64,000 bases of DNA from Stenotrophomonas rhizophila (GTDB lineage Bacteria; Pseudomonadota; Gammaproteobacteria; Xanthomonadales; Xanthomonadaceae), in NCBI RefSeq assembly GCF_000661955.1, contig NZ_CP007597.1:4487228-4551227 (forward strand), in the 5' to 3' direction. Each line of letters opens with the position of its first letter. Within the stretch, counting starts at the first letter, position 1. Positions 1 to 64,000 of this stretch are shown in pieces. The position numbers and the translations under genes were made by a program. The notes beneath the pieces are model-generated. The model ran no database searches. It saw only the letters and a program-made list of their open reading frames with translations, and had not been told where the DNA came from.

Positions 1-840
1 TCGTCTGCCGCCCCCGTCCTGCGCCCCCTGCTGACCGTTGCCGTGCTGGTGGCCCTGGCCGGCTGTACGACCACCGGCGCACCGCGCACCACGGCCGTGG
101 AGGCATCGGTCACGACCAAGGCGGTGGGTTACCTGCAGGCCGACGCGGTGCCAGCCAGCCTGGCGCTGGTGCCGGCGCCGCCGGCAGCCGGCTCGGCCGG
201 CTTCGCGCTGGACGAACAGGTCAGCCGTGAAGCCCGCGCGCTACGTGGCAGCCCCCGCTTCGCGCAGGCCCATATCGATGCCGAACTCGGCTTCCCGGCC
301 GGTGCCAACCAGTTCTCCTGCGCCATCGACATCGACGTGGACGCGGTAAAGACGCCCGCGCTGTACCGCCTGCTGGAACGCAGCCGGATCGATGCCAGCT
401 CGGCCACGCGCACCGCCAAGAAGCACTACCAGCGCGCGCGCCCGTTCATGGTCAACGGCGAACCCACCTGCACGCCCGACGATGAAGAAGGGCTGCGCGG
501 CAATGGCTCGTACCCGTCCGGCCATACGTCCATCGGCTGGGCGTGGGCCTTGATCCTGTCCGAGATCGCCCCCGAGCGCGCCGATGCAATCCAGCTGCGT
601 GGCCGCAACTACGGCGAGAGCCGCCTGGTGTGCAACGTGCACTGGCAGAGCGACATCCTGGAAGGGCGGTTCATGGGCGCGGCCGCCGTGGCACGCCTGC
701 ACGACAACGCCGCGTTCAACAAGGATCTGCTGGCTGCGCGCAAGGAGATCGCCGCGGCACGCAAGGCCGGGCTGCATTCCAGCCGCGATTGCGCCGCCGA
801 GGAAGCGGTGTTGAAGGTGCGGCCTGAGAGCGCGTTGTAG
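1..840 (+). CDS. Class A (PAP2-type) acid phosphatase lipoprotein, 5' end cut by window
   Basis: The frame is open from base 1, so the true start lies outside the window; a GTG at 43 is inside the signal sequence. The start of the visible protein is a hydrophobic stretch ending in LAGC, a lipobox, so the mature protein is probably a lipid-anchored periplasmic enzyme. The three PAP2 phosphatase motifs are in order: K-x6-RP (KKHYQRARP, near 418-444), PSGH (GSYPSGHT, near 505-528) and SR-x5-H-x3-D (SRLVCNVHWQSD, near 619-654). Family members hydrolyse phosphomonoesters non-specifically through a phospho-histidine. A strong hairpin follows the stop. Function as a class A non-specific acid phosphatase is well supported; the natural substrate is not visible. 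Confidence 0.9.
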   Translation, partial: SSAAPVLRPLLTVAVLVALAGCTTTGAPRTTAVEASVTTKAVGYLQADAVPASLALVPAPPAAGSAGFALDEQVSREARALRGSPRFAQAHIDAELGFPAGANQFSCAIDIDVDAVKTPALYRLLERSRIDASSATRTAKKHYQRARPFMVNGEPTCTPDDEEGLRGNGSYPSGHTSIGWAWALILSEIAPERADAIQLRGRNYGESRLVCNVHWQSDILEGRFMGAAAVARLHDNAAFNKDLLAARKEIAAARKAGLHSSRDCAAEEAVLKVRPESAL

Positions 841-850
841 GCGCGTTGGG

Positions 851-874
851 CAGCCGACCAACGGTCGGCTCTAC
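851..874 (-). repeat. SMAG (GTAG-type REP) palindrome
   Basis: Read on the minus strand it is GTAG followed by AGCCGACC-GTT-GGTCGGCT, the typical Stenotrophomonas GTAG palindrome. It lies just after the acid phosphatase stop. Confidence 0.85.
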
Positions 875-885
875 CGGTATGACGG

Positions 886-915
886 AAAACGGCGCGGATT
901 TCTCCGCGCCGTTTT
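886..915. terminator. Bidirectional terminator hairpin
   Basis: A perfect 13-bp stem (886-898 with 903-915, four-base loop) has A-runs on one side and T-runs on the other. It sits between the convergent acid phosphatase and TonB-receptor genes, so it can end both transcripts. Confidence 0.85.
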
Positions 916-928
916 CGTTTTCAGGGGC

Positions 929-953
929 GTGCCCACCATCGGTGGGCACCTAC
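929..953 (-). repeat. SMAG-like palindrome
   Basis: GTGCCCACC-ATC-GGTGGGCAC followed by CTAC; the minus strand reads GTAG plus a 9-bp palindrome. It is a sequence variant of the SMAG family with a different stem. Confidence 0.75.
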
Positions 954-966
954 CGCATGACGTGCA

Positions 967-3234
967 TCAGAACTTCGCGGTGAACTCCACGCCGAACGTG
1001 CGCGGTTCGTTGAGGAAGCCGGTGAGGTTGTTGAAGTCGATCGCGCCCACCACGCGCACCTGGTCGGTCAGGTTGCGGCCGTACACGGCCACGTCGTACT
1101 GGCCGTAATCCCAGTTGTAGCCCAGGCGCAGGCCACCTTCCAGCGACGAGCGGCTGCGGAACTCCGGCGACTCGTACAGGAAGAAGTTCACTTCACTGCG
1201 GTAAGCCCAGTCGGTGTACACGTACAGCTCGCTGGCGTCGTTGATCGGGAAACCGGCGCGCAGGGTCAGGTTGTGGATCCACTTCGGCGCCTGCGGCAGC
1301 GAATTGCCGTTGACCAGTGCGTAGGTGGAACCGTCGATGACCGTGGTCGGGTCGGTGATGGTGCAGCCGCCACCGCAGATCGCCACCGCCAGGTCGCGGT
1401 CCTTGATCTCGGTGTCGTTGTAGCTGCTGCCCAGGGTGAGCAGCACGTGGTCGGTGAGGTAGGCCTCGAAGTCCAGTTCCACGCCCTGGCCCAGGGTCTT
1501 GTCGGCGTTGAGCAGGGTGGCGGTGTTGTTGCTGCCGCCCACCGCGATCAGCTGCTGGCCATCGACGTTGTAGCGGAACACGTTGAAGCCCAAGCGCGCA
1601 CGACGGTCGAACAGGTCGGCCTTGATGCCGGCTTCATAGGAAATCACCTTCTCCGAGTCGGCCTGGGAGACGCCACCGAAGGCCAGACGGCCCTGGATCG
1701 ACGGCGCACGGAAGCCCTTGGCCACGCGTGCATAGGCGTTGAGGTTGTCGGTGATCTGGTAGACGCCGCTCAGGTCCCAGCTGACGTCGTTGACGTCGGT
1801 GTTGGCCAGGTACGGGCCGCTGACCGGCGTACCGAACGGCACGGCCTGCAGCACGCTGGCGCTGAAGTCCTTCTTGTCCTGCGTGTAACGCACGCCACCG
1901 CGCAGCTTGAAGCGCTCGGTCACGTCGAAATCGCCGGACACGAACGCCGCCCAGGCCTTGTTACGCTGGCTCTGCACGGCATGGCCGTTCTGCGGGTTGC
2001 CCGGGGTCAGCGAATCGTAGTTGAAGCTGTCGATGGTGACGTCTTCATCGAAGTAGAACAGCCCCGCCTGCCAGTCGAAGCGGCCCCATTCGTTGGATTC
2101 GATGCGGAATTCCTGCGTCCACTGGCGGTGGTGCGGCAGGCCATCGGCCGACTCGGAGGCGAACGGGATGTTGCCCGGGCCATAGTTGCCCGCGCCCAGG
2201 AAGCTGGCGCCGTAGCCGCCGTCGATGTCGCCGTGGTTGAGCGATTCGGCGGTTTCATAGCCGGTGATCGAGTGCAGCGTCACCCGCCCCAGGTCCCACT
2301 TCAGGCGCGCGCTGGCACCCCAGGTTTCAAGTTCCGAGAAGTTCTGGCCGTCGGTGGAGACCTCGTCGCGGTCGAAGTTCTCGACCAGCTGGTTGGTGCC
2401 CGGCTTGAGGATGTTGGCGCGGAACAGGCGCGCGGTGCCGTTGAGCTTGCGCTTGTGCACGTTGAACAGCGCTTCGAGGTCGTCGCCTTCGTACAGGAAC
2501 TGCAGGCGGGCGGCGGCTTCGTCGTAGCCTTCAAAGCCCTGCGCGGGCGCATTGGCGCGGGTATTGGTCACCCAGTCATCGCGGCGCTGGTACAGCGCCG
2601 ACACGCGTGCCGACCAGCGGTCGGTCAGCGGACCGCCGTAGGCGCCCTGCGTGTTCCAGGTGTTGTAGCTGCCGTAGGCCACCTTGACGTAACCGTCGGC
2701 GTCCTGCGACGGGCGCGCCGAATCGAACTTGACCACGCCGGCCGGGGTGTTGCGCCCGAACAGCGTGCCCTGCGGGCCGCGCAGCACTTCCACACCGGCC
2801 AGGTCGAACAGCGGGAAACCCTTCAGCAGCGGGCTTTCCTGCACCACGTCGTCATACACCAGCGAGACCGGCTGGGAGGCATTGAGATCGAAGTCGGTAT
2901 TGCCCAGGCCGCGGATGTAGAAGCGCGGGAAGGCACGCCCGTAGGACGATTCGATGTTCAGGCTGGGCACGCGCGCGGACAGGAAGCGGATGTCGTCGCC
3001 GGCCGAACCGAGCACGTCGAGCTTCTCGCCCTGGATGGCCGAGATCGACACCGGGACGTCCTTGGCGTTTTCCACACGGCGCTGGGCCGTCACCTGCAGG
3101 GTGTCGAGGGCGACCGGATCCTTGGTGGCGGGGGCGTCCTGGGCTGCGGCCGTCAATGGCAGCAGGGCGGCAAGGGCGATGACGAGCGGGTGCACGGACG
3201 GAAACCGGCCGTGGGCAGTGCGGTTCGGGAACAT
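967..3234 (-). CDS. TonB-dependent outer-membrane receptor (755 aa)
   Basis: A signal peptide ending near LTAAAQ is followed by a short TonB-box-like segment (LDTLQVTAQRR), then a plug domain with the RGLGNTDFD and VEVLRGPQGTLFGRN motifs near residues 105-160. A 22-strand barrel region ends in the usual terminal aromatic residue (FTAKF). Length is normal for the family. Barrel features resemble iron-complex or small-ligand receptors rather than the much longer carbohydrate receptors in this window. The ligand cannot be told from the sequence. It stands alone as a transcription unit, with an 18-bp palindrome about 50 bp upstream. Confidence 0.92.
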   Translation of the reverse strand: MFPNRTAHGRFPSVHPLVIALAALLPLTAAAQDAPATKDPVALDTLQVTAQRRVENAKDVPVSISAIQGEKLDVLGSAGDDIRFLSARVPSLNIESSYGRAFPRFYIRGLGNTDFDLNASQPVSLVYDDVVQESPLLKGFPLFDLAGVEVLRGPQGTLFGRNTPAGVVKFDSARPSQDADGYVKVAYGSYNTWNTQGAYGGPLTDRWSARVSALYQRRDDWVTNTRANAPAQGFEGYDEAAARLQFLYEGDDLEALFNVHKRKLNGTARLFRANILKPGTNQLVENFDRDEVSTDGQNFSELETWGASARLKWDLGRVTLHSITGYETAESLNHGDIDGGYGASFLGAGNYGPGNIPFASESADGLPHHRQWTQEFRIESNEWGRFDWQAGLFYFDEDVTIDSFNYDSLTPGNPQNGHAVQSQRNKAWAAFVSGDFDVTERFKLRGGVRYTQDKKDFSASVLQAVPFGTPVSGPYLANTDVNDVSWDLSGVYQITDNLNAYARVAKGFRAPSIQGRLAFGGVSQADSEKVISYEAGIKADLFDRRARLGFNVFRYNVDGQQLIAVGGSNNTATLLNADKTLGQGVELDFEAYLTDHVLLTLGSSYNDTEIKDRDLAVAICGGGCTITDPTTVIDGSTYALVNGNSLPQAPKWIHNLTLRAGFPINDASELYVYTDWAYRSEVNFFLYESPEFRSRSSLEGGLRLGYNWDYGQYDVAVYGRNLTDQVRVVGAIDFNNLTGFLNEPRTFGVEFTAKF

Positions 3235-3285
3235 GGCGTTTTAGGCTGTGTTGGGAGGGGTGGTGGACCGGCGCTACCAGACAAT

Positions 3286-3303
3286 TGTTGCAGTACAGCA
3301 ACA
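3286..3303. promoter_or_regulatory. 18-bp palindrome upstream of TonB receptor
   Basis: TGTTGCAGTACAGCAACA is an almost perfect inverted repeat (only the two bases flanking the central GTAC do not pair). It lies about 50 bp upstream of the receptor start codon at 3234 and looks like an operator for a dimeric regulator that is not identified here. Confidence 0.45.
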
Positions 3304-3457
3304 GCGTCGCAAATTCCGGTCATTCATTACCAAGATCCGGCCACCCGGATGTGAAGACGGGTTGCGGTTTTCGACGCCGATCACGACTTCCGGCCCACTC
3401 AGCCTTCCGTCGACCGCCCTAGACTGGCTCCCTCCTCCGTCTGCCAGGCACACCGCC

Positions 3458-4483
3458 ATGACCCAGTGGTACTTCCATACCTCCGGCCAGGCCGACCGCA
3501 CCGGTCCCCTCGACGATGCCGCCGCCCGCAAGTACGCCCACCTCAACCCGCGGGCGCTGGTCTGGTGCGAGGGCATGAGCGGCTGGATGGCGATCAGCGA
3601 GGTGCCCGAGCTGCTGGCCGGCAGCGTCGCCCCGCAGGGCGCGCCGCCGCCCCTGCCCGGCCCCGGTGGCCGCAGCCAGCGCGCCGACGACATCGAGTTC
3701 CGCATCGTCGGCCATGAAATGCAGTTCGTGGAGATCGAGCTGGACCCGGGCGAAAGCGCCATCGCCGAGGCCGGCGCCCTGATGTTCAAGGACGCCGCGG
3801 TGCAGATGGACACCGTGTTCGGCGACGGCTCGCACAGCGGCCAGGGCGGCGGCTTCATGGACAAGCTGATGAGCGCGGGCAAGCGCGTGCTCACCGGTGA
3901 AAGCCTGTTCGCCACCCTGTACACGCACACCGGCCAGGGCAAGGCCAAGGTCGCCTTCGCCGCGCCCTACCCCGGCACGGTGCTGCCGATGAAGCTGGAC
4001 CAGCACGGCGGCCGCCTCATCTGCCAGAAGGACAGCTTCCTGGCCGGCGCGCGCGGCGTGCAGATCGGCGTGCAGTTCCAGCGCAAGATCATGACCGGCC
4101 TGTTCGGCGGCGAGGGCTTCATCATGCAGAAGCTGGAGGGCGACGGCTGGGTGTTCGTGCATGCCGGCGGCTGCGTGGTGGAGCGGGAACTGGCCGCCGG
4201 CGAGCGGCTGGACGTGGACACCGGCTGCATCGTGGCCTACCACGCCAGCGTGGACATGGACGTGCGCCGCGTGGCCGGCATCAAGAGCATGGTGTTCGGC
4301 GGCGAAGGCGTGTTCCTGGCCACGCTGACCGGCCCGGGCAAGGTGTGGCTGCAGTCGCTGCCGTTCTCGCGCCTGGCCGGGCGCATGTGGATGGCCGCGC
4401 CCCAGGCCGGCGGGCAGAGCCGTGGCGAGGGTTCGGTGCTGGGCGGCATCGGCCGGATCCTGGACGGCGACAACCGGTTCTGA
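3458..4483 (+). CDS. GYF_2-AIM24 fusion protein (TIGR00266 family), 341 aa
   Basis: The first ~50 residues (MTQWYFHTSGQ... LVWCEGMSGWMAISEVPEL) match the bacterial GYF_2 pattern, a putative protein-binding module. From about residue 75 the protein is an AIM24/TIGR00266 domain (FRIVGHEMQFVEIELDPGES, then AEAGALMF, repeated beta elements and glycine-rich loops). No signal peptide or membrane helix is seen, so it is probably cytoplasmic. The frame extends upstream to 3248, but the ATG at 3458 is chosen because the GYF domain begins there. AIM24 domains form trimeric beta-barrel-like folds of unclear biochemical role; no substrate can be proposed. Confidence 0.85.
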   Translation: MTQWYFHTSGQADRTGPLDDAAARKYAHLNPRALVWCEGMSGWMAISEVPELLAGSVAPQGAPPPLPGPGGRSQRADDIEFRIVGHEMQFVEIELDPGESAIAEAGALMFKDAAVQMDTVFGDGSHSGQGGGFMDKLMSAGKRVLTGESLFATLYTHTGQGKAKVAFAAPYPGTVLPMKLDQHGGRLICQKDSFLAGARGVQIGVQFQRKIMTGLFGGEGFIMQKLEGDGWVFVHAGGCVVERELAAGERLDVDTGCIVAYHASVDMDVRRVAGIKSMVFGGEGVFLATLTGPGKVWLQSLPFSRLAGRMWMAAPQAGGQSRGEGSVLGGIGRILDGDNRF

Positions 4484-4533
4484 GGGGGCTGGCCGGTGGC
4501 CGGCAACCCGATATAAACCGGCGCCCTGCCATT

Positions 4534-4554
4534 GCCGACCAACGGCCGGCAGTA
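4534..4554 (-). repeat. Degenerate SMAG-like palindrome
   Basis: GCCGACC-AAC-GGCCGGC followed by AGTAC; it resembles SMAG units but one arm carries a mismatch and CTAC has become GTAC. Confidence 0.5.
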
Positions 4555-4600
4555 CCGGTATGCTGACGCCCTCGATGCCCATTCACTTTCTGCCACGCCG

Positions 4601-5593
4601 ATGAAATCACTGCACCGTATTCGCCTGACGCTGTCTGTTGCCGCTCTCGGCCTGCTCGCCGGCTGCGGCGGTGACCCCGTGCGCCCGACCCCGCCACCGG
4701 TGGCCACCCCGGTGGTGCAGGCCAAGCCGGTCAAGATCGGCATCGCCCTGGGCGGCGGCGCGGCCAAGGGCTTTGCGCATATCGGCGTGATCAAGATGCT
4801 GGAAGCCAACGGCTTCGAGCCGGTGGTGGTGTCCGGCACCAGCGCCGGCAGCGTGGTCGGCGCGTTGTACGCCAGCGGCATGGACGCGTTCCAGATGCAG
4901 TCCAAGGCCGTAGCCCTGGACGAAGCCAGCATCCGCGACGTGCGCCTGTTCTCCGGCGGCCTGGTGCAGGGCCAGAAGCTGCAGGACTACGTGAACGCGC
5001 AGGTGGGCAACCGCCCCGCCGAAAAACTGCAGAAGCCGTTCGCGGCCGTGGCCACCAACCTGGACACCGGCGACCGCGCCGTGTTCGTGCGCGGCAACGT
5101 GGGCCAGGCGGTACGTGCGTCCAGCAGCATCCCCGGCGTGTTCGAGCCGGTGAAGATCGGCAAGAACAGCTTCGTCGACGGCGGCGTGGTCAGCCCGGTG
5201 CCGGTGGATGCAGCGCGCCAGCTGGGCGCCGACTTCGTCATCGCCGTGGACATCTCCAGCAAGGCCAGCGGCAAGTCGCCGACCGGCATGCTGGGCATCG
5301 TGAACCAGTCCATCTCGATCATGGGCCAGCGCCTGGGCGAGCAGGAACTGGCCCGCGCGGACATCATCATCCGCCCCAAGGTGCTGGAGATCGGCGCGGC
5401 CGATTTCAGCCAGCGCGGCTACGCGATCCTGGAAGGCGAGAAGGCCGCGATGGCGGCGATGCCGCAGATCCGCGCGAAGGTGCAGCAGCTGCAGCGGGCC
5501 CGTGCGGCCGCGGTAGCGCCGCCGCCGCCGAAGCCCAAGTGCGATGAACCGTCGCGCGTGGGTCGGCTGATGGGGCGCAAGGAAAAGTGCTGA
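4601..5593 (+). CDS. Patatin-like phospholipase lipoprotein (RssA-like), 330 aa
   Basis: The ATG at 4601 opens a lipoprotein signal (SVAALGLLAGC), so the protein is probably anchored facing the periplasm. The patatin catalytic set is complete: the oxyanion loop GGGAAKGFAHIG near residue 52, the nucleophile elbow GTSAG (Ser) near residue 80, and the Asp-containing DGGVVSPVP near residue 196. Family members are Ser-Asp dyad acyl hydrolases; RssA-like bacterial proteins are poorly characterised. The C-terminus is proline-rich and basic. A SMAG element follows directly. Confidence 0.88.
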   Translation: MKSLHRIRLTLSVAALGLLAGCGGDPVRPTPPPVATPVVQAKPVKIGIALGGGAAKGFAHIGVIKMLEANGFEPVVVSGTSAGSVVGALYASGMDAFQMQSKAVALDEASIRDVRLFSGGLVQGQKLQDYVNAQVGNRPAEKLQKPFAAVATNLDTGDRAVFVRGNVGQAVRASSSIPGVFEPVKIGKNSFVDGGVVSPVPVDAARQLGADFVIAVDISSKASGKSPTGMLGIVNQSISIMGQRLGEQELARADIIIRPKVLEIGAADFSQRGYAILEGEKAAMAAMPQIRAKVQQLQRARAAAVAPPPPKPKCDEPSRVGRLMGRKEKC

Positions 5594-5603
5594 TCAAGGT
5601 TCT

Positions 5604-5627
5604 GTAGCGCCGGGCTCTGCCCGGCTG
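5604..5627 (+). repeat. SMAG (GTAG-type REP) palindrome
   Basis: GTAG followed by CGCCGGGC-TCT-GCCCGGCTG: the GTAG head with a variant stem. Confidence 0.75.
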
Positions 5628-5779
5628 CTCTCCCCAAACGACGCAATTGCACCGGCCCCTGCCTACGCTGCACCGCCGCTCGCCGCGTTCAATCCGTTGG
5701 ACCCGGCGGCAAAGTGCCGGTTCCGAGATGCCATTGAACGACGCCTGGACAGTGCAACGGGTGCCGCGTACCAGATGTC

Positions 5780-6040
5780 TTAAGCTCCTGACCCCGGCAA
5801 AGGGGACGCGGGCTCTGGAGCACCGTTTACGTCAGCCTCAACTACGTAATTATCTGAATACGTGTCGCCCAGTTGAGGCGGGTCGCCGGATTGGCGACGG
5901 GCCGCGACCTCCTTGCGCAGGTTCACCCATTTGACGTCTGGCCAGCCGAGCATGGAGAAGATCGACTCTGCCGTACAGATCATCTTCTTGAAGCGTCGCC
6001 CTATCCGATAGCCAATGAAGATCACCACCGCTATGTTCAT
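5780..6040 (-). CDS. Small putative membrane protein, 86 aa, at the end of the T6SS cargo island
   Basis: The only ATG in frame is at 6040; an in-frame stop sits 13 bases upstream of it. The N-terminus (MNIAVVIFIGYRIGRRF) looks like the end of a membrane helix followed by basic residues; the rest is soluble and polar, with a proline-rich tail. It follows the immunity-like gene by 93 bases on the same strand and shares the island's lower GC. The stretch SMLGWPDVKWV loosely recalls LLLCWPTWWPRI at the end of the upstream protein, so it may be a remnant of a duplicated immunity gene. The ribosome binding site is poor (AAGG only two bases from ATG). Function unknown. Confidence 0.4.
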   Translation of the reverse strand: MNIAVVIFIGYRIGRRFKKMICTAESIFSMLGWPDVKWVNLRKEVAARRQSGDPPQLGDTYSDNYVVEADVNGAPEPASPLPGSGA

Positions 6041-6133
6041 GACCTTGTGTTGTCACAGCGCAGACACTCCCTCGGCAGCCATGGGCATCGCCGAAGGGCG
6101 CCTTCACGCGTTCTTGCCTACTACGCACTGTGT

Positions 6134-7216
6134 CTAGGTTGGCCTACCGACAGAGCTTTCCGACTTGTCGACAACCTTGACTGCCGAAGCTCTGAGCTTT
6201 GCCGCCATCTCCGGGCCGTAGTCGTCGGCAGTAGTCAGCTTCGGCACGGGCGCACCGGGCAGTCCGGCGCGACGAATGATCCTGGGCCACCATGTAGGCC
6301 AGCACAGAAGCAGCGAGAGCCAATGGCAGATGCTGTGCATTAGCAGCAAGGGCGAGAGCAGAAGCGCGAATGTGAGCACCATCCCCTTGTCACCGTTGTG
6401 CCAAGAAGGCTTCATAAAACTCAAAGTTGATCGAACAGAATCCCATGGCCAAGGAAACGTCGAACGAAGCCTGGTCGGACTAGGAACGGAATTGATGCCC
6501 TCCTCCATGTAACGCCGGATGTACTCCCATAGTGCTTCAGCCCTATCGCGGTCTGACAGAGTACCGCCGACCAGACTAAGATCGTCGAAACCTGCACCGC
6601 TGTAACGCGCCGGCCAAACTAGTGCGAGCACGCCATCGCCAAGACGCGAGCCCTTGTCACCGCCGCTTATATCCGCAACGGTAGACTCCCAGGGAAATGT
6701 CACGATTCCGCCGGCGTAGGAGGGACGATTTATGTGCACCTGCCGGGTGAGTCTGTTAAAGCGAATCACAAGCCGTCGCTGAGTGAAGATCTCCAAGCGA
6801 ATCCAGCGCCAGCCGAATCGGAACAGAACAATGTTGGCCACAAGCCAAACAAGGATAGAAAGGGGAGCGAATATATACCCCTCAGTAGTGAGGGGATATC
6901 CCATAGGGCCTATGCCCGAAGAGATGCTCCGAATGCCCGGGAGAACTAGATTAAAAAATATCTGGTATTGAAGAAAATACATCAATCCAATGAATAGGAA
7001 TGCGACTACGCCTCGCCGATCCTCCTGCCAGGCAGCCTGCACATCCATGAATCTTTCGTTGACTGCGAATATTGCCTGCTCATCGTGAGGCGCTGTATTC
7101 AAGGCTACCAGAATTTGTGAATTGCCCTCTGCCGCTGAAATGCGAATATTCTCTTTTGATTCCTCATCAAAACAGGTGATTTTTGATTCCCAATAGATCA
7201 TTTCCAAAAGGTACAT
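6134..7216 (-). CDS. Putative T6SS immunity protein, multi-spanning membrane protein (DUF6708-like), 360 aa
   Basis: The ATG at 7216 is chosen because it falls four bases after the toxin's stop; the frame extends further upstream only inside the toxin gene. Membrane segments are seen near GVVAFLFIGLMYFLQYQIFF, IFAPLSILVWLVANIVLF and GMVLTFALLLSPLLLMH. Between the second and third lies a soluble domain with IRFNRLTRQVHINRP and VTFPWEST, typical of DUF6708-type proteins found next to VasX/BTH_I2691-type effectors. Position directly behind a pore-forming-like effector and its multi-helix topology suggest it protects the producer's own inner membrane. Immunity is inferred from context, not shown by sequence. 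Confidence 0.65.
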   Translation of the reverse strand: MYLLEMIYWESKITCFDEESKENIRISAAEGNSQILVALNTAPHDEQAIFAVNERFMDVQAAWQEDRRGVVAFLFIGLMYFLQYQIFFNLVLPGIRSISSGIGPMGYPLTTEGYIFAPLSILVWLVANIVLFRFGWRWIRLEIFTQRRLVIRFNRLTRQVHINRPSYAGGIVTFPWESTVADISGGDKGSRLGDGVLALVWPARYSGAGFDDLSLVGGTLSDRDRAEALWEYIRRYMEEGINSVPSPTRLRSTFPWPWDSVRSTLSFMKPSWHNGDKGMVLTFALLLSPLLLMHSICHWLSLLLCWPTWWPRIIRRAGLPGAPVPKLTTADDYGPEMAAKLRASAVKVVDKSESSVGRPT

Positions 7217-7220
7217 CGTC

Positions 7221-9974
7221 TTACGCGCCCTGCTTTGTAAGTTGAAAAATCGCAAGAAGTTCTTCCGCTGAGCTCCGATATTGCCGCCTACTTTTGTCTT
7301 TCCTAAAAACACTCCTGTCGCACCATTCTTCAAGATCCGTTGGGCTCAAGACAATTATAAAGACTGTGAGTGCGGCGGCGGCCCACCCCATACGCGCGCC
7401 CCACGTCCTCAACATTAGGATCACTGCTTCGCGCGCGAGCAATCGAGCTGCCAAGCCGCTTGAATGCGTCAGCATGATGCGTAGAAGTGGATCCCGCGCA
7501 CGTCCCATCATTACCCGTAGAAATGGGGCCGAACCGGCAAAGGAGATTGTTGCGCCGATTGCGGCCGCAGACGCTGCGACTACGCCTCTGGACGCATAGG
7601 CCAGCGAAAGAATCTGGTGTCCCCGGCGGTAGCTATCATGAGCGGAAGACCCATCGAGCACCGCACCGATCAGTCCTGCCGTACCGGCTAAAGCCCCACC
7701 ATACAAACCAAGTCGCCCCCCCCATACCCGCGAGTACGCGGATGTTTGCGCTCCCCTATTGAAGTTGTTTGCGACCCAGTTCGCCCCTTCTTCGAAAATA
7801 GCAATGACCCCGCCAGTAAGCGCCATACCCGAGGCAATGAACTCGGCGCCCTCGCGGGCGGTGGCATCATCTTTGAATATGCTCTTCCCTTTGATGATGA
7901 GATTCACAGACTCGAAGAGAGTAGCCATTGCTAAGACACGCCCTTGGTAGGCGCCACCAGAACGCCCCTTTGCCAACTCTCTTTCGATGCCCTCGCGAAT
8001 GAACCGATTCATCTGTCCTCGCCAGTAGGCTGACATGCCATTGCCGGCCGAGCTTGCATGGAACTCCGCGACCGGAAATTGCTGAGCATATGACCCCATT
8101 CGAAGCTGCATTGCCCTCACTAGCAGCCTCATCAGTGCTTGATCAACCACCGTGTTGGTCGCTGTGTTGTATGCCACTCGTCCAAGCTGTGCGTACCAGC
8201 TCATCAGTACACCAAGCAGACTACGCTTGAACCACGTCACTTGTCCTGCGTCTTCGCACGCACGGAGTGCAGCATTCGATTTGTCAAAGAGCTCCAGCGC
8301 TTTGGATGTGAACTCCTGTGCGGACGCAGCGATCTCCCAGCCATCTACCGACCGGTGTTCGCGTCTTGATAACTCCAGTGCTTGGTGCAGTTGCTTCGCC
8401 AGCGGGAGGTGGTTGAGCGAGTATATTCGCCAGGCGAGATTCCCTTCAGCGATCTGATCCGCTCCCTCGTCCAATAGCTGCAAATTCTTCCACCACCCGT
8501 CCAGAACCAGGCGCGAGCTCTCATCTGACTCCATGCCGGACATTGCCATACCTACCTGCACCGCGAAGGCCCAACCCCTTTCAAGATCTTCTTGATCGTA
8601 GCTGCGCAATGCCAACTTCAGCATCGGACTCGTCAACCATGCCAAATGATCAGGCGCTCGTTCGCGCATTTTCTGCTCGCAAGGCGTCGCCAAGACGTTG
8701 AACTCGTTCAGGATACTTGCTTGCTCTCCATCCAAAAGCGATTCTATCTTGGCGAACTGAGACTTGGTCAGCGCATGCGCTTCCTCGATCGATCTTTTCC
8801 GCTGTCCAAATATGTCTGCTTCGCGCGCCGCCCGAACGATGGCTATGGTCGGGCCTGGGTCAATGAATCCACCTTTTCTTTTTAGCTCCTCAAGCTCCCG
8901 CTCGGTTTGGTCGTATGGTGCATTGCTGACCGTAACCGCCCAATCTGTCGCCACCTTGAGGCGATTTTCGAGCACACCGTCTCTGAGCTCCGCATACTGG
9001 TGTGCAGCCAAATACTTCCATTCATTGTCGACACCATTCTTGTCGACAATGTGCATCCACTCCTCAACGCCCTCCATGGCGCGGTTACGCCATGCATTGA
9101 GCTCTTGGGTAATCCCAATCGCATCCTGTAGCGCGATTCCGACCCCACCAGTGCTTTGCAGAAGTTGCAGTGCATCTTTCAGAACACTCAAGGATTCATC
9201 GAGCTTTGATCGATAGGGTCCACCTGGCCGCCCTGAAAACTGCGGTGCGGGCCCAGGCTCTTGCGAGTCGCAAAGGGCGGGAAAGGGTTGTTCATTCAAT
9301 GCTGCAACCATCGGTTTTCGGAGTTTGGCGATGCTATTGATGTCTGTAGTCGCCATGTACTCAAGGACAAAGGATGACATTGCTCGTGGCGAGATCGCGA
9401 ACTCTTGAACCCCTTGCTGATTCATCCATTGTTGTGGGCTAAACCCCTGTAGAGAACCGTTAGCAAGCAACGCGGGCGCTTGCTCGATGAGCTCGGCTTC
9501 CTTGCTCTCAGAGAGAGGGTCGGGCGTGAAGAGCCAGTACGACATGCTCACCTCTTCGGGCGATTCAATAGCCACCATGAGTGCATTGGCCGATTCTGCC
9601 ATCCGTTTACAGGCGATGTCCGATGTCTTCCTATCCGGCGGCTCACCTCGAAAACGCATCAGACGTCCACTGGGTCGGACGTAGTAGCTGTCCAAGTGAC
9701 GAAAGCCGCCGCGGTCCAGCACTATGTATATGTAACCTTCCCGCATCATCCTGATCGCATACTTCGAGGTCTTCAATTCCGGCAAAGACTCTCCTGCGCT
9801 CGGTCCGAGGTTCGGAACCATGTCCATAACGTATGAGTCTTCGCTAAAGAACGCGGAGTAACGGAATGGATGGATCAGCAGACCCGGCTTGTCACAATTC
9901 TTGCAGGCTCCTTGCTCGCAGGGTGATGTTGAATTGACGGCCGCCTCCACAATTCTGTTCTTCATCCACGTCAT
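7221..9974 (-). CDS. T6SS effector, VasX-like / BTH_I2691 family, 917 aa
   Basis: The N-terminus carries the VasX N-terminal pattern: a cysteine cluster (CEQGACKNCDKPGLLIHPFRY) followed by MMREGYIYIVLDRG and SYYVRPSGRLMRF. The middle 400 residues are helical and charged. The last ~250 residues hold several hydrophobic segments (GMALTGGVIAIFEEGANW, LGLYGGALAGTAGLIGAVL, YASRGVVAASAAAIGATIS, WAAAALTVFIIVL), as expected for a colicin-like membrane-permeabilising effector. The ATG at 9974 is preferred over one at 9989 because AGCAGG lies at good spacing. It follows a DUF4123 adaptor and vgrG, and precedes a probable immunity gene. Base composition is markedly lower in GC than vgrG, which suggests acquisition as cargo. 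Confidence 0.82.
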   Translation of the reverse strand: MTWMKNRIVEAAVNSTSPCEQGACKNCDKPGLLIHPFRYSAFFSEDSYVMDMVPNLGPSAGESLPELKTSKYAIRMMREGYIYIVLDRGGFRHLDSYYVRPSGRLMRFRGEPPDRKTSDIACKRMAESANALMVAIESPEEVSMSYWLFTPDPLSESKEAELIEQAPALLANGSLQGFSPQQWMNQQGVQEFAISPRAMSSFVLEYMATTDINSIAKLRKPMVAALNEQPFPALCDSQEPGPAPQFSGRPGGPYRSKLDESLSVLKDALQLLQSTGGVGIALQDAIGITQELNAWRNRAMEGVEEWMHIVDKNGVDNEWKYLAAHQYAELRDGVLENRLKVATDWAVTVSNAPYDQTERELEELKRKGGFIDPGPTIAIVRAAREADIFGQRKRSIEEAHALTKSQFAKIESLLDGEQASILNEFNVLATPCEQKMRERAPDHLAWLTSPMLKLALRSYDQEDLERGWAFAVQVGMAMSGMESDESSRLVLDGWWKNLQLLDEGADQIAEGNLAWRIYSLNHLPLAKQLHQALELSRREHRSVDGWEIAASAQEFTSKALELFDKSNAALRACEDAGQVTWFKRSLLGVLMSWYAQLGRVAYNTATNTVVDQALMRLLVRAMQLRMGSYAQQFPVAEFHASSAGNGMSAYWRGQMNRFIREGIERELAKGRSGGAYQGRVLAMATLFESVNLIIKGKSIFKDDATAREGAEFIASGMALTGGVIAIFEEGANWVANNFNRGAQTSAYSRVWGGRLGLYGGALAGTAGLIGAVLDGSSAHDSYRRGHQILSLAYASRGVVAASAAAIGATISFAGSAPFLRVMMGRARDPLLRIMLTHSSGLAARLLAREAVILMLRTWGARMGWAAAALTVFIIVLSPTDLEEWCDRSVFRKDKSRRQYRSSAEELLAIFQLTKQGA

Positions 9975-9975
9975 A

Positions 9976-10887
9976 TCAGCCTGCTCCATGCTTGATGATT
10001 AGCGTATCTCTGATTCGATCAAGCTCTTCCGGCCCCAACCTACCAAGGGTTTGGATCAATGAATTACCCGTACTCGGCTTTCCATTGAGGAGCGCGGATA
10101 TGCTCGGTGACGTATGAAAGTCGCAGTCGAGCATGAGCGCGTGAGCAAGAAGGATCACCCTGTCCAAGATATTCATTCGGCTCGGCCTGCTCATTATGGA
10201 CTGGGCAAAACGGTGGGCCTTTTCTATATTGACTTCGAGTACATCGAGTTTACGCAAGGTCTCAAGCGTCTCATTGATCAACTGCACCCTTTCGTAGTTG
10301 AAGCAGTTTCGTATCGACCGTTCTACTGCCTGCTCGGGTCTACTATCCATGCACGACCACTGCAAATCTGCCTGGAAGTCCAAGAAGGCCAGTCCAGAGA
10401 GTGATCGACTCACAAACTGCACTTGCTGACGTGACATCGCGTAGGGCCAGTGCGGCACGGACTTGGAGTCGAAGACTCTCATAGGGTCGCCTGATCCCAT
10501 GCGTCTTTCGTTGTCTATCACCCTCTCCAAAGTTCCCTTGAGGCATTCAGTAGTTGTTGACGACCTGATCCACGCGATCACCTGCGACCTGGACCTCCTC
10601 TTTCTTGCGGCCCGGTAGAGCGATACGGACTCCTGCAAGACCTGTTCGTTCTTGCGCTCGATTTTGACCAGATGAAGAGGTGCATTGCGGTATCCATCGA
10701 TCTCTATCGAGACATGTTCAGCCGCTGTTTCTGCGCCAAATACCGAGCTGAGCCCGACCGTTGCATCGAGTAAGACATACAGATCGCTTTGCAGCGACGT
10801 GGTTCTGCTTATCAGATAGCAGGTGTCTGCGATCAGATGTGCTTCACCTCGCCTCGCCGATTGGACAGCAGTGTTGATTTCTCTCAT
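9976..10887 (-). CDS. DUF4123-type T6SS effector adaptor (Tap/TEC-like), 303 aa
   Basis: The first ~130 residues contain the DUF4123 pattern (YVLLDATVGLS near residue 37, then a long beta/alpha region with PHLVKIE-like HLVKIE and a central LRVFDSKSVPHWPYAMS variant, RVFDSKSVPHW). Such proteins load a specific effector onto the tip of VgrG and are encoded between vgrG and the effector. Its start overlaps the vgrG stop by four bases (ATGA), and the toxin follows directly, so the three are translationally coupled. No signal peptide. The C-terminal half is helical and probably provides effector specificity. Family assignment is good but not certain because the sequence is divergent. Confidence 0.72.
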   Translation of the reverse strand: MREINTAVQSARRGEAHLIADTCYLISRTTSLQSDLYVLLDATVGLSSVFGAETAAEHVSIEIDGYRNAPLHLVKIERKNEQVLQESVSLYRAARKRRSRSQVIAWIRSSTTTECLKGTLERVIDNERRMGSGDPMRVFDSKSVPHWPYAMSRQQVQFVSRSLSGLAFLDFQADLQWSCMDSRPEQAVERSIRNCFNYERVQLINETLETLRKLDVLEVNIEKAHRFAQSIMSRPSRMNILDRVILLAHALMLDCDFHTSPSISALLNGKPSTGNSLIQTLGRLGPEELDRIRDTLIIKHGAG

Positions 10888-13598
10888 CCGGCACTGTCCT
10901 TATAATCACAGCCGCCCAGGTGCCCATCGCTGTGGTCCGAAATCAGCGTCGCTGCGCTAGGCGCGGTCCACTCCCGCTGCGTGCCCTTGAACTCCACCTT
11001 CCCGGGCGCGCCCAGCTCGATGTTGTCGCCCTCTATCCGGATGTAAGCGCCGGCCGCCGTCGCCAGCAAGTGCTTGCTCGGCGCCGACAACTGCACATCG
11101 GCCTGGGTACTGGTGATCTTCACGTTGGTCTTGGCCGCCAGGATTGCCTGGTTCTTGTGCGCGCGCGCACTGACCTTGCCCTGCGCAGCGTGCAGCGCAA
11201 TCCCGCGTTCCTGGTTCGGGCTCTCCGGCTTGGGCTCGGCGCCGGCGGTGTACAGCACCAGCCCGCCGGCCACTGCCATCGTGATCGAGCCCTGGCTCAG
11301 CCAGTTCAGCGCCACGCCTGAGGCCAGCGTGGTGTGCGCACCACTCACCCAGACCTGGTCGGCCGGAGTCAGGCTCATCACGCCGGCCACGCCGCTGCCC
11401 ATCAGCACCGGCTTGTCCCAGCCCGGGGCATCGCCGTCGCCGCCGCTGATATTGCCCGCCGCGCTGCCGCTCTGGGTGGCGCGCAGGCTTTCCTGCAGTT
11501 TCTCCAGCGCGTCGTGGGCGTGCAACTTGGTCGGTTCCTCAGGCAGTTGGGCCTGCTGGTTCACTGCCGATTCGTTGAGCGATTGCAGCAGCTCGGCACT
11601 TTCCTGCAGCTGGGTCAGCGCCTGGTTGGCAGCCAACTGCGGTTCGCCAGGCTCGGTGCTGAGCAGCAACCCTTGCCCTGCGCGAAGCGACCCGAAGGCC
11701 TGCGTGGAAAGTTCCGCGCCGAAACCACGCTCGGTCTCGCGCACGTTGTCTTCGCCGCCCTTCAGGTGACCCAAGGTCAGCGTAGTGGCGTGTTGCGTGG
11801 TGGACAGCTGCGCACGTCCTTGGCCCGGCGTGTCATCCAGGCGCATCTGCTGGTAACCACCCTGCCCGCCCTGGCTGTCGGCCAGCGCCTGACTTTTGAA
11901 GCCGGTGTAGACGGCGGCATGTTCATTGCCGTCGAACCACGCCGGCGCATTGCCCGTGGCGTTGGCCCCGCCGCTGGCGACCTGGTTATGGGCGGCATCG
12001 GTCTGGCCGCGGCCGTTGTAGACCGCGCCGACCACGACCGGGCGGTCGATGTCGCCCTCAAGGAAGGCCACCAGCACTTCCTGGCCGCGACGGGGCAGCA
12101 CCACGCCGCCCCAGTTGTCGCCGGCCCAGGGGGTCATCACCCGCACCCAGGTCCAGGCACCGCCATTGGCCGGGGCGTTGTCGTCGCCGCCAGGATGGGC
12201 CAAGCCGGTGCTCGATGAACCACCGCGCTGCCACGGGAACTGCACCTTGATCCGGTGGTCGCGATCGGACTGCAGCGGCTCACCGTCGCTGACCACGATG
12301 GCGCTGAGCGTGCCGGTGATCGACGGGCGCGGATGCAAACGCGTGCCGTGGCCGTCCTCGGTCTGCGGGCGGTACACCACGTCGGCCGGAATGGCGACGA
12401 AGCGGTTGTCGTAGAAGGTAGTGGTGAGGTCCGGCGCGGTGTTGCCCACGGACAATCCCGTCAAAGCGCCCGGCAGGCTGAGCGGCGCCTGCGCGGCCGG
12501 CCCCAACTGCTGCTCCAGCGCATCGAACACATCGGCCTCGAAGTTGTTGCGCGCCTGGTGCTGCACCGACAGGCACAGGAAGGCGGTGCCGGCATTCACG
12601 CCCGGATGCTGGCCCAACTGGAACTGGGCCCCGGGGGTGAGCTGCCGCCATTTGCCCTGCCCTTCAATCGTGTGCGCGCGCACGCGCAGCGCATCCAGAT
12701 GCTGTTGGGCGCGGCGCTGGCCACGGGCGTTGTCCTGCCAGCCGTACGGGCCACAGGTGTCGGCGTCCTCACCGATGCCCTCATAGGGCGTCAGTGCTTC
12801 GGCACTGGCGTGCCGCAGTTCAAGACTGCGATGGTCCCAGGTAGTACGGGTCACCTTCGCGGTACACCAACGTTTCGACACCGACCACTGCTGCACGCTG
12901 TCAGAGCGTTCGGACGCATCCCCACGATGGAAGCGAACCTGCCCCAGCTGCGCGGCCGCATGCTGGTGGTCGGCCAGCACCAGCGTATGCGCACCCAACG
13001 ACGCACTGGTCGGCTCGCCGGCGTGTTCGAACCAGTAATAGATGCCCTCTTCGGCCAGCAGGCGCTGCACGAAGGCCAGGTCGGTTTCCTGGTACTGCGT
13101 GGTCAGGCTGCGCTTGGCGTAGAGGCTGCGATTGGTCAGGTCCCAGCGCCATGCCGGAACAAGGCCGCTGTAGTCGGCGAAGACGTTTTCGACGATGTCG
13201 ACCACGCTGGCGTCATGGAACACGTAGCTGTCGACGCGCTGGCCCAGGAAGGCCAACCACGGCTGCAGGCGCAGGCGATACCGCGCCAGACCGCCATTGC
13301 TGCCGATGCGTTGGACAGCAGTGATGCGTCCATGGAAGGCGCGCAGGTCGCTATTGGCCAGCTCCAGCTGCAACAGCGCCGGTTGGCCGATCAGCTCATC
13401 CAGTGGGAGCCCGGCCTCCAGCGAGAGCGCGGTGATGGACCATTGAAACCCCGCGCCATCGATCTGCTCGAGGCCACCGAATGTTTCGGCCACCAATACG
13501 CCAAGGCCCAGCGCCGTGTGCAGGCGCAGGAACCGGCGGGCGTCACCTGCCCGCAGAGCCGCCACCAAGGCGGCCGTCATTGAACTGTCCATGTTCAC
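10884..13598 (-). CDS. vgrG: T6SS spike protein VgrG with C-terminal DUF2345, 904 aa
   Basis: Residues ~15-350 match the gp27/gp5-like VgrG core (SYVFHDASVVDIVENVFADY, YQETDLAFVQRLLAEEGIYYWFEH). An OB-fold region has HRIKVQFPWQRGG, RVMTPWAGDNWGGVVLPRRGQEVLVAFLEGD, and GAVYNG near residues 460-560. A DUF2345 region near the C-terminus (MAVAGGLVLYTAG, then KVSARAHKNQAILAAKTNVKITSTQ) makes the beta-helix spike. There is no obvious extra toxin domain, so it should act as a carrier for the adaptor/effector encoded behind it. The GTG at 13598 is chosen because it overlaps the stop of a short upstream ORF (GTGA); an ATG at 13592 is the alternative. No T6SS structural genes lie in the window, so this is an orphan vgrG cassette. 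Confidence 0.93.
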   Translation of the reverse strand: MNMDSSMTAALVAALRAGDARRFLRLHTALGLGVLVAETFGGLEQIDGAGFQWSITALSLEAGLPLDELIGQPALLQLELANSDLRAFHGRITAVQRIGSNGGLARYRLRLQPWLAFLGQRVDSYVFHDASVVDIVENVFADYSGLVPAWRWDLTNRSLYAKRSLTTQYQETDLAFVQRLLAEEGIYYWFEHAGEPTSASLGAHTLVLADHQHAAAQLGQVRFHRGDASERSDSVQQWSVSKRWCTAKVTRTTWDHRSLELRHASAEALTPYEGIGEDADTCGPYGWQDNARGQRRAQQHLDALRVRAHTIEGQGKWRQLTPGAQFQLGQHPGVNAGTAFLCLSVQHQARNNFEADVFDALEQQLGPAAQAPLSLPGALTGLSVGNTAPDLTTTFYDNRFVAIPADVVYRPQTEDGHGTRLHPRPSITGTLSAIVVSDGEPLQSDRDHRIKVQFPWQRGGSSSTGLAHPGGDDNAPANGGAWTWVRVMTPWAGDNWGGVVLPRRGQEVLVAFLEGDIDRPVVVGAVYNGRGQTDAAHNQVASGGANATGNAPAWFDGNEHAAVYTGFKSQALADSQGGQGGYQQMRLDDTPGQGRAQLSTTQHATTLTLGHLKGGEDNVRETERGFGAELSTQAFGSLRAGQGLLLSTEPGEPQLAANQALTQLQESAELLQSLNESAVNQQAQLPEEPTKLHAHDALEKLQESLRATQSGSAAGNISGGDGDAPGWDKPVLMGSGVAGVMSLTPADQVWVSGAHTTLASGVALNWLSQGSITMAVAGGLVLYTAGAEPKPESPNQERGIALHAAQGKVSARAHKNQAILAAKTNVKITSTQADVQLSAPSKHLLATAAGAYIRIEGDNIELGAPGKVEFKGTQREWTAPSAATLISDHSDGHLGGCDYKDSAG

Positions 13599-13810
13599 AT
13601 CCCTGTTGATTCGCCAACAGCCTTCGCATTCAACGGCTCAGTGGCCGGTGTAATGCTGGGGTCTGTCTTGCGCGTGGCACCGGCGGCGGAATGGTCCGCC
13701 GTGGCTCCGCCACGTTCATCCAAGTACGGATTCAACCATGAATCCGCTGGCGTATGTTGTGATCCGTTTCCCACTGCCCCGTGGCGTGGCGCTCCGGCAC
13801 CCTTGTCCAT
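13595..13810 (-). CDS. Small ORF (71 aa) coupled to vgrG
   Basis: A 71-codon frame starts at ATG 13810 behind a good ribosome binding site (GGGAG at nine bases) and ends in TGA overlapping the GTG start of vgrG by four bases. The product is hydrophilic and rich in Gly, Ala, Pro and Thr, with SWLNPYLDERGG in the middle. It matches no family I recognise and may be a leader that couples translation to vgrG or a small tip/accessory protein. Because GC-rich frames open by chance, coding is only moderately supported. Confidence 0.4.
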   Translation of the reverse strand: MDKGAGAPRHGAVGNGSQHTPADSWLNPYLDERGGATADHSAAGATRKTDPSITPATEPLNAKAVGESTGM

Positions 13811-13989
13811 CCGTCATCTCCCTAACGCACGCGCGCATGGTGCGTCGCGCAGCGCTGGGGGTTACAGAGGCAATTGCGTCAGGAGGAGAAAGGGCGAGGC
13901 CGCGGATACAGCGCACGCAACGGCAGGACGCCTGTTTGTCGGAGCAGGATTAAACGCATTTCAATGTTGAGCATTGCGACGCAGTGCTC

Positions 13990-14012
13990 AGTCGACCAAC
14001 GGTCGACTCTAC
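13990..14012 (-). repeat. SMAG palindrome
   Basis: AGTCGACC-AAC-GGTCGACT followed by CTAC; minus strand begins GTAG. First of two same-orientation units about 40 bases apart. Confidence 0.8.
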
Positions 14013-14030
14013 CGCTTTGGTGTGGTCGCG

Positions 14031-14054
14031 CAGCCGACCAACGGTCGGCTCTAC
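14031..14054 (-). repeat. SMAG palindrome
   Basis: CAGCCGACC-AAC-GGTCGGCT followed by CTAC. Second of the pair, identical to the copy at 851-874. Confidence 0.85.
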
Positions 14055-14121
14055 CGTGTTGGAATGGCCGTGTGGGCGACCAACGGCTGGTTCCCCCACG
14101 GGATCGCGTTTGCGATCCGCG

Positions 14122-14604
14122 CTATTCCAGCTGCGACAACGGCAGCGCGCGGAAATCCTTCACCGTGCGCAGCACGAAGCTGGAATTGACGTCGGCCACG
14201 CCGGCGGCGTTGAGCAGTTTGTCCAACAGGAAACTGGAGAAGTGCTCCAGGTCGCGCACGTAGATGTGCAGTAGATAATCCATGTCGCCGGTGAGGGCAT
14301 GGCAGGCGACCACTTCGTCCCACTCCACCACGCTGTCGGCGAACACGCCGATGGCGTGCTGGTCGTGCTTTTCCAGCTGCACGCGGACGAACGCCTGCAG
14401 GCCCAGGCCGATGCGCCGGGGTTCCAGCCGCGCGCCGTAGCCGGCGATCACGCCCTCGTTCTCCAGGCGCTGCACGCGGCGCAGGCAGGCCGACGGGGAC
14501 AGGTTCACCCGGGCGGCCAGTTCGGCGTTGGTGGCACGGCCGTGCTGCTGGATTTCAGCCAACAGGCGCAGATCCGTGCGGTCGAACTGGGGTTCTCCGG
14601 CCAT
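14122..14604 (-). CDS. Lrp/AsnC-family transcriptional regulator, 160 aa
   Basis: The N-terminal winged-helix (DRTDLRLLAEIQQHGRATNAELAARVNLS, PSACLRRVQRLENEGVI) and the C-terminal RAM/AsnC ligand domain (VVACHALTGDMDYLLHIYVRDLEHFSSFL) are both complete; length is normal. The ATG at 14604 starts exactly at the domain; the upstream extension to 14673 would overlap the promoter. It is divergent from phenylalanine hydroxylase with 127 bp between start codons, so it most likely senses an amino acid such as phenylalanine or tyrosine and controls phhA. Confidence 0.92.
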   Translation of the reverse strand: MAGEPQFDRTDLRLLAEIQQHGRATNAELAARVNLSPSACLRRVQRLENEGVIAGYGARLEPRRIGLGLQAFVRVQLEKHDQHAIGVFADSVVEWDEVVACHALTGDMDYLLHIYVRDLEHFSSFLLDKLLNAAGVADVNSSFVLRTVKDFRALPLSQLE

Positions 14605-14638
14605 TGCTGCTCCGCAACATGAGGTGGACGCAATGATA

Positions 14639-14684
14639 TTGCGCCAGTTGGGCATATCCGCGCAACTTTGCAAACCTCTTGCGC
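14639..14684. promoter_or_regulatory. Phased TTGCGC/GCGCAA half-sites between lrp-type gene and phhA
   Basis: TTGCGC (14639-14644), GCGCAA (14660-14665), TTGCAA (14668-14673) and TTGCGC (14679-14684) lie in the divergent promoter. Lrp-type regulators bind arrays of such short inverted half-sites spaced by one or two helical turns. Inference from position and symmetry. Confidence 0.45.
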
Positions 14685-14731
14685 GCCCCCTGCCCTAGCA
14701 TCGTCAGATGACTTCCCAGGAGACCACCACG

Positions 14732-15628
14732 ATGGAAACCGCCACCGCCCCGCGCCGCGTCGAACACCAGCAGACCGACAAGGGTTACGTGCCGGTGTAT
14801 ACCACCGCGATCGTGGAACAGCCCTGGGACACCTACACCGCCGACGACCACGCCACCTGGAGCACGCTGTACCAGCGCCAGCGTGCGCTGCTGGAAGGCC
14901 GCGCCAGCAAGGAGTTCCTGCACGCGCAGGACGAGATGGGCATGAGCGCGCACATGATTCCGCGCTTCGACCAGCTCAACGAGGTGCTGGGCGCCGCCAC
15001 CGGCTGGACCCTGGTGGGGGTGGAAGGGCTGCTGCCGGAACTGGACTTCTTCGACCACCTGGCCAACCGCCGCTTCCCGGTGACCTGGTGGATCCGCCGG
15101 CCCGACCAGATCGACTACATCGCCGAACCGGACATGTTCCATGACCTGTTCGGGCATGTGCCGCTGCTGATGAACCCGGTGTTCGCCGATTACATGGCCG
15201 CTTACGGCCGCGGTGGCGTCAAGGCGCATGCGATCGGCCCCGAGGCGCTGCAGCACCTCACCCGCCTGTACTGGTACACGGTGGAGTTCGGGCTGATCAA
15301 CACCGACGAAGGCCTGCGCATCTACGGCGCCGGCATTGTGTCGTCCAAGGGCGAATCGCTGTACTCGCTGGAATCGGCCGCGCCCAACCGCATCGGCTTC
15401 GACCTGGAGCGGATCATGCGTACCCGCTACCGCATCGACACATTCCAGAAAACCTACTTCGTCATCGACAGCTTCGAGCAGTTGATGGAGGCGACCGCGC
15501 CGGACTTCACCCCGATCTATGCGGCGCTGGAAGCCAAGGACCATCTGCCCGCCGGTGACGTGCAGGACGGCGACACCGTGTTCCAGAAGGGCACCGGCGA
15601 AGGCTGGGAAGACGGCGGCGACGTCTGA
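14732..15628 (+). CDS. phhA: Phenylalanine 4-monooxygenase, 298 aa
   Basis: Converts phenylalanine to tyrosine with tetrahydropterin and O2, the entry to aromatic degradation. The single catalytic domain of bacterial enzymes is complete. Iron ligands are visible as His137 and His142 in PDMFHDLFGHVPLL and Glu185 in YWYTVEFGL. The ATG at 14732 is preferred over 14708 because AGGAG lies nine bases upstream. Divergent from an Lrp-type regulator and followed by an inverted pair of SMAG palindromes. Confidence 0.96.
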   Translation: METATAPRRVEHQQTDKGYVPVYTTAIVEQPWDTYTADDHATWSTLYQRQRALLEGRASKEFLHAQDEMGMSAHMIPRFDQLNEVLGAATGWTLVGVEGLLPELDFFDHLANRRFPVTWWIRRPDQIDYIAEPDMFHDLFGHVPLLMNPVFADYMAAYGRGGVKAHAIGPEALQHLTRLYWYTVEFGLINTDEGLRIYGAGIVSSKGESLYSLESAAPNRIGFDLERIMRTRYRIDTFQKTYFVIDSFEQLMEATAPDFTPIYAALEAKDHLPAGDVQDGDTVFQKGTGEGWEDGGDV

Positions 15629-15631
15629 TCG

Positions 15632-15656
15632 GTAGAGCCGACCGTTGGTCGGCTGC
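15632..15656 (+). repeat. SMAG palindrome, first of an inverted pair
   Basis: GTAG + AGCCGACC-GTT-GGTCGGCT + GC, four bases after the phhA stop. With the copy at 15695-15719 it forms an inverted dimer that can fold into one long hairpin in the phhA transcript. Confidence 0.88.
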
Positions 15657-15694
15657 CGTTCGCGCGACAGTGCAGCGGGCGGCATGGATGTGGA

Positions 15695-15719
15695 GCAGCC
15701 GACCAACGGTCGGCTCTAC
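15695..15719 (-). repeat. SMAG palindrome, second of an inverted pair
   Basis: Exact reverse complement of 15632-15656. The pair flanks 38 bases. Confidence 0.88.
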
Positions 15720-15778
15720 CGGGGGATGGATTGAGCTCTGTTAAGGTCTTGGCCCTGCCCGTGCCGCTGTCCAACGCC

Positions 15779-16438
15779 ATGCCTCTGTCTGCGTTCCGCA
15801 TCCAATCCATCCACTTCGATGCCACCCACGTACACCTGCAGCTGGCCAACGGCACGCAGGTGGCTGAGTTCCTCACGCGCAACCCGCGGCTGGAGAAGGC
15901 GTCGGCGAAGCAGCGTGCACAGTGGGTGTTGACCGACGACGGCCTCGGCGCGAACTGGCCGGCGCTGTCGCCGGCGTCGGCCACCGGCATGGTCTACGTG
16001 CTGGACCTGCTGTGGGATGCGCGCTACGACCATGCCATGCAGCGGCTGCATGCTCTGGACTGGAGACTGGACGCGCTGTCAGCGCAGGACCAGCTGCTGG
16101 TGGCGTTGTGGCGGATGGAAGCGGACATCAACAACGGCGGCTTCATGCAGTTCCTGTGCAACTGGGGCGACCCCACCTGTCAGCTGGCCCTGCAGGGGCT
16201 GCGTGCCATGGGTGCGGACCAGACGCATGCGGCGCTGGCCGGCATGCGCGGGCTGCTGGATCGTTTTGAGGATGATCCGGCGGTGACCGAGTTGAGCGAT
16301 CTGTACGAGGCGATGACGCCTGCGGAGCAGGACGCGCTGGAGCAGTTTGAAGAGGCGTACTACGCACGCCCCGAGGACCTGGCCAGGCTCGGCGTGCTGC
16401 ATTTCGGGCCGGAACCGGATGCCGGCCCGCAGCCGTGA
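15779..16438 (+). CDS. DUF2442-DUF4375 (DMP19-like) protein, 219 aa
   Basis: Residues 1-65 (FRIQSIHFDATHVHLQLANG, then TDDGLGANWPALS) resemble DUF2442, a short domain often seen in toxin-antitoxin or phage neighbourhoods. From ~90 on (LVALWRMEADINNGGFMQFL, the Trp-Glu...NGGF(M/D)QF motif, then YEAMTPAEQDALEQFEEAYY) it matches DUF4375/DMP19, a DNA-mimic-like fold. No signal peptide. The ATG at 15779 precedes the DUF2442 start; a TTG at 15731 would add 16 residues. The role is unknown; the domains alone do not name a function. Confidence 0.7.
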   Translation: MPLSAFRIQSIHFDATHVHLQLANGTQVAEFLTRNPRLEKASAKQRAQWVLTDDGLGANWPALSPASATGMVYVLDLLWDARYDHAMQRLHALDWRLDALSAQDQLLVALWRMEADINNGGFMQFLCNWGDPTCQLALQGLRAMGADQTHAALAGMRGLLDRFEDDPAVTELSDLYEAMTPAEQDALEQFEEAYYARPEDLARLGVLHFGPEPDAGPQP

Positions 16439-16447
16439 GTACGCCCG

Positions 16448-16472
16448 GTGCCGACCCCCGGTCGGTACCTAC
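16448..16472 (-). repeat. SMAG-like palindrome
   Basis: GTGCCGACC-CCC-GGTCGGTAC + CTAC; minus strand starts GTAG. It separates convergent genes and overlaps the last codons of the minus-strand gene's 3' end. Confidence 0.7.
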
Positions 16473-17578
16473 CGGGGATAGGCCAGCAGCACCACCAGGT
16501 CATCGTCGCCCACCTGCTGCAGCGCATGCAGGCTGCCGGTGCGGGTCAGCAGCGCGTCGCCAGCCGCCACGTCGTGTTGTTTGCCGTCCAGTACATAGCT
16601 GCCACGCCCGCTGACGATGTAGTAGATCTCGTCCTTGTGCTGCGGGTGCAGGCCGATGCCGGCGCCTTTGTGCAGCACGCGCTTGCGCAGCACGAACGGC
16701 AGGTCGGTGTCGTTGGCGAAGAACGGGTAGGCGGTGGTGGGGCCGGCGCCGCCATGGGGGCCGGGCTGGGTGATCGCGATGTCGCGCTCGTGCACCACGC
16801 GCGAGGGCTTGGATGCATCCGCGCCCTGCCCTGCACTTCGCACGTCGCAATCGATATCGCGTTTCAGCGCCGGTTTCAGCGTGGGCTGCAACGCAACCCA
16901 GTCGCGCATGACCAGGCATGCCACGGCGTTTGCACCGGCGGTGCTGAAGTGCGTGCCATCGGCCTTGTTCTGTTCGGGCACGAACAGGAAGTACGGCCGC
17001 GCGCCCTGCTCGCCCAACGCGCGGATCCAGCGCGTGGAGCTGTCGTTGAGATCGATCAGCGCCACATGGTCGCGCGTGGCCAGCTGCTTCATGGCCTGTG
17101 TGTACAGCGCATGGGTGTCCAGCAGTGAGCCGAAGTCGTACAGCAGGCGCGCCACCGGGGTGATCAGCACCGGCGTGGCACCCTTGTCGCGGGCCAGCTG
17201 CACGTAGCGCATGAGGTAGTGCGGATAGGCACTGACGGGCTCGGTGTAGCGCGTGGGATCTTCGAACTTGGCGTCGTTGTGGCCGAACTGGATCAGCAGC
17301 ACGTCGCCGCGCTGGAGTTCGGCGGCGATGGCGTCCAGGCGTTTCTCGTCGATGAAGCTGCGCGTGCTGCGGCCGCCCTTGGCGTGGTTGCGGACCTCCC
17401 ACACGGTGGGATCGAGATAGCTCTGCAAGGCCTGGCCCCAGCCGGCCTGTGGCGCGCGCTCCGGGCCGTACGCGGCGGCGGTGGAATCCCCGGCAATGAA
17501 GATGCGGTGTGGGGCGCACAGCGCGCTGGGGGCGGCGAGCAGGAACGACAGCGACAACAGCAAACGCAGCATGGTCAT
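16469..17578 (-). CDS. Rhamnogalacturonan acetylesterase-like SGNH hydrolase fused to a C-terminal cupin, 369 aa
   Basis: After a signal peptide (FLLAAPSALCA) residues ~23-235 form a CE12-type SGNH esterase: block I AGDSTAAAYG, block II NHAKGGRST, block III QFGHND, and block V DGTHFSTAG with the catalytic Asp and His. It should remove acetyl groups from rhamnogalacturonan in the periplasm or outside. Residues ~250-369 are an added cupin (LRKRVLHKGAGIGLHPQHKD, EIYYIVSGRGSYVLDG, GDALLTRTGSLHAL). This second domain is not part of ordinary CE12 enzymes; it may bind or isomerise a sugar. It lies at the end of the kduI-kduD unit. Confidence 0.85.
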   Translation of the reverse strand: MTMLRLLLSLSFLLAAPSALCAPHRIFIAGDSTAAAYGPERAPQAGWGQALQSYLDPTVWEVRNHAKGGRSTRSFIDEKRLDAIAAELQRGDVLLIQFGHNDAKFEDPTRYTEPVSAYPHYLMRYVQLARDKGATPVLITPVARLLYDFGSLLDTHALYTQAMKQLATRDHVALIDLNDSSTRWIRALGEQGARPYFLFVPEQNKADGTHFSTAGANAVACLVMRDWVALQPTLKPALKRDIDCDVRSAGQGADASKPSRVVHERDIAITQPGPHGGAGPTTAYPFFANDTDLPFVLRKRVLHKGAGIGLHPQHKDEIYYIVSGRGSYVLDGKQHDVAAGDALLTRTGSLHALQQVGDDDLVVLLAYPR

Positions 17579-17590
17579 GCTCCTGGGTGG

Positions 17591-17732
17591 AGAGCTGCCG
17601 GCCAGCGGCCGGGACTACCGGGCAGATGGGGTGCCTGAGAGCTGCCGGCCAGCGGCCGGGGCTACGGGGCAGATGGGGGTGCCTGAGAGCTGCCGGCCAG
17701 CGGCCGGCACTACCGGGCAGATGGGGTGCCTG
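17591..17732. repeat. Three tandem 47/48-bp repeats, each with a SMAG-like core
   Basis: Units at 17591-17637, 17638-17685 and 17686-17732 differ at only a few positions. Each contains AGCTGCCGGCCAGCGGCCGG and a downstream CTAC/CTACC, i.e. a degenerate GTAG palindrome carried in a longer repeated unit. They lie between the kduD stop and the acetylesterase-cupin gene. Confidence 0.85.
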
Positions 17733-17739
17733 AATGACA

Positions 17740-17763
17740 GATGGGCGCCCAAGGGCGCCCATC
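17740..17763. terminator. Hairpin after kduD
   Basis: An 11-bp inverted repeat (GATGGGCGCCC with GGGCGCCCATC) 37 bases past the kduD stop. There is no clear T-run, so it could be a processing or partial termination site. Confidence 0.5.
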
Positions 17764-17799
17764 GTCTGCCCGCGTGGGCGCATCGTTCGGTGGTGTCGC

Positions 17800-18555
17800 T
17801 TACCGAGCGAGCCAGCCGCCATCGACCGGCAGGACCGCGCCGTTGACGTAGTCCGATGCGCTGGACGCCAGGAACACGGCCGTGCCGCCCAGGTCTTCCG
17901 GGGTGCCCCAGCGAGCGGCCGGGATACGGTCGAGGATGGACTTGTTGCGGTCCTCGTCAGCACGCAGCGCCGCGGTGTTGTCGGTGGCCATGTAGCCCGG
18001 GGCGATCGCGTTGACGTTGATGCCCTTGCTGGCCCACTCGTTGGCCAGCAACCGCGTGATGCCGGCGATGCCGCTCTTGCTGGCCGTGTACGACGGCACG
18101 CGGATACCGCCCTGGAAGGACAGCATCGAGGCGATGTTGATGATCTTGCCGCGGCCCTGGGCGATGAAATGCCGGCCGGCGGCCTGCGAGATGAAGAACG
18201 CGGACTTGATGTTGACGTTCATCACGTCGTCCCAGTCCTGCTCGCTGAAGTCCACCGCGTCGGCGCGGCGGATAAGACCGGCGTTGTTGACCAGGATATC
18301 CAGTCCGCCGAGGCCTTCGATGGTTTCGCGGATGACCCGCTCGACCGGCTCGATGCTGATCAGGTTGGCTTCGATAGCCAGGCAGCGACGGCCCAGCGAA
18401 GTGATGGCGGCGATGGTCTCGGTGGGCGGCTGGATGCCGGCCACGGCGACGTCGGCACCGGCCTGCGCCAATGCCACGGCGATGCCCTGCCCCAGGCCGG
18501 TGTTGCCACCGGTGACCAGGGCGACCTTGCCTTCCAGACTGAACGGATTAGCCAT
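17800..18555 (-). CDS. kduD: 2-dehydro-3-deoxy-D-gluconate 5-dehydrogenase (KduD), 251 aa
   Basis: Reduces 2,5-diketo-3-deoxygluconate to 2-keto-3-deoxygluconate with NAD(P)H in pectin breakdown. It is a classical short-chain dehydrogenase: cofactor motif TGGNTGLGQG near residue 15, NNAG near 90, catalytic Ser in INIASMLSF and YxxxK in YTASK near 155, and the PGYMATDNT loop. The ATG at 18555 starts at the family's usual MANPFSLEGK; ORF extension to 18585 is not used. It follows kduI by 66 bases on the same strand, and both probably share the promoter at ~19540. Confidence 0.95.
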   Translation of the reverse strand: MANPFSLEGKVALVTGGNTGLGQGIAVALAQAGADVAVAGIQPPTETIAAITSLGRRCLAIEANLISIEPVERVIRETIEGLGGLDILVNNAGLIRRADAVDFSEQDWDDVMNVNIKSAFFISQAAGRHFIAQGRGKIINIASMLSFQGGIRVPSYTASKSGIAGITRLLANEWASKGINVNAIAPGYMATDNTAALRADEDRNKSILDRIPAARWGTPEDLGGTAVFLASSASDYVNGAVLPVDGGWLAR

Positions 18556-18621
18556 TGCGTATGCGGTCCTTTTCCAATGCGGCACAGACGCCGCCCGCGC
18601 GATGCGGGCGGCGTGCGGGGG

Positions 18622-19521
<900 letters not shown>

Positions 19522-19537
19522 TCAAAGTGTAGCGAGT

Positions 19538-19553
19538 TGGTAAACCGGTGTCA
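19538..19553 (-). promoter_or_regulatory. Putative KdgR/LacI-type operator A (kduI-kduD)
   Basis: The minus strand reads TGACACCGGTTTACCA, identical over 18 bases (with the following two) to the site at 27298. It lies 68 bp upstream of the kduI start, between the regulator's stop and kduI. Confidence 0.65.
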
Positions 19554-19689
19554 TTTTGCAGCGCACGATAGGCCAGGGCGGGCCCGGCGTGGTGTCCATG
19601 TCAGAAAAGCCGTGCGATCGGCAACCGATTGCACGGGCGCGTGGCGACGCGTTGATCCTGAACGCGCGTCGTTGCCATCGCGGCGCGCG

Positions 19690-20757
19690 TCAATCCTCGG
19701 GCGGTTGGCAGGAGTCGCGCACGATCAGGTGCGGGCGCACGCTGGCGATCTGCAGCGCGGCCTGGCCGTCGGGCTGGATCAGCATGGCCGCGGCGGTGCG
19801 CCCGGTGTCGCGGGTGTGGCGGCGCACCGAGGTCAGCGACGGCCACAGGCGCGAGGCCAGCGGGCTGTCGTCGTAGCCGATGATCGACAGCTGGCGCGGA
19901 ATGTTGATGCCCGCGCGCAGGGCGACCTTGTAGATGCCGGCGGCCATTTCATCGTTGCCGGTGAAGATGGCGGTGGGGCGCTGCTTGCCCAGCAGCAGCT
20001 TTTCGGCGGCGGCCACGCCCGATTCGAAGGTATAGCCGGCCTCGACGATGCGCGCCGGGGGCAGCTCGATGCCGCGCTTGGCCAGCGCATCGATGAAGCC
20101 GGCGGTACGCTCGTGCGCCGAACGGTAGGCGCTCGGGCCGGTCACCAGGGCGATGTCGCGGTGGCCCAGCGAGAGCAGGTAGTCGGCCGCTTCGGCGGCG
20201 CCGTCGCGGTCGTGGGTGACCACCATCTGCGAGGTGTCGTCCAGGGGCAGCGAGGCGATGCGGGTGAAGCGGACGCCGATCTCATCGAGCATGTCCACCA
20301 GCGCCTGGTCTTCCGACGCACGCGGTACCAGGATCACGCCGTGCAGCTTCTGCTGCTGCACGAAGCGGCGCACGCCATCGATGTAGCCGGGGCTGCGCGA
20401 GTCGCAGGGGTGCACCACCAGTTCGAAACTGGAGCCGCGCAGCGCGTCCAGCGCGCCGTACTGCATGTCCACGATGTACTGCGCGGTGGGGTTGTCGTAG
20501 ACCATGCCGATCAGGAACGAGCGCCGGAAGGCCAGCCCACGCGCCAGCGGGTCGGGCGTGTAGCCCACCTCGCGCATCAGTGCTTCCACCTTGTCGCGGG
20601 TGTCTTTACGCACCAGCGGCGAGTTGTTGATGATGCGCGAGACCGTCTTCTTGGACACCCCGGACAGGCGCGCGATGTCGTTGATCGTGGCGGCCTTGCC
20701 TTTGGTCAATCCGTGCGGCGACGGATCGGTTTTGCTGCGCAATGACATGTCGTTCAA
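19690..20757 (-). CDS. LacI-family regulator, probable KdgR of the pectin locus, 355 aa
   Basis: An N-terminal helix-turn-helix and hinge (ATINDIARLSGVSKKTVSRIIN, then YTPDPLARGL) precede a periplasmic-binding-protein-like sensor (SFLIGMVYDNPTAQY, YDDSPLASRLWPSLTSVRR). There is an extra ~20-residue N-terminal extension. In the middle of a galacturonate operon, with identical operator-like sites in front of the neighbouring units, it most likely represses them and responds to 2-keto-3-deoxygluconate or its phosphate. The effector is inferred, not seen. Xanthomonads use LacI-type KdgR rather than the IclR-type KdgR of enterobacteria. Confidence 0.88.
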   Translation of the reverse strand: MNDMSLRSKTDPSPHGLTKGKAATINDIARLSGVSKKTVSRIINNSPLVRKDTRDKVEALMREVGYTPDPLARGLAFRRSFLIGMVYDNPTAQYIVDMQYGALDALRGSSFELVVHPCDSRSPGYIDGVRRFVQQQKLHGVILVPRASEDQALVDMLDEIGVRFTRIASLPLDDTSQMVVTHDRDGAAEAADYLLSLGHRDIALVTGPSAYRSAHERTAGFIDALAKRGIELPPARIVEAGYTFESGVAAAEKLLLGKQRPTAIFTGNDEMAAGIYKVALRAGINIPRQLSIIGYDDSPLASRLWPSLTSVRRHTRDTGRTAAAMLIQPDGQAALQIASVRPHLIVRDSCQPPED

Positions 20758-20791
20758 ACCGGGGATGAGTCAGGGGATTCTAGCGGGCAGC

Positions 20792-22372
20792 TCAATCGAG
20801 GGCGCGGTAGCGGAAATTGCGGAACTCCACCTTGCCCTGGCCGGCAGCGTACAGGGCCGGCTTCAGGGCCAGGAACTTGCCCGCCACATTGTGATGGTAG
20901 CCGGAGACTTCCATCTGAACCGGGTACTTCTGCCAGGTTTTGCCGTCGGTGCTGGAGTGAATGGTGACGATGTGACGGTTGTTGGTCACCCGCAGCCACA
21001 GCGTGCCCCCGGTGGCGCTGGGGGCCAGCCGGGTGGGGCGCTCCTCGCCGTAGCGGTGCATGATGAACTTCTCGCCGTTGCTGCCAACGCCCACGTACAG
21101 GCGGTCGCTGTAGTAGAGCAGGGCACCGCCCACCGCACCCGGGGCGACGTGCATCTCGACCTCGAACTGGTAGGCCGTGTCACCGGCGATGGCGGTCAGC
21201 GGCGAGCTGTCGCGGGGCGTTTCACCCTTGCCCTGCAGCACCAGGCCCTTGCCGGTGAAGTCCAGCCGGGCGTACTCGTCCTGGGCCGGGTTGAAGAACG
21301 ACCACTGCGGGCCAAGGCGCGTGCCGCGGAAATCGTCGGACAGCGCCATGCCGTGCGGGCCCACCGAGCTGCCCGAGGGCTTGGCCAGCGGCTGGCCCAG
21401 ATCGCCGCCCTTGGCCACGAACCAGCCGTCGGCGGTCCATTCGATCGGCTCCAGCAGGGCCTGGCGGCCCAGTGTCCAATACCCGTTCTCGTAGCCGTGG
21501 TACATCATCCACCAGCGCCCGTCGGTGCCTTCGATCACCGTGGCGTGGCCGCGCGACCACCACGGCTCGGCGGCCGACCGGGTGCGCATGATCGGGTTGT
21601 TGGGCGCATTCACCCACGGGCCGTGGATCGAGCGCGAGCGCGCGGTGATCACCATGTGCCCGGTCGGCGGGCCGGCGGTGCCGCCCACGGCGGTGGTCAT
21701 GTAGTACCAGCCATCGCGGAAATTGATCTTCGGGCCTTCCTGCGCGTAGGCCTCCACGTCCCAGCTTTCCGGGTACTTCCAGCCGTCGTACACGTGCTTG
21801 GGCGTGCCGACCACGCTCAGCCCGTCGTCGGCCAGTTGCACGTAGTCGCCGCCGCTGAGGAACAGGTAGCGCTTGCCGTCTTCGCCCACCGCGTGGCCCG
21901 GGTCGATGTAGGCCCCCAGCCCGATGTCGATCGGCTCGCTCCACGGGCCTTTGATGCTGTCGGCCCAGACCACGAAGTTGCTGCGGGTCTCGCCGGTGCG
22001 GGCCGGGAAATAGATGTAGTAGCGGCTGCCGTGCTTGACGATGTCCGGCGCCCAGATCGCCCCCACGTTCCTGGTGATGGCATGGCCCAGCGGCTGCCAG
22101 TTGACCAGGTCGCGCGAGTGCCAGATCGGCAGGCCGGGGTAGGCATCGAACGAGGACAGGGTGAGGTAGTAGTCCTGCCCATCCTTGAGCACCGAGGGAT
22201 CCGGCCGGTCACCGGCGAACACCGGGTTGAGGAAGGTGCCGTTGCCCAGGTCGGCCTGGCGCTGGTTTTCGATCCCGCGCTTCCAGGCGGTGGCGGGCTC
22301 GGCGGCGTGGCCGGCGCCCGCCAGCAGCAGGCAGGCGGTGGCGAAGCTGGCCAGGGTCGTCCTCAAACGCAT
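20792..22372 (-). CDS. Glycoside hydrolase family 43 with C-terminal lectin-like domain, 526 aa
   Basis: Secreted (signal peptide ending AGAGHAAE). The five-bladed propeller carries the GH43 catalytic set: Asp in AGDRPDPSVL near residue 58, Asp in AIWAPDIVK near 113, and Glu in VEAYAQEGPKI near 220. From ~340 (GMALSDDFRGTRLGPQWSFFNP) the protein has the concanavalin-like domain usual at the C-terminus of GH43 xylosidase/arabinosidase/galactosidase types. Within this locus it should trim arabinose, galactose or xylose side chains of pectin; the precise sugar cannot be read. It follows the pectate lyase gene by 37 bases. Confidence 0.9.
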   Translation of the reverse strand: MRLRTTLASFATACLLLAGAGHAAEPATAWKRGIENQRQADLGNGTFLNPVFAGDRPDPSVLKDGQDYYLTLSSFDAYPGLPIWHSRDLVNWQPLGHAITRNVGAIWAPDIVKHGSRYYIYFPARTGETRSNFVVWADSIKGPWSEPIDIGLGAYIDPGHAVGEDGKRYLFLSGGDYVQLADDGLSVVGTPKHVYDGWKYPESWDVEAYAQEGPKINFRDGWYYMTTAVGGTAGPPTGHMVITARSRSIHGPWVNAPNNPIMRTRSAAEPWWSRGHATVIEGTDGRWWMMYHGYENGYWTLGRQALLEPIEWTADGWFVAKGGDLGQPLAKPSGSSVGPHGMALSDDFRGTRLGPQWSFFNPAQDEYARLDFTGKGLVLQGKGETPRDSSPLTAIAGDTAYQFEVEMHVAPGAVGGALLYYSDRLYVGVGSNGEKFIMHRYGEERPTRLAPSATGGTLWLRVTNNRHIVTIHSSTDGKTWQKYPVQMEVSGYHHNVAGKFLALKPALYAAGQGKVEFRNFRYRALD

Positions 22373-22409
22373 CGTGTGTCTCCTTGAACGTAGCGTGGGC
22401 CGGCCGCGC

Positions 22410-23537
22410 TCAGCGCGCCCCGGTCCCGGCGGTGCGCTGTTGCCAGCGCGGGTAGTCGGTGGTGATCAGGGCCTGCGGCCAGGTGCCGTACCAGTGGTAG
22501 CCGGTGCGGCGCTCGCGCGGAATCTCGTCGAAACGGGCCACCCGTTCGCCCTCGCGGTTGGCCAGCAGCACCGAACTGTCCTGCAGGTCGTGGAAGCGCC
22601 CCCACAGCAGCGGCGCGCCGGCGTCGGCGACCAGGCGGCGGTCGACGGTGGTGCGATGGAACTGGAACTGCGCCGGGGTCGTCTCGAACGTCTCCAACCG
22701 CCACCCGGTTACTGCGTGCGCCTGGAACCACGCCATGGCGGCGTTGATGGCGGCGACCACCGCCGGCGACGGGTCCGGGATCGCCATCAGGTAACGGACC
22801 ACGCCGACACTCTCGTCGGTGACCAGTGCGGGCAGCTCGAACTTCCGGCCCTGCGCGGGCAGCAGGGTGGTGCGGTCGTACTGCCCGGCCCAGATCGTCG
22901 CCACGCCGTCCTGGCGCACCTGCAGGCGCAGCAGGCAGGCATCCCCGGCGGTCACGGCGGCGTCCACGCGGGCACGCTGATCGGAAGTGATGAAGCCGAA
23001 CACCGGCTCGCGCAGCACGCGCCGCAGCGTGGTCAGCACGCCACTGGTGACGTCGTCGGCGAAGGTGATGTGGCCGTGGTACGCGGTACGGGACGGCACC
23101 GAATGCGGCCAGCCACCACAGCTGTCGATCTGCTCGGCGAGGATGAAGTCCAGCCCGTGTACGGCGGCATCGCGATAGCGCACGTCACCGCTGCGCGCGA
23201 AGGCCTCGGCGAGGTAGGCCACCTGGGTGTAGATGTTGCGGTTGTCGAAGCTGCCCCCGGGCGTAGCCTGGTCGGCCAGCGCCTGCGTACGGGCGGTGTC
23301 ATCGAGGATGCGTTGCGGGTCCTGGTTGACCGCCCAGCCACCGCCGCCACGCTGCAGCACAAGCAGGTTGTCGGCGATCTGTCGGTACTGGTCCGGGCGA
23401 TAGCGCGGGTAGTCCGTGCCGTGCCCGCTCTGCCAGTGGTGGATGCCGTCCTGGAAGCCGCGCAGCGCGATGTCCGGGCCCTGCGCCATCGTGGCGCAGG
23501 GCAGGGCGATCCACAGCAGGACCGCGAGCCGCCGCAC
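22410..23537 (-). CDS. Pectate lyase, polysaccharide lyase family 10, 375 aa
   Basis: Cleaves polygalacturonate by beta-elimination, giving unsaturated oligogalacturonides. The all-helical (alpha/alpha) PL10 pattern is visible: NLLVLQRGGGGWAVNQDP, FDNRNIYTQVAYLAEAF, and the C-terminal FARFDEIPRERRTGYHWYGTWP. GTG 23537 gives a good signal peptide (MRRLAVLLWIALPCATMAQ); a start at 23567 would overlap dctM by 28 bases. The gene is the expected periplasmic or secreted first enzyme of this operon and is transcribed together with the TRAP genes. Confidence 0.85.
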   Translation of the reverse strand: MRRLAVLLWIALPCATMAQGPDIALRGFQDGIHHWQSGHGTDYPRYRPDQYRQIADNLLVLQRGGGGWAVNQDPQRILDDTARTQALADQATPGGSFDNRNIYTQVAYLAEAFARSGDVRYRDAAVHGLDFILAEQIDSCGGWPHSVPSRTAYHGHITFADDVTSGVLTTLRRVLREPVFGFITSDQRARVDAAVTAGDACLLRLQVRQDGVATIWAGQYDRTTLLPAQGRKFELPALVTDESVGVVRYLMAIPDPSPAVVAAINAAMAWFQAHAVTGWRLETFETTPAQFQFHRTTVDRRLVADAGAPLLWGRFHDLQDSSVLLANREGERVARFDEIPRERRTGYHWYGTWPQALITTDYPRWQQRTAGTGAR

Positions 23538-23539
23538 GT

Positions 23540-24823
23540 TTACGCGCGCAGCAGGGCGGGCAGCCACAGCGACATTTCCGGGAAGAAGGTGACGATCAAC
23601 AGCACGCCCAACGCGGCGAACCAGAAGGGCCAGATCGAGCGCATGCTCTCGCCCACGCTGATCTTGCCGATTGCGGTACCGATGAACAGCACCGAGCCCA
23701 CCGGCGGCGTCACCAGGCCCAGACCACCGGTCAGCACCAGCACCAGGCCGAAGTGGATCGGGTCGATGCCGTAGGCCTTGGCCACCGGCAGGAAGATCGG
23801 CGTGCAGATCAGGATCATCGGTGCCAGGTCCATGAAGGTGCCCAGCAGCAACAGCATCACCACGATCATCAGCAGCACCATGAACTGGCTGTGCGCGAAG
23901 GACTGCAGGAAGTTCACCGCGGCCGCGGGCACTTCCAGGTAGGCCAGCAGCCAGCCGAACACCGCGGCGGTGGCGATCACGAACAGGATCACACCGGTGC
24001 TGCGCGCCGCATGGGTCACCGTGCCCATGAACTCGCGCCAGTTGAGCTGGCGGTACAGCACGGTGGTGACCAGCAGGGCGTAGACCACGGCGATGGCCGC
24101 GCTTTCCACCGCGGTGAAGATGCCCGCGCGGATACCGATGAAGATCAGCGCCACCAGGCCCAGGCCCGGCAGCGCCGAGACCAGCCGCAGCAGCACCGCG
24201 CGCCAGCCCGGGAAGATTTCCACGCCGTAACCGCGGCGGCGTGCCACGAGATAACCGGTGATCATCAGGACGACGGTCATCAGCAGCGCCGGCACGATAC
24301 CGGCCGCGAACAGGTCGGCGATCGACAGCCCGCCGCCGGCCGCGGCCGAGAACAGGATCAGGTTGTGCGACGGCGGCACCAGCAGCGCGACCAGCGCGGC
24401 AGTGATGCTGACGTTGACCGCGAAGTCGCGGTCGTAGCCGCGCTTGACCATCTGCGGAATCATCGTGCCGCCCACCGCCGAGACATCGGCGATGGCCGAA
24501 CCGGACACGCCACCGAAGAACAGCGAGGACAGGATCGACACCTGGCCCAGGCCACCGCGCATGCGCCCCACCAGCGAGGAGGCCAGCGAGATCAGGCGTT
24601 CGGAGATGCCGCCGCGCATCATGATTTCACCGGCGAAGATGAACAAGGGAATGGCGATCAGCGAGGCCGAGCCGGTGCCGGCGGAGATCTGCTGGACCAG
24701 CACCAGGGTGGGCAGGTCCAGGTACCACAGCGTGGCCAGGGCGGCGGCGGCCAGCGCATAGGCCACCGGCACGCCCAGCAGCAGCAGCACCGCGAAAACG
24801 GTAAACAGGATCGTGATACCCAT
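23540..24823 (-). CDS. dctM: TRAP transporter large permease (DctM), 427 aa
   Basis: About twelve hydrophobic segments, the TRAP large-subunit signatures IPLFIFAGEIMMRGGIS, SILSSLFFGGVSGSAIADVSAVG and PSHNLILFSAAAGG. It moves a sugar acid across the inner membrane, driven by Na+ or H+, with DctQ and DctP encoded next door. The pectate-lyase and kdu context suggests (unsaturated) galacturonate or its oligomers. Confidence 0.95.
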   Translation of the reverse strand: MGITILFTVFAVLLLLGVPVAYALAAAALATLWYLDLPTLVLVQQISAGTGSASLIAIPLFIFAGEIMMRGGISERLISLASSLVGRMRGGLGQVSILSSLFFGGVSGSAIADVSAVGGTMIPQMVKRGYDRDFAVNVSITAALVALLVPPSHNLILFSAAAGGGLSIADLFAAGIVPALLMTVVLMITGYLVARRRGYGVEIFPGWRAVLLRLVSALPGLGLVALIFIGIRAGIFTAVESAAIAVVYALLVTTVLYRQLNWREFMGTVTHAARSTGVILFVIATAAVFGWLLAYLEVPAAAVNFLQSFAHSQFMVLLMIVVMLLLLGTFMDLAPMILICTPIFLPVAKAYGIDPIHFGLVLVLTGGLGLVTPPVGSVLFIGTAIGKISVGESMRSIWPFWFAALGVLLIVTFFPEMSLWLPALLRA

Positions 24824-24826
24824 GGC

Positions 24827-25363
24827 TCAGCGGTCTCCCTCGGCAACGGTGTCGGCGTCGACGGGCAGCACAGCCTGCACCATCTGGTTCACGGCGAAGA
24901 TCGCCATCAGTGCGCCGCCAATGGACAGCGGCAGGTAGTTGATGCTCTGCGGCAGGTTGGCGCCGGCCGCCTTGATGTCCAGGCCGTCCAGCAGCAGCAC
25001 CGCGGCCCACCATGCAATCACGGTGCCGAGCACGGCCACCACCAGCGCGGCGAACACGTCCACCGCGCGGCGCAGGCCCGGGCCCATGTGCGCGGCCAGC
25101 AGGAAGAAGCCGAAGTGGCGGCGGGTGTGCACGCCAGTGGCCGCGCCCAGGCTCATCGCGGTGGCCAGCAGCAGCAGCGTGACCGGCTCGGTCCAGCTGG
25201 GCGAATCGTTGATGACGTAGCGTGCGAACACCTGCCAGCCCTGCACCACCACCAGCCCGAGCAGGGCGATGACGGCAATGTGGATGGCGACGTCGGCGAT
25301 GACGTTGAGCACGCGCTGCGGCGCGCTGACGATGACGGGGGGTTCGGAAGTCGGGTCGGACAT
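24827..25363 (-). CDS. dctQ: TRAP transporter small permease (DctQ), 178 aa
   Basis: Four membrane helices, with the small-subunit pattern WQVFARYVINDSPSWTEPVTLLLL (first cytoplasmic loop after helix one) near residue 50. The stop is three bases before dctM. It is needed to assemble the transporter. Confidence 0.9.
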   Translation of the reverse strand: MSDPTSEPPVIVSAPQRVLNVIADVAIHIAVIALLGLVVVQGWQVFARYVINDSPSWTEPVTLLLLATAMSLGAATGVHTRRHFGFFLLAAHMGPGLRRAVDVFAALVVAVLGTVIAWWAAVLLLDGLDIKAAGANLPQSINYLPLSIGGALMAIFAVNQMVQAVLPVDADTVAEGDR

Positions 25364-25375
25364 CGCGTCGGGGCC

Positions 25376-26380
25376 TCAGGCGAAGTCGCGGATGCGACGG
25401 GTAAGCGCGGCCAGCGCCGGCTGCTGCAGGTACTGCTGCAGCAGCGGATCGGCGGCCTTGCGGAAGGCCGGCATGTCGACGGCGTTGAACGTGATGCCGA
25501 AGTCGGCCACGGCCTGGCGGGCGGTGTTTTCCGAGGCATCCCACTGCTGGCGCATCACCGTGACCGATTCACGCGCGGTCTCGATCACCAGCGCGCGGTC
25601 GGCCGGGGTGAGCGCCTCCAGGCTCTGGCGCGACATCAGCAGCACGTCCGGCGCATAGGAATGGTCACTCTGCGACCAGTAATGCGCGGCCTCGAAATGA
25701 CGGCTGGAATGGAAGCTGCGCATGTTGTTTTCCGCACCGTCGATCATGTGCGTTTCCATGCCCGAGAAAGTGTCGCCCAGCGACATCGGGGTGGGGTTGG
25801 CACCCAGCAGGCGCATCAGCTGGATGAAGATGTCCGACGACGCCACGCGCAGCTTCAGGCCGTGCAGGTCCTTGGGCTCCACGATGGGGTGCTTGGTGTT
25901 GTAGAAGCAGCGCGCGCCGGAATCGTAGATGGCCAGGCCGACCAGGTCGCGGGTCTCGAAGCCCTTCAGCACTGCGTCGGCCACGCCACCGTCCAGCGCG
26001 CGGCGCATGTGCGCCACCGACTCGAACACGTAGGGCAGGCACAGCGCCTGGGTCAGCGGAAAGGCGTTGTTGAGTGCACCGGAGTAGACCCGGGTGATGT
26101 CGATGGCGCCGAAGCGGGCCATGTCGATCGCCTCGGACTCACGGCCGAGCTGGCCGGAGTGGTACTGGCGCAGCTTCAGGCGGCCGCCGGTCTTGTGTTC
26201 CAGCTGCTGGCCGATCCACTTCACCGCGGTGACGGTGGGGTAGTCGGCCACGTGGACGTCGGTGGCGGTCAGCAACTGCGCACCGGCCGGCGCGCTGCCC
26301 GTTGACCGCGAACAGGCCGCCAGCGCAGGCACGGCAAGCGCGCCCAGACCGGTGCCAAGGAAATTTCTGCGAGTGAACAT
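25376..26380 (-). CDS. dctP: TRAP solute-binding protein (DctP), 334 aa
   Basis: Captures the substrate in the periplasm. A twin-arginine-like and lipobox-like N-terminus (FTRRNFLGTGLGALAVPALAACS) is present. The DctP fold shows VADYPTVTAVKWIG, LKLRVASSDIFIQLM with the conserved Arg that clamps a carboxylate near residue 165, and a C-terminal AALTRRIRDF. ATG 26380 is chosen because it begins the signal. It is the second gene of a unit starting at 27239. Confidence 0.92.
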   Translation of the reverse strand: MFTRRNFLGTGLGALAVPALAACSRSTGSAPAGAQLLTATDVHVADYPTVTAVKWIGQQLEHKTGGRLKLRQYHSGQLGRESEAIDMARFGAIDITRVYSGALNNAFPLTQALCLPYVFESVAHMRRALDGGVADAVLKGFETRDLVGLAIYDSGARCFYNTKHPIVEPKDLHGLKLRVASSDIFIQLMRLLGANPTPMSLGDTFSGMETHMIDGAENNMRSFHSSRHFEAAHYWSQSDHSYAPDVLLMSRQSLEALTPADRALVIETARESVTVMRQQWDASENTARQAVADFGITFNAVDMPAFRKAADPLLQQYLQQPALAALTRRIRDFA

Positions 26381-26417
26381 CTGCGCCCTCCCAAGCGGAC
26401 TGTCCAAGGCTGCGCGG

Positions 26418-27239
26418 TTACCCGGCAGCGATGGCCCTGCAGGTAATGTCGCCGTAACCGGCGAAACGGATCAGTGCCTGTTGGCCTACGGCAATGTCGT
26501 GGATGCCGGTGGCGTTGCCGCTGGCGATCAGGTCGCCGGCCTTCAACGGCCGACCGCGCTGCGCCGAACGGCCCAGGGCGAAGGCGTAGGCGGTACGCAG
26601 GCCACCGGGCAACAGGGTGGCACCGCCGGTACCGACCACCTCACCGTCGATGCGGGTTTCCGCACGCAGGTCGGCATCGTCCAGGAGGGTCCAGTCGGCG
26701 ATCTCGGTGCCGAGCACCAGGCCGTTGTTGTTGCCGAAATCGGACACCACCACGCGCGGGCCGAGTTTGTTGATGGTGGCCAACGGGCTGCTGGCCACTT
26801 CCACGCCGATGAACAGCCGGGCGGCCAGCGCCTCGGCTTCCTCCGGCGTCCAGTGCAGCTTGTCGGCCGGGGCGTCTTCCTGCAGCTGGATCACGTACTC
26901 GGCCTCGACCGCGCCGAAGCCGCCGACGAACACCGGAATGTCCACTGTTCCACCGGTAGCATTTTGCAGATTGCGCGAGAAAATCGGGCCCAGCAGGCGG
27001 TCATCGCCCGAGGCATCGCGGCGTTCGGCGGCGATGTAGCCCACTTTCCAGCCCACTACCTGGTCGCCCCACAGCGCGATGGCCTGGTCCTGCACCTGGT
27101 AGGCGGTGACCAGGTCGGCGGGGATCGTGCCCGGGAAATCCGGCAGGGATCGGCCCTGTTGGCGGGCGCCGACGAAGTGGCGGGCGATCTCACCCAAACC
27201 GTGGTCTGGCAGGTCCTGTTTGCCGTTGTCGTTGCTCAA
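26418..27239 (-). CDS. FAH-superfamily / MhpD-like 2-keto acid hydratase, 273 aa
   Basis: The fold of 2-keto-4-pentenoate hydratase/decarboxylase (MhpD) is seen: VGWKVGYI near residue 63, AEYVIQL with the metal Glu near 115, and FNNNGLVLG-like FGNNNGLVLGTEI near 170 with ATLLPGGLRTAYAFA. No ATG fits; TTG 27239 is used with GGGAG upstream. It is the first gene of the TRAP-PL10-GH43 unit and sits behind an operator-like site. In known galacturonate pathways no MhpD step is required, so its substrate here (a keto-deoxy acid or oligomer product) is an open question. Confidence 0.75.
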   Translation of the reverse strand: MSNDNGKQDLPDHGLGEIARHFVGARQQGRSLPDFPGTIPADLVTAYQVQDQAIALWGDQVVGWKVGYIAAERRDASGDDRLLGPIFSRNLQNATGGTVDIPVFVGGFGAVEAEYVIQLQEDAPADKLHWTPEEAEALAARLFIGVEVASSPLATINKLGPRVVVSDFGNNNGLVLGTEIADWTLLDDADLRAETRIDGEVVGTGGATLLPGGLRTAYAFALGRSAQRGRPLKAGDLIASGNATGIHDIAVGQQALIRFAGYGDITCRAIAAG

Positions 27240-27297
27240 GCGGGTCTCCCGGAGAAATGTTGCACTGCCAATCGACAGTGGCTGGATGAGCTGTATA

Positions 27298-27313
27298 TGG
27301 TAAACCGGTGTCA
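27298..27313 (-). promoter_or_regulatory. Putative KdgR/LacI-type operator B (divergent promoter)
   Basis: Minus strand TGACACCGGTTTACCA, identical to operator A. It sits 59 bp upstream of the TTG start of the FAH-like gene and 75 bp upstream of the divergent esterase at 27388, so it could control both. Confidence 0.65.
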
Positions 27314-27387
27314 TTGGCAATGTGCAGCGCATCAGAGGCGCCATCGTCAGGCACGATCCGGGGTACACCCCCACCTGGAAAGGACCG

Positions 27388-28389
27388 ATGCGGATGCGCC
27401 GCCCCCTGTTGCTGCCGTTGTTGATGCTGCTGTTGCTTGCCAGTCCCCTTGCCTTGGCCCGCGCGGCCGAACGTTCTGTGCCGGCCACCGAACCGGCCGC
27501 AGGCGCGCCGGACCGCATCGAGCTGTGGCCGCACGGCCAGGTCCCCGGCGAGACCGGCCCGGCCAGCGTGCCCAACGTGATCGAACGCAGTACCGACCCC
27601 GCGCTGCCGGACCGCTACATCGACAACGTCGGTGCGCCTTACCTGGTGGTGTACCGGCCGGCGCGCCCCAATGGCAGCGCCCTGCTGGTGGTGCCGGGCG
27701 GCGGCTACCAGCGCATCGTGCTGGACAAGGAGGGCACCGCCCTGGTGCCGGCATTTGTCGATGAGGGCGGGGTCACCCTGTTCGTGCTGCGCTATCGGTT
27801 GCCCGCCGGCCGTAATGACCGCCAGGCGGCGCTGGCCGATGCACAGCGCGCGATGCGGGTGATCCGCGCCGGGGCCGCGCGATGGCAGTTGGATCCGGCG
27901 CGTATCGGGGTGATGGGCTTTTCTGCCGGTGGGCATGTCGCCGCGCGGCTGAGCAACGGCTTCGATACGCCGGTGTACCCGCACCGCGACGCGATTGATG
28001 CGCTCAGCGCGCGACCGGATGTCGCGTTGCTGATCTACCCGGTGATCGACATGGGCAGCCATGCCCATACCGGCTCGCGTTCGCGCCTGCTCGGGCCGCA
28101 TCCGGACAGCACGCTGCAGCAGTTCTCGATGCAGGACCAGGTCCGCGCCGATACCCCGCCCACCTTCCTGGTGCATGCGCAGGACGACACCGTGGTGTCG
28201 GTGCACAACAGCCTGGTCTATTACCAGGCGCTGCTGCGGGCCGGCGTGTCCACCGAAATGCACCTGTTCCCGCAGGGCGGCCACGGCTTCGGCGTGCGCA
28301 TCCCGCCCGGTTTGACCGTTGCGCAGTGGCCCGAGCTGGCCCTGCGCTGGATCCCTTCGCGCCACACGGAGCCCGCGCGCCATGAGTGA
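27388..28389 (+). CDS. Secreted alpha/beta-hydrolase, probable (pectin) acetylesterase, 333 aa
   Basis: Signal peptide (LLLPLLMLLLLASPLALARAA). The hormone-sensitive lipase/acetylesterase pattern is visible: oxyanion VVPGGGYQRI near residue 95, nucleophile GFSAGGH near 170, Asp in HAQDDTVVS near 262, His in PQGGHGFG near 294. ATG 27388 follows AAAGGA. It shares the divergent promoter with the FAH-TRAP unit and overlaps the next gene by eight bases. In this setting it likely deacetylates pectin or xylan fragments; the substrate is inferred. Confidence 0.85.
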   Translation: MRMRRPLLLPLLMLLLLASPLALARAAERSVPATEPAAGAPDRIELWPHGQVPGETGPASVPNVIERSTDPALPDRYIDNVGAPYLVVYRPARPNGSALLVVPGGGYQRIVLDKEGTALVPAFVDEGGVTLFVLRYRLPAGRNDRQAALADAQRAMRVIRAGAARWQLDPARIGVMGFSAGGHVAARLSNGFDTPVYPHRDAIDALSARPDVALLIYPVIDMGSHAHTGSRSRLLGPHPDSTLQQFSMQDQVRADTPPTFLVHAQDDTVVSVHNSLVYYQALLRAGVSTEMHLFPQGGHGFGVRIPPGLTVAQWPELALRWIPSRHTEPARHE

Positions 28390-30004
28390 GTCCCCCGCCG
28401 ACCTGCAGCGTCGACGTTTCCTGCGCGACAGCGCGCGCTATGCCCTGATGCTGGGCGCCACCAGCCTGCCCCTGCTGCCGGCCTTCGCCGGCGTGCCTGG
28501 GCCGCGCGACGACGCCGCGCCGCTGGCCCGGGTACGCAGTGGCCGGGTGCGCGGGCAACGCGAGCAGGGGGTGAATGTGTTCCGCGGCATCCCTTATGGT
28601 GCCGACACCGCGCCCCGGCGGTTCCAGCCGGCGCTGCCCGAGGTGGCCTGGCGTGGCGTGCGCGATGCGTTGGACTATGGCAACGCCGCCCCGCAGGCCG
28701 GCACGGAAGGGCCAGGCAGCGAAGACTGTCTCTACCTCAACGTGTGGACCCCGGCGCTGCGCGACGGCGGCAAGCGGCCGATCGTGTTCTACATCCATGG
28801 CGGTGCGTACAACAACGGCTCCGGCAGCGACCCGCTGTACGACGGCAGCGCGCTGTGCCGGCGCGGCGACGTGGTAGTGGTCACGGTCAACCATCGGCTC
28901 AACGTGTTCGGCTACCTGTACCTGGCGCAGCTGGGCGATGCGCGCTTCGCCGACTCGGGCAATGTCGGCCAGCTCGACCTGGTGCAGGCGCTGCACTGGG
29001 TGCGCCAGCATGCCGCCGAGTTCGGGGGCGATGCCGGCAACATCACTGTGGTGGGGCAGTCCGGTGGCGGCGCCAAGATCGCCACGCTGATGGCCATGCC
29101 GGCCGCACGTGGTCTGTTCCAGCGCGCCTGGACCATGAGTGGGCAGCAGGTCACCGCGGCCGGCCCGCGTGCGGCCACCCAGCGCGCGCAGATCGCGATG
29201 CAGGCGGTGGGCGCGGCCGATGCCGATGCGCTGCGCACGCTGCCGATGGAGGCGCTGCTGGCGGCCACACGTGCACGCGATCCTTCGCGCGTGGAGAACA
29301 GCAGCCTCTACGTCGGTCCCGTGCTGGATGGCCGTTCGCTGCCGGTGCACCCCTTCTGGCCGGACGCCCCGGCGCAGTCCGCCGGCATTCCGATGGTGAT
29401 CGGCAACACCCACGATGAAACCCGCGCCTTCCTCGGCAACGACCCGGCCAATTTCGCGCTCACGTGGGAGACGCTGCCGGCCAAGCTGGAAAAAGAGCAG
29501 TACGTGGACCTGCTGCCCTCGGTGGTGATCGCCGAGTACCGCCGCCTGTATCCGCACTACACGCCTTCGGAGGTGTTCTTCGCGGCCACCACCGCCGGCC
29601 GCTCGTGGCGCGGTGCGGTGGAGGAACTGGAGGCGCGCGCACGCCAGGGCGCACCCACCTGGGCCTATCAGCTGGACTGGGGCTCACCGTTGGACGGCGG
29701 CAAGTTCGGTGCCTTCCACACCCTGGACATCCCGTTGGTGTTTGATACCACCGACCGCACCGGCTCGCGCACCGGCGACAGCGAAGCGGCCACGCGCGTG
29801 GCTGCGACCATGAGCGAGGCCTTGATCGCCTTCGCCCGCCACGGCGATCCCAACCACGCCGCGCTGCCGCGCTGGCAGACCTATTCGCTCGCCCGCCGCG
29901 AAACGATGCTGTTCGACGCCACGTCGCGGCAGGCCGACGACCCGCGTGGCGGCGAGCGTCGTCTCTATCAGCAGGCCCCCTTCATCCAGCGCGGTACGTT
30001 CTGA
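28382..30004 (+). CDS. Type-B carboxylesterase with Tat-like signal, 540 aa
   Basis: The N-terminus (QRRRFLRDSARYALMLG) is a twin-arginine-type signal. Carboxylesterase type-B motifs are complete: EDCLYLNVWTP near residue 119, oxyanion HGGAY, nucleophile GQSGGG near 223, Glu in GNTHDETRAF and His in FGAFHTLDIPLVF. Length is normal. The start overlaps the previous esterase and the stop overlaps the following gene, so the three esterases are one operon. It probably removes an ester group from pectic material (acetyl, methyl or feruloyl); which one cannot be read. Confidence 0.9.
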   Translation: MSESPADLQRRRFLRDSARYALMLGATSLPLLPAFAGVPGPRDDAAPLARVRSGRVRGQREQGVNVFRGIPYGADTAPRRFQPALPEVAWRGVRDALDYGNAAPQAGTEGPGSEDCLYLNVWTPALRDGGKRPIVFYIHGGAYNNGSGSDPLYDGSALCRRGDVVVVTVNHRLNVFGYLYLAQLGDARFADSGNVGQLDLVQALHWVRQHAAEFGGDAGNITVVGQSGGGAKIATLMAMPAARGLFQRAWTMSGQQVTAAGPRAATQRAQIAMQAVGAADADALRTLPMEALLAATRARDPSRVENSSLYVGPVLDGRSLPVHPFWPDAPAQSAGIPMVIGNTHDETRAFLGNDPANFALTWETLPAKLEKEQYVDLLPSVVIAEYRRLYPHYTPSEVFFAATTAGRSWRGAVEELEARARQGAPTWAYQLDWGSPLDGGKFGAFHTLDIPLVFDTTDRTGSRTGDSEAATRVAATMSEALIAFARHGDPNHAALPRWQTYSLARRETMLFDATSRQADDPRGGERRLYQQAPFIQRGTF

Positions 30005-30867
30005 TGCGCGCGTCGACCTGGCTGCTGGGCAGCCTGCTGTTCGGTGCACTGGGCACGGCGCACGCCGCCGCAGATCCGGCGGTGCTGGATCGTCCGCCAC
30101 CGACGCCGATCCGCGCCAGCAAGATCGTGCTGGTGGGCGATTCCACCACCGCCGTGCAGGGGGGCTGGGGCCCGGCCTTCTGCGCGCGCCACGTGACCTC
30201 GTTCCTGACCTGCACCAACCTGGCCCGGGGCGGGCGCAGCACCTACAACTACCGCGCCGAAGGCTCCTGGGCGCTGGCCGAGGCGGAGATGCGCACGCCC
30301 GGTTACGCGCGCACCTGGGTGCTGGTGCAGTTCGGCCATAACGACCAGCCGGGCAAGCCGGGGCGCTCCACCGACCTACAACGCGAGTTCCCGGACAACC
30401 TGCGCCGCTACGTGCGCGAGATCCGTGCGGCGGGCGCGCAGCCGGTGCTGGTCACGCCGCTGACCCGCCGCCAGTTCACCGATGGCGTGCTGATCGACGA
30501 TCTGGCGCCCTGGGCCGAGGCCGTGCGCAGCGTGGCGCGCGAGATGGAGGTGCCGCTGGTCGACCTGCATGCCCGCAGCCGTGCGGTGGTGCAGGCGCTG
30601 GGACCGGTGGCGGCCATGCCGCTGGCGCAGGCGGCGGCCACCCCGGCGCAGGTCAGCGCGGCGCTGGGCGGCACGACCGTGGGGGCAGCGCCCGTCGCGG
30701 GGGCACCGGCCGCACAGGACAACGCCGTCGCCGAGCCGATGGGCCAGGCCAAGGTCGCGTTCGACTACACCCACCTGGGCCCGGACGGCGCGGCGCTGTT
30801 TGCCACGCTGGTGACCGAGGAACTGGCCCGGCAGGTGCCGTCCTTGCGGCCGCTGCTGATCCCGTGA
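30004..30867 (+). CDS. Rhamnogalacturonan acetylesterase-like SGNH hydrolase, 287 aa
   Basis: Signal peptide to AHAAAD. CE12 blocks: VLVGDSTTAVQGGWG (Ser), NLARGGRST (Gly), VLVQFGHNDQP (Asn), FDYTHLGPDG (Asp/His). It starts one base inside the carboxylesterase stop. A low-complexity Ala/Pro/Gln insert lies before the last block (~205-245). It complements the acetylesterase-cupin protein at 16469, giving this locus two CE12-type enzymes. Confidence 0.87.
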   Translation: MRASTWLLGSLLFGALGTAHAAADPAVLDRPPPTPIRASKIVLVGDSTTAVQGGWGPAFCARHVTSFLTCTNLARGGRSTYNYRAEGSWALAEAEMRTPGYARTWVLVQFGHNDQPGKPGRSTDLQREFPDNLRRYVREIRAAGAQPVLVTPLTRRQFTDGVLIDDLAPWAEAVRSVAREMEVPLVDLHARSRAVVQALGPVAAMPLAQAAATPAQVSAALGGTTVGAAPVAGAPAAQDNAVAEPMGQAKVAFDYTHLGPDGAALFATLVTEELARQVPSLRPLLIP

Positions 30868-30933
30868 TCGATAGGCATATCCCACGATTTCCTTCGAATG
30901 GATCAGTATTTCGGTGATCGTGGGGCGATTGGA

Positions 30934-30949
30934 TGTGATTCAGATCAAA
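30934..30949 (+). promoter_or_regulatory. CRP/Clp-like site upstream of cysteine-dioxygenase-like gene
   Basis: TGTGA-TTCAGA-TCAAA differs from the CRP consensus TGTGA-N6-TCACA in one base and ends 34 bp before the ATG at 30984. Xanthomonads use the CRP homologue Clp with the same consensus. A wider 8-bp inverted repeat (CCCACGAT at 30881 with ATCGTGGG at 30917) lies just upstream. Confidence 0.4.
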
Positions 30950-30983
30950 CACGACATTCACCGCGATGGCCTAGACTCAGGGC

Positions 30984-31574
30984 ATGCAAGACCAACGCAA
31001 TCTCTTCCCGCCCTTCCATGGCCGTGATCGACTGATCGCGGCCATCGACCACGCGGTGCAGCACGAGAGCCCGCAGCAGATCGCCGCCACCCTGCGCAGC
31101 GCGTTGCGCGAGGCCATCGCCGACAGCCGCATCCAGCTGCCGGCCTGCGTGCACCATCCCATCGAAGACCACTACGCCCGCCGCGAGCTGTACCGCAGCG
31201 CCGCGCACGGCTACAGCATCGTGGCGATGAGCTGGGGGCCGGGGCAGGGCACGCCGCTGCACGACCACAGCGGGCTGTGGTGCGTGGAAGGGGTGTGGCT
31301 GGGCCAGCTGGAAATCACCCAGTACCGGCTGCTCGAACGCGACGGCGAGCGCTTCCGCTTCCGTGCCGAACCGGCGGTGCTGGGCGACTGCGGCAGTGCC
31401 GGCAGCCTGATCCCGCCGCACGAATACCACACCATCCGCAACACCAGCGACGACAGCCTGGCCATCTCGGTGCATGTGTACGAGGGCGAGATGACCCGCA
31501 GCGCGATCTTCGAACCCGACGCAGGCGACTGGTACCAGCGCCGCGTGCAGGTGATGGAAACCGACGCGGCCTAG
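30984..31574 (+). CDS. Cysteine dioxygenase family protein, 196 aa
   Basis: Oxidises a thiol such as cysteine or 3-mercaptopropionate to the sulfinate with mononuclear iron. The cupin metal site is visible in TPLHDHSGLWCVEG (two His) and YHTIRNTS (third His). Length matches bacterial thiol dioxygenases. The adjacent gene on the same strand is a PhzF-like isomerase. The neighbourhood is pectin metabolism, with no evident link, so the two genes may be a passenger pair. Confidence 0.85.
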   Translation: MQDQRNLFPPFHGRDRLIAAIDHAVQHESPQQIAATLRSALREAIADSRIQLPACVHHPIEDHYARRELYRSAAHGYSIVAMSWGPGQGTPLHDHSGLWCVEGVWLGQLEITQYRLLERDGERFRFRAEPAVLGDCGSAGSLIPPHEYHTIRNTSDDSLAISVHVYEGEMTRSAIFEPDAGDWYQRRVQVMETDAA

Positions 31575-31638
31575 TGCCGCGCTCGACCCGCGGCCTGTGC
31601 CGCGCGCATCATCCGGTTCCGCCTTTCGAAGTTCCGCC

Positions 31639-32478
31639 ATGCGTACGTTTCCGTTCCAGCAGGTCAATGTCTTCAGCCAGGATCCCCTGCGGGGCAATCC
31701 GCTGGCCGTGGTGCTGGAGGCCGACGGCGTGGAAGACGCCCGCATGGCGGCCTTTGCGCGCTGGACCAACCTGAGCGAAACCACGTTCCTGCTGCCGCCC
31801 ACCGATCCGCAGGCGGACTACCGCGTGCGCATCTTCACCACGCTGGAAGAGCTGCCGTTTGCCGGGCATCCCACCCTGGGCAGCTGCCATGCCTGGCTGG
31901 CCCACGGCGGCGTGCCCAAGGGCGAGGAGATCGTGCAGGAGTGCGGGATCGGACTGGTGCGGATCCGCCGCAGCGACGCCGGCCTGGCCTTCCTGGCGCC
32001 GCCGCTGCTGCGGGGCGAAGCGTTGACGCCGGACCTGCGTGAGCGCGTCCGACGCGGCCTGGGCGTGGCGGCGGAGGACGTGGTGGACGCCCGCTGGGCC
32101 GACAACGGCACCGGCTGGCTGGCACTGCGCCTGCGCGATCGTGCCGCGGTGCTGGCGGTCCAGCCGGACTATGCGCAGCTGATGGGCCTGAAGGTGGGTG
32201 TGTTCGGGCCGTGGCTCGCCAGCGATGGCAGCGAGGCCCAGTACGAGAGCCGCGCCTTCATTGCCGGCGACGGCGCACCGGAAGACCCGGCCACCGGCAG
32301 CCTCAATGCCGGCATCGCGCGCTGGCTGCTGGGCACCGGCGAAGCGCCGGAACGCTATGTGATCAGCCAGGGCACGGCGATCGGGCGTGCCGGTCGGCTG
32401 CGGGTAGAGCGGCTAGGCGATGCGCTGTGGATCGGCGGCGACTGCGTGACCTGCATCGAGGGCCAGGTCACGCTGTGA
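31639..32478 (+). CDS. PhzF-family isomerase/epimerase, 279 aa
   Basis: The PhzF fold with the catalytic Glu in NLSETTFLLPP near residue 43, the ELPFAGHPTLGS motif near 70 and the C-terminal GAPEDPATGSLNAGIARWL. ATG 31639 begins the domain (TFPFQQVNVF). Most members of this family have no known substrate; a phenazine role is not implied. It is convergent with the long protein at 32512. Confidence 0.9.
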   Translation: MRTFPFQQVNVFSQDPLRGNPLAVVLEADGVEDARMAAFARWTNLSETTFLLPPTDPQADYRVRIFTTLEELPFAGHPTLGSCHAWLAHGGVPKGEEIVQECGIGLVRIRRSDAGLAFLAPPLLRGEALTPDLRERVRRGLGVAAEDVVDARWADNGTGWLALRLRDRAAVLAVQPDYAQLMGLKVGVFGPWLASDGSEAQYESRAFIAGDGAPEDPATGSLNAGIARWLLGTGEAPERYVISQGTAIGRAGRLRVERLGDALWIGGDCVTCIEGQVTL

Positions 32479-32480
32479 TC

Positions 32481-32496
32481 GGCGGCCGAAGCCGCC
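32481..32496. terminator. Short hairpin between convergent genes
   Basis: GGCGGC-CGAA-GCCGCC right after the phzF-like stop; six-base stem without a T-run. Weak candidate. Confidence 0.35.
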
Positions 32497-32511
32497 ATGC
32501 GTGGCAGGGCG

Positions 32512-35500
32512 CTACCGGTCGAGCGTCACCATGTTGTTGCGCTGGGTCACTTCCGCCGCGCCATCGGCCTGCATCACGCGCACGCGCAGGCCACGGCGAT
32601 CCCCGGCCGGCAACGGCAGGCGCACGGTCGTGGTCTTCGGCAGCAGGTCGCTCGGTGCGGGCAGGCTCGGCATCTCAACCCGCGCCAGCTCACGGCCCTT
32701 GGCATCCTCCAGCACCGCCACGCCCGCGCCGGTGCCCACGTGGCCCAGGCTGTGCACGGTCACGTGCAGCTGCTGCCCGTCCATGCGCACATCGCCCCGC
32801 CCGATGCCGAGGTCGGCACGCTGTTCGACCGGCGTGCCGGCCTGCACCAGCTCGAACTCGAACACCTGGCTCTGGCCCGGCACGAACCGCAACGTGGTCG
32901 ATGCACTGCGCTCCAAGGTGAGATCGCGCGTGGTGGCCTTGCCGTCGATGGTGTCATCGCCGTTACGGTCCACGCCGCTGGTCATCCGCCATTGCCCGGC
33001 CGTGACGTTCCAGGTGCTCATCTCCGCATCCACCGCGCGCGTGCCCAGGTTGTAGGCGATCACCTTGAAGCGGTCCGGCGAGGGCGCGTGCACCAGCAGC
33101 GCCACCTGTTCGGCCGCGTTCGGCTGGGCGAAGCGCCAGCTCACGGTGTGGCCCGGCCAGCTCTGGTTGCGCTTGAGCGCGATGCCGCCCAGCCGCGCAC
33201 GCTGCAGGAATTCGCTCGGCGCCTCGACACGGTCGGACCACCAGTGGCCTTCGGTATTCATGTACTCGCGCTGTGCCTTGGCCTGGATGCCGTCGGCGTG
33301 CAGCGCCGCCAGGTATTTCTTGTCGCCGGTGGCCTGCCACGCCATCAGGCTGGAGAAGCCGGTGTTGCCCGCGTCGGCGTCGCTGATGAACCGCGGGTTC
33401 CATTCGGCCGCGCGCCCCAACGCTTCCACGTAGTTCTCGCCCAGGTTGGACAGCGCCCCCGGGCCGCCCCGCTCGACGCGGTAGTCCAGCGCCTTGAGGT
33501 ACTTGTCGTCGCCAGTCCAGCGCCATGCCGCCCAGAAGGTGTGCATGATGTCGCCGCTGCCCGAGCCGTTGTTGAGCTCGCCGCCACGGGTCTTGCCGGT
33601 GGCCCAGTGGATCTCGTTCGGCAGTGCCCAGCGGCCCTTGTCGTCGGTGTAGGCGTGGGCCAGGTAGCCATCGGCCAGACCGGTGACCAGCTTGCGACCG
33701 GTCGGGTCGGCGTTGTACTGGCCCATCAGGAAGGCCGGGTGCAGCACCGGGAAGGAATACGGCTTCTGCCACTGCCAGTTCGGTTCGCGGTAGACCTTGT
33801 TGCCGCCGAACCAGTTGCTGGAGAACAGCAGGTGCCCCTGCGGGTTGGGCAGGATGATGCGTTCGTCGAAGGCCTTCACCGTTTCCATCAGGCGCTCGAC
33901 GGTGAGCGGATCGCCCCAGTTGAGGTAGAGCATCGCGCTGTTGGTGTTGATGCCTTCCTCGTAGGCATGCAGCTCGTCGGTCTCGATGGTGCTCAGGCCG
34001 TTGCTGAACATGCCATTGCGGTACACCGCATCGGACAGCGCGGTCAGTGAGGCGTTGAGCTTGTCCGGCTGCACGCCCATCAGCGCAAGGCCGGGCCACT
34101 GCTGGGTCAGGTCGGAGTCGTCGGAGATGCCGCCGCCGAAGTCGCCGTAGGCAATCTGGCGGTTGTCGATCCACCAGTCGATGAAGCGGCGCACGTACTT
34201 GAGGTCTTCGGTCTGCGCGAACGCCCACTGCGGCACGCCCTTGGGCGCCTGCGGCTGGGCGAACGGCGGTTTGCCCTGGCTGTTGTAGCTGATGTAGTTC
34301 CAGTACAGGCGGCCGTTGACGTGGTCCGGATCAACCCGCAGCAGGTCGCTGAGGTCGGCGTAGACGCGCGCGTACAGGCGCTGCCGCTTGGACGTGGTGT
34401 GTTCTTCGACCAGGAAGCCCCAATTGTCGCGTGCCTGGTTGAAGCGGTCGGCGATGTGCTCCTTCTTCGCCTCCTCGCGGTCCTTGTAGACCATGCGGAT
34501 CTCCGCCCCGTCCAGCGAGGTGGCGTTGAAGCCCGGTGCGGCCGAGGCGATGGAGATCCACAGGCTGTCCGCGGTGAGGATGCGGTCGCGCAGATCCAGC
34601 CACAGCGTGCGCTTCTGCCCCGGTTTGACCGACACCGACACGTCGATCATGTCGCGCGCCGGCCAGATCGGGTCCTTGATGCGGATGTTGAGTGGGATCA
34701 ACCCGTCGTGGGTGGCGGGCAGGTCCAGCGCGGGCAGGTCGATGGCCACGCCGTCCAGGCCATCGTGCATGTTCTCCCAGCTGTGTGCCCAGCTGCGGAT
34801 CAGCGGCTGTGCCGCCGGGGCATCGCTGACGCCGGAGGGAATCAGCACGTGCACGATCGGCAGCGGCTGCGCGGGCAGCGTATCGGCCGTGCGCCGGCGT
34901 GCGCCGGCCCCCTTGGGCAGCGCCATCACCGTGCTGCGTTCGGCCGCCGGGTAGCGGCCGTCGATGTACTCCCGAAGTGCCGCGATGTTGGTGTAATCCG
35001 GCAGCGCCTGGCTGTCGACCAGGTAGCGCTGCTTGACCGTGCCCTCCGGCTCGGCGGCATCGCTCACCTGGTAGGCCCAGATTTCCTGGATCGGGGTTTC
35101 CTGTTCGGTATTGCGGAAGTGCAGGACGCCGCCGGTCTGGGCGGCAATGGCATCCACGCTGCGCACCACGCCCTGCGGGCGCTGGAACAGGGTCTGCGGC
35201 GGCTGGCCATCGGCGCTGTGGCTGAGCCCGCCGAACGCGGCGCCACGCACTTCGATGCGGTTGACGGTTTCACCGGCCGGCAGGGTCAGGTCCAACTGCT
35301 GGCCGCCCTCGACGTAGGTGTTCCAGTCGGGCAGCTGGAAGTAGTCGTTGCGGCCCGGCAGGCGCGAGCGGTTGTACACGCCCGGCCAGGTGGTTTCGGC
35401 GATGCCGTCGGTGGCCTTCCACATCCACTGCTTGTGGTCTTTGGTATCGGCGAACTCGACCTTGCGGATCGTCGTGGTCGTGGTGGTCAGTGCCGGCGGC

Positions 35501-36330
35501 GGGGTCGCGTCCCAGCCATGGCGGTGGCGCCAGGCGCGCATCGGGTCCGGCACGGCCACGGCGGTGGCGGGTGTGGCATTGCGCGCCAGGGCGGCCATAC
35601 CGGCCGGATCCAGCAGGCGGTCGTAGACGCGGATCTCGTCGAAGTCGCTGCCGCGCAGGAAGTTGTAGCGGCTCTGCACCTGGTAGGGCGCCATCACGCG
35701 CGCGGCCAGGCCGAGCTGATCGAGTGCGGCGTCGTAGTCGGCGGTGGTCTCCTGGCGGGCGACCTCCTTGCCGTCCACGTACAGGCGCACGCCGTGGTTT
35801 TCATCCCAGCCGAAGGCGATGTGCTGCCACTGCTGCGGCGAGGGGTTCTGGTCGAGCTTGAATGACACGCGCGTGCGCGCCAGGTTGGCATCGGTGACGA
35901 ACGCATCGAAGCCGTGGCCGTTCCAGTCGATCCGCAGCCAGGCCATGTCCCAGCTGCTGTGGTCGGCATAGCCGACCCGGAAGATCACGAACGGGGCTTC
36001 GCCCACCGCGTAGCGGGAGCGCCAGAAGAAGCCCAACGTGCCGCGCTGGGCCTGGATGTTGCCCGGCGCATTCCACGACAACACGCCATCATCCGCCCAT
36101 TCGATCGCGCTGCCGTGCGCCCCGTTCGGCACCCGCTTCACCTTGTCCACGAAGTTCGGTACCGGATCGCCCGCGGCGGTGTCGGCCTGCAGGCCCTGGT
36201 CGGCCGAGACGTGGAACAGCAGCTGCGGGGCGGTCTGCGCCCAGGCGGTGCCACTGCCCGCAAGCAGCAGGGCCAGCAGGCTGGCCGACAGGCGGGAGGG
36301 ACGGATCAAGGGGGCGACAGGGCGATGCAT
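32512..36330 (-). CDS. Large secreted protein with N-terminal LamG/ConA domain, unknown activity, 1272 aa
   Basis: ATG 36330 follows GGAAGG; a signal peptide ends AWAQT. Residues ~25-240 form a LamG-type jelly-roll (GTLGFFWRSRYAVGEAPF, RLYVDGKEVARQETTADYD, FDEIRVYDRLLDPAGM). A second beta-rich module spans ~270-600. Residues ~640-1080 look like an (alpha/alpha) toroid, with DFGGGISDDSDLTQQWPG, GYLAHAYTDDKG, FWAAWRWTGDDKYLKAL and NTGFSSLMAWQATGDKKYL. The C-terminus (~1180-1272) is a CARDB-like Ig module. Located 151 bp behind a carbohydrate TBDR, it is a candidate polysaccharide lyase or hydrolase for rhamnogalacturonan, but I recognise no CAZy family or catalytic residues. Confidence 0.8.
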   Translation of the reverse strand: MHRPVAPLIRPSRLSASLLALLLAGSGTAWAQTAPQLLFHVSADQGLQADTAAGDPVPNFVDKVKRVPNGAHGSAIEWADDGVLSWNAPGNIQAQRGTLGFFWRSRYAVGEAPFVIFRVGYADHSSWDMAWLRIDWNGHGFDAFVTDANLARTRVSFKLDQNPSPQQWQHIAFGWDENHGVRLYVDGKEVARQETTADYDAALDQLGLAARVMAPYQVQSRYNFLRGSDFDEIRVYDRLLDPAGMAALARNATPATAVAVPDPMRAWRHRHGWDATPPPALTTTTTTIRKVEFADTKDHKQWMWKATDGIAETTWPGVYNRSRLPGRNDYFQLPDWNTYVEGGQQLDLTLPAGETVNRIEVRGAAFGGLSHSADGQPPQTLFQRPQGVVRSVDAIAAQTGGVLHFRNTEQETPIQEIWAYQVSDAAEPEGTVKQRYLVDSQALPDYTNIAALREYIDGRYPAAERSTVMALPKGAGARRRTADTLPAQPLPIVHVLIPSGVSDAPAAQPLIRSWAHSWENMHDGLDGVAIDLPALDLPATHDGLIPLNIRIKDPIWPARDMIDVSVSVKPGQKRTLWLDLRDRILTADSLWISIASAAPGFNATSLDGAEIRMVYKDREEAKKEHIADRFNQARDNWGFLVEEHTTSKRQRLYARVYADLSDLLRVDPDHVNGRLYWNYISYNSQGKPPFAQPQAPKGVPQWAFAQTEDLKYVRRFIDWWIDNRQIAYGDFGGGISDDSDLTQQWPGLALMGVQPDKLNASLTALSDAVYRNGMFSNGLSTIETDELHAYEEGINTNSAMLYLNWGDPLTVERLMETVKAFDERIILPNPQGHLLFSSNWFGGNKVYREPNWQWQKPYSFPVLHPAFLMGQYNADPTGRKLVTGLADGYLAHAYTDDKGRWALPNEIHWATGKTRGGELNNGSGSGDIMHTFWAAWRWTGDDKYLKALDYRVERGGPGALSNLGENYVEALGRAAEWNPRFISDADAGNTGFSSLMAWQATGDKKYLAALHADGIQAKAQREYMNTEGHWWSDRVEAPSEFLQRARLGGIALKRNQSWPGHTVSWRFAQPNAAEQVALLVHAPSPDRFKVIAYNLGTRAVDAEMSTWNVTAGQWRMTSGVDRNGDDTIDGKATTRDLTLERSASTTLRFVPGQSQVFEFELVQAGTPVEQRADLGIGRGDVRMDGQQLHVTVHSLGHVGTGAGVAVLEDAKGRELARVEMPSLPAPSDLLPKTTTVRLPLPAGDRRGLRVRVMQADGAAEVTQRNNMVTLDR

Positions 36331-36481
36331 GGGACCTTCCTTTCGACAGCAGAAACAGTACAGCGGAACCACCAGCGGGCGTCAGCGGCTCACGGTGGCC
36401 TCCCGCCCCCGCACCGCGCCCGCCATCCCGGAGAGAAGGACGGGGACGGGCGCGATACAGGTGGCGGCAGGCGCAGCACGG

Positions 36482-39400
36482 TCAGAACTTGTAGCGCAGG
36501 CCGAGGTAGTACTGACGGCCGGTGTGCGTGTAGCGGTCGGGCAGCGACAACGCCGAATCGACGTAGCGCTCATCGGCGGTGTCGAGCAGGTTGATCGCTT
36601 CGAAGGTCAGCGAGAGATTCTTGTTGACCTTGTAGGACATGTTGAAGTCCACGTTCTCCACGCTGTACTTGCCCTGCACATCGGCGGTGGCGAGCTGCTT
36701 GCCGTCCAGGTCCCATACGTTTTCCTGCGACAGGATGGTGCTGATGTACGCGTCGCGGTAGCTGGTGGACACGCGGGCGCTGAAGCGGCCGTCGTCGTAG
36801 TACAGCGTGGCGTTGTACGAGTTCGGCGACAGGTTCAGCAGGTCGTTCTCGGTGTAGGTGGTGACGATGGTGCTGCCGGTGCCCGAGCTGAACATGTATT
36901 TGATCTTCGATTCGACGTGCGTGTAGTTGAGCTGCACGCCGAAATTGCGCCAGAAGCCGGGCAGGAAGCTGAAAGGCTGCTGGTAGGACACTTCATAGCC
37001 CTTGAGCGGGCCGCCGGGCGTATTGAAGTAGCTCTGCACGTTGAACACGGTGTCCGGGCTGAAGCCGGTCGGCAGCAGATCCAGCGAATAGCCCATGTCC
37101 GCCCAGGTGGTCATCAGGCGGGTGCGCTGCACGTAGCTCTCGATGTCCTTGTAGAACACCGCCGCCGACAGCAGCGCGCCCTCGTCGAAGTACCACTCCG
37201 CGCTGAGGTCGTAGTTGGTCGAGCGGAACGGATCCAGCTTGGGGTTGCCCAGGTTGATCGAGTACGCGCGGTCATCGTCGAAATACGCCGTGGGCCCACC
37301 GCTGACGCTCGGCGACAGGTTGGACAGGGTCGGGCGGGCCATGGTCTTGGCCGCGCCGAAGCGCAGCACGAAGGTGTCGGTCAGGTCCCAGGCCAGGTTC
37401 AACGAGGGCAGCCAGTCGTCGTACTTGTGGCCGACCCGGGTGCCGACCTGCAGACGCTCGCCGGGGTCGGCGGTGGCGCTGGCCACGCCGAAGAACGGTG
37501 CGCAGGCCGAGGACAGGTCGTTCGCGTTGGTGGCGGTACACGGCGCGTAGCCATCGGCGGTGATACGGGTCTGCACGTAACGTACGCCGAGGTTGCCGCG
37601 GAACGCGCGGCCCAGCAGGTCGGTGTTGAAGTCCAGCTGCAGGTAGCTGCCGTAGCTTTTTTCGTTGACGTCGAAGTTGTTGTTGGACGCGCCGAAGTGG
37701 CCGACGCTGGCCAGCCGGTAGTCGCCGCCCAGCGTGCCGGTGTTGCAGTTGCAGTAGATGTCCAGCAGGTTGGCGATCTGCTTGAAGTCCGGCACCAGCC
37801 ACGCGTTGGGCAGGCTGCCATCCATGCCCTTGCCGAAGCCGCTCAGCGAGCTGCTGAGGTCACCCACGGTAACCCCGTCCGGCAGCGCCTGCGACAGGCG
37901 CCCGTAACTGATGTTGCGGTACTCCTGCGTGCTCATGTCGTAGTCCTTGTAGGCCAGACCGCCGCGCAGGGTGAAGGTGGGATTGATGACGAAGGTGAGG
38001 TCCACCTTGGCCGTGTCGAAGGCGTTGTCGACATACTGCGGGTTCAGCCGCACTTCGCTGATGTTGCCGCCGCGCGCGGTGCCGTTGGCATTGACCGGCG
38101 TGCTGCCGTAGCCCAGCCACTGCCAGTTGTTCACGGCGCTGAGGTCGAACGGGAACGACATCGCCGGCACCTTGCCGTTGCGCATGTCCAGCACGAAGCC
38201 GTCCAGGTTGCTGTTGTCGAAGCTGACCATCGAGAACACCGGTCGTGCGTAGTTCGACTCGGAATGGCCGACCACCGCGTCCAGCCGCACCGCGTCGTTG
38301 AAGCGGTGTTCCAGGTTCAGGCTGAACTGCTTGAACTCGGTGCTCTCTTCGATCGCGGTGGATTCGGTGCGGAAGTCCACGTTGTCGAACACGCCGTAGG
38401 TGAGGCGGTTCTGCGCGTCGGCCTGCGCCTCGCGGACCACGATCTGGGTCTTGCCGCCGTACTGCGCGGTGCGGTGCAGGTTGGCGCCGATGGAGTCTTC
38501 GCGCACGTCCTTGTCGAGCTTGGAATACAGCACGTCCAGGTTCAACTGGGTGTCGTCGCTGACCTTGAACTGCAGCGCGCCGGTGACGCCCAGGCGTTCG
38601 ATCTCGTGTTCGGTGCGGACGTAGCGCGGGTAGCGCGGGATCCACGCGTTGGTCGCGGTCTCGTAGGCGGCGATGTTTTCGGCCGTGGCGGCGGGCCGGT
38701 CCAGGCCGGGGCCGCAGTGGGTGGCATCGATACCGTAGCTGCCCCAGCCGTTGCTGCGCGCCTGGTTGGCGGCGCTGCCCACACCGGCGGCGGTTTCATT
38801 GGCCAGCGGGTTGCGCGGGGTCTGCGGGTCGTAGCCGGCCGGGCTGCAGAAACCGTAGGTGCCGTTGTTGGCCGCGGTGCTCTGGTTGGAGTTGCGGTAG
38901 TTGCCGTGCTCCCAGCGGACCGGGTTGTAGCCTTCCTCGAAAATGGTGCGCTTGCTGTAGGCCACCGACATCAGCGCGCCGAAGCGACCGTCGGCCCAGG
39001 TGTTGCTGATCAGCCCGGAGATGCGCGGGTCTTTGTTCCTGGACAGCTCGTTGTAGCCGTACTGGCCGCCGAGCGATGCCTGGAAGCCCTCGAAGTCGAA
39101 CGGGCGCGAACCGCGCAGGTCGACCGTGGCGCCCAGCGAGCCTTCGTCGGTCTGCGCCGACTGGGTCTTGTTGATCTTGACCCGGCTGAAGAGTTCAGAG
39201 GCAAAGGTGTTGAAGTCGAAGCCGCGGCTGCGGTTGACGCCGGTGGTGCCGCTGCCGGCGGTGGACAGCGCTTCCAGGCCGTTGATGCGCACGCGGGTGA
39301 AGTCCGAGCCCAGGCCGCGCACGGAGATCTGCTGGCCTTCGCCGCCTTCGCGGTCGATCGACACGCCTGCAATGCGCTGCATCGACTCGGCCAGGTTCAG

Positions 39401-39661
39401 ATCGGGGAATTTGCCGATGTCTTCGGCGTAGATCGCATCCACCTGCTCGACGCTGTAGCGCTTTTCATCCAGCGACTGCTGCAGGCTTTCGCGGTAGGTG
39501 GCTTTGACCTCCACCTTGTCCAGGTCCACCGCGTTGAGTGCGGCCGCCGCTTCCGGCGTCTGCTGGGCCGCGGCGATGCCGGCGGTGCCCTGCAGGGCGA
39601 ATGCTATGGCGACCGCAAGTACGGTAACCGGTGTCTTTTTACAGGAGAACGGTCGATCCAT
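36482..39661 (-). CDS. TonB-dependent receptor, carbohydrate (TonB-Xanth-Caul) type, 1059 aa
   Basis: ATG 39661 gives a signal peptide (KKTPVTVLAVAIAFALQG). The plug shows the class signature DIGKFPDLNLAESMQRIAG and GEGQQISVRGLGSDFTRVRING; the barrel is long and ends in the terminal Phe (LRYKF). TonB-Xanth-Caul receptors are typical of xanthomonads and take up plant oligosaccharides. It precedes the 1272-residue protein on the same strand, and an operator-like site lies 100 bp upstream. Likely ligand: rhamnogalacturonan or pectic oligosaccharides. Confidence 0.93.
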   Translation of the reverse strand: MDRPFSCKKTPVTVLAVAIAFALQGTAGIAAAQQTPEAAAALNAVDLDKVEVKATYRESLQQSLDEKRYSVEQVDAIYAEDIGKFPDLNLAESMQRIAGVSIDREGGEGQQISVRGLGSDFTRVRINGLEALSTAGSGTTGVNRSRGFDFNTFASELFSRVKINKTQSAQTDEGSLGATVDLRGSRPFDFEGFQASLGGQYGYNELSRNKDPRISGLISNTWADGRFGALMSVAYSKRTIFEEGYNPVRWEHGNYRNSNQSTAANNGTYGFCSPAGYDPQTPRNPLANETAAGVGSAANQARSNGWGSYGIDATHCGPGLDRPAATAENIAAYETATNAWIPRYPRYVRTEHEIERLGVTGALQFKVSDDTQLNLDVLYSKLDKDVREDSIGANLHRTAQYGGKTQIVVREAQADAQNRLTYGVFDNVDFRTESTAIEESTEFKQFSLNLEHRFNDAVRLDAVVGHSESNYARPVFSMVSFDNSNLDGFVLDMRNGKVPAMSFPFDLSAVNNWQWLGYGSTPVNANGTARGGNISEVRLNPQYVDNAFDTAKVDLTFVINPTFTLRGGLAYKDYDMSTQEYRNISYGRLSQALPDGVTVGDLSSSLSGFGKGMDGSLPNAWLVPDFKQIANLLDIYCNCNTGTLGGDYRLASVGHFGASNNNFDVNEKSYGSYLQLDFNTDLLGRAFRGNLGVRYVQTRITADGYAPCTATNANDLSSACAPFFGVASATADPGERLQVGTRVGHKYDDWLPSLNLAWDLTDTFVLRFGAAKTMARPTLSNLSPSVSGGPTAYFDDDRAYSINLGNPKLDPFRSTNYDLSAEWYFDEGALLSAAVFYKDIESYVQRTRLMTTWADMGYSLDLLPTGFSPDTVFNVQSYFNTPGGPLKGYEVSYQQPFSFLPGFWRNFGVQLNYTHVESKIKYMFSSGTGSTIVTTYTENDLLNLSPNSYNATLYYDDGRFSARVSTSYRDAYISTILSQENVWDLDGKQLATADVQGKYSVENVDFNMSYKVNKNLSLTFEAINLLDTADERYVDSALSLPDRYTHTGRQYYLGLRYKF
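39622..39636 (-). other. Operator-like core inside TBDR signal-peptide codons
   Basis: The minus strand reads AGACACCGGTTACCG, two bases off TGACACCGGTTACCA, within the codons for KTPVT. The same 18 bases occur in the next receptor (42647). It may be only a conserved signal sequence. Confidence 0.25.
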
Positions 39662-39760
39662 CGCGTGTTTCCTTCCAGGGTGCGCCGCCATGCGAGCGTG
39701 ATGGTGATGAGTCATGGACGTCCGGCCTCCCCCGGAGCGTCTGTCGCGCATGTGCCGCTG

Positions 39761-39775
39761 TGACACCGTTGGTCA
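39761..39775 (+). promoter_or_regulatory. Putative KdgR/LacI-type operator C (TBDR at 36482)
   Basis: TGACACCGTTGGTCA, near-palindrome TGAC...GTCA, 100 bp upstream of the receptor start. It shares TGACACCG with operators A, B, D and E. Confidence 0.55.
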
Positions 39776-39876
39776 TCCGAAACGTAACAAACCCCTCACG
39801 CGGCGGCATCTTGCGCCGCAGCAGCGTGGCTGCATGCGATACGGGCGTGGATGGCAACGACGGCGGCGCGCGCAGC

Positions 39877-39902
39877 CGGCGGCGTGATGGCTCACGCCGC
39901 CG
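39877..39902. terminator. Hairpin after TBDR at 39921
   Basis: An 11-bp perfect stem (39877-39887 with 39892-39902, four-base loop) starts about 18 bases after the receptor's stop. No T-run is visible. Confidence 0.55.
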
Positions 39903-39920
39903 CTGGGTCCTGCCGGTGAA

Positions 39921-42686
39921 TCAGAACTTGTAGCGCACGCCGAGCATGAACTGGCGGCCGGTTTCGGTGTACTGCAGTGGCAAACGCCCGGTGGACGGCG
40001 AGTACACCCACTCGTCGCTGGCTTCGTTGGTCAGGTTCATGCCTTCCAGGCTCAGCTCCAGCTTCTCGTTGATCGCGTAGCGGATCGAGGCGTCGATGAA
40101 GGTGGTACCGGTCATGCCGTGGTAACCATCGAGGTTGAAGCCCGCTTCGGTGCCGGTCACCTGGGTCAGGTAGTCGTCGCGGTTGGTCGCCGAGACGCGG
40201 CCGGAGAACACTTTGCCTTCATAGAACAGCGTGGCGTTCCAGGAGTTGCGCGACAGACCGGTGAGGTCGGCCTTGAGCACCGGCTGGCCGCTGGAGTTGA
40301 TGTACTGGATCTGCGAATCGACCCAGGTGTAGTTCAGCTGCACGCCCAGGTTGGACCACTTGCCCGGCAGGAAGGTGAAGGGCTGGGTGTAGTTGACTTC
40401 CACGCCCTTGAGTTCGCCACCCGGGGTGTTCACCGGCTTGGTGTACGTGAAGTCGCTGTCGGGGTTGGCGCCGGTGCCGATCAGCAGCGCGTCGGGCAAG
40501 CCGCTGAAGCTGTAGGGATGGGTTTCGCGCGTGGTCTGGATGAAGGTGTCGATGTCCTTGTAGAACAGACCGACACCGGCCATCGCGCCTTCGGCGAAGT
40601 ACCACTCGAAGCCCAGGTCCACGTTGGTGGCGCGGATCGGGTCCAGATCCGGGTTGCCGGTGGCGATGGTGCGCGCCGAGCCGGCCACGGCCACGGTGGA
40701 CCCCGGGGTCAGGTTGCCCAGGCCCGGACGGCTCATCACCTTGGCCGCGCCCAGGCGGATCAGGAAGTCCGGGGTGATCTCCGCCACCAGGTTGAACGAG
40801 GGCAGGGTGTCGTCGTAGGTGCGGTTGGCCGTCGTGGAGATCGTGGTGGTGGTCAGCGTGGACAGGCCGGTGGCGCTCTGCTTGGTGCGCACGTAGCGCA
40901 CACCGAAGTTGCCCGAGAACGGGATGCTGCCCAGTTCGGTGGAGAACTCACCCATCAGGTAGCCGCCGCGATCTTCTTCTTCCACGCTGCGCACGTTGTT
41001 GGCGCGCGGCGCGACGGCGAAGATCCCGGTGTTGCTGTAGATGTCGAACTGGTTGGCGACCGCGTTGAGGTCCGGCACCACCCAGTTGTTCGGGCTGCCG
41101 GTGATGCCCTTGAGGCCTTCCTGCTGGGTCATGTCCACCGGGACGATCTTGGTGCCGTCGGCGAAGGTGGGCACCACCAGTTCACTGCCACGACGCAGCT
41201 CGACGGTCTTGAACGTGTAGTTCTTGGCCAGCACGCCGCCCTTCAGGCGGAAGCCGGGGCTGATGTTCCAGTTGAAGTCGATCTGGCCGGTGTCGAAGTC
41301 GTTGTCCACGTACTGCGGGCGCAGGCGGATTTCCGCGAGTTCCCAGCCAGCGGGGTTGGTCGGGTCGATACCGTAGTTCAGCGTCGGGAACCGGCTGTTG
41401 CCCCGGTAGTCGTAGCTGTAGTTGTCCACGTCATACTTGTCCATGATGATCGTGGTCTGGACCGGATTCTCGTGCTTGGAGCGCGAGATGCCGACCTTGC
41501 CGGACAAGGTGAAGGCATCGCCAAAGCGGTGCTGGCCGTTCAACGCGATCTGCTTGAACTCGGTGCTCCACTCGTCGTGGCGGTTCTCGCTGCGGATATC
41601 GACGTTGTCGAACTCGCCGTACACCAGCGCGTTGTTCTCGATCACCCCGTTCTTGACGATCATCGACGGCTTGCCGTCGCGCTCGGGCCGACGCAGTGCG
41701 CCAGTGGCCGAATCGCGGGCGCGGCTGAAGGAGATCGCCTCGATGTAGTGCTCGTCGCGCTTGGCATCGATCTTGGAGTACAGCGCGTCCAGCGAGATCT
41801 CGGTGGCGTCGGTGGGCTTCCACTGCAGGGTGCCGGTCACGCCCAGGCGCTTCTGCTCGTGTTCCATCTGCACGTACCGCGGGAAGCGCGGGTGGTAGAC
41901 GTTGGCGTTGCGCGCCTCCGCGAACGGCGAGTCGGCATTGAAGTTGCTGTTGCTCGGGCCGTTGGCCCAGCGGCCGGTGTTGGAGCCTTCTTCCAGCGCC
42001 TGGCGCTCGGAGTAGGCCACCGACAACAGCGCACCGAAGGTGCCATCGGCGAAGGTGTTGGAGATCAGCGCGGCCACGCGCGGATCGGCCTTTTCGGCCA
42101 TGGCGTTGTAGCTGGCCTGGCCACTGGCGGCGAAGGTGAAGCCGTCGTAGTCGAACGGGCGCGCGGTGCGCAGGTCCACGGTGGCGCCCAGCGAGCCTTC
42201 CTCGACGTCGGCCGAGGCGGTCTTGCGCACCAGCAGCTGCGAGAACAGGTCCGAGGCGAACACGTTGAAGTCGAAGCCGCGGCCGCGGTTGGTGCCGCCG
42301 CTCTGGTCACCGGCGCCGACCGTGGTCAGCGCTTCCATGCCGTTGATGCGCACGCGGGTGAAGTCCGGACCGAGGCCACGCACGGAAATGTTGCGGCCTT
42401 CGCCGGCTTCACGGGTGATGACCACGCCCGGAATGCGCTGCAGCGACTCGGCCAGGTTGAGGTCCGGGAACTTGCCGATATCCTCGGCGACGATGGCATC
42501 GACCACGCCGGCTTCGCCGCGCTTGATGTCCAGCGCCTTCTCGACGCTGGCGCGGTAGCCGGTGACGGTGACAGTGTCCAGGTCGGTAGGGGTTTCCTGG
42601 GCCAGCGCGGTACCACTCAGCGCCAGGCCGATCGACAGGGCAAGCAAGGTAACCGGTGTCTTTTTCTGGATGTTTCGAGATTGCAT
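39921..42686 (-). CDS. TonB-dependent receptor, carbohydrate (TonB-Xanth-Caul) type, 921 aa
   Basis: Signal peptide (MQSRNIQKKTPVTLLALSIG). Class signature DIGKFPDLNLAESLQRIPG and GEGRNISVRGLGPDFTRVRING; barrel ends in LGVRYKF. It shares an almost identical plug with the receptor at 36482 but is shorter in the barrel, so the two probably take different pectic oligosaccharides. An operator-like site (D) lies 58 bp upstream; kdgK is divergent from it. Confidence 0.93.
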   Translation of the reverse strand: MQSRNIQKKTPVTLLALSIGLALSGTALAQETPTDLDTVTVTGYRASVEKALDIKRGEAGVVDAIVAEDIGKFPDLNLAESLQRIPGVVITREAGEGRNISVRGLGPDFTRVRINGMEALTTVGAGDQSGGTNRGRGFDFNVFASDLFSQLLVRKTASADVEEGSLGATVDLRTARPFDYDGFTFAASGQASYNAMAEKADPRVAALISNTFADGTFGALLSVAYSERQALEEGSNTGRWANGPSNSNFNADSPFAEARNANVYHPRFPRYVQMEHEQKRLGVTGTLQWKPTDATEISLDALYSKIDAKRDEHYIEAISFSRARDSATGALRRPERDGKPSMIVKNGVIENNALVYGEFDNVDIRSENRHDEWSTEFKQIALNGQHRFGDAFTLSGKVGISRSKHENPVQTTIIMDKYDVDNYSYDYRGNSRFPTLNYGIDPTNPAGWELAEIRLRPQYVDNDFDTGQIDFNWNISPGFRLKGGVLAKNYTFKTVELRRGSELVVPTFADGTKIVPVDMTQQEGLKGITGSPNNWVVPDLNAVANQFDIYSNTGIFAVAPRANNVRSVEEEDRGGYLMGEFSTELGSIPFSGNFGVRYVRTKQSATGLSTLTTTTISTTANRTYDDTLPSFNLVAEITPDFLIRLGAAKVMSRPGLGNLTPGSTVAVAGSARTIATGNPDLDPIRATNVDLGFEWYFAEGAMAGVGLFYKDIDTFIQTTRETHPYSFSGLPDALLIGTGANPDSDFTYTKPVNTPGGELKGVEVNYTQPFTFLPGKWSNLGVQLNYTWVDSQIQYINSSGQPVLKADLTGLSRNSWNATLFYEGKVFSGRVSATNRDDYLTQVTGTEAGFNLDGYHGMTGTTFIDASIRYAINEKLELSLEGMNLTNEASDEWVYSPSTGRLPLQYTETGRQFMLGVRYKF
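42647..42661 (-). other. Operator-like core inside TBDR signal-peptide codons
   Basis: Minus strand AGACACCGGTTACCT in the KTPVT codons; identical to the core in the other receptor's signal peptide at 39622. Confidence 0.25.
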
Positions 42687-42743
42687 GTTTTCCCTCTCCC
42701 AAGGTGCTACATGAAACAGCTATCCGGCGACATGTCAGTGCAA

Positions 42744-42758
42744 TGACACCGCTGGTCA
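42744..42758 (+). promoter_or_regulatory. Putative KdgR/LacI-type operator D (TBDR at 39921)
   Basis: TGACACCGCTGGTCA, outer arms TGAC/GTCA, 58 bp upstream of the receptor ATG. Confidence 0.6.
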
Positions 42759-42889
42759 GGGCGGACGTTAACAGCCCGTTCCAGAAGGAGCATCTTGCAG
42801 CGCAACAGATTTTCAATGTCCCCCGGAGGCTTGCGGGACAATGCTTTCGACATTCCATCCGGTAGACGGCAGGCGCCGCAAGGCTAGAA

Positions 42890-42904
42890 TGACACCGCTA
42901 GCCA
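42890..42904 (+). promoter_or_regulatory. Putative KdgR/LacI-type operator E (kdgK-kdgA)
   Basis: TGACACCGCTAGCCA inside the larger AATG...CATT inverted frame, 53 bp upstream of the kdgK ATG. Confidence 0.6.
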
Positions 42905-42956
42905 TTCCATCCGGGCGCTCCCGCAGGCGCCCTCGCTTTCACAAGGATCCACCGCC

Positions 42957-43973
42957 ATGAGTCGTGTTGTCTGTTTCGGAGAGTTGCTGCTGCGCATGAG
43001 CGCCCCCGGCCGCGAGTTGCTGCTGCAGAGCGCGCAGCTGGCGGTGCATGCTGGCGGCGCGGAGGCCAACGTGGGCGTGTCGCTGGCCCACCTGGGGCAT
43101 GCGGTGGCGATGGTCAGCACCTTGCCGGACAACCCGCTGGGCCGGTTCGTGAGCGGAGAGCTGCGCCGGCATGGGGTGGACACCGGCCACGTGCAGGTTC
43201 GGCCCGGGCGCATGGGCCTCTACTTCCTCACCACCGGCGCGGTGCAGCGCGCCAGCGAAGTGGTCTACGACCGCGCCGACTCGGCATTCGCCTGCGGCAG
43301 CGCGGCCGACTACGACTGGGATGCGCTGCTGGACGGCGCTGACTGGCTGCACCTGTCCGGGGTCAGCCCCGCGCTGAACCCGGCCATGGCCCAGGCCACG
43401 CTGGTGGCCGCCCAGGCGGCCTGCGCGCGTGGCGTGCGGGTGTCCTTCGATGGCAACTTCCGGCCGTCGCTGTGGGCGCGCTGGCAGGGCGATGCGCCCG
43501 GCATCCTGCGCCAGCTGTTCGCCTGCGCCGATCTGGTCTTCGCTGACTACCGCGATATCGGCGTGGTGCTCGGCGGCGAATTCGAACAGGCCGATGTGCG
43601 TGAGCGTGTCGATGCGGCCGCCGCGCAGGCGTTCGCCGCGTTCCCGCGGTTGCAGTGGATGGCCTGCACCCAGCGCACGCCGCACAGTGTGGACAACCAC
43701 GCGCTCGGGGCGATGCTGGTCGGCCGCGATGGCACCCGCGCGGTAGCGCCAACCCGCGAGATGATCGGCATCGTGGACCGCATCGGCGGCGGCGACGCCT
43801 TCGCCGCGGGCATCCTGCATGGCATGATGCGCGGCTTCGCACCGGAGGCGATCGTACGCTTCGGCCTGGCTGCGGCCTGCCTCAAGCACTCGATTCCGGG
43901 CGACTTCAACCCTGTCAGCGAGGCTGACGTGATGGCCCTGACGGGCGAGGAGCGATTCGATGTCCGGCGCTGA
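42957..43973 (+). CDS. kdgK: 2-keto-3-deoxygluconate kinase (KdgK), 338 aa
   Basis: Phosphorylates 2-keto-3-deoxygluconate to KDPG in the cytoplasm. Ribokinase/PfkB fold: VCFGELLLRMSAPG at the start, AGGAEANVGVSLAHLG near residue 30, and the anion hole/catalytic base in DRIGGGDAFAAGILHG near 277. AAGGAT lies ten bases before ATG. It overlaps kdgA by 14 bases, so the pair is co-translated. Confidence 0.95.
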   Translation: MSRVVCFGELLLRMSAPGRELLLQSAQLAVHAGGAEANVGVSLAHLGHAVAMVSTLPDNPLGRFVSGELRRHGVDTGHVQVRPGRMGLYFLTTGAVQRASEVVYDRADSAFACGSAADYDWDALLDGADWLHLSGVSPALNPAMAQATLVAAQAACARGVRVSFDGNFRPSLWARWQGDAPGILRQLFACADLVFADYRDIGVVLGGEFEQADVRERVDAAAAQAFAAFPRLQWMACTQRTPHSVDNHALGAMLVGRDGTRAVAPTREMIGIVDRIGGGDAFAAGILHGMMRGFAPEAIVRFGLAAACLKHSIPGDFNPVSEADVMALTGEERFDVRR

Positions 43974-44598
43974 TCCACGTGTACGTGCTGTCCTGAAACT
44001 GGCCCCGGTGATTCCGGTGTTCACCCCCGAGAACATCGACGATGCGGTCGAGGTAGCGCGCGCCCTGTTCAACGGTGGCCTGCCGGTGATCGAGGTGACG
44101 CTGCGTACGCCGGTAGCGATGGACGCCATCAAGGCGATGGTCGAGGCCGTGCCCGATGCGGTGGTGGGCGCCGGCACCGTGCTGACCACCACGCAGATGG
44201 AGCAGGTCAAGCAGGTGGGTGGCCGGTTTGCGGTGTCGCCGGGTGCCACGCCGCGCCTGTACGCCGCCGCGCGCGACACCGACCTGCCGTTCCTGCCGGG
44301 CGTGGCCACCTCGTCCGAGCTGATGCTGGGCCTGGAGCACGGCCTGGATACCTTCAAGTTCTTCCCGGCGGTGCAGGCCGGTGGCGCGGCGATGCTGTCG
44401 GCGTGGAACGGGCCGTTCGGCGACGTGCGCTTCTGCCCCACGGGCGGGATCAGCGCGCAGACCGCCTCGCAGTTCCTGCACCTGCCCAACGTGTTGTGCG
44501 TCGGCGGGTCATGGCTGACCACGCGGGCATTGATGCAGGCCAGGGATTGGGCCGGCATCGAACAGCTGGCACACCAGGCGTCGGTGCTGGCCGGATAG
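43960..44598 (+). CDS. kdgA: KDPG aldolase (KdgA/Eda), 212 aa
   Basis: Splits 2-keto-3-deoxy-6-phosphogluconate into pyruvate and glyceraldehyde-3-phosphate. Class I aldolase: Glu45 in PVIEVTLRT, the Schiff-base Lys133 in DTFKFFPA, and the phosphate-binding FCPTGGIS. Last step of the galacturonate route encoded in this locus. A strong hairpin follows 13 bases after the stop. Confidence 0.96.
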   Translation: MSGADPRVRAVLKLAPVIPVFTPENIDDAVEVARALFNGGLPVIEVTLRTPVAMDAIKAMVEAVPDAVVGAGTVLTTTQMEQVKQVGGRFAVSPGATPRLYAAARDTDLPFLPGVATSSELMLGLEHGLDTFKFFPAVQAGGAAMLSAWNGPFGDVRFCPTGGISAQTASQFLHLPNVLCVGGSWLTTRALMQARDWAGIEQLAHQASVLAG

Positions 44599-44611
44599 GT
44601 CACGCATGGTG

Positions 44612-44638
44612 CCACCTGTGCGCTTTCCGCACAGGTGG
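44612..44638. terminator. Hairpin terminator after kdgA
   Basis: An 11-bp perfect stem (CCACCTGTGCG with CGCACAGGTGG, loop CTTTC) directly downstream of kdgK-kdgA. Confidence 0.65.
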
Positions 44639-44714
44639 TGTCTGCGCGCGTGGCTGTTTGCGAGAGGGTGGCACTCCTACAGTGGCGCCTCCTCAACCGA
44701 GCCGGGAGCCCCGC

Positions 44715-45176
44715 ATGATCCTCACCCACCGCCTTGCCCTAGCCACCCTGATCACCCTCGCCGTCAGCGCCTGCGCCGCCAACCCGCCCGCCCCGACGAC
44801 CGGCACCGACCCGTTGGTCTCGTTGCCGTCGGCACAGCTGCACTGGCAGGACGTGCCGGGCACCCAGGGCGCGGTCAGCTACGCCAATACCCAGGGCAAC
44901 ATCCTCAGCGATGGCGAAGGCTTCTATTCGGCGTTCGTACGCTTCAAGGCAGGCACCGACAACGGCCTGCACACGCACAGCCAGACGCTGCCCACGGTGG
45001 TGCTCAGCGGCACGTTCTATGCGCGCATCGATGGCAAGGAAGTGCTGTATCCGGCTGGCTCCTACTACAGCCTGCCAGCCAACCGGGTGCACGAGAGCGG
45101 GTGCAAGGCCGGCACCGACTGCCTGCTGTTCCAGTACCAGGCCAACAACTTCGACCTGGTACCGGCATCGAGCTGA
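44715..45176 (+). CDS. Small cupin lipoprotein, 153 aa
   Basis: The N-terminus is a lipoprotein signal (TLITLAVSACAAN) and the rest is a cupin (YSAFVRFKAGTDNGLHTHSQTLPTVVLSGTFYARI, then AGSYYSLPANRVHESGC). HTH and a later His can bind a metal. It resembles DUF4437-type proteins; substrate unknown. Convergent with the sigma-54 activator, leaving only three bases between stops. Confidence 0.78.
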   Translation: MILTHRLALATLITLAVSACAANPPAPTTGTDPLVSLPSAQLHWQDVPGTQGAVSYANTQGNILSDGEGFYSAFVRFKAGTDNGLHTHSQTLPTVVLSGTFYARIDGKEVLYPAGSYYSLPANRVHESGCKAGTDCLLFQYQANNFDLVPASS

Positions 45177-45179
45177 TGC

Positions 45180-47072
45180 TCAGCGGACCGGACGCCCCAG
45201 CCTGCGGTACAGAGTGCTGCGGCTGATGCCCAACCTGCGCGCCGCCTGCGCCACGTTGCCGCCGGCATCGGCCAGCGCGGCGCGCATCGCGGATTCGGCG
45301 ATCGCGTCGAGCGCGCCGGCATCGGCGTGCGGGGCAGGGGCAGGGGCCTGCATGCTCAGCGGCGCGCGCAGGTAGGCCGGCAGGGCATCCAGGGCGATCA
45401 CCTCGCCAGGCTCACTCAATGCCACCAGCGTGCGCAGGCACGCGCACAACTGGCGCAGATTGCCCGGCCAGGCATACGCGGCCAGTGCGGCAAACGCGGC
45501 GTCGGCCAGCGTGCGGCCCTGGCCCAGGCGCTGCCACAGGCCGCGCAGCAGCTCGGCCCGATCAGGATGGTCACGCAGCGCCGGCAGTGGCACCGCATGG
45601 TCGGCAATGCGGTAGTACAGGTCGCTGCGGAAATCGCCCGCCTGCATGGCCAGGTCCAGGTCGCGGTGGGTGGCGCAGATCAGCGTGAAATCCAGCTGCA
45701 CCGGCTTGCCGCCGCCCAGGGGCGACAGTGTGCGTTCCTGCAGCACGCGCAGCAGCCGCGGCTGCAGGGCAAGCGGCATGTCGCCGATCTCGTCCAGGAA
45801 CAGCACGCCGCCCTGCGCCTGGCGCAGCAGGCCGGTGCTGCCCTGGCGGCGCGCGCCGGTGAACGCGCCTTCTTCATAGCCAAACAGTTCGGCCTCGATC
45901 AGGCCCTCCGGCAAGGCCGCGCAGTTGACCGCGACGAAGGGTTTGTCGGCGCGCAGGCTGCGCCGGTGCAGTTCGCGGGCGAAGACCTCCTTGCCCGTGC
46001 CCGTCTCACCCTGCAGCAGCACCGGCAACTGCGCATCCAGCACGCGGCAGGCGCGATCCAGCGCGCGCTGCTGGTCGGCATCGAACAGCGGGGTGGCATC
46101 CACTGCGGTGGCCGCCGGTCGGCGTGACCCGGTCGGCAACGCCGCCGGCCGCGCATCCGCACGGCCCCGCACCGGCGCACGCTGGCCCTCGCCCAGCTGC
46201 CCGTACAGCGCGCGGCCCTGGCGGTCGATCAGCGCACCGTCGTCGTGCAGGCGCGCCAACGGCCCATCGAACAGCGCGGCATACGGCGCATGGCCGATAT
46301 CGGCATGCTCCAGCCCGAACAGCGCAAGGCCGGTACGGTTGGCAGCCACCAGGCGGCCGCCGCGGAAGCCCAGGATGCCTTCGCGCGGGGTGCCCAGCAG
46401 GGTGCGGTCGTGGTGCAGCCGCACCAGTTCGCAGTCGGCCAGCCCCGCGTCGAAGTAGCGGTGCTCGATGTGCGCCACGGCCTGCCGCGCCAGTACCCGC
46501 GCGTGCAGGTGCTGCAATCGTGCATCGCCGGAGATGTCCAGCACGCCCACGCGCTGGCCGTAGGGGTCGAAGATCGGCGTGGCCGAGCAGGTCAGGATGC
46601 CGTGCGGGGCGAAGTAGTGCTCGCCGCCCCGTACCTCCACCGAGCGGCCTTCCACGATGGCCGTGCCAATGGCGTTGGTGCCCACCGTGGTCTCGTCCCA
46701 GCGCACGCCCGGCATCAGCGCCACGCGCCCGGCCTTGTCGAGGAAACCCGGGCTGCCTTCGGCATCCAGGATCCAGCCGTCTTCATCGGTGAGCAGCACG
46801 ATGCTGCCGGCGGCGGCGATGTCGGCGGCCAGCCCGTCCAGCTCGGGGCGGGCCAGCCGCCACAGCTTCTGCTGGCGCTCGCGCAGTTCGCGCAGGCGTG
46901 CATCCGGCAACGGCTCCACCTCCGGCTGCGCATCCACCGACAGCCCGCCACGCAGGCAGCGCTGCCACGACTGCAGGATGGTGTCGGGCACGATGCCGAC
47001 CGGCGTCGCGCCGCGCTCGAAGAACGAACGACGCGCATTGCCGACACGGTGCAGGAGCGGCTGCTGGGACAC
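45180..47072 (-). CDS. acoR: Sigma-54 activator, AcoR-type (GAF-AAA-Fis), 630 aa
   Basis: N-terminal helical region and GAF-like sensor (residues ~60-220, [15 protein letters not shown]). The central AAA+ domain has Walker A GETGTGKE (355-362), the sigma-54 contact loop GAFTGA (402-407) and Walker [10 protein letters not shown] (423-431). A Fis-type helix-turn-helix closes the protein ([21 protein letters not shown]). It is divergent from an aldehyde dehydrogenase that has a sigma-54 promoter, so it should activate that gene in response to an alcohol, acetoin or aldehyde. Confidence 0.93.
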
Positions 47073-47084
47073 CTGTTTCTCCAG

Positions 47085-47101
47085 TGTCGCAATCTGCGAC
47101 A
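47085..47101. promoter_or_regulatory. Upstream activator palindrome for the sigma-54 activator
   Basis: TGTCGCA-ATC-TGCGACA, a perfect 7-bp inverted repeat about 155 bp upstream of the sigma-54 promoter, where enhancer sites for such activators lie. It is also just in front of the activator gene, so it may serve autoregulation. Confidence 0.65.
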
Positions 47102-47242
47102 GTTGTAGCGGGACCTGTTCCGATAAACAGCACAGGCAGCGTTACTGCGCAATGACCTTCGCTGCTGCACCGCCGCAGATCACAGGCATGTTCCGTGGCC
47201 GGCCGCGGCCGGAAGGCGTGCCGCAGCGCAGCAGGCCAGAGT

Positions 47243-47257
47243 TGGCACCGTCCTTGC
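47243..47257 (+). promoter_or_regulatory. Sigma-54 (-24/-12) promoter of aldehyde dehydrogenase
   Basis: TGGCACCGTCCTTGC: GG at 47244-47245 and GC at 47256-47257 are exactly 12 bases apart, and TGGCAC-N5-TTGC is near consensus. Transcription should begin near 47268. Confidence 0.85.
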
Positions 47258-47309
47258 GGCAGGGAAGGACCCTTACGGGCCTTTCCCTACCTGCCGGAGA
47301 TGCACCCCG

Positions 47310-48839
<1,530 letters not shown>

Positions 48840-48852
48840 GCCCGCGCCCTGC

Positions 48853-48866
48853 TTGATCACGATCAA
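48853..48866. promoter_or_regulatory. FNR/ANR box upstream of adhA
   Basis: TTGATCACGATCAA matches TTGAT-N4-ATCAA exactly, 60 bp before the adhA start. It should bind an FNR/ANR-type oxygen sensor. Confidence 0.75.
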
Positions 48867-48925
48867 GGCGTCGGCCGGAGGCCGGCGCCACAGTGCTGTC
48901 ATTGGCAATCCACGGAGATCCATGC

Positions 48926-49954
48926 ATGAACAAGACCATGAAGGCCGCTGTCGTCCGCGAATTCGGCAAGCCGTTACGCATCGAGGAAGTCGAGGTACCG
49001 CGGCCCGGCCCCGGCGACATCCTGGTGAAGATCGAGGCGTGTGGTGTGTGCCACACCGACCTGCACGCGGTGGAGGGCGACTGGCCGGTCAAACCCAATC
49101 CGCCGTTCATTCCCGGGCACGAAGGGGTGGGCCACGTGGTGGCGGTGGGCGCGGGTGTCAGCCATATCCGCGAAGGTGACCGCGTCGGCATCCCGTGGCT
49201 GTACTCGGCCTGTGGCCATTGCGAGCACTGCATGGGCGGCTGGGAAACGCTGTGCGAAGCGCAGCAGAACACCGGCTACTCGGTCAACGGCGGCTTCGCC
49301 GAATACGCGCTGGCCAATGCCAACTATGTGGGCCTGCTGCCCAAGGGCGTGGGCTTCATCGAGGTCGCACCGATCCTGTGCGCGGGCGTGACGGTGTACA
49401 AGGGCCTGAAAGTCACCGACACCCGTCCGGGCCAGTGGGTGGTGATCTCCGGCATCGGCGGGCTGGGCCACATGGCGGTGCAGTATGCCCGGGCCATGGG
49501 CTTGAACGTGGCTGCGGTGGATATCGACGACGACAAGCTGAAGCTCGCCGAGCGCCTCGGCGCGACGATCACGGTCAACGCGCGCACCACCGACCCGGCC
49601 GCGTTCCTGAAGAAGGAAATCGGCGGCGCGCACGGTGCATTGGTCACGGCGGTATCGCCGAAGGCCTTCGAACAGGCACTGGGCATGGTCCGCCGCGGTG
49701 GCACGGTGTCGTTGAACGGCCTGCCGCCGGGCAACTTCCCGCTGGACATTTTCGGCATGGTGCTCAACGGCATCACCGTGCGTGGCTCGATCGTCGGTAC
49801 CCGCCTGGACCTGCAGGAATCGCTGGAGTTCGCCGAGCAGGGCAAGGTGGCGGCCACGGTCACCAGCGACCGCCTGGAGAACATCAACGACATCTTCGCG
49901 CGCATGCACGCCGGCAAGATCGAAGGCCGCGTGGTGCTGGATCTCAACGCGTAA
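48926..49954 (+). CDS. adhA: Zinc-dependent alcohol dehydrogenase, 342 aa
   Basis: Oxidises ethanol or similar alcohols with NAD+, or the reverse. Catalytic zinc Cys in [17 protein letters not shown] and His in PGHEGVGHV; structural zinc cysteines in [17 protein letters not shown]; nucleotide motif [17 protein letters not shown] 48926 has GGAG upstream. The FNR box before it suggests low-oxygen induction, and the aldehyde dehydrogenase upstream supplies the next step. Confidence 0.95.
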
Positions 49955-49965
49955 CCGCTCGTGCC

Positions 49966-50008
49966 GCGGCCTGTCTTCGTTCCTCCTCTCCCAACGAAGG
50001 CAGGCCGC
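49966..50008. terminator. Long hairpin after adhA
   Basis: A 16-bp stem with one G-U pair (GCGGCCTGTCTTCGTT with AACGAAGGCAGGCCGC, 11-base pyrimidine loop) beginning 12 bases after the stop. Confidence 0.65.
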
Positions 50009-50019
50009 ACCCTGCACCG

Positions 50020-50042
50020 GTAGTGCCGGCCGCTGGCCGGCT
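50020..50042 (+). repeat. SMAG-like palindrome
   Basis: GTAG + TGCCGGCC-GCT-GGCCGGCT; first of two same-orientation copies. Confidence 0.8.
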
Positions 50043-50063
50043 CCCCGCAATGCCCAGAACCCG

Positions 50064-50086
50064 GTACTGCCGGCCGCTGGCCGGCT
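50064..50086 (+). repeat. SMAG-like palindrome
   Basis: GTAC + TGCCGGCC-GCT-GGCCGGCT, 21 bases after the preceding copy; head GTAG has become GTAC. Confidence 0.75.
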
Positions 50087-50103
50087 CCCAGGAAAACCCA
50101 ACG

Positions 50104-50481
50104 ATGCGCGCCCAACCACCCCAGGTCACCGCCACCCTGGCGGCACTGCAGCTGATCGAAACGCTGCACGCCCGCCACGGCCCGCTGTTGTTCCACCAGT
50201 CCGGCGGCTGCTGCGACGGCTCCTCGCCGATGTGCTTTGCCCAGGGTGACTTCATCGTGGGCGACCGCGACGTGCAGCTCGGCGAGATCGGCGGCGCCCC
50301 GTTCTACATCAGCCCGTCGCAGTTCGCGTACTGGAAGCACACCCAGCTGATCATCGACGTAGTGCCCGGACGCGGCGGCATGTTCTCGCTGGAGAACGGC
50401 GAGGGCGTGCGCTTCCTGGTGCGCTCGCGGCTGTTCAGCGATGACGAGTTCGCGCAGCTGAAAGACGCCGGCAAGGTCTGA
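50104..50481 (+). CDS. DUF779 protein, 125 aa
   Basis: Small soluble protein with LLFHQSGGCCDGSSPMCF near residue 30 (conserved Cys pair) and FYISPSQFAYWKHTQLIIDVVPGRGGMFSLE. The DUF779 family regularly accompanies aldehyde and alcohol dehydrogenases, as here. Its biochemical role is unknown; the cysteines suggest metal binding or thiol chemistry. It follows adhA after 149 bases with hairpin and two SMAG repeats between. Confidence 0.88.
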   Translation: MRAQPPQVTATLAALQLIETLHARHGPLLFHQSGGCCDGSSPMCFAQGDFIVGDRDVQLGEIGGAPFYISPSQFAYWKHTQLIIDVVPGRGGMFSLENGEGVRFLVRSRLFSDDEFAQLKDAGKV

Positions 50482-50530
50482 ACCCACGCACGCGTCCATA
50501 ATGGGCACTGTCCCGTTGCCCTGGATCGCC

Positions 50531-50917
50531 ATGTCCGCGTTGTCGCTTGCCAAGACCGTCGTACTGTCCGTGCTGTGCGTGGTGGTGGCGCTGTTCGTGC
50601 TGGGCATGGTCAGCGGCGCGGCCGGCTGGATTGCGCCGTGGATCGGCCTGGGCGAGGGCGGGCAGGCGCGCCTTGCCTGGGACCTGGGCTGGACCATCCT
50701 CGGCGGCCTGGCGGCCACTGCGTTCGCTGCGCGCTACGCGCCGGCGCTGCCCTACGTCCACGGTGGGGTGGTGTGGGCGGTGATCGCCGCTGCGTCGGCC
50801 TATGCCGCCTGGGACCTGGGCAACGACTTCCCGTTCTGGTTCGTGCTGGTGCTGCTGCTCTCGCTGCCGCTGCAGGCCGCCGGCATCTGGCTGGGCGCGC
50901 GCTATCGCCCGCAGTGA
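50531..50917 (+). CDS. Small inner-membrane protein, 128 aa, unknown
   Basis: Four hydrophobic segments: LAKTVVLSVLCVVVALFVLG, AWDLGWTILGGLAATAFAA, GGVVWAVIAAASAYAAW and FPFWFVLVLLLSLPLQAAG. ATG 50531 gives the compact four-helix protein. It matches no family I can name. It is convergent with ligD. Confidence 0.7.
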   Translation: MSALSLAKTVVLSVLCVVVALFVLGMVSGAAGWIAPWIGLGEGGQARLAWDLGWTILGGLAATAFAARYAPALPYVHGGVVWAVIAAASAYAAWDLGNDFPFWFVLVLLLSLPLQAAGIWLGARYRPQ

Positions 50918-50991
50918 GGCGAACTACGCGGTAGGGTCGCATCCCGATCGACTGCCGGGGCAAACGCACCACCCGCGCACTCCCTACGGCG

Positions 50992-53538
50992 TCACGCCCC
51001 CGGCAGCACCTGCTTCACCGCCTCGATTCCCTCCCATGGATCCTGCTTCAAGCGCTGCGCACGCTGCAGCGCCTTGGCCATGGGGAACGCATCGGCGGCG
51101 GTGATGCGGCCCAGCTCTTCCCAGCGCAGCGGCACTGCCACGCCGGCACCGGGCCGCGCGCGCAGCGACCACGAGCTGACACTGGTGGCGCCGCGTGCAT
51201 TGCGCAGCCAGTCGATGAAGATCACCCCATTGCGCTTGGCCTTGCTCATGGTGGCCACGTAGCGGTCCGGCGCATGTTCGGCCATGGCCTGCGCGAACGC
51301 GTCGCAGAAGTCCTTGGCCTGGGCCCAGTCGGCCTTGGGCTGCAAGGGCACCACCACGTGCACGCCCTTGCCACCGGACAGCCGCACGAAGCTCTGCAGG
51401 CCGGTATCCAACAGCCGGTCGCGCACATCGCGCGCGGCCGACTTCACCTGCGCCCAGCTCACCCCGTCGCCGGGATCCAGGTCGAACACCAGCCGGTCCG
51501 GATGCTCCGGATCGGCCACGGTGGCGCCCCACGGATGCAGCTCCAGGGTGTTCATCTGCACCAGCTGCAGCAGCCCGGCCACGTCCTCGATGTACAGGTA
51601 GTCTTCGCGCCCGCTTTTCTGTTCCAGCGGGATCGCGCGCACCGCGTCGCCGAGCCCGGTGCCGTGATGTTTCTGGAAGAAGCAGGGCTTGTCCACCCCG
51701 TCCGGGCAGCGCAGGACCGACAGCGGGCGCCGCGCCACTTCGGGCAGCACCCAGCGCGCCATCTGCCGGTAGTAGTCGGCCACCTCGCCCTTGGTGATCT
51801 TCGCCTTGGCGAACACCACGCGTTCGGGATGGCTGATGCTGACGTCTTCCGCGGCCTCACCTGCGGTCGGCGCGCTGGCGTTGCCGCGCGTCGTTGCTTT
51901 CTTCATAGCCTTGCCCTTCGCCAGCCCTTGGCCGGCCGCCCCCAAGTCACCGGGATGCTTGTCCTCGCGCAGCCGCTTGAAGCTGGCCTGGCGCAGCAGC
52001 CCTTCCTTGGCCCAGCCACGGAACGCCACTTCGGCCACCAGCACCGGCTTCACCCAATGCACGCTGCGTGCGTTGAACGGCACGTGCGCCGGCAGTGCCA
52101 GCACGTCCTGTTTCACCGCCAGCGGTTTCAAGCGCGCGGTCAGCGTGCGCAGCAATGCATCGTCGAACCCCGTACCCACCCGGCCCACGTAACGCAGGCC
52201 ACCTGTGTCGGGCGTGGCCATCAGCAGCGAGCCGAAGCCACTGCGCGCGCCCTTGGGATCGGTGTAGCCCACGATCAGGAATTCGTCGGTGGTCTCGTGC
52301 TTGATCTTGATCCACGCCGGCGAGCGCGCGTTGACGTAGGGCGCGTCCACGCGCTTGCTGATGATGCCTTCGAACCCGGCCTCGCCACTGGCGGCAAACA
52401 CCGCCGGTCCATGGTCAAGCACGTGGTCGCTGTAGGCCAGCGTGCCCGGACCCGGACCGATCAGGTCCTTGAGCAGCGCCTTGCGCTGCAGCAGCCCGCA
52501 GCGGCTGATATCCACCCCGGCAATGCCGGGCATGTCGAACACCACGTAGCGCAGCGGCTGCTTGGCGGTGCCGTCGATGACCTTCTGCAAGGCGGTGAAA
52601 TCGCTGCAGCCCTGCGCATCCAGCACCACCAGCTCGCCGTCCAGGCGCAGGTCGCGCACCGGCAACGCGGCAATGGCCTGCACCACCTCGGGAAAATCCT
52701 CGGTCCAGTTCAGGCCACCGCGCGAGCGCAGCGCGACCACCCCGTCGTTGACCTCGGCCAACAGGCGGTAGCCGTCCCATTTGATCTCGTGCAGCCAGCC
52801 ATCGCCGTCCGGTGCGGTGGCGCGGTGGTCGGTCAGCTGCGGCTTGAAGCCGGCTGGGTAAGGGGCGTCGCGTGCGCCCTCCAGCGCCAACGCGCGTTTG
52901 CGCCAGCGCGCGTCGGCCTTGCGTGCAGGCGCGGGCGTGGCCGGGCGCTTGGCTGTTTTTGCAGCAGCGCGCGGCGCAGCCTTGGTCCCCGCTGCGCGCT
53001 TGCGGGCGGCGCCGCGTGGCGGCGGTGTGTCCAGCATGTCATCGGCCTCTGCGTCCCGTGCCTGCGCGTCGTCGCGCTTGATCAGCAGCCATTGGTGCTG
53101 CTTGCCCTTCATCGCCGTGCGCACCAGCTTCCAGCCGCCGTTGAGGCGCTCGCCGTGCAGCACGAAGTCGAGCTTGCCGGCAGCGATCGCCTCCAGCGGG
53201 TCGCCATCGCAGGCCCAGGTACCGTGGTCGTACACATCCACATGCCCGGCGCCGTAGTGGCCGCTGGGAATATCGCCTTCGAACCCTGCGTAGGACAGCG
53301 GGTGGTCCTCCACCTCCACCGCCAGGCGCTTCTCGCCCGCGCGCAGCGACGGCCCTTTGGGTACCGCCCAGCTCTTCAGCACACCATCGGCTTCCAGCCG
53401 GAAATCGTAGTGGCGCGAACTGGCATGGTGCAGCTGCACCACGAAGATCGGGCGCCGCGCCGGCGCACCGCGGCGGTCGGCGTCCGGCTCGGGGGTGCCG
53501 TCGAAACGACGCTTGCGGCGGTATTCCTGCAGTGACAT
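50992..53538 (-). CDS. ligD: Multifunctional DNA ligase D (LigD), 848 aa
   Basis: Bacterial non-homologous end-joining enzyme. The N-terminal phosphoesterase (residues ~25-160, VVQLHHASSRHYDFRLE with His/His/Asp/Arg) is followed by a Lys/Ala-rich linker, the ATP-dependent ligase with the adenylated Lys253 in EIKWDGYRLL (~230-530), and the C-terminal polymerase/primase (~580-830, LVFDLDPGDGVSW with catalytic Asp pair). This order matches Pseudomonas LigD. It begins six bases after the ku stop on the same strand. Confidence 0.97.
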   Translation of the reverse strand: MSLQEYRRKRRFDGTPEPDADRRGAPARRPIFVVQLHHASSRHYDFRLEADGVLKSWAVPKGPSLRAGEKRLAVEVEDHPLSYAGFEGDIPSGHYGAGHVDVYDHGTWACDGDPLEAIAAGKLDFVLHGERLNGGWKLVRTAMKGKQHQWLLIKRDDAQARDAEADDMLDTPPPRGAARKRAAGTKAAPRAAAKTAKRPATPAPARKADARWRKRALALEGARDAPYPAGFKPQLTDHRATAPDGDGWLHEIKWDGYRLLAEVNDGVVALRSRGGLNWTEDFPEVVQAIAALPVRDLRLDGELVVLDAQGCSDFTALQKVIDGTAKQPLRYVVFDMPGIAGVDISRCGLLQRKALLKDLIGPGPGTLAYSDHVLDHGPAVFAASGEAGFEGIISKRVDAPYVNARSPAWIKIKHETTDEFLIVGYTDPKGARSGFGSLLMATPDTGGLRYVGRVGTGFDDALLRTLTARLKPLAVKQDVLALPAHVPFNARSVHWVKPVLVAEVAFRGWAKEGLLRQASFKRLREDKHPGDLGAAGQGLAKGKAMKKATTRGNASAPTAGEAAEDVSISHPERVVFAKAKITKGEVADYYRQMARWVLPEVARRPLSVLRCPDGVDKPCFFQKHHGTGLGDAVRAIPLEQKSGREDYLYIEDVAGLLQLVQMNTLELHPWGATVADPEHPDRLVFDLDPGDGVSWAQVKSAARDVRDRLLDTGLQSFVRLSGGKGVHVVVPLQPKADWAQAKDFCDAFAQAMAEHAPDRYVATMSKAKRNGVIFIDWLRNARGATSVSSWSLRARPGAGVAVPLRWEELGRITAADAFPMAKALQRAQRLKQDPWEGIEAVKQVLPGA

Positions 53539-53544
53539 CGGCGC

Positions 53545-54492
53545 TTACCCGGCCTTGCGCGTGGGGGTGGCACGTTTGGTGGGCTTCTTCGCGGCCTTGG
53601 CCGCCTTGGCCGGTGCCTTCGCCGGCGCCTTGGCCTTCTTGGCGGCGGCCTTCTTCGGCGCAGCGGTCACGGCGGTCTTCCTGGCCGGCGTGCGCTTCTT
53701 GGCATCCAGGCTCTTCTGCAGCAGCGACATGAAGTCGACCACGTTGGTGGCGTCGTCCTCGCGCGGCGCGGGTTCTTCCTCCACCTGGGTGGTGCCGCCC
53801 TTGGCCTTGATCCGCTTCTTCAGCAGCACCTGCAGCCGTTCGCGGAATTCGTCGTGGTAGTCATCGGGTTTCCACTCGCCGGACATCGACGCGATCAGCT
53901 GCTCGGCCATGGCCGTTTCCTTGCTGTTGATCCGGTAGTCGGCCAGTGAGCCGGTGGGCAGCTTGTAGTCTTCCGGGTCGACCAGTTCCTGTGGGTAACG
54001 CAGGATCATCAGCACCAGCGCGTCGCCATGCGGCATCACCGCGCACAGGTACTCGCGGGTGCGCACCACCACCCGGGCGATGCCCACCTTGTCGGTCCTG
54101 CGCAGGGTTTCGCGCAGCAGCACGTAGCCCTTCTCGGCCTTCTTGGCCGGCACCAGCAGGTAGGGTTTCTCGTAGTAGCGCGGGTCGATGGTGCTGGCAT
54201 CCACGAAGGTCTCCACCTCCACCGCCTCATGGCTCTCCGGCGCCGCCGAGCGGATGTCGTCCTCCTCCAGCACCACATAGCTGCCCTTGTCGTACTCGTA
54301 GGCCTTGACGATGTCCTTCCACGGCACTTCTTCGCCGGTATCGGCGTTGACCCGCTCAAAGCGGATCGGCTTGCGGTCGCGTGAATCGAGCATGCGGAAC
54401 TGCAGGTCGACCTTGCGCTCGCCGGACATCAGCGAGACCGGGAGATTGAGCAGGCCGAACGAGAGGGTACCGGTCCAGATCGGTCGGGCCAT
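53545..54492 (-). CDS. ku: Ku end-binding protein, 315 aa
   Basis: The Ku core begins ARPIWTGTLSFGLLNLPVSL and includes GYVLLRETLRRTDKVGIARVV and the C-terminal PDDYHDEFRERLQVLLKKRI segment. A ~60-residue Lys/Ala-rich tail follows; such tails help DNA binding. It forms a ring on double-strand ends and recruits LigD, encoded directly downstream. Full length. Confidence 0.96.
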   Translation of the reverse strand: MARPIWTGTLSFGLLNLPVSLMSGERKVDLQFRMLDSRDRKPIRFERVNADTGEEVPWKDIVKAYEYDKGSYVVLEEDDIRSAAPESHEAVEVETFVDASTIDPRYYEKPYLLVPAKKAEKGYVLLRETLRRTDKVGIARVVVRTREYLCAVMPHGDALVLMILRYPQELVDPEDYKLPTGSLADYRINSKETAMAEQLIASMSGEWKPDDYHDEFRERLQVLLKKRIKAKGGTTQVEEEPAPREDDATNVVDFMSLLQKSLDAKKRTPARKTAVTAAPKKAAAKKAKAPAKAPAKAAKAAKKPTKRATPTRKAG

Positions 54493-54585
54493 GGCAGGGC
54501 CACTCCAACGCTACAGGGGGAGGGCAGCTGTACCGCGGCAGGCGTGAAACGCCCGTGTCCGCACCGTGCAGGGGCCCTTTACGGC

Positions 54586-54984
54586 TTACTGCAGCAGGCC
54601 GTGCACCGCCGCTGGCGGCATGTGGTCCAGCGCCAGCCAGGCGTCCTCGACGATGCCGCGTGCCTGCCCCCAGCCCAACCGCGACTGCCCACGCATCTGT
54701 TCCCAGTGCTCGGCCAGCTCGCCGTCGGTGTCGTCGTCGTTGCCGCGTGGCCAGGCGGCATAGTGCGTGGTCAGGGCGAATGCGTACGCCGGGTACAGAT
54801 CGCGCCAGCTGCGGTGGCCATGCCCGCGGCGGCGCTCGTAATCGTTGCGCATGTACTGCAGGTAGTCCTGCGCCACCGCCTGGGCTTCCTCGGTGCGCTC
54901 ACGGCGTACGCGGCGCGTGTTCCGGGTGGGCTGCAGGTAGGCGTTGAACAGCGCGGGGGCGGCGCGACGGTCCAGGCGGGGCAT
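54586..54984 (-). CDS. Hypothetical protein, 132 aa
   Basis: ATG 54984 (RLDRRAAPALFNAYLQPTRN) gives a charged, mostly helical soluble protein with AVAQDYLQYMRNDYERRRG and DLYPAYAFALTTHYAAWPRG. No family recognised and no signal peptide. It is upstream of ku on the same strand, about 90 bases away, and might be co-expressed. Confidence 0.55.
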   Translation of the reverse strand: MPRLDRRAAPALFNAYLQPTRNTRRVRRERTEEAQAVAQDYLQYMRNDYERRRGHGHRSWRDLYPAYAFALTTHYAAWPRGNDDDTDGELAEHWEQMRGQSRLGWGQARGIVEDAWLALDHMPPAAVHGLLQ

Positions 54985-55035
54985 GGCACGACTCCGGCGG
55001 TACAGGGCAGGCAGAAATAGTCCCGCCGCCGTTAG

Positions 55036-55455
<420 letters not shown>

Positions 55456-55502
55456 CGGCAGCCCGTTGGGTGGGCCGCGCTATACCGGCAGCGGTCCGGT
55501 GA

Positions 55503-57629
55503 TCACGGCGCCCACTGCCACTGCAGGCCCACGCCCACCCGCCGGTCCGGGCCGGGCTCGAAGTACCGCTGGTTGCCGTCGTTGACGATCACCGAGCCGA
55601 TGTAGCGCTGGTCCAGCACGTTGTCGATGCGTGCGAACGCCCGCAAGGTGCCCTGCGCGGTCTGCCAGCGGCGCGACGCTTCCAGGTTCAGCAACGCATA
55701 CCCGGCCGCCTTCTCGGTGGCCAAATCGTTCACCACGGTGTCGCTGGAGGCCACCAGTTCGGCGGCCCACTGCCACGGCCCGGGCGTGTACTGCATCCGC
55801 GCGTTCCACTGCTGCCGGGGCACGCCGGGCAGGCGCGCGCCGGCCTGCACCGTGTTGCAGCCGGCGGTACCGCACAGCGGGTACGCATCGCGCACCGTCG
55901 CTTCGATCCAGGTGTAGGCCACGGCCAGTTCGGTCTGCGCCCCCAGTGGCTGCACGTAGCTGGCTTCGGCGCCCTGCCGCCGGGTACGGCCGATGTTGCG
56001 GTAGGTGGAACGCCCGCCGCTGTTGCTGGCCACCGCCAGTTCGTCATCGGTGTCGGCCCGGAACAGGGCTGCTTCCAGCCGCGCCCCGCTCTGTGCGTGC
56101 CATTTGCTGCCCACTTCCAGGTTGCGGCTGCGCGCGGCCGACAGGTCCAGCGCCAAGCCCGCCTGGCCGTCGGCGCGGTAGCCCAGCTCGTTGAAGGTGG
56201 GCGTCTCAAAGCCTCGCCCGGCCGAGGCGTACAGCCGCCAGGCATCGCTGGCGCGGAACACCACCCCGGCCACCGGCGTGGTGGCCGCGTAGCGGCGCGC
56301 GCCGCTGTCATCGGGGTTGCTGGCGGTGATGTAGTGGTCGTTGGAGCGGAACCGCACCGTGCTGTGGCGCAGGCCCAGCAGCAGCGACCAGCGCGGGGCC
56401 CATTGCCACCACGCCTGGGCGAACTGGTCGATGTTCTCCACCCGGTCGGCCTGGTCGCGGCGCAGGCGGCCCTTGATGCCCAGCTGATCGCCCACGAAGT
56501 TCTCGTAACCGCGGCGATCCTGCAGCTGACGGTCGGCATTGGCGCCGATCACAAGATCCAGTGGTCGTCCGGCCCAGTCGCCGTGCCAGCTCCAGCGCGC
56601 GTCCACGCCGCCGTAATCGCCGTCCAGGTCGATCACCCCGCCGGCATGCAGCGGGTTGGCCTGCGGCCCGGGGGGAATGGCGAGGTACTGTTCCACGCTG
56701 CGTTGCCCGGCATAGCCCATCGCCCGCCAGGTGTGGGCGCCGTCAGTGCGGGTGAAGACCAGCCCGGCCTGGGCCTGGCGGACCGATTTGCGGGTGTTGT
56801 ACTGGCTGGCCACGGCGGTGGCCTGGCGCGGGTCGGCGTTGACCTGGGCCCGGCTCAGGCCGAGCGGGTCCTGCGCATCGGGCGAATCGAAGTAATTCAG
56901 CACCAGGTCCAGCTGGCCGCCGCCCACGTCGGTGCCCAGCCGCGCATTGACCGACTCGCGGCGGGCCGCGCTGTGGTCGCGCCAGCCATCGGTGCGGAAG
57001 TGGTTGGCGGCCACGTTGTAGCGGATCGGTCCCTGCTGGCCGCGCAGCTGCGCACCGGCGCTGAGGGTGTTGTCGCTGCCGGTGTCCAGCCGCAGCCGCC
57101 ACGGGTCGCCGGGGGCGCCGTCGGCGCTGAAGACCTGCACCACGCCACCGGAGGAGTTGCCGTACAACGCCGAGAACGGGCCGCGCAGCACGTCCACCCG
57201 CTGCGCCGAGAGCAGGCTGGCATGCGACAGCTGGCCCTGGCCGTCGGGCATGGTGGCCGGCACGCCGTCCACCAGCACGCGCACCCCGCGCACCCCGAAC
57301 GTGGACCGTGCGCCGAAGCCCCGGATCGACAGCTGGGTGTCCTGCGCATAGTTCTGGCGGTCGCGCGCCACCACGCCGGGGATGCCGCCCAGCGCTTCGG
57401 ACACCTGGGCCAGGGTTCCATTGGCGTCGTCATCCAGCCAGACCGTGCTGATCGAAGCCGGCAGGTCCGCATCGTCCACCTGCTGCACGCGCGCCGCCTG
57501 CACCTGAACCGTCGGCAGGCGCTCGATCGGCGGGGTATCGGCCGGGGCAGGCGCGGCCTGTGCCGGGTTCGGCAGCAGCGCCGCCGAAAGCAGCGCGGAG
57601 GGGACGACAAACGCGGAAAAACGCAGCAT
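55503..57629 (-). CDS. TonB-dependent receptor, metal/siderophore-like, 708 aa
   Basis: ATG 57629 opens a signal peptide (SALLSAALLPNPAQAAP). Plug motifs: LPTVQVQAARVQQVDDADLP, DTQLSIRGFGARSTFGVRGVRVLVDG and VDVLRGPFSALYGNSSGGVV. The barrel is of standard length, ending in LQWQWAP. These are typical of iron-complex or cobalamin/siderophore-type receptors rather than the polysaccharide class. A two-cysteine loop (YPLCGTAGCNTVQAG) is present. Ligand unknown. Divergent from tyrB. Confidence 0.88.
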   Translation of the reverse strand: MLRFSAFVVPSALLSAALLPNPAQAAPAPADTPPIERLPTVQVQAARVQQVDDADLPASISTVWLDDDANGTLAQVSEALGGIPGVVARDRQNYAQDTQLSIRGFGARSTFGVRGVRVLVDGVPATMPDGQGQLSHASLLSAQRVDVLRGPFSALYGNSSGGVVQVFSADGAPGDPWRLRLDTGSDNTLSAGAQLRGQQGPIRYNVAANHFRTDGWRDHSAARRESVNARLGTDVGGGQLDLVLNYFDSPDAQDPLGLSRAQVNADPRQATAVASQYNTRKSVRQAQAGLVFTRTDGAHTWRAMGYAGQRSVEQYLAIPPGPQANPLHAGGVIDLDGDYGGVDARWSWHGDWAGRPLDLVIGANADRQLQDRRGYENFVGDQLGIKGRLRRDQADRVENIDQFAQAWWQWAPRWSLLLGLRHSTVRFRSNDHYITASNPDDSGARRYAATTPVAGVVFRASDAWRLYASAGRGFETPTFNELGYRADGQAGLALDLSAARSRNLEVGSKWHAQSGARLEAALFRADTDDELAVASNSGGRSTYRNIGRTRRQGAEASYVQPLGAQTELAVAYTWIEATVRDAYPLCGTAGCNTVQAGARLPGVPRQQWNARMQYTPGPWQWAAELVASSDTVVNDLATEKAAGYALLNLEASRRWQTAQGTLRAFARIDNVLDQRYIGSVIVNDGNQRYFEPGPDRRVGVGLQWQWAP

Positions 57630-57793
57630 ACGGGCAGGGGTCCTCAGCGGCAGGGCACGCCGCACGCCATGGTACGGAAGATCACGTGACGGCAGCCGCC
57701 GCGCCCACGGCGCGGCTTTGTTAGGATGGCTTGGTTTTGGCTGATTCTGCCGCAACCTGCGTCGCGCCAACCTCCCCCCCTTCCGTCATCCGA

Positions 57794-59008
57794 ATGAGTA
57801 CCGCCGTGTCCTTCTTTGCAAATGTGGAACTGGTCCCAGGTGACCCGATCCTGGGCCTGACCGAGGCTTACAACGCCGACAGCCGCTCGACCAAGGTCAA
57901 CCTGGGCGTGGGCATCTACTACGACGAAAGCGGCCGCATTCCGCTGCTCCGCGCCGTCAAGCAGATCGAACAGCAGCTGGCCGATGAAGCCAAGCCGCGC
58001 GGCTACCTGCCGATCGACGGCCTGCCGGCCTACAACCAGGCCACCCGCGAGTTGGTGTTCGGCAAGGACTCGCCGCTGCTGGCCGCCGGCCGCGTGGCCA
58101 CCTCGCAGACCATCGGTGGCAGCGGTGCGCTGCGCGTGGGCGCAGACCTGCTGCACCGCCTGCTGCCGCACGCCACCATCGCCATCAGCAACCCCAGCTG
58201 GGAAAACCACCGCGCCGTGTTCGGCGCCGCCGGTTTCGAGGTTGTGGAGTACAGCTACTTCGACCCGACCACCCACGGCGTGGATTTCGACGCCATGCTG
58301 GCCGACCTGGGCAAGCTGCAGCCGGGCACCGTGGTGCTGCTGCACGCCTGCTGCCACAACCCGACCGGCGCCGACCTCACCGTCGCGCAGTGGAAGCAGG
58401 TGGCCGAGCTGTTGAAGGACCGCCAGCTGTTCCCGTTCATCGACATGGCCTACCAGGGCTTCGACAAGGGCATCAGCGAAGACGGCGCCGCGGTGCGCAT
58501 CATCGCCGAGGCCGGCATCGACAGCTTCGTGGTCGCCAACTCGTACTCCAAGTCGTTCTCGCTGTATGGCGAACGCATTGGCGCGCTGTCGGTGGTGGCC
58601 CCGGACGCGGCCTCGGCCAAGGCCGTGCAGTCGCAGGTCAAGCGCATCATCCGCACCATCTACTCCAGCCCGTCCAACCACGGCGCTGCGCTGGTGGCCG
58701 GCGTGCTGAACAGCGTCGAGCTGCGCCAGGTGTGGGAAGCGGAACTGACCGAGATGCGCGAGCGCATCCACGCCCTGCGCCACGGCCTGGTGGAGAACCT
58801 GGTCGCCGCCGGCGCACCGGAGTTCGCGTTCATCAACGACCAGGCCGGCATGTTCTCGTACTCGGGCCTGACCCGCCCGCAGGTGGACCGCCTGCGCGAC
58901 GAGTTCGGCATCTACGCCGTCGGCACCGGCCGCATCTGCGTGGCCGCGCTGAACCAGGGCAACCTGGCGTACGTGGCCAAGGCCGTGGCGACCGTCGCCA
59001 AGGGCTGA
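57794..59008 (+). CDS. tyrB: Aromatic/aspartate aminotransferase, 404 aa
   Basis: PLP enzyme of class I, exchanging amino groups of aspartate or aromatic acids. Conserved features: GGSGALRVGADLL near residue 100, SNPSWENHRAVF, CCHNPTGADLT near 180, PLP lysine in NSYSKSFSLYGERIG near 246, and the substrate arginine in GRICVAALN. Full length; ATG 57794 begins VSFFANVELVPGDPILGL as in the family. It may supply tyrosine degradation after phenylalanine hydroxylase, though far from phhA. Confidence 0.93.
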   Translation: MSTAVSFFANVELVPGDPILGLTEAYNADSRSTKVNLGVGIYYDESGRIPLLRAVKQIEQQLADEAKPRGYLPIDGLPAYNQATRELVFGKDSPLLAAGRVATSQTIGGSGALRVGADLLHRLLPHATIAISNPSWENHRAVFGAAGFEVVEYSYFDPTTHGVDFDAMLADLGKLQPGTVVLLHACCHNPTGADLTVAQWKQVAELLKDRQLFPFIDMAYQGFDKGISEDGAAVRIIAEAGIDSFVVANSYSKSFSLYGERIGALSVVAPDAASAKAVQSQVKRIIRTIYSSPSNHGAALVAGVLNSVELRQVWEAELTEMRERIHALRHGLVENLVAAGAPEFAFINDQAGMFSYSGLTRPQVDRLRDEFGIYAVGTGRICVAALNQGNLAYVAKAVATVAKG

Positions 59009-59032
59009 TCGGCGCGCGCTGAAGCACCCACA

Positions 59033-59059
59033 GGAACGGCCGCCCAGTGCGGCCGTTCC
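59033..59059. terminator. Terminator hairpin after tyrB
   Basis: An 11-bp perfect stem (GGAACGGCCGC with GCGGCCGTTCC, five-base loop) 25 bases past the stop. Confidence 0.6.
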
Positions 59060-59186
59060 CGTATCCAGATCCTTGCTGCGTACGCGGCCCTGCCTTCCTG
59101 ACCTGGCGGCCTGTCCTGCGCCTGCCTCGTAATGCCCGCGGCAACGGGCGACAATACGGCCCCCAAATGTCTTTGGCAGCCATTCC

Positions 59187-60203
59187 ATGTCCCGTACGTC
59201 GCTTACCCGGTACCTGATCGAAGAGCAGCATGCCGGCCGCATCAACGCCGACCTGCGCCAGCTGATCGCCGTCGTCGCCCGCGCCTGCACCAGCATCTCC
59301 ATCGCGGTCAGCAAGGGCGCGCTCGGTGGCGTGCTGGGCGAGGCCGGTACCGGCAACGTGCAGGGCGAAGCGCAGAAGAAGCTGGACGTCATCAGCAACG
59401 AGATCCTGCTCGAGGCCAACGCCTGGGGCGGCCACCTGGCCGCCTGCGCCTCCGAGGAAATGGACCACTGCCAGCCCGTGCCGGACACCTACCCGCGCGG
59501 TGACTTCCTGCTGCTGTTCGATCCCCTCGATGGCAGCTCCAACATCGACGTCAATGTCTCGGTCGGCACCATCTTCTCGGTGCTGCGCTGCCCGCCCGGC
59601 ACCGAACAGCCCAACGACGCCAGCTTCCTGCAGCCGGGCACCGCGCAGGTCGCCGCCGGTTACTGCATCTACGGTCCCAGCACGCAGATGGTGCTCACCG
59701 TGGGCCACGGCACCCATGCCTTCACCCTGGACCGCGAGAAGGGCGAGTTCGTGCTGACCACGCCGGACATGCAGATTCCCGCCGACACCCAGGAATTTGC
59801 CATCAACATGTCCAACCAGCGCCATTGGGAAGCCCCCATGCAGGGTTACGTGCAGGACCTGCTGGCCGGCAAGGAAGGCGCGCGCGGCAAGAACTTCAAC
59901 ATGCGCTGGATCGCCAGCATGGTGGCCGACGTGCACCGCATCCTTACCCGCGGCGGCATCTTCATCTACCCGTGGGACAAGAAGGACCCGTCCAAGGCCG
60001 GCAAGCTGCGCCTGATGTACGAAGCCAACCCGATGGGCCTGCTGGTGGAACAGGCCGGCGGCGCGGCCACCACCGGCCGCGAGCGCATCCTGGACATCCA
60101 GCCCGACCAGCTGCACCAGCGCGTGCCGGTCTTCCTCGGCTCGCGCAATGAAGTGGCCGAAGCCACCCGCTATCACCGCGAGCACGACAGCGCGCAGGGC
60201 TGA
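59187..60203 (+). CDS. fbp: Fructose-1,6-bisphosphatase class I, 338 aa
   Basis: Gluconeogenic removal of the C1 phosphate in the cytoplasm. The metal-binding [20 protein letters not shown] near residue 112 is complete, with the upstream Glu in [22 protein letters not shown] and the C-terminal EQAGGAAT. Full length. Its usefulness for growth on pectin-derived pyruvate and triose is obvious, but no operator-like site is seen here. Confidence 0.97.
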
Positions 60204-60211
60204 TCGCAAAG

Positions 60212-60240
60212 CACGGGGCCGGCCCATTGCCGGCCCCGTG
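60212..60240. terminator. Terminator hairpin after fbp
   Basis: A 12-bp perfect stem (CACGGGGCCGGC with GCCGGCCCCGTG, loop CCATT) nine bases past the stop. Confidence 0.65.
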
Positions 60241-60310
60241 TGTGCCATGAAGAAACCCAACGTGGCAACGGCGTGACATCGGCCAGTGCAGCGGTCACCA
60301 TCGGGGCCAG

Positions 60311-61036
60311 ATGCCCACGGATGACCCCATGACGGCCGACACGCAGCACGACTTCATTGAAGTAATCCACAACGCCATCCCCGCCGATGTGTGTGCCGCC
60401 ATCCAGGCCAGGATGCGAACCAGTGCGCAGTTGCGACCCGGCGAAGTGGGCAGCGGCGTGTTCCCGGAACTCAAGCACAGCAAGGATCTACGCATCAGCG
60501 GCGACGCCGCGTGGCGCGATATCGACATGCTGTTGCAACAGGCGGTTTTCCGCGGTGTTTTGAGTTATCTACGGCGTTATCCACAGGCGCTGATCTCGCC
60601 GCTGATGTTGCAGATCCAAGACAGCGAAGGTAAACCGCGCCGTCTGGCGGCCGACGATTTCCCCGGCATGGACGATGCAACGCTGTCGGATCTGGCCCGT
60701 ACGTGCCTGCGCCCCGGTGCCATCAATCTGCAATGGTATGCAGCGGGCGAGGGTGGCTATCCCTATTGGCATTGCGAGCTGTACCCGCGCGATCCCGCCG
60801 GCGAAACGCTGCACCGCCACCTGCTGTGGACGCTCTACCTCAACGATGATTTCGAGCAGGGCGAAACCGAGTTCCTGTTCCAGCACCGCAAGATCGCCCC
60901 GCGCACGGGGAGCTTGCTGATCGCCCCGACGGCGTTCACCCACACGCATCGCGGCAATCGTCCGCAGGGTGGCGACAAGTTCATCGCCACCAGCTGGGTG
61001 CTGTTCCAGAGTGCGCAGAAGTTGTTTGGCCAGTGA
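60311..61036 (+). CDS. 2OG-Fe(II) oxygenase-like protein, 241 aa
   Basis: The jelly-roll ends typical of the prolyl-hydroxylase-type fold are visible: INLQWYAAGEGGYPYWHCELYPRD with a His-x-Glu metal pair, LLWTLYLNDDFEQGETEF, TGSLLIAPTAFTHTHRGN with the distal His, and KFIATSWVLF with Lys for 2-oxoglutarate. No signal peptide. ATG 60311 is used; 60329 is an alternative. The substrate (protein or small molecule) is unknown; it lies before the ABC/cupin cluster at 61274 but on the other strand. Confidence 0.75.
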   Translation: MPTDDPMTADTQHDFIEVIHNAIPADVCAAIQARMRTSAQLRPGEVGSGVFPELKHSKDLRISGDAAWRDIDMLLQQAVFRGVLSYLRRYPQALISPLMLQIQDSEGKPRRLAADDFPGMDDATLSDLARTCLRPGAINLQWYAAGEGGYPYWHCELYPRDPAGETLHRHLLWTLYLNDDFEQGETEFLFQHRKIAPRTGSLLIAPTAFTHTHRGNRPQGGDKFIATSWVLFQSAQKLFGQ

Positions 61037-61273
61037 CCGGCCGCCCGGGCTGCCTGCTCAGCTGACGATCCACAGCACCACGTCGCAGACCGCCATCACC
61101 CGGCTTCCTTCTGTATGACGCTGGAAGTTGGGCCAGAGGATGCCGTTGCGTCAACGCAGCCAGAGGTACTGCCCTGTAGTCACCCTGCCGCACCATTTTC
61201 GGCGGAGCCATTTGCGCCGCATTCGGAAGCGTGGGGGAAATGTTGCCGATAGCGCAGGCGGTCGCCAGCCGAC

Positions 61274-62038
61274 TCAGATGTGGCCCAGCGTGCCGCGCCA
61301 TCGCGCAGCGCGGTAGCAGGCGCCGAACACGGCCATGCCGGCAACCAGATAGAACATGGCATTGCCTGCTACAAACAGCAGACGCAGCCACTGCCCTGAC
61401 AGGCTGAGCGTGCTCTGCTCGGAAATGATCCAGGCAGCAGCGTGGCTGAAAGGAAGGGTTGCCAGCGCATTGGCCGGATAGGCCGGCGCGCCCACCAAGG
61501 CGATAACGCCAAGAAGCATCACCGCGTTGACCGCTTCAGCGTGTTTGAACAGAACGTTCAGCCCACTCATGATCAAGCCCAGACCGACCAGCGAAGGAGC
61601 GGCTACAAGCAGAATGATGATCAATGGGGGAACAGGTACATCTACCTCGCGTCCAACTATCCAGAACGTTACATGCAACAGCACCAAGGTGCCCAGCAGT
61701 GCGCCGATGATCTGCAAGCCACAGCGCACCATCAGCACCACCGGCAGAGGGCGCCCAACCACGCAGAGTTGTTCGAGCGTGCGTCCGCGGACCTCATCTG
61801 CAGCTTCTCCGGCGATGCCGCTGTACGCTGCACTGGCGAAGCTCCATAACACAAAGCCCAGTGCCAGCGAAGACTGCGTAGGCATGAAGTCCGCAGTAGG
61901 CAAAAGCTCGACGCCATAGGCAAGCGCTGCGAACGCCGCCAGCAGGACCAATGAGCTGGCCACGAACTCGAAGGCGTAGCGGCGCTGCCGATGCAGATGC
62001 AGCATCATCTCCGCATGGCATAGACGCAGAATTTTCAT
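61274..62038 (-). CDS. ABC transporter permease, 254 aa
   Basis: Six hydrophobic segments (FEFVASSLVLLAAFAALAYG, LGFVLWSFASAAYSGIAG, VRCGLQIIGALLGTLVLLHV, LIIILLVAAPSLVGLGLIMS, VNAVMLLGVIALVGAPAY, LLFVAGNAMFYLVAGMAVFG) with the ABC-2-type EVRGRTLEQLCV coupling segment. It overlaps the ATPase gene upstream by four bases. The unit reads HEAT-like gene, cupin-like gene, ATPase, permease on the minus strand. Exports an unknown molecule, possibly a lipid or peptide. Confidence 0.85.
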   Translation of the reverse strand: MKILRLCHAEMMLHLHRQRRYAFEFVASSLVLLAAFAALAYGVELLPTADFMPTQSSLALGFVLWSFASAAYSGIAGEAADEVRGRTLEQLCVVGRPLPVVLMVRCGLQIIGALLGTLVLLHVTFWIVGREVDVPVPPLIIILLVAAPSLVGLGLIMSGLNVLFKHAEAVNAVMLLGVIALVGAPAYPANALATLPFSHAAAWIISEQSTLSLSGQWLRLLFVAGNAMFYLVAGMAVFGACYRAARWRGTLGHI

Positions 62039-62925
62039 GCGATCTCCTCGCCTTCGCCAACCGGCGAGTCCACGGACGCATCCAGCGTCCTCGCCACTGC
62101 AGTGATGCTGGCGTGGCGCAGGTCTGGATAGATCCGAGCCAGCGCCTGCAGCTGGCTCAGCTGCCCAGCAAACGTATCCTCTCGGACCAGCGTAGCCGTG
62201 ACGGAAGTTGGTAGCGGGTAGGTGGCCTCAACCGCAAGGCGGAACCGTTCGACCGCAGTCGCAGCCGTGGTACCGGTGCGTTCAAACGCCCAGCGTCCGG
62301 CCTGCATACCGACCACGCGTTCGGCGGTGGCGGCAACAAAGCCGGCGTCGTGGGAAATGGTGATCATGCTGGCGCCGCGCCGCTGCTCGTTCTTCAACAG
62401 CGTCTCCAGCGCAAGAGTGCCTTCAACGTCCAACCCCAACGTGGGTTCGTCCAGCATGATCAGATCGGGGCGATGTGCTAGCGCACACAACAAAGCCGCA
62501 CGCTGGCGATTTCCGGTGGACAGCCGGCGTACCGGTCGCTGCAGAGCGCCCAGGCCGAGTTGGTCAGCCACCGCCTGCATGTAAGGTCGGTCCACGCGCT
62601 TGCCTCGCAGCCGGCACGCGTAATCGCAGTTCTCCTGGATACTCAGCCGATCGTACAGATTGGCCCGCCCTTCCAACACAATGCCAGTGCGATCCAAGCC
62701 GCGCCGCCCCGCCTCCGTCAATGGCTGCCCCAACAGCCGCACCCGCCCCGCGGTGGGCTCGATCAAGCCGACGATGGATTTGAACAGGGTGGATTTGCCC
62801 GAGCCGTTGGGTCCTACGATGGCCACCGACTGGCTCTGCCGCACGGTCAGCGATACCCCTGCCAAGGCAGAAGGATGGCCTGGAAAATCCTTGTGCAGAT
62901 CTTCAACCCAGACAGCTTCATCCAT
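62035..62925 (-). CDS. ABC transporter ATP-binding protein, 296 aa
   Basis: Walker A GPNGSGKST near residue 40, Q-loop region VLEGRANLYDRLSIQEN, a signature that reads LSTGNRQR instead of the usual LSGGQ, and Walker B LIMLDEPTLGLD near 155, with the switch His in ISHD. A C-terminal extension of ~80 residues has no recognised domain. It works with the permease encoded downstream (ATGA overlap). Confidence 0.92.
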   Translation of the reverse strand: MDEAVWVEDLHKDFPGHPSALAGVSLTVRQSQSVAIVGPNGSGKSTLFKSIVGLIEPTAGRVRLLGQPLTEAGRRGLDRTGIVLEGRANLYDRLSIQENCDYACRLRGKRVDRPYMQAVADQLGLGALQRPVRRLSTGNRQRAALLCALAHRPDLIMLDEPTLGLDVEGTLALETLLKNEQRRGASMITISHDAGFVAATAERVVGMQAGRWAFERTGTTAATAVERFRLAVEATYPLPTSVTATLVREDTFAGQLSQLQALARIYPDLRHASITAVARTLDASVDSPVGEGEEIA

Positions 62926-62961
62926 GGAGACGTCCTTTGCGCTGGCACGCGGAGATCAACA

Positions 62962-63771
62962 TCATGCGGTATCCAGCGGTCGAGCTTGCAGCTCCCGGAT
63001 GAACTCGTCGGCAATACGCTGTGCATTGAGATCGCCAGTGGAGGCGACGAAATCTTGCAGTTTCGCCGCCACATCCGGCACACCCATGTCGTATGCCAGC
63101 CGGCTGATCACTGTCGGTGTGTGGAACATCAGGTTCTCACGAATGACCGCGCGGGTGGTTTCTGGTGACAGGTCCATGTCGAATGAGTACTGCCGATTCA
63201 TCTGCATCTTCGGCACGACGACATTGATGGAGATGGAGAAATCCTCGGAAGGAAATTGCACGTGGATATCCTTGCTGTCCCTGTAGAACATCACCCGTCC
63301 ACGCGACAGGCGCGTGCGTTCAAGAAAGCGAACATCAACTATTTCACCCACATCTCCCACAACCTGGTCGTGGTCGTATTCGTACAAGACAGTTTCGTAG
63401 CCCGGCCCTTCGTAGCCCAGCGTCAGCAGACCGAAGTTGTGATCATGGGGATCCTCATAGAAGAAGATCTCCTCACCTGTGCGCCCTTCCGGCGGTGTCC
63501 ATATTGCTGCACGGATGAAGTAGTGTTCAGTGCGATGCAGCATGAACACTTGAGGGGTGTACGGATTCATGGCTTTGAACGCTGCAGGGTTGGCCAGTTG
63601 CTGCAGTAGTGTCTCGGACAGGAACGTGCGGTTGTTGTAGAGCCTGCGCAGCATCATGGCTGCGGAATCGAGATCATCCGTCAGAACGCGACCACCCTGT
63701 GCATCGAGAAAGACGATCAGCTCGCCCAGCGAGATCGACGCATCCGTTTCCAAGTCCCAGGTAATTGCCAT
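62962..63771 (-). CDS. Cupin-like protein, 269 aa, next to ABC genes
   Basis: The ATG at 63771 starts MAITWDLETDASIS; the frame extends further upstream without clear signal. The middle has EDPHDHNFGLLTLGYEGPGY and a later KDIHVQFPSEDF, the spacing of a cupin metal site (His-x-His, then a His on a later strand). The N-terminal ~70 residues are helical. I do not recognise the family. The gene is 36 bases before the ABC ATPase, so it is likely part of the same unit and may be a modifying enzyme for whatever the transporter moves. Confidence 0.7.
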   Translation of the reverse strand: MAITWDLETDASISLGELIVFLDAQGGRVLTDDLDSAAMMLRRLYNNRTFLSETLLQQLANPAAFKAMNPYTPQVFMLHRTEHYFIRAAIWTPPEGRTGEEIFFYEDPHDHNFGLLTLGYEGPGYETVLYEYDHDQVVGDVGEIVDVRFLERTRLSRGRVMFYRDSKDIHVQFPSEDFSISINVVVPKMQMNRQYSFDMDLSPETTRAVIRENLMFHTPTVISRLAYDMGVPDVAAKLQDFVASTGDLNAQRIADEFIRELQARPLDTA

Positions 63772-63782
63772 TTCCGTGCTCC

Positions 63783-64000
63783 CTAAATGTGGCCGTGCTG
63801 GCGTAGATTCTGGAGGGTAATATCCGCCGCAGCGCGAACCTGGGGGTGCTGGTCCGAACCGGCTCGCATGAGCACGTCCGCGCCACGTCGCAGGTCCATG
63901 CAAAGCAGTGTCTGCACCGCCTTCCACCGAACGAAATGGAAGCGGCTGGAGTCATAGGTCTGCTCCAGCATGTCCAGTGATCCATTTGCCGGAAAGCGCT
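63783..64000 (-). CDS. C-terminal end of a HEAT-repeat-like protein, cut by window
   Basis: The frame is open to the right edge; visible residues end RHFVRWKAVQTLL-like SRFHFVRWKAVQTLLCMDL and AAADITLQNLRQHGHI, with paired helices ADVLMRAGSDQHPQVRAAAD typical of HEAT repeats. It stops 12 bases before the cupin-like gene. The true start is outside the window. Confidence 0.6.
   Translation of the reverse strand, partial: RFPANGSLDMLEQTYDSSRFHFVRWKAVQTLLCMDLRRGADVLMRAGSDQHPQVRAAADITLQNLRQHGHI

Follow-up and report, generated by a model that had tools for sequence, protein, structure and literature searches.

Gene content of the pectin cluster

The window analysed here (64,000 nt of Stenotrophomonas rhizophila, NZ_CP007597.1, positions 4,487,228-4,551,227, assembly GCF_000661955.1) carries a cluster of pectin-use genes, the gene for a LacI-family regulator and five candidate operators, designated A to E (Table 1). 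The FAH-like protein gave weak, below-cut-off matches only (TIGR03218, 5.3e-09; PF01557, 0.038), and the best NCBIfam matches of the kdgK product, to an aldolase/sugar-kinase fusion and to 2-keto-3-deoxygluconate (KDG) kinases, were all below cut-off; it is probably a KDG kinase.

Table 1 Genes, candidate operators and putative promoter elements of the cluster (positions in the window)
Feature	Position	Strand	Evidence or setting
kduD, 2-dehydro-3-deoxy-D-gluconate 5-dehydrogenase	17800..18585	-	TIGR01832 above cut-off
kduI, 5-dehydro-4-deoxy-D-glucuronate isomerase	18622..19470	-	NF002091 above cut-off
Putative -10 of kduI, TACACT	19526..19531	-	17 bp after -35
Candidate operator A, TGACACCGGTTTACCA	19538..19553	-	In kduI-kduD promoter
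Putative -35 of kduI, ATGACA	19549..19554	-	Overlaps operator A; deduced from -10 in 35-genome alignment
LacI-family regulator, proposed to bind sites A-E	19690..20757	-	PF00356, PF13377 above cut-off
GH43 glycoside hydrolase	20792..22372	-	PF04616
Pectate lyase (PL10 type)	22410..23567	-	PF09492; TIGR02474 above cut-off
TRAP transporter dctM, dctQ, dctP	23540..26407	-	PF06808, PF04290, PF03480
FAH-superfamily hydratase/hydrolase-like protein	26418..27239	-	First gene of run; TTG start inferred
Putative -10 of FAH-TRAP operon, TATACA	27292..27297	-	17 bp from -35; mean 4.0/6 matches at offset
Candidate operator B, TGACACCGGTTTACCA	27298..27313	-	Promoter of FAH-TRAP-PL10-GH43-lacI gene run
Putative -35 of FAH-TRAP operon, TTGCCA	27315..27320	-	Mean 4.24/6 matches at offset, 38 genomes
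TonB-dependent receptor TB1	36482..39661	-	TIGR01782 above cut-off; start taken as ATG before signal peptide
Candidate operator C, TGACACCGTTGGTCA	39761..39775	+	Upstream of TB1 (- strand)
TonB-dependent receptor TB2	39921..42686	-	TIGR01782 above cut-off
Candidate operator D, TGACACCGCTGGTCA	42744..42758	+	Upstream of TB2 (- strand), within TB2-kdgK gap
Tentative -10 of kdgK, TAGAAT	42885..42890	+	Touches operator E
Candidate operator E, TGACACCGCTAGCCA	42890..42904	+	Upstream of kdgK
kdgK, PfkB-type sugar kinase	42957..43973	+	PF00294
kdgA/eda, KDPG aldolase	43960..44598	+	TIGR01182, NF004325 above cut-off

The regulator combines an N-terminal LacI-type helix-turn-helix (HTH; PF00356, 66.8 bits against a cut-off of 27) with a periplasmic-binding-protein-like sensor domain, matched by PF00532 as well as PF13377 above cut-off; a Pfam search at E <= 1e-5 returned only LacI-type and periplasmic-binding domains and none of the IclR type. 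Its true start is probably the ATG at 20748. The gene lies 34 bp after the GH43 gene in an unbroken run, and in 39 of the 41 regions compared (40 chosen from 59 orthologue-bearing genomes, plus the window) a same-strand GH43, dctM or PL10 gene is the next queried one upstream of lacI. The run that follows operator B ends with lacI, and this gene order makes it likely that lacI is autoregulated through that site. The nearest solved structures (CcpA, RbsR, PurR and LacI) were uninformative on the inducer.

The octamer TGACACCG occupies 19546-19553 (-) in A and 27306-27313 (-) in B, and begins at 39761 (+), 42744 (+) and 42890 (+) in C, D and E, as an earlier sequence-only reading of this DNA had placed it. 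The 18-base identity which that reading saw between two sites was recovered, with A and B both carrying AATGACACCGGTTTACCA. Computed with the FAH TTG at 27239 and the TB1 ATG at 39661 as starts, the sites end 52-99 bp before kduI, FAH, TB1, TB2 and kdgK (53-100 bp had been claimed), and the imperfect inverse arm ascribed to them is borne out as a weak palindrome with a strict left and a loose right arm. Downstream of them are genes by which KDG is formed and broken down, namely kduI-kduD, TRAP and kdgK-kdgA. A sixth copy of the octamer, at 23294 (-), falls within the PL10 gene, where the remainder of the motif is missing.

The motif against chance expectation

Whether the motif occurs at the rate of random positions, which the sequence-only reading had named as its refutation, has a different answer for its two forms. 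The octamer by itself was ruled out as evidence, its six copies in the window (mean of 3.17 expected) being reached in 12 of 100 shuffles. The extended motif TGACACCGNTN{3,4}CA exceeded chance: of its 10 copies on the 4.65-Mb chromosome, five are sites A-E, and the backwards pattern gave 0. The five matches outside the cluster count against a single reader; one of them precedes a further LacI-type gene by <50 bp, and the other four (L112-L115) look like chance after reading of their open reading frames. A scan of the same genome with two mismatches was uninformative (545 matches, 613 in the control). As the extended motif was drawn from the sites themselves, the independent test lies in other genomes.

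Conservation and co-occurrence with the regulator

Scanning related genomes, as the sequence-only reading had proposed, showed that matches concentrate around the LacI orthologue (threshold E <= 1.1e-140). In 38 other genomes of the family, 93 of 131 matches to ATGACACCGNTN{3,4}CA fell in the 40 kb around the orthologue, where 0.37 would be expected from the rounded sizes of the fetched stretches (1.52 Mb) and of the genomes in total (156.8 Mb); this count omits G124 and G071, which have 0 and 1 matches in all and no match within the stretch. Across 149 family genomes, a match was found in 56 of the 59 with an orthologue (196 in all; 4 with the reversed pattern). The three exceptions comprise G124 and G028, which have no cluster around LacI, and G103, whose sites fall outside the pattern. 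Matches also occurred in 30 of the 90 genomes lacking an orthologue (40 in all; 6 reversed), which counts against a single reader, as does the closeness of reversed control and pattern in some order-level genomes (6 vs 9 in G150; 4 vs 7 in G158).

Conservation was also assessed by site. A relative was encoded at 191 loci, of which the best 80 were kept. The left half is invariant in the site alignments by construction, and the real test is presence per locus and per genome: of the named loci that could be tested, 75 of 77 carry the octamer at A and 73 of 73 at B, and per genome A was present in 37 of 39 (two inverted) and B in 38 of 39, G124 and G071 being excluded from the 39 regions because they have no cluster. 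Individual departures were a single octamer mismatch at A (L028), a site farther off (L044), a kduI site inverted at the same place (G115 and G137), a poor right arm at A (G103), the lack of any kduI or kduD match (G022) and a rearrangement (G018). In the right arm, T10 and C14 were each kept in 75 of 75 loci at A, and in 72 of 73 and 73 of 73, respectively, at B; neither base was used in finding these named-locus sites, where B was counted without the GGTTT[AC]C filter, while in the other site sets T10 and C14 of class B are given by construction because that filter was part of its selection.

A site upstream of kdgK was present in all 39 cluster-bearing genomes examined, inside the fetched stretch in 32 and elsewhere in the other seven (G134, G006, G140, G118, G017, G111 and G043); its other neighbour in G018 is FAH, and one of three in G145 is probably chance. 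In eight genomes the paired TBDR-kdgK sites are kept even at a distance of 39-73 kb from lacI or on a different contig. The arrangement of operator C before a TonB-dependent receptor (TBDR) recurs in 5 other of the 39 regions, and tandem sites 32-35 bp apart occur in five relatives.

The predicted recognition helix is constant, SKKT[VI]SR being present in 41 of 41 orthologues examined (SKKTVSR in the 19690 protein) and in no other of the nine LacI-type proteins of this genome. Those at 726859 and 381554 share K as the second recognition residue and might bind similar half-sites.

One sequence frame and the competing explanations

The sequence-only reading had set A and B, 16 bases long with an even centre, apart from C-E, which have 15, and allowed that the groups might bind differently or belong to two proteins. 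In such a division the 19690 LacI would read A and B and another regulator C-E. The right arm does differ between the two groups within the window, and the two LacI-type proteins with the shared K would offer candidates for a second reader. The split nevertheless dissolves among relatives, because orthologous copies of site A occur in both lengths (right arms TTTACCA or TTAACCA in the 16-base form; TTACCA, TTTCCA or GGTCA in the 15-base form) and C14 is fixed in both groups. Three loci (L069, L070 and L072) have TGACACCGGTGGTCA at A while keeping the 16-base form at B of the same genome, and C14 falls in one register in 130 of 138 sites, of which class B was selected with C14 and the other classes were not (upstream of kdgK, 40 of 47). 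All five sites fit the common frame TGACACCGNTNNNC, whose right arm is longer by one base. Its halves read TGACACC|GNTNNNC with the central CG at positions 7-8, the CG being part of the octamer used for finding sites. An evenly spaced palindrome does not describe them, CA standing at the symmetric 14-bp place in only 4 of 138. A division of the sites between two proteins is on these grounds very unlikely.

The octamer might instead be conserved as a promoter element resembling the -35 TTGACA, with no operator involved. The left half of the site does double as the putative -35 at kduI, where 33 of 35 genomes have TANNNT at a spacing of 17-19 bp. At B, in contrast, the best -35/-10 pair places the octamer in the spacer, a part that promoters do not conserve, although the scores of alternative -10 offsets there come close (3.47 and 3.26). 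The inverted kduI site of G115 and G137, the fixed T10 and C14 and the lack of a -10-like peak at C and D also speak against this explanation, which we consider the least probable of all. A search for promoter elements at C, D and most E sites gave none, and that of kdgK is only tentative, because TAGAAT stands there in 6 of the 32 genomes listed, this one included. LacI-family proteins can also activate, so the 19690 protein could act as an activator or in both directions; yet a protein bound over the putative -35 at A or in the putative spacer at B would keep polymerase out, which fits repression and makes this option, too, highly improbable, a shade more so than the division between two proteins. 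The promoter elements around B agree with the claim that it serves the FAH-TRAP genes; its proposed sharing with divergent esterases gained no support, the nearest esterase lying 1.4-1.7 kb away in 14 of 39 regions.

Because the sites are conserved, co-occur with LacI and are absent where the pectin genes are gone, we prefer to read A-E as operators of one LacI-family repressor, the 19690-20757 protein, at a probability of about 0.88. The single regulon put forward by the sequence-only reading gains support from the recurrence of sites at the same promoters, from their co-occurrence with the orthologue and from sites kept at targets located elsewhere.

Proposed mechanism

In the proposed model, a dimer would place one SKKTVSR helix in TGACACC, the strict left half, and its second helix in the loose right half, spanning the central CG step, with the right half one base longer, a feature shared with lac O1 in its natural form. 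When pectin is absent, the repressor would block the promoters of kduI-kduD, of FAH-TRAP-PL10-GH43-lacI (presumably transcribed as an operon), of the two outer-membrane receptors and of kdgK-kdgA. Pectin breakdown would yield a common intermediate, most likely KDG, whose binding to the sensor domain would cause release, and lacI would limit itself, since the operon it closes is among its own targets. KDG is probably the inducer, judging solely from the shared pathway. In Dickeya, KDG is the signal of KdgR, which acts in the same pathway but belongs to a protein family other than the LacI type.

A large bacterial family conserves this arrangement, and the proposed mechanism is of a familiar kind. 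It would provide a testable map of a pectin-use switch in a plant-associated and plant-pathogenic family, with every step between uptake through the outer membrane and the final enzyme under a single repressor. More than 130 candidate operators occur naturally for this orthologue group, each joining a fixed half-site to a free one; they are also a resource on how LacI proteins tolerate an extra base.

Relation to known systems

A survey of the LacI family recorded even palindromes for 1251 of 1303 regulators (96%), usually with constant spacing, and found autoregulation to be usual (72%) (PMC4052901). The present system resembles the local sugar regulons described there in its local catabolic scope, its HTH and periplasmic-binding-type sensor, its central CG, sites 30-140 bp before starts, tandem sites and probable autoregulation, but differs in a right arm that is one base longer and loose. 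Six LacI-type KdgR/UxaR/UxuR/ExuR groups listed in Table 1 of the survey, assigned to glucuronate and galacturonate use, share the pathway area of uronate breakdown through KDG; the main text of the survey mentions neither Xanthomonas nor Stenotrophomonas. The sequence-only reading had taken a LacI-type KdgR to be known in xanthomonads, which found no confirmation: the published Xanthomonas oryzae KdgR has the same name and pathway but belongs to the IclR family (PMC7831014).

In E. coli LacI operator O1, an intervening base in one half makes the half-sites unequal (PMC2978694); unequal half-sites, and the extra base in the right arm, are common to O1 and sites A-E. The recognition residues are KK in the 19690 protein and YQ in E. 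coli LacI, and tetramers or loops are not indicated for the present system.

By their setting, TB1 and TB2 can be likened to XCC0120, the polygalacturonate-induced TBDR beside pectin enzymes in a Xanthomonas pectin CUT locus, for which the parts of that report considered here name no LacI regulator (PMC1790865). Regulation of the Xanthomonas polygalacturonate response has been described as unclear (PMC3551730). A literature search that included the 10-mer TGACACCGGT, with most subscription papers outside its scope, found the regulon absent from titles and the beginnings of abstracts. RegPrecise may include a KdgR entry for Xanthomonadales.

Relatives that kept the regulator without the cluster

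Three genomes (G124, G071 and G224) encode a 73%-identical LacI beside kdgA, with no TGACACCG near it. Because the contigs of G124 and G071 measure only 11.0 and 24.5 kb, kduI and dctM were sought genome-wide; neither was found in the three, and both were present in G098 and G145. G028 is a fourth orthologue-bearing genome without the cluster: its LacI lies beside kdgK, and the 40 kb around it held no other cluster genes except a distant kduD-like match (36% identity). The orphaned LacI proteins keep the helix though no site is near, so the helix alone is no proof of a site. We tentatively suggest, at somewhat less than even odds for the whole, that the order-wide LacI group kept an O1-like expanded asymmetric operator with a frozen left and a drifting right half, and that the regulator of one Stenotrophomonas lineage survived the loss of its regulon, its helix being kept while the sensor domain diverged and the protein was perhaps put to new use beside kdgA.

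A pectin-use cluster under a predicted LacI regulon

The source genome comprises 4.65 Mb in one contig, and its pectin-use cluster spans ~16–45 kb of the window. The nearest named relatives of its LacI-type regulator are from Stenotrophomonas, and lacI is the final gene of the run downstream of operator B (gaps of 10, 12, 3, −28, 37, and 34 bp). The five sites named by the sequence-only reading proved real and correctly placed. The octamer forming their conserved left part showed by itself no excess over chance in the window; the extended motif TGACACCGNTN{3,4}CA had 10 matches in the genome, five of them in the window, versus none for its reversed control. Because this pattern was derived from the window's own sites, the fair test lies in other genomes.

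Features of the pectin-use cluster and its predicted operators
Feature	Position in window	Strand	Remark
kduI-kduD		−	
LacI-type regulator	19690..20757	−	
GH43, pectate lyase, TRAP transporter, FAH-type protein		−	
Esterases			divergent from the minus-strand kduI...FAH gene set
Two TonB-dependent receptors (TB1, TB2)			
kdgK-kdgA			
Operator A	19538		kduI
Operator B	27298		FAH-TRAP
Operator C	39761		TB1
Operator D	42744		TB2
Operator E	42890		kdgK
Laminin_G_3 (ConA-like) protein, 1286 aa	32512–36372	−	after TB1
Overlapping ORFs	32497; 34321	+	same DNA as Laminin_G_3 gene

Conservation across the family

Among 149 family genomes scanned, ATGACACCGNTN{3,4}CA matched in 56 of the 59 with a LacI orthologue (E ≤ 1.1e−140; 196 matches) and in 30 of the 90 without (40 matches), with reversed-pattern controls giving four and six matches, respectively. 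Across 38 orthologue-bearing genomes, 93 of 131 matches fell inside the fetched 40 kb around LacI (expected 0.37). Three orthologue-bearing genomes lacked a match: in G124 and G028 the cluster is missing from the surroundings of LacI, and in G103 the sites misfit the pattern.

Among the named loci (the best 80 of 191 encoding a LacI relative), TGACACCG preceded kduI (or kduD) at 75 of the 77 that could be tested, and the FAH-TRAP operon at all 73 that could be tested. The two exceptions at site A are locus L028, with a single-base change, and L044, whose site lies at a greater distance upstream. Right-arm bases T10 and C14, unused in site finding, were present in 75/75 and 75/75 copies of site A, and in 72/73 and 73/73 of site B. 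All 39 cluster-bearing genomes had a site upstream of kdgK (32 within the fetched stretch, seven elsewhere). Eight genomes, namely those seven plus G064, have the TBDR-kdgK pair at a distance of 39–73 kb from lacI or else on a different contig, with its two sites still there, 155–158 bp apart. Twelve order-level relatives outside the family yielded at least one match ≤8 kb from LacI in 7/7 at 63–68% LacI identity and 4/5 at 51–56%, the reversed control being also frequent in two order-level genomes (G150, G158). A local LacI regulon acting on pectin and unsaturated uronates across the family is predicted with good support; it is ordinary in kind, and the comparative evidence is solid.

Tandem TGACACCGGT sites, 32–35 bp apart (~three helical turns), lie upstream of kdgK in G022, G103, G027, G018, and G040, some with a symmetric 14-bp right arm; such tandems suggest cooperative binding in these lineages.

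The literature searched (titles and abstract openings) contained no account of this regulon; RegPrecise may have an entry. The Xanthomonas oryzae KdgR is of IclR type (PMC7831014), whereas the regulator here is of LacI type, and so not the same.

A predicted asymmetric operator

It had been suggested that A and B (16 bases) and C–E (15) might be read by two proteins; this is very unlikely, as copies of site A in relatives come in both lengths. Aligned from the left half, C14 occurred in 130 and T10 in 137 of 138 sites, class B sites among them having been preselected for both bases. Together with the central CG at 7–8, C14 would put the outer G contact of the right half one base farther from the centre than that of the left half. 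One study reports that a base intervenes in one half of lac O1, pairs a helix arginine with the outer G, and attributes specificity mainly to two recognition-helix residues (PMC2978694). These residues were KK in all 41 LacI orthologues inspected; KK was absent from this genome's eight other LacI-type proteins, two of which share the second K. Even palindromes, usually of constant spacing, are given for 1251 of 1303 regulators in a survey (PMC4052901), so a one-base-longer right arm is uncommon, though not new. A lac-O1-like, asymmetric operator is a well-supported prediction from sequence.

Elsewhere in this genome, the 15-mer TGACACCGCTCGACA (contig C1, 2268411–2268425; also in G233) lies <50 bp upstream of another LacI-type gene (helix SPMTVSR), possibly reflecting cross-talk or a site of that adjoining protein itself. 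In G138 (contig C1) and G090 (C18), a second LacI (52–54% identity) adjoins the first, with its own TGACACCGGTAGTCA site ~110–130 bp upstream; this paralogue may share the operator.

Putative promoter overlap and regulon loss

The left half of site A doubles as the putative −35 of kduI, with a −10 following 17–19 bp later in 33 of 35 genomes, and B lies within the spacer that separates a TTG-type −35 from a TATACA-type −10 (both putative); these placements would be compatible with a repressor. B may also control the divergent esterases. G115 and G137 carry the kduI site in reverse orientation at an unchanged position, which marks it as an operator rather than just a promoter element. E touches TAGAAT here as well as in five relatives (32 genomes listed); promoter elements were sought at C and D and none found. 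KDG (2-keto-3-deoxygluconate) would be the likely inducer, because uptake, kduI-kduD, and kdgK-kdgA converge there.

Three genomes (G124, G071, G224) carry LacI at 73% identity, flanked by kdgA on one side and by other genes on the other; its DNA-binding stretch keeps 51 of 52 residues in G124 and G071. Genome-wide searches for kduI (E ≤ 1e−10) and dctM (E ≤ 1e−60) found neither gene in these three and both in G098 and G145. None of the three has TGACACCG near LacI; G224 has three motif matches, megabases away. Judged from gene content, regulon and operators were lost together while LacI persisted. A cysteine-dioxygenase-like gene and kdgA adjoin LacI there (loci L161 in G124, L162–L163 in G071, L271 in G224); in G028 it adjoins kdgK (L269), with no operators nearby. 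In all four genomes LacI is apparently an orphaned regulator.

The Laminin_G_3 protein, probably secreted, is, at 67–79% identity in eight other genomes, better conserved than the overlapping plus-strand ORFs, which reach 52–67% there and look like shadows of its gene. Locus L010, whose contig is deposited as Bacillus subtilis SK7B5, encodes a LacI 97% identical to that of the window within a surrounding pectin cluster; its assembly is probably contaminated or misfiled.
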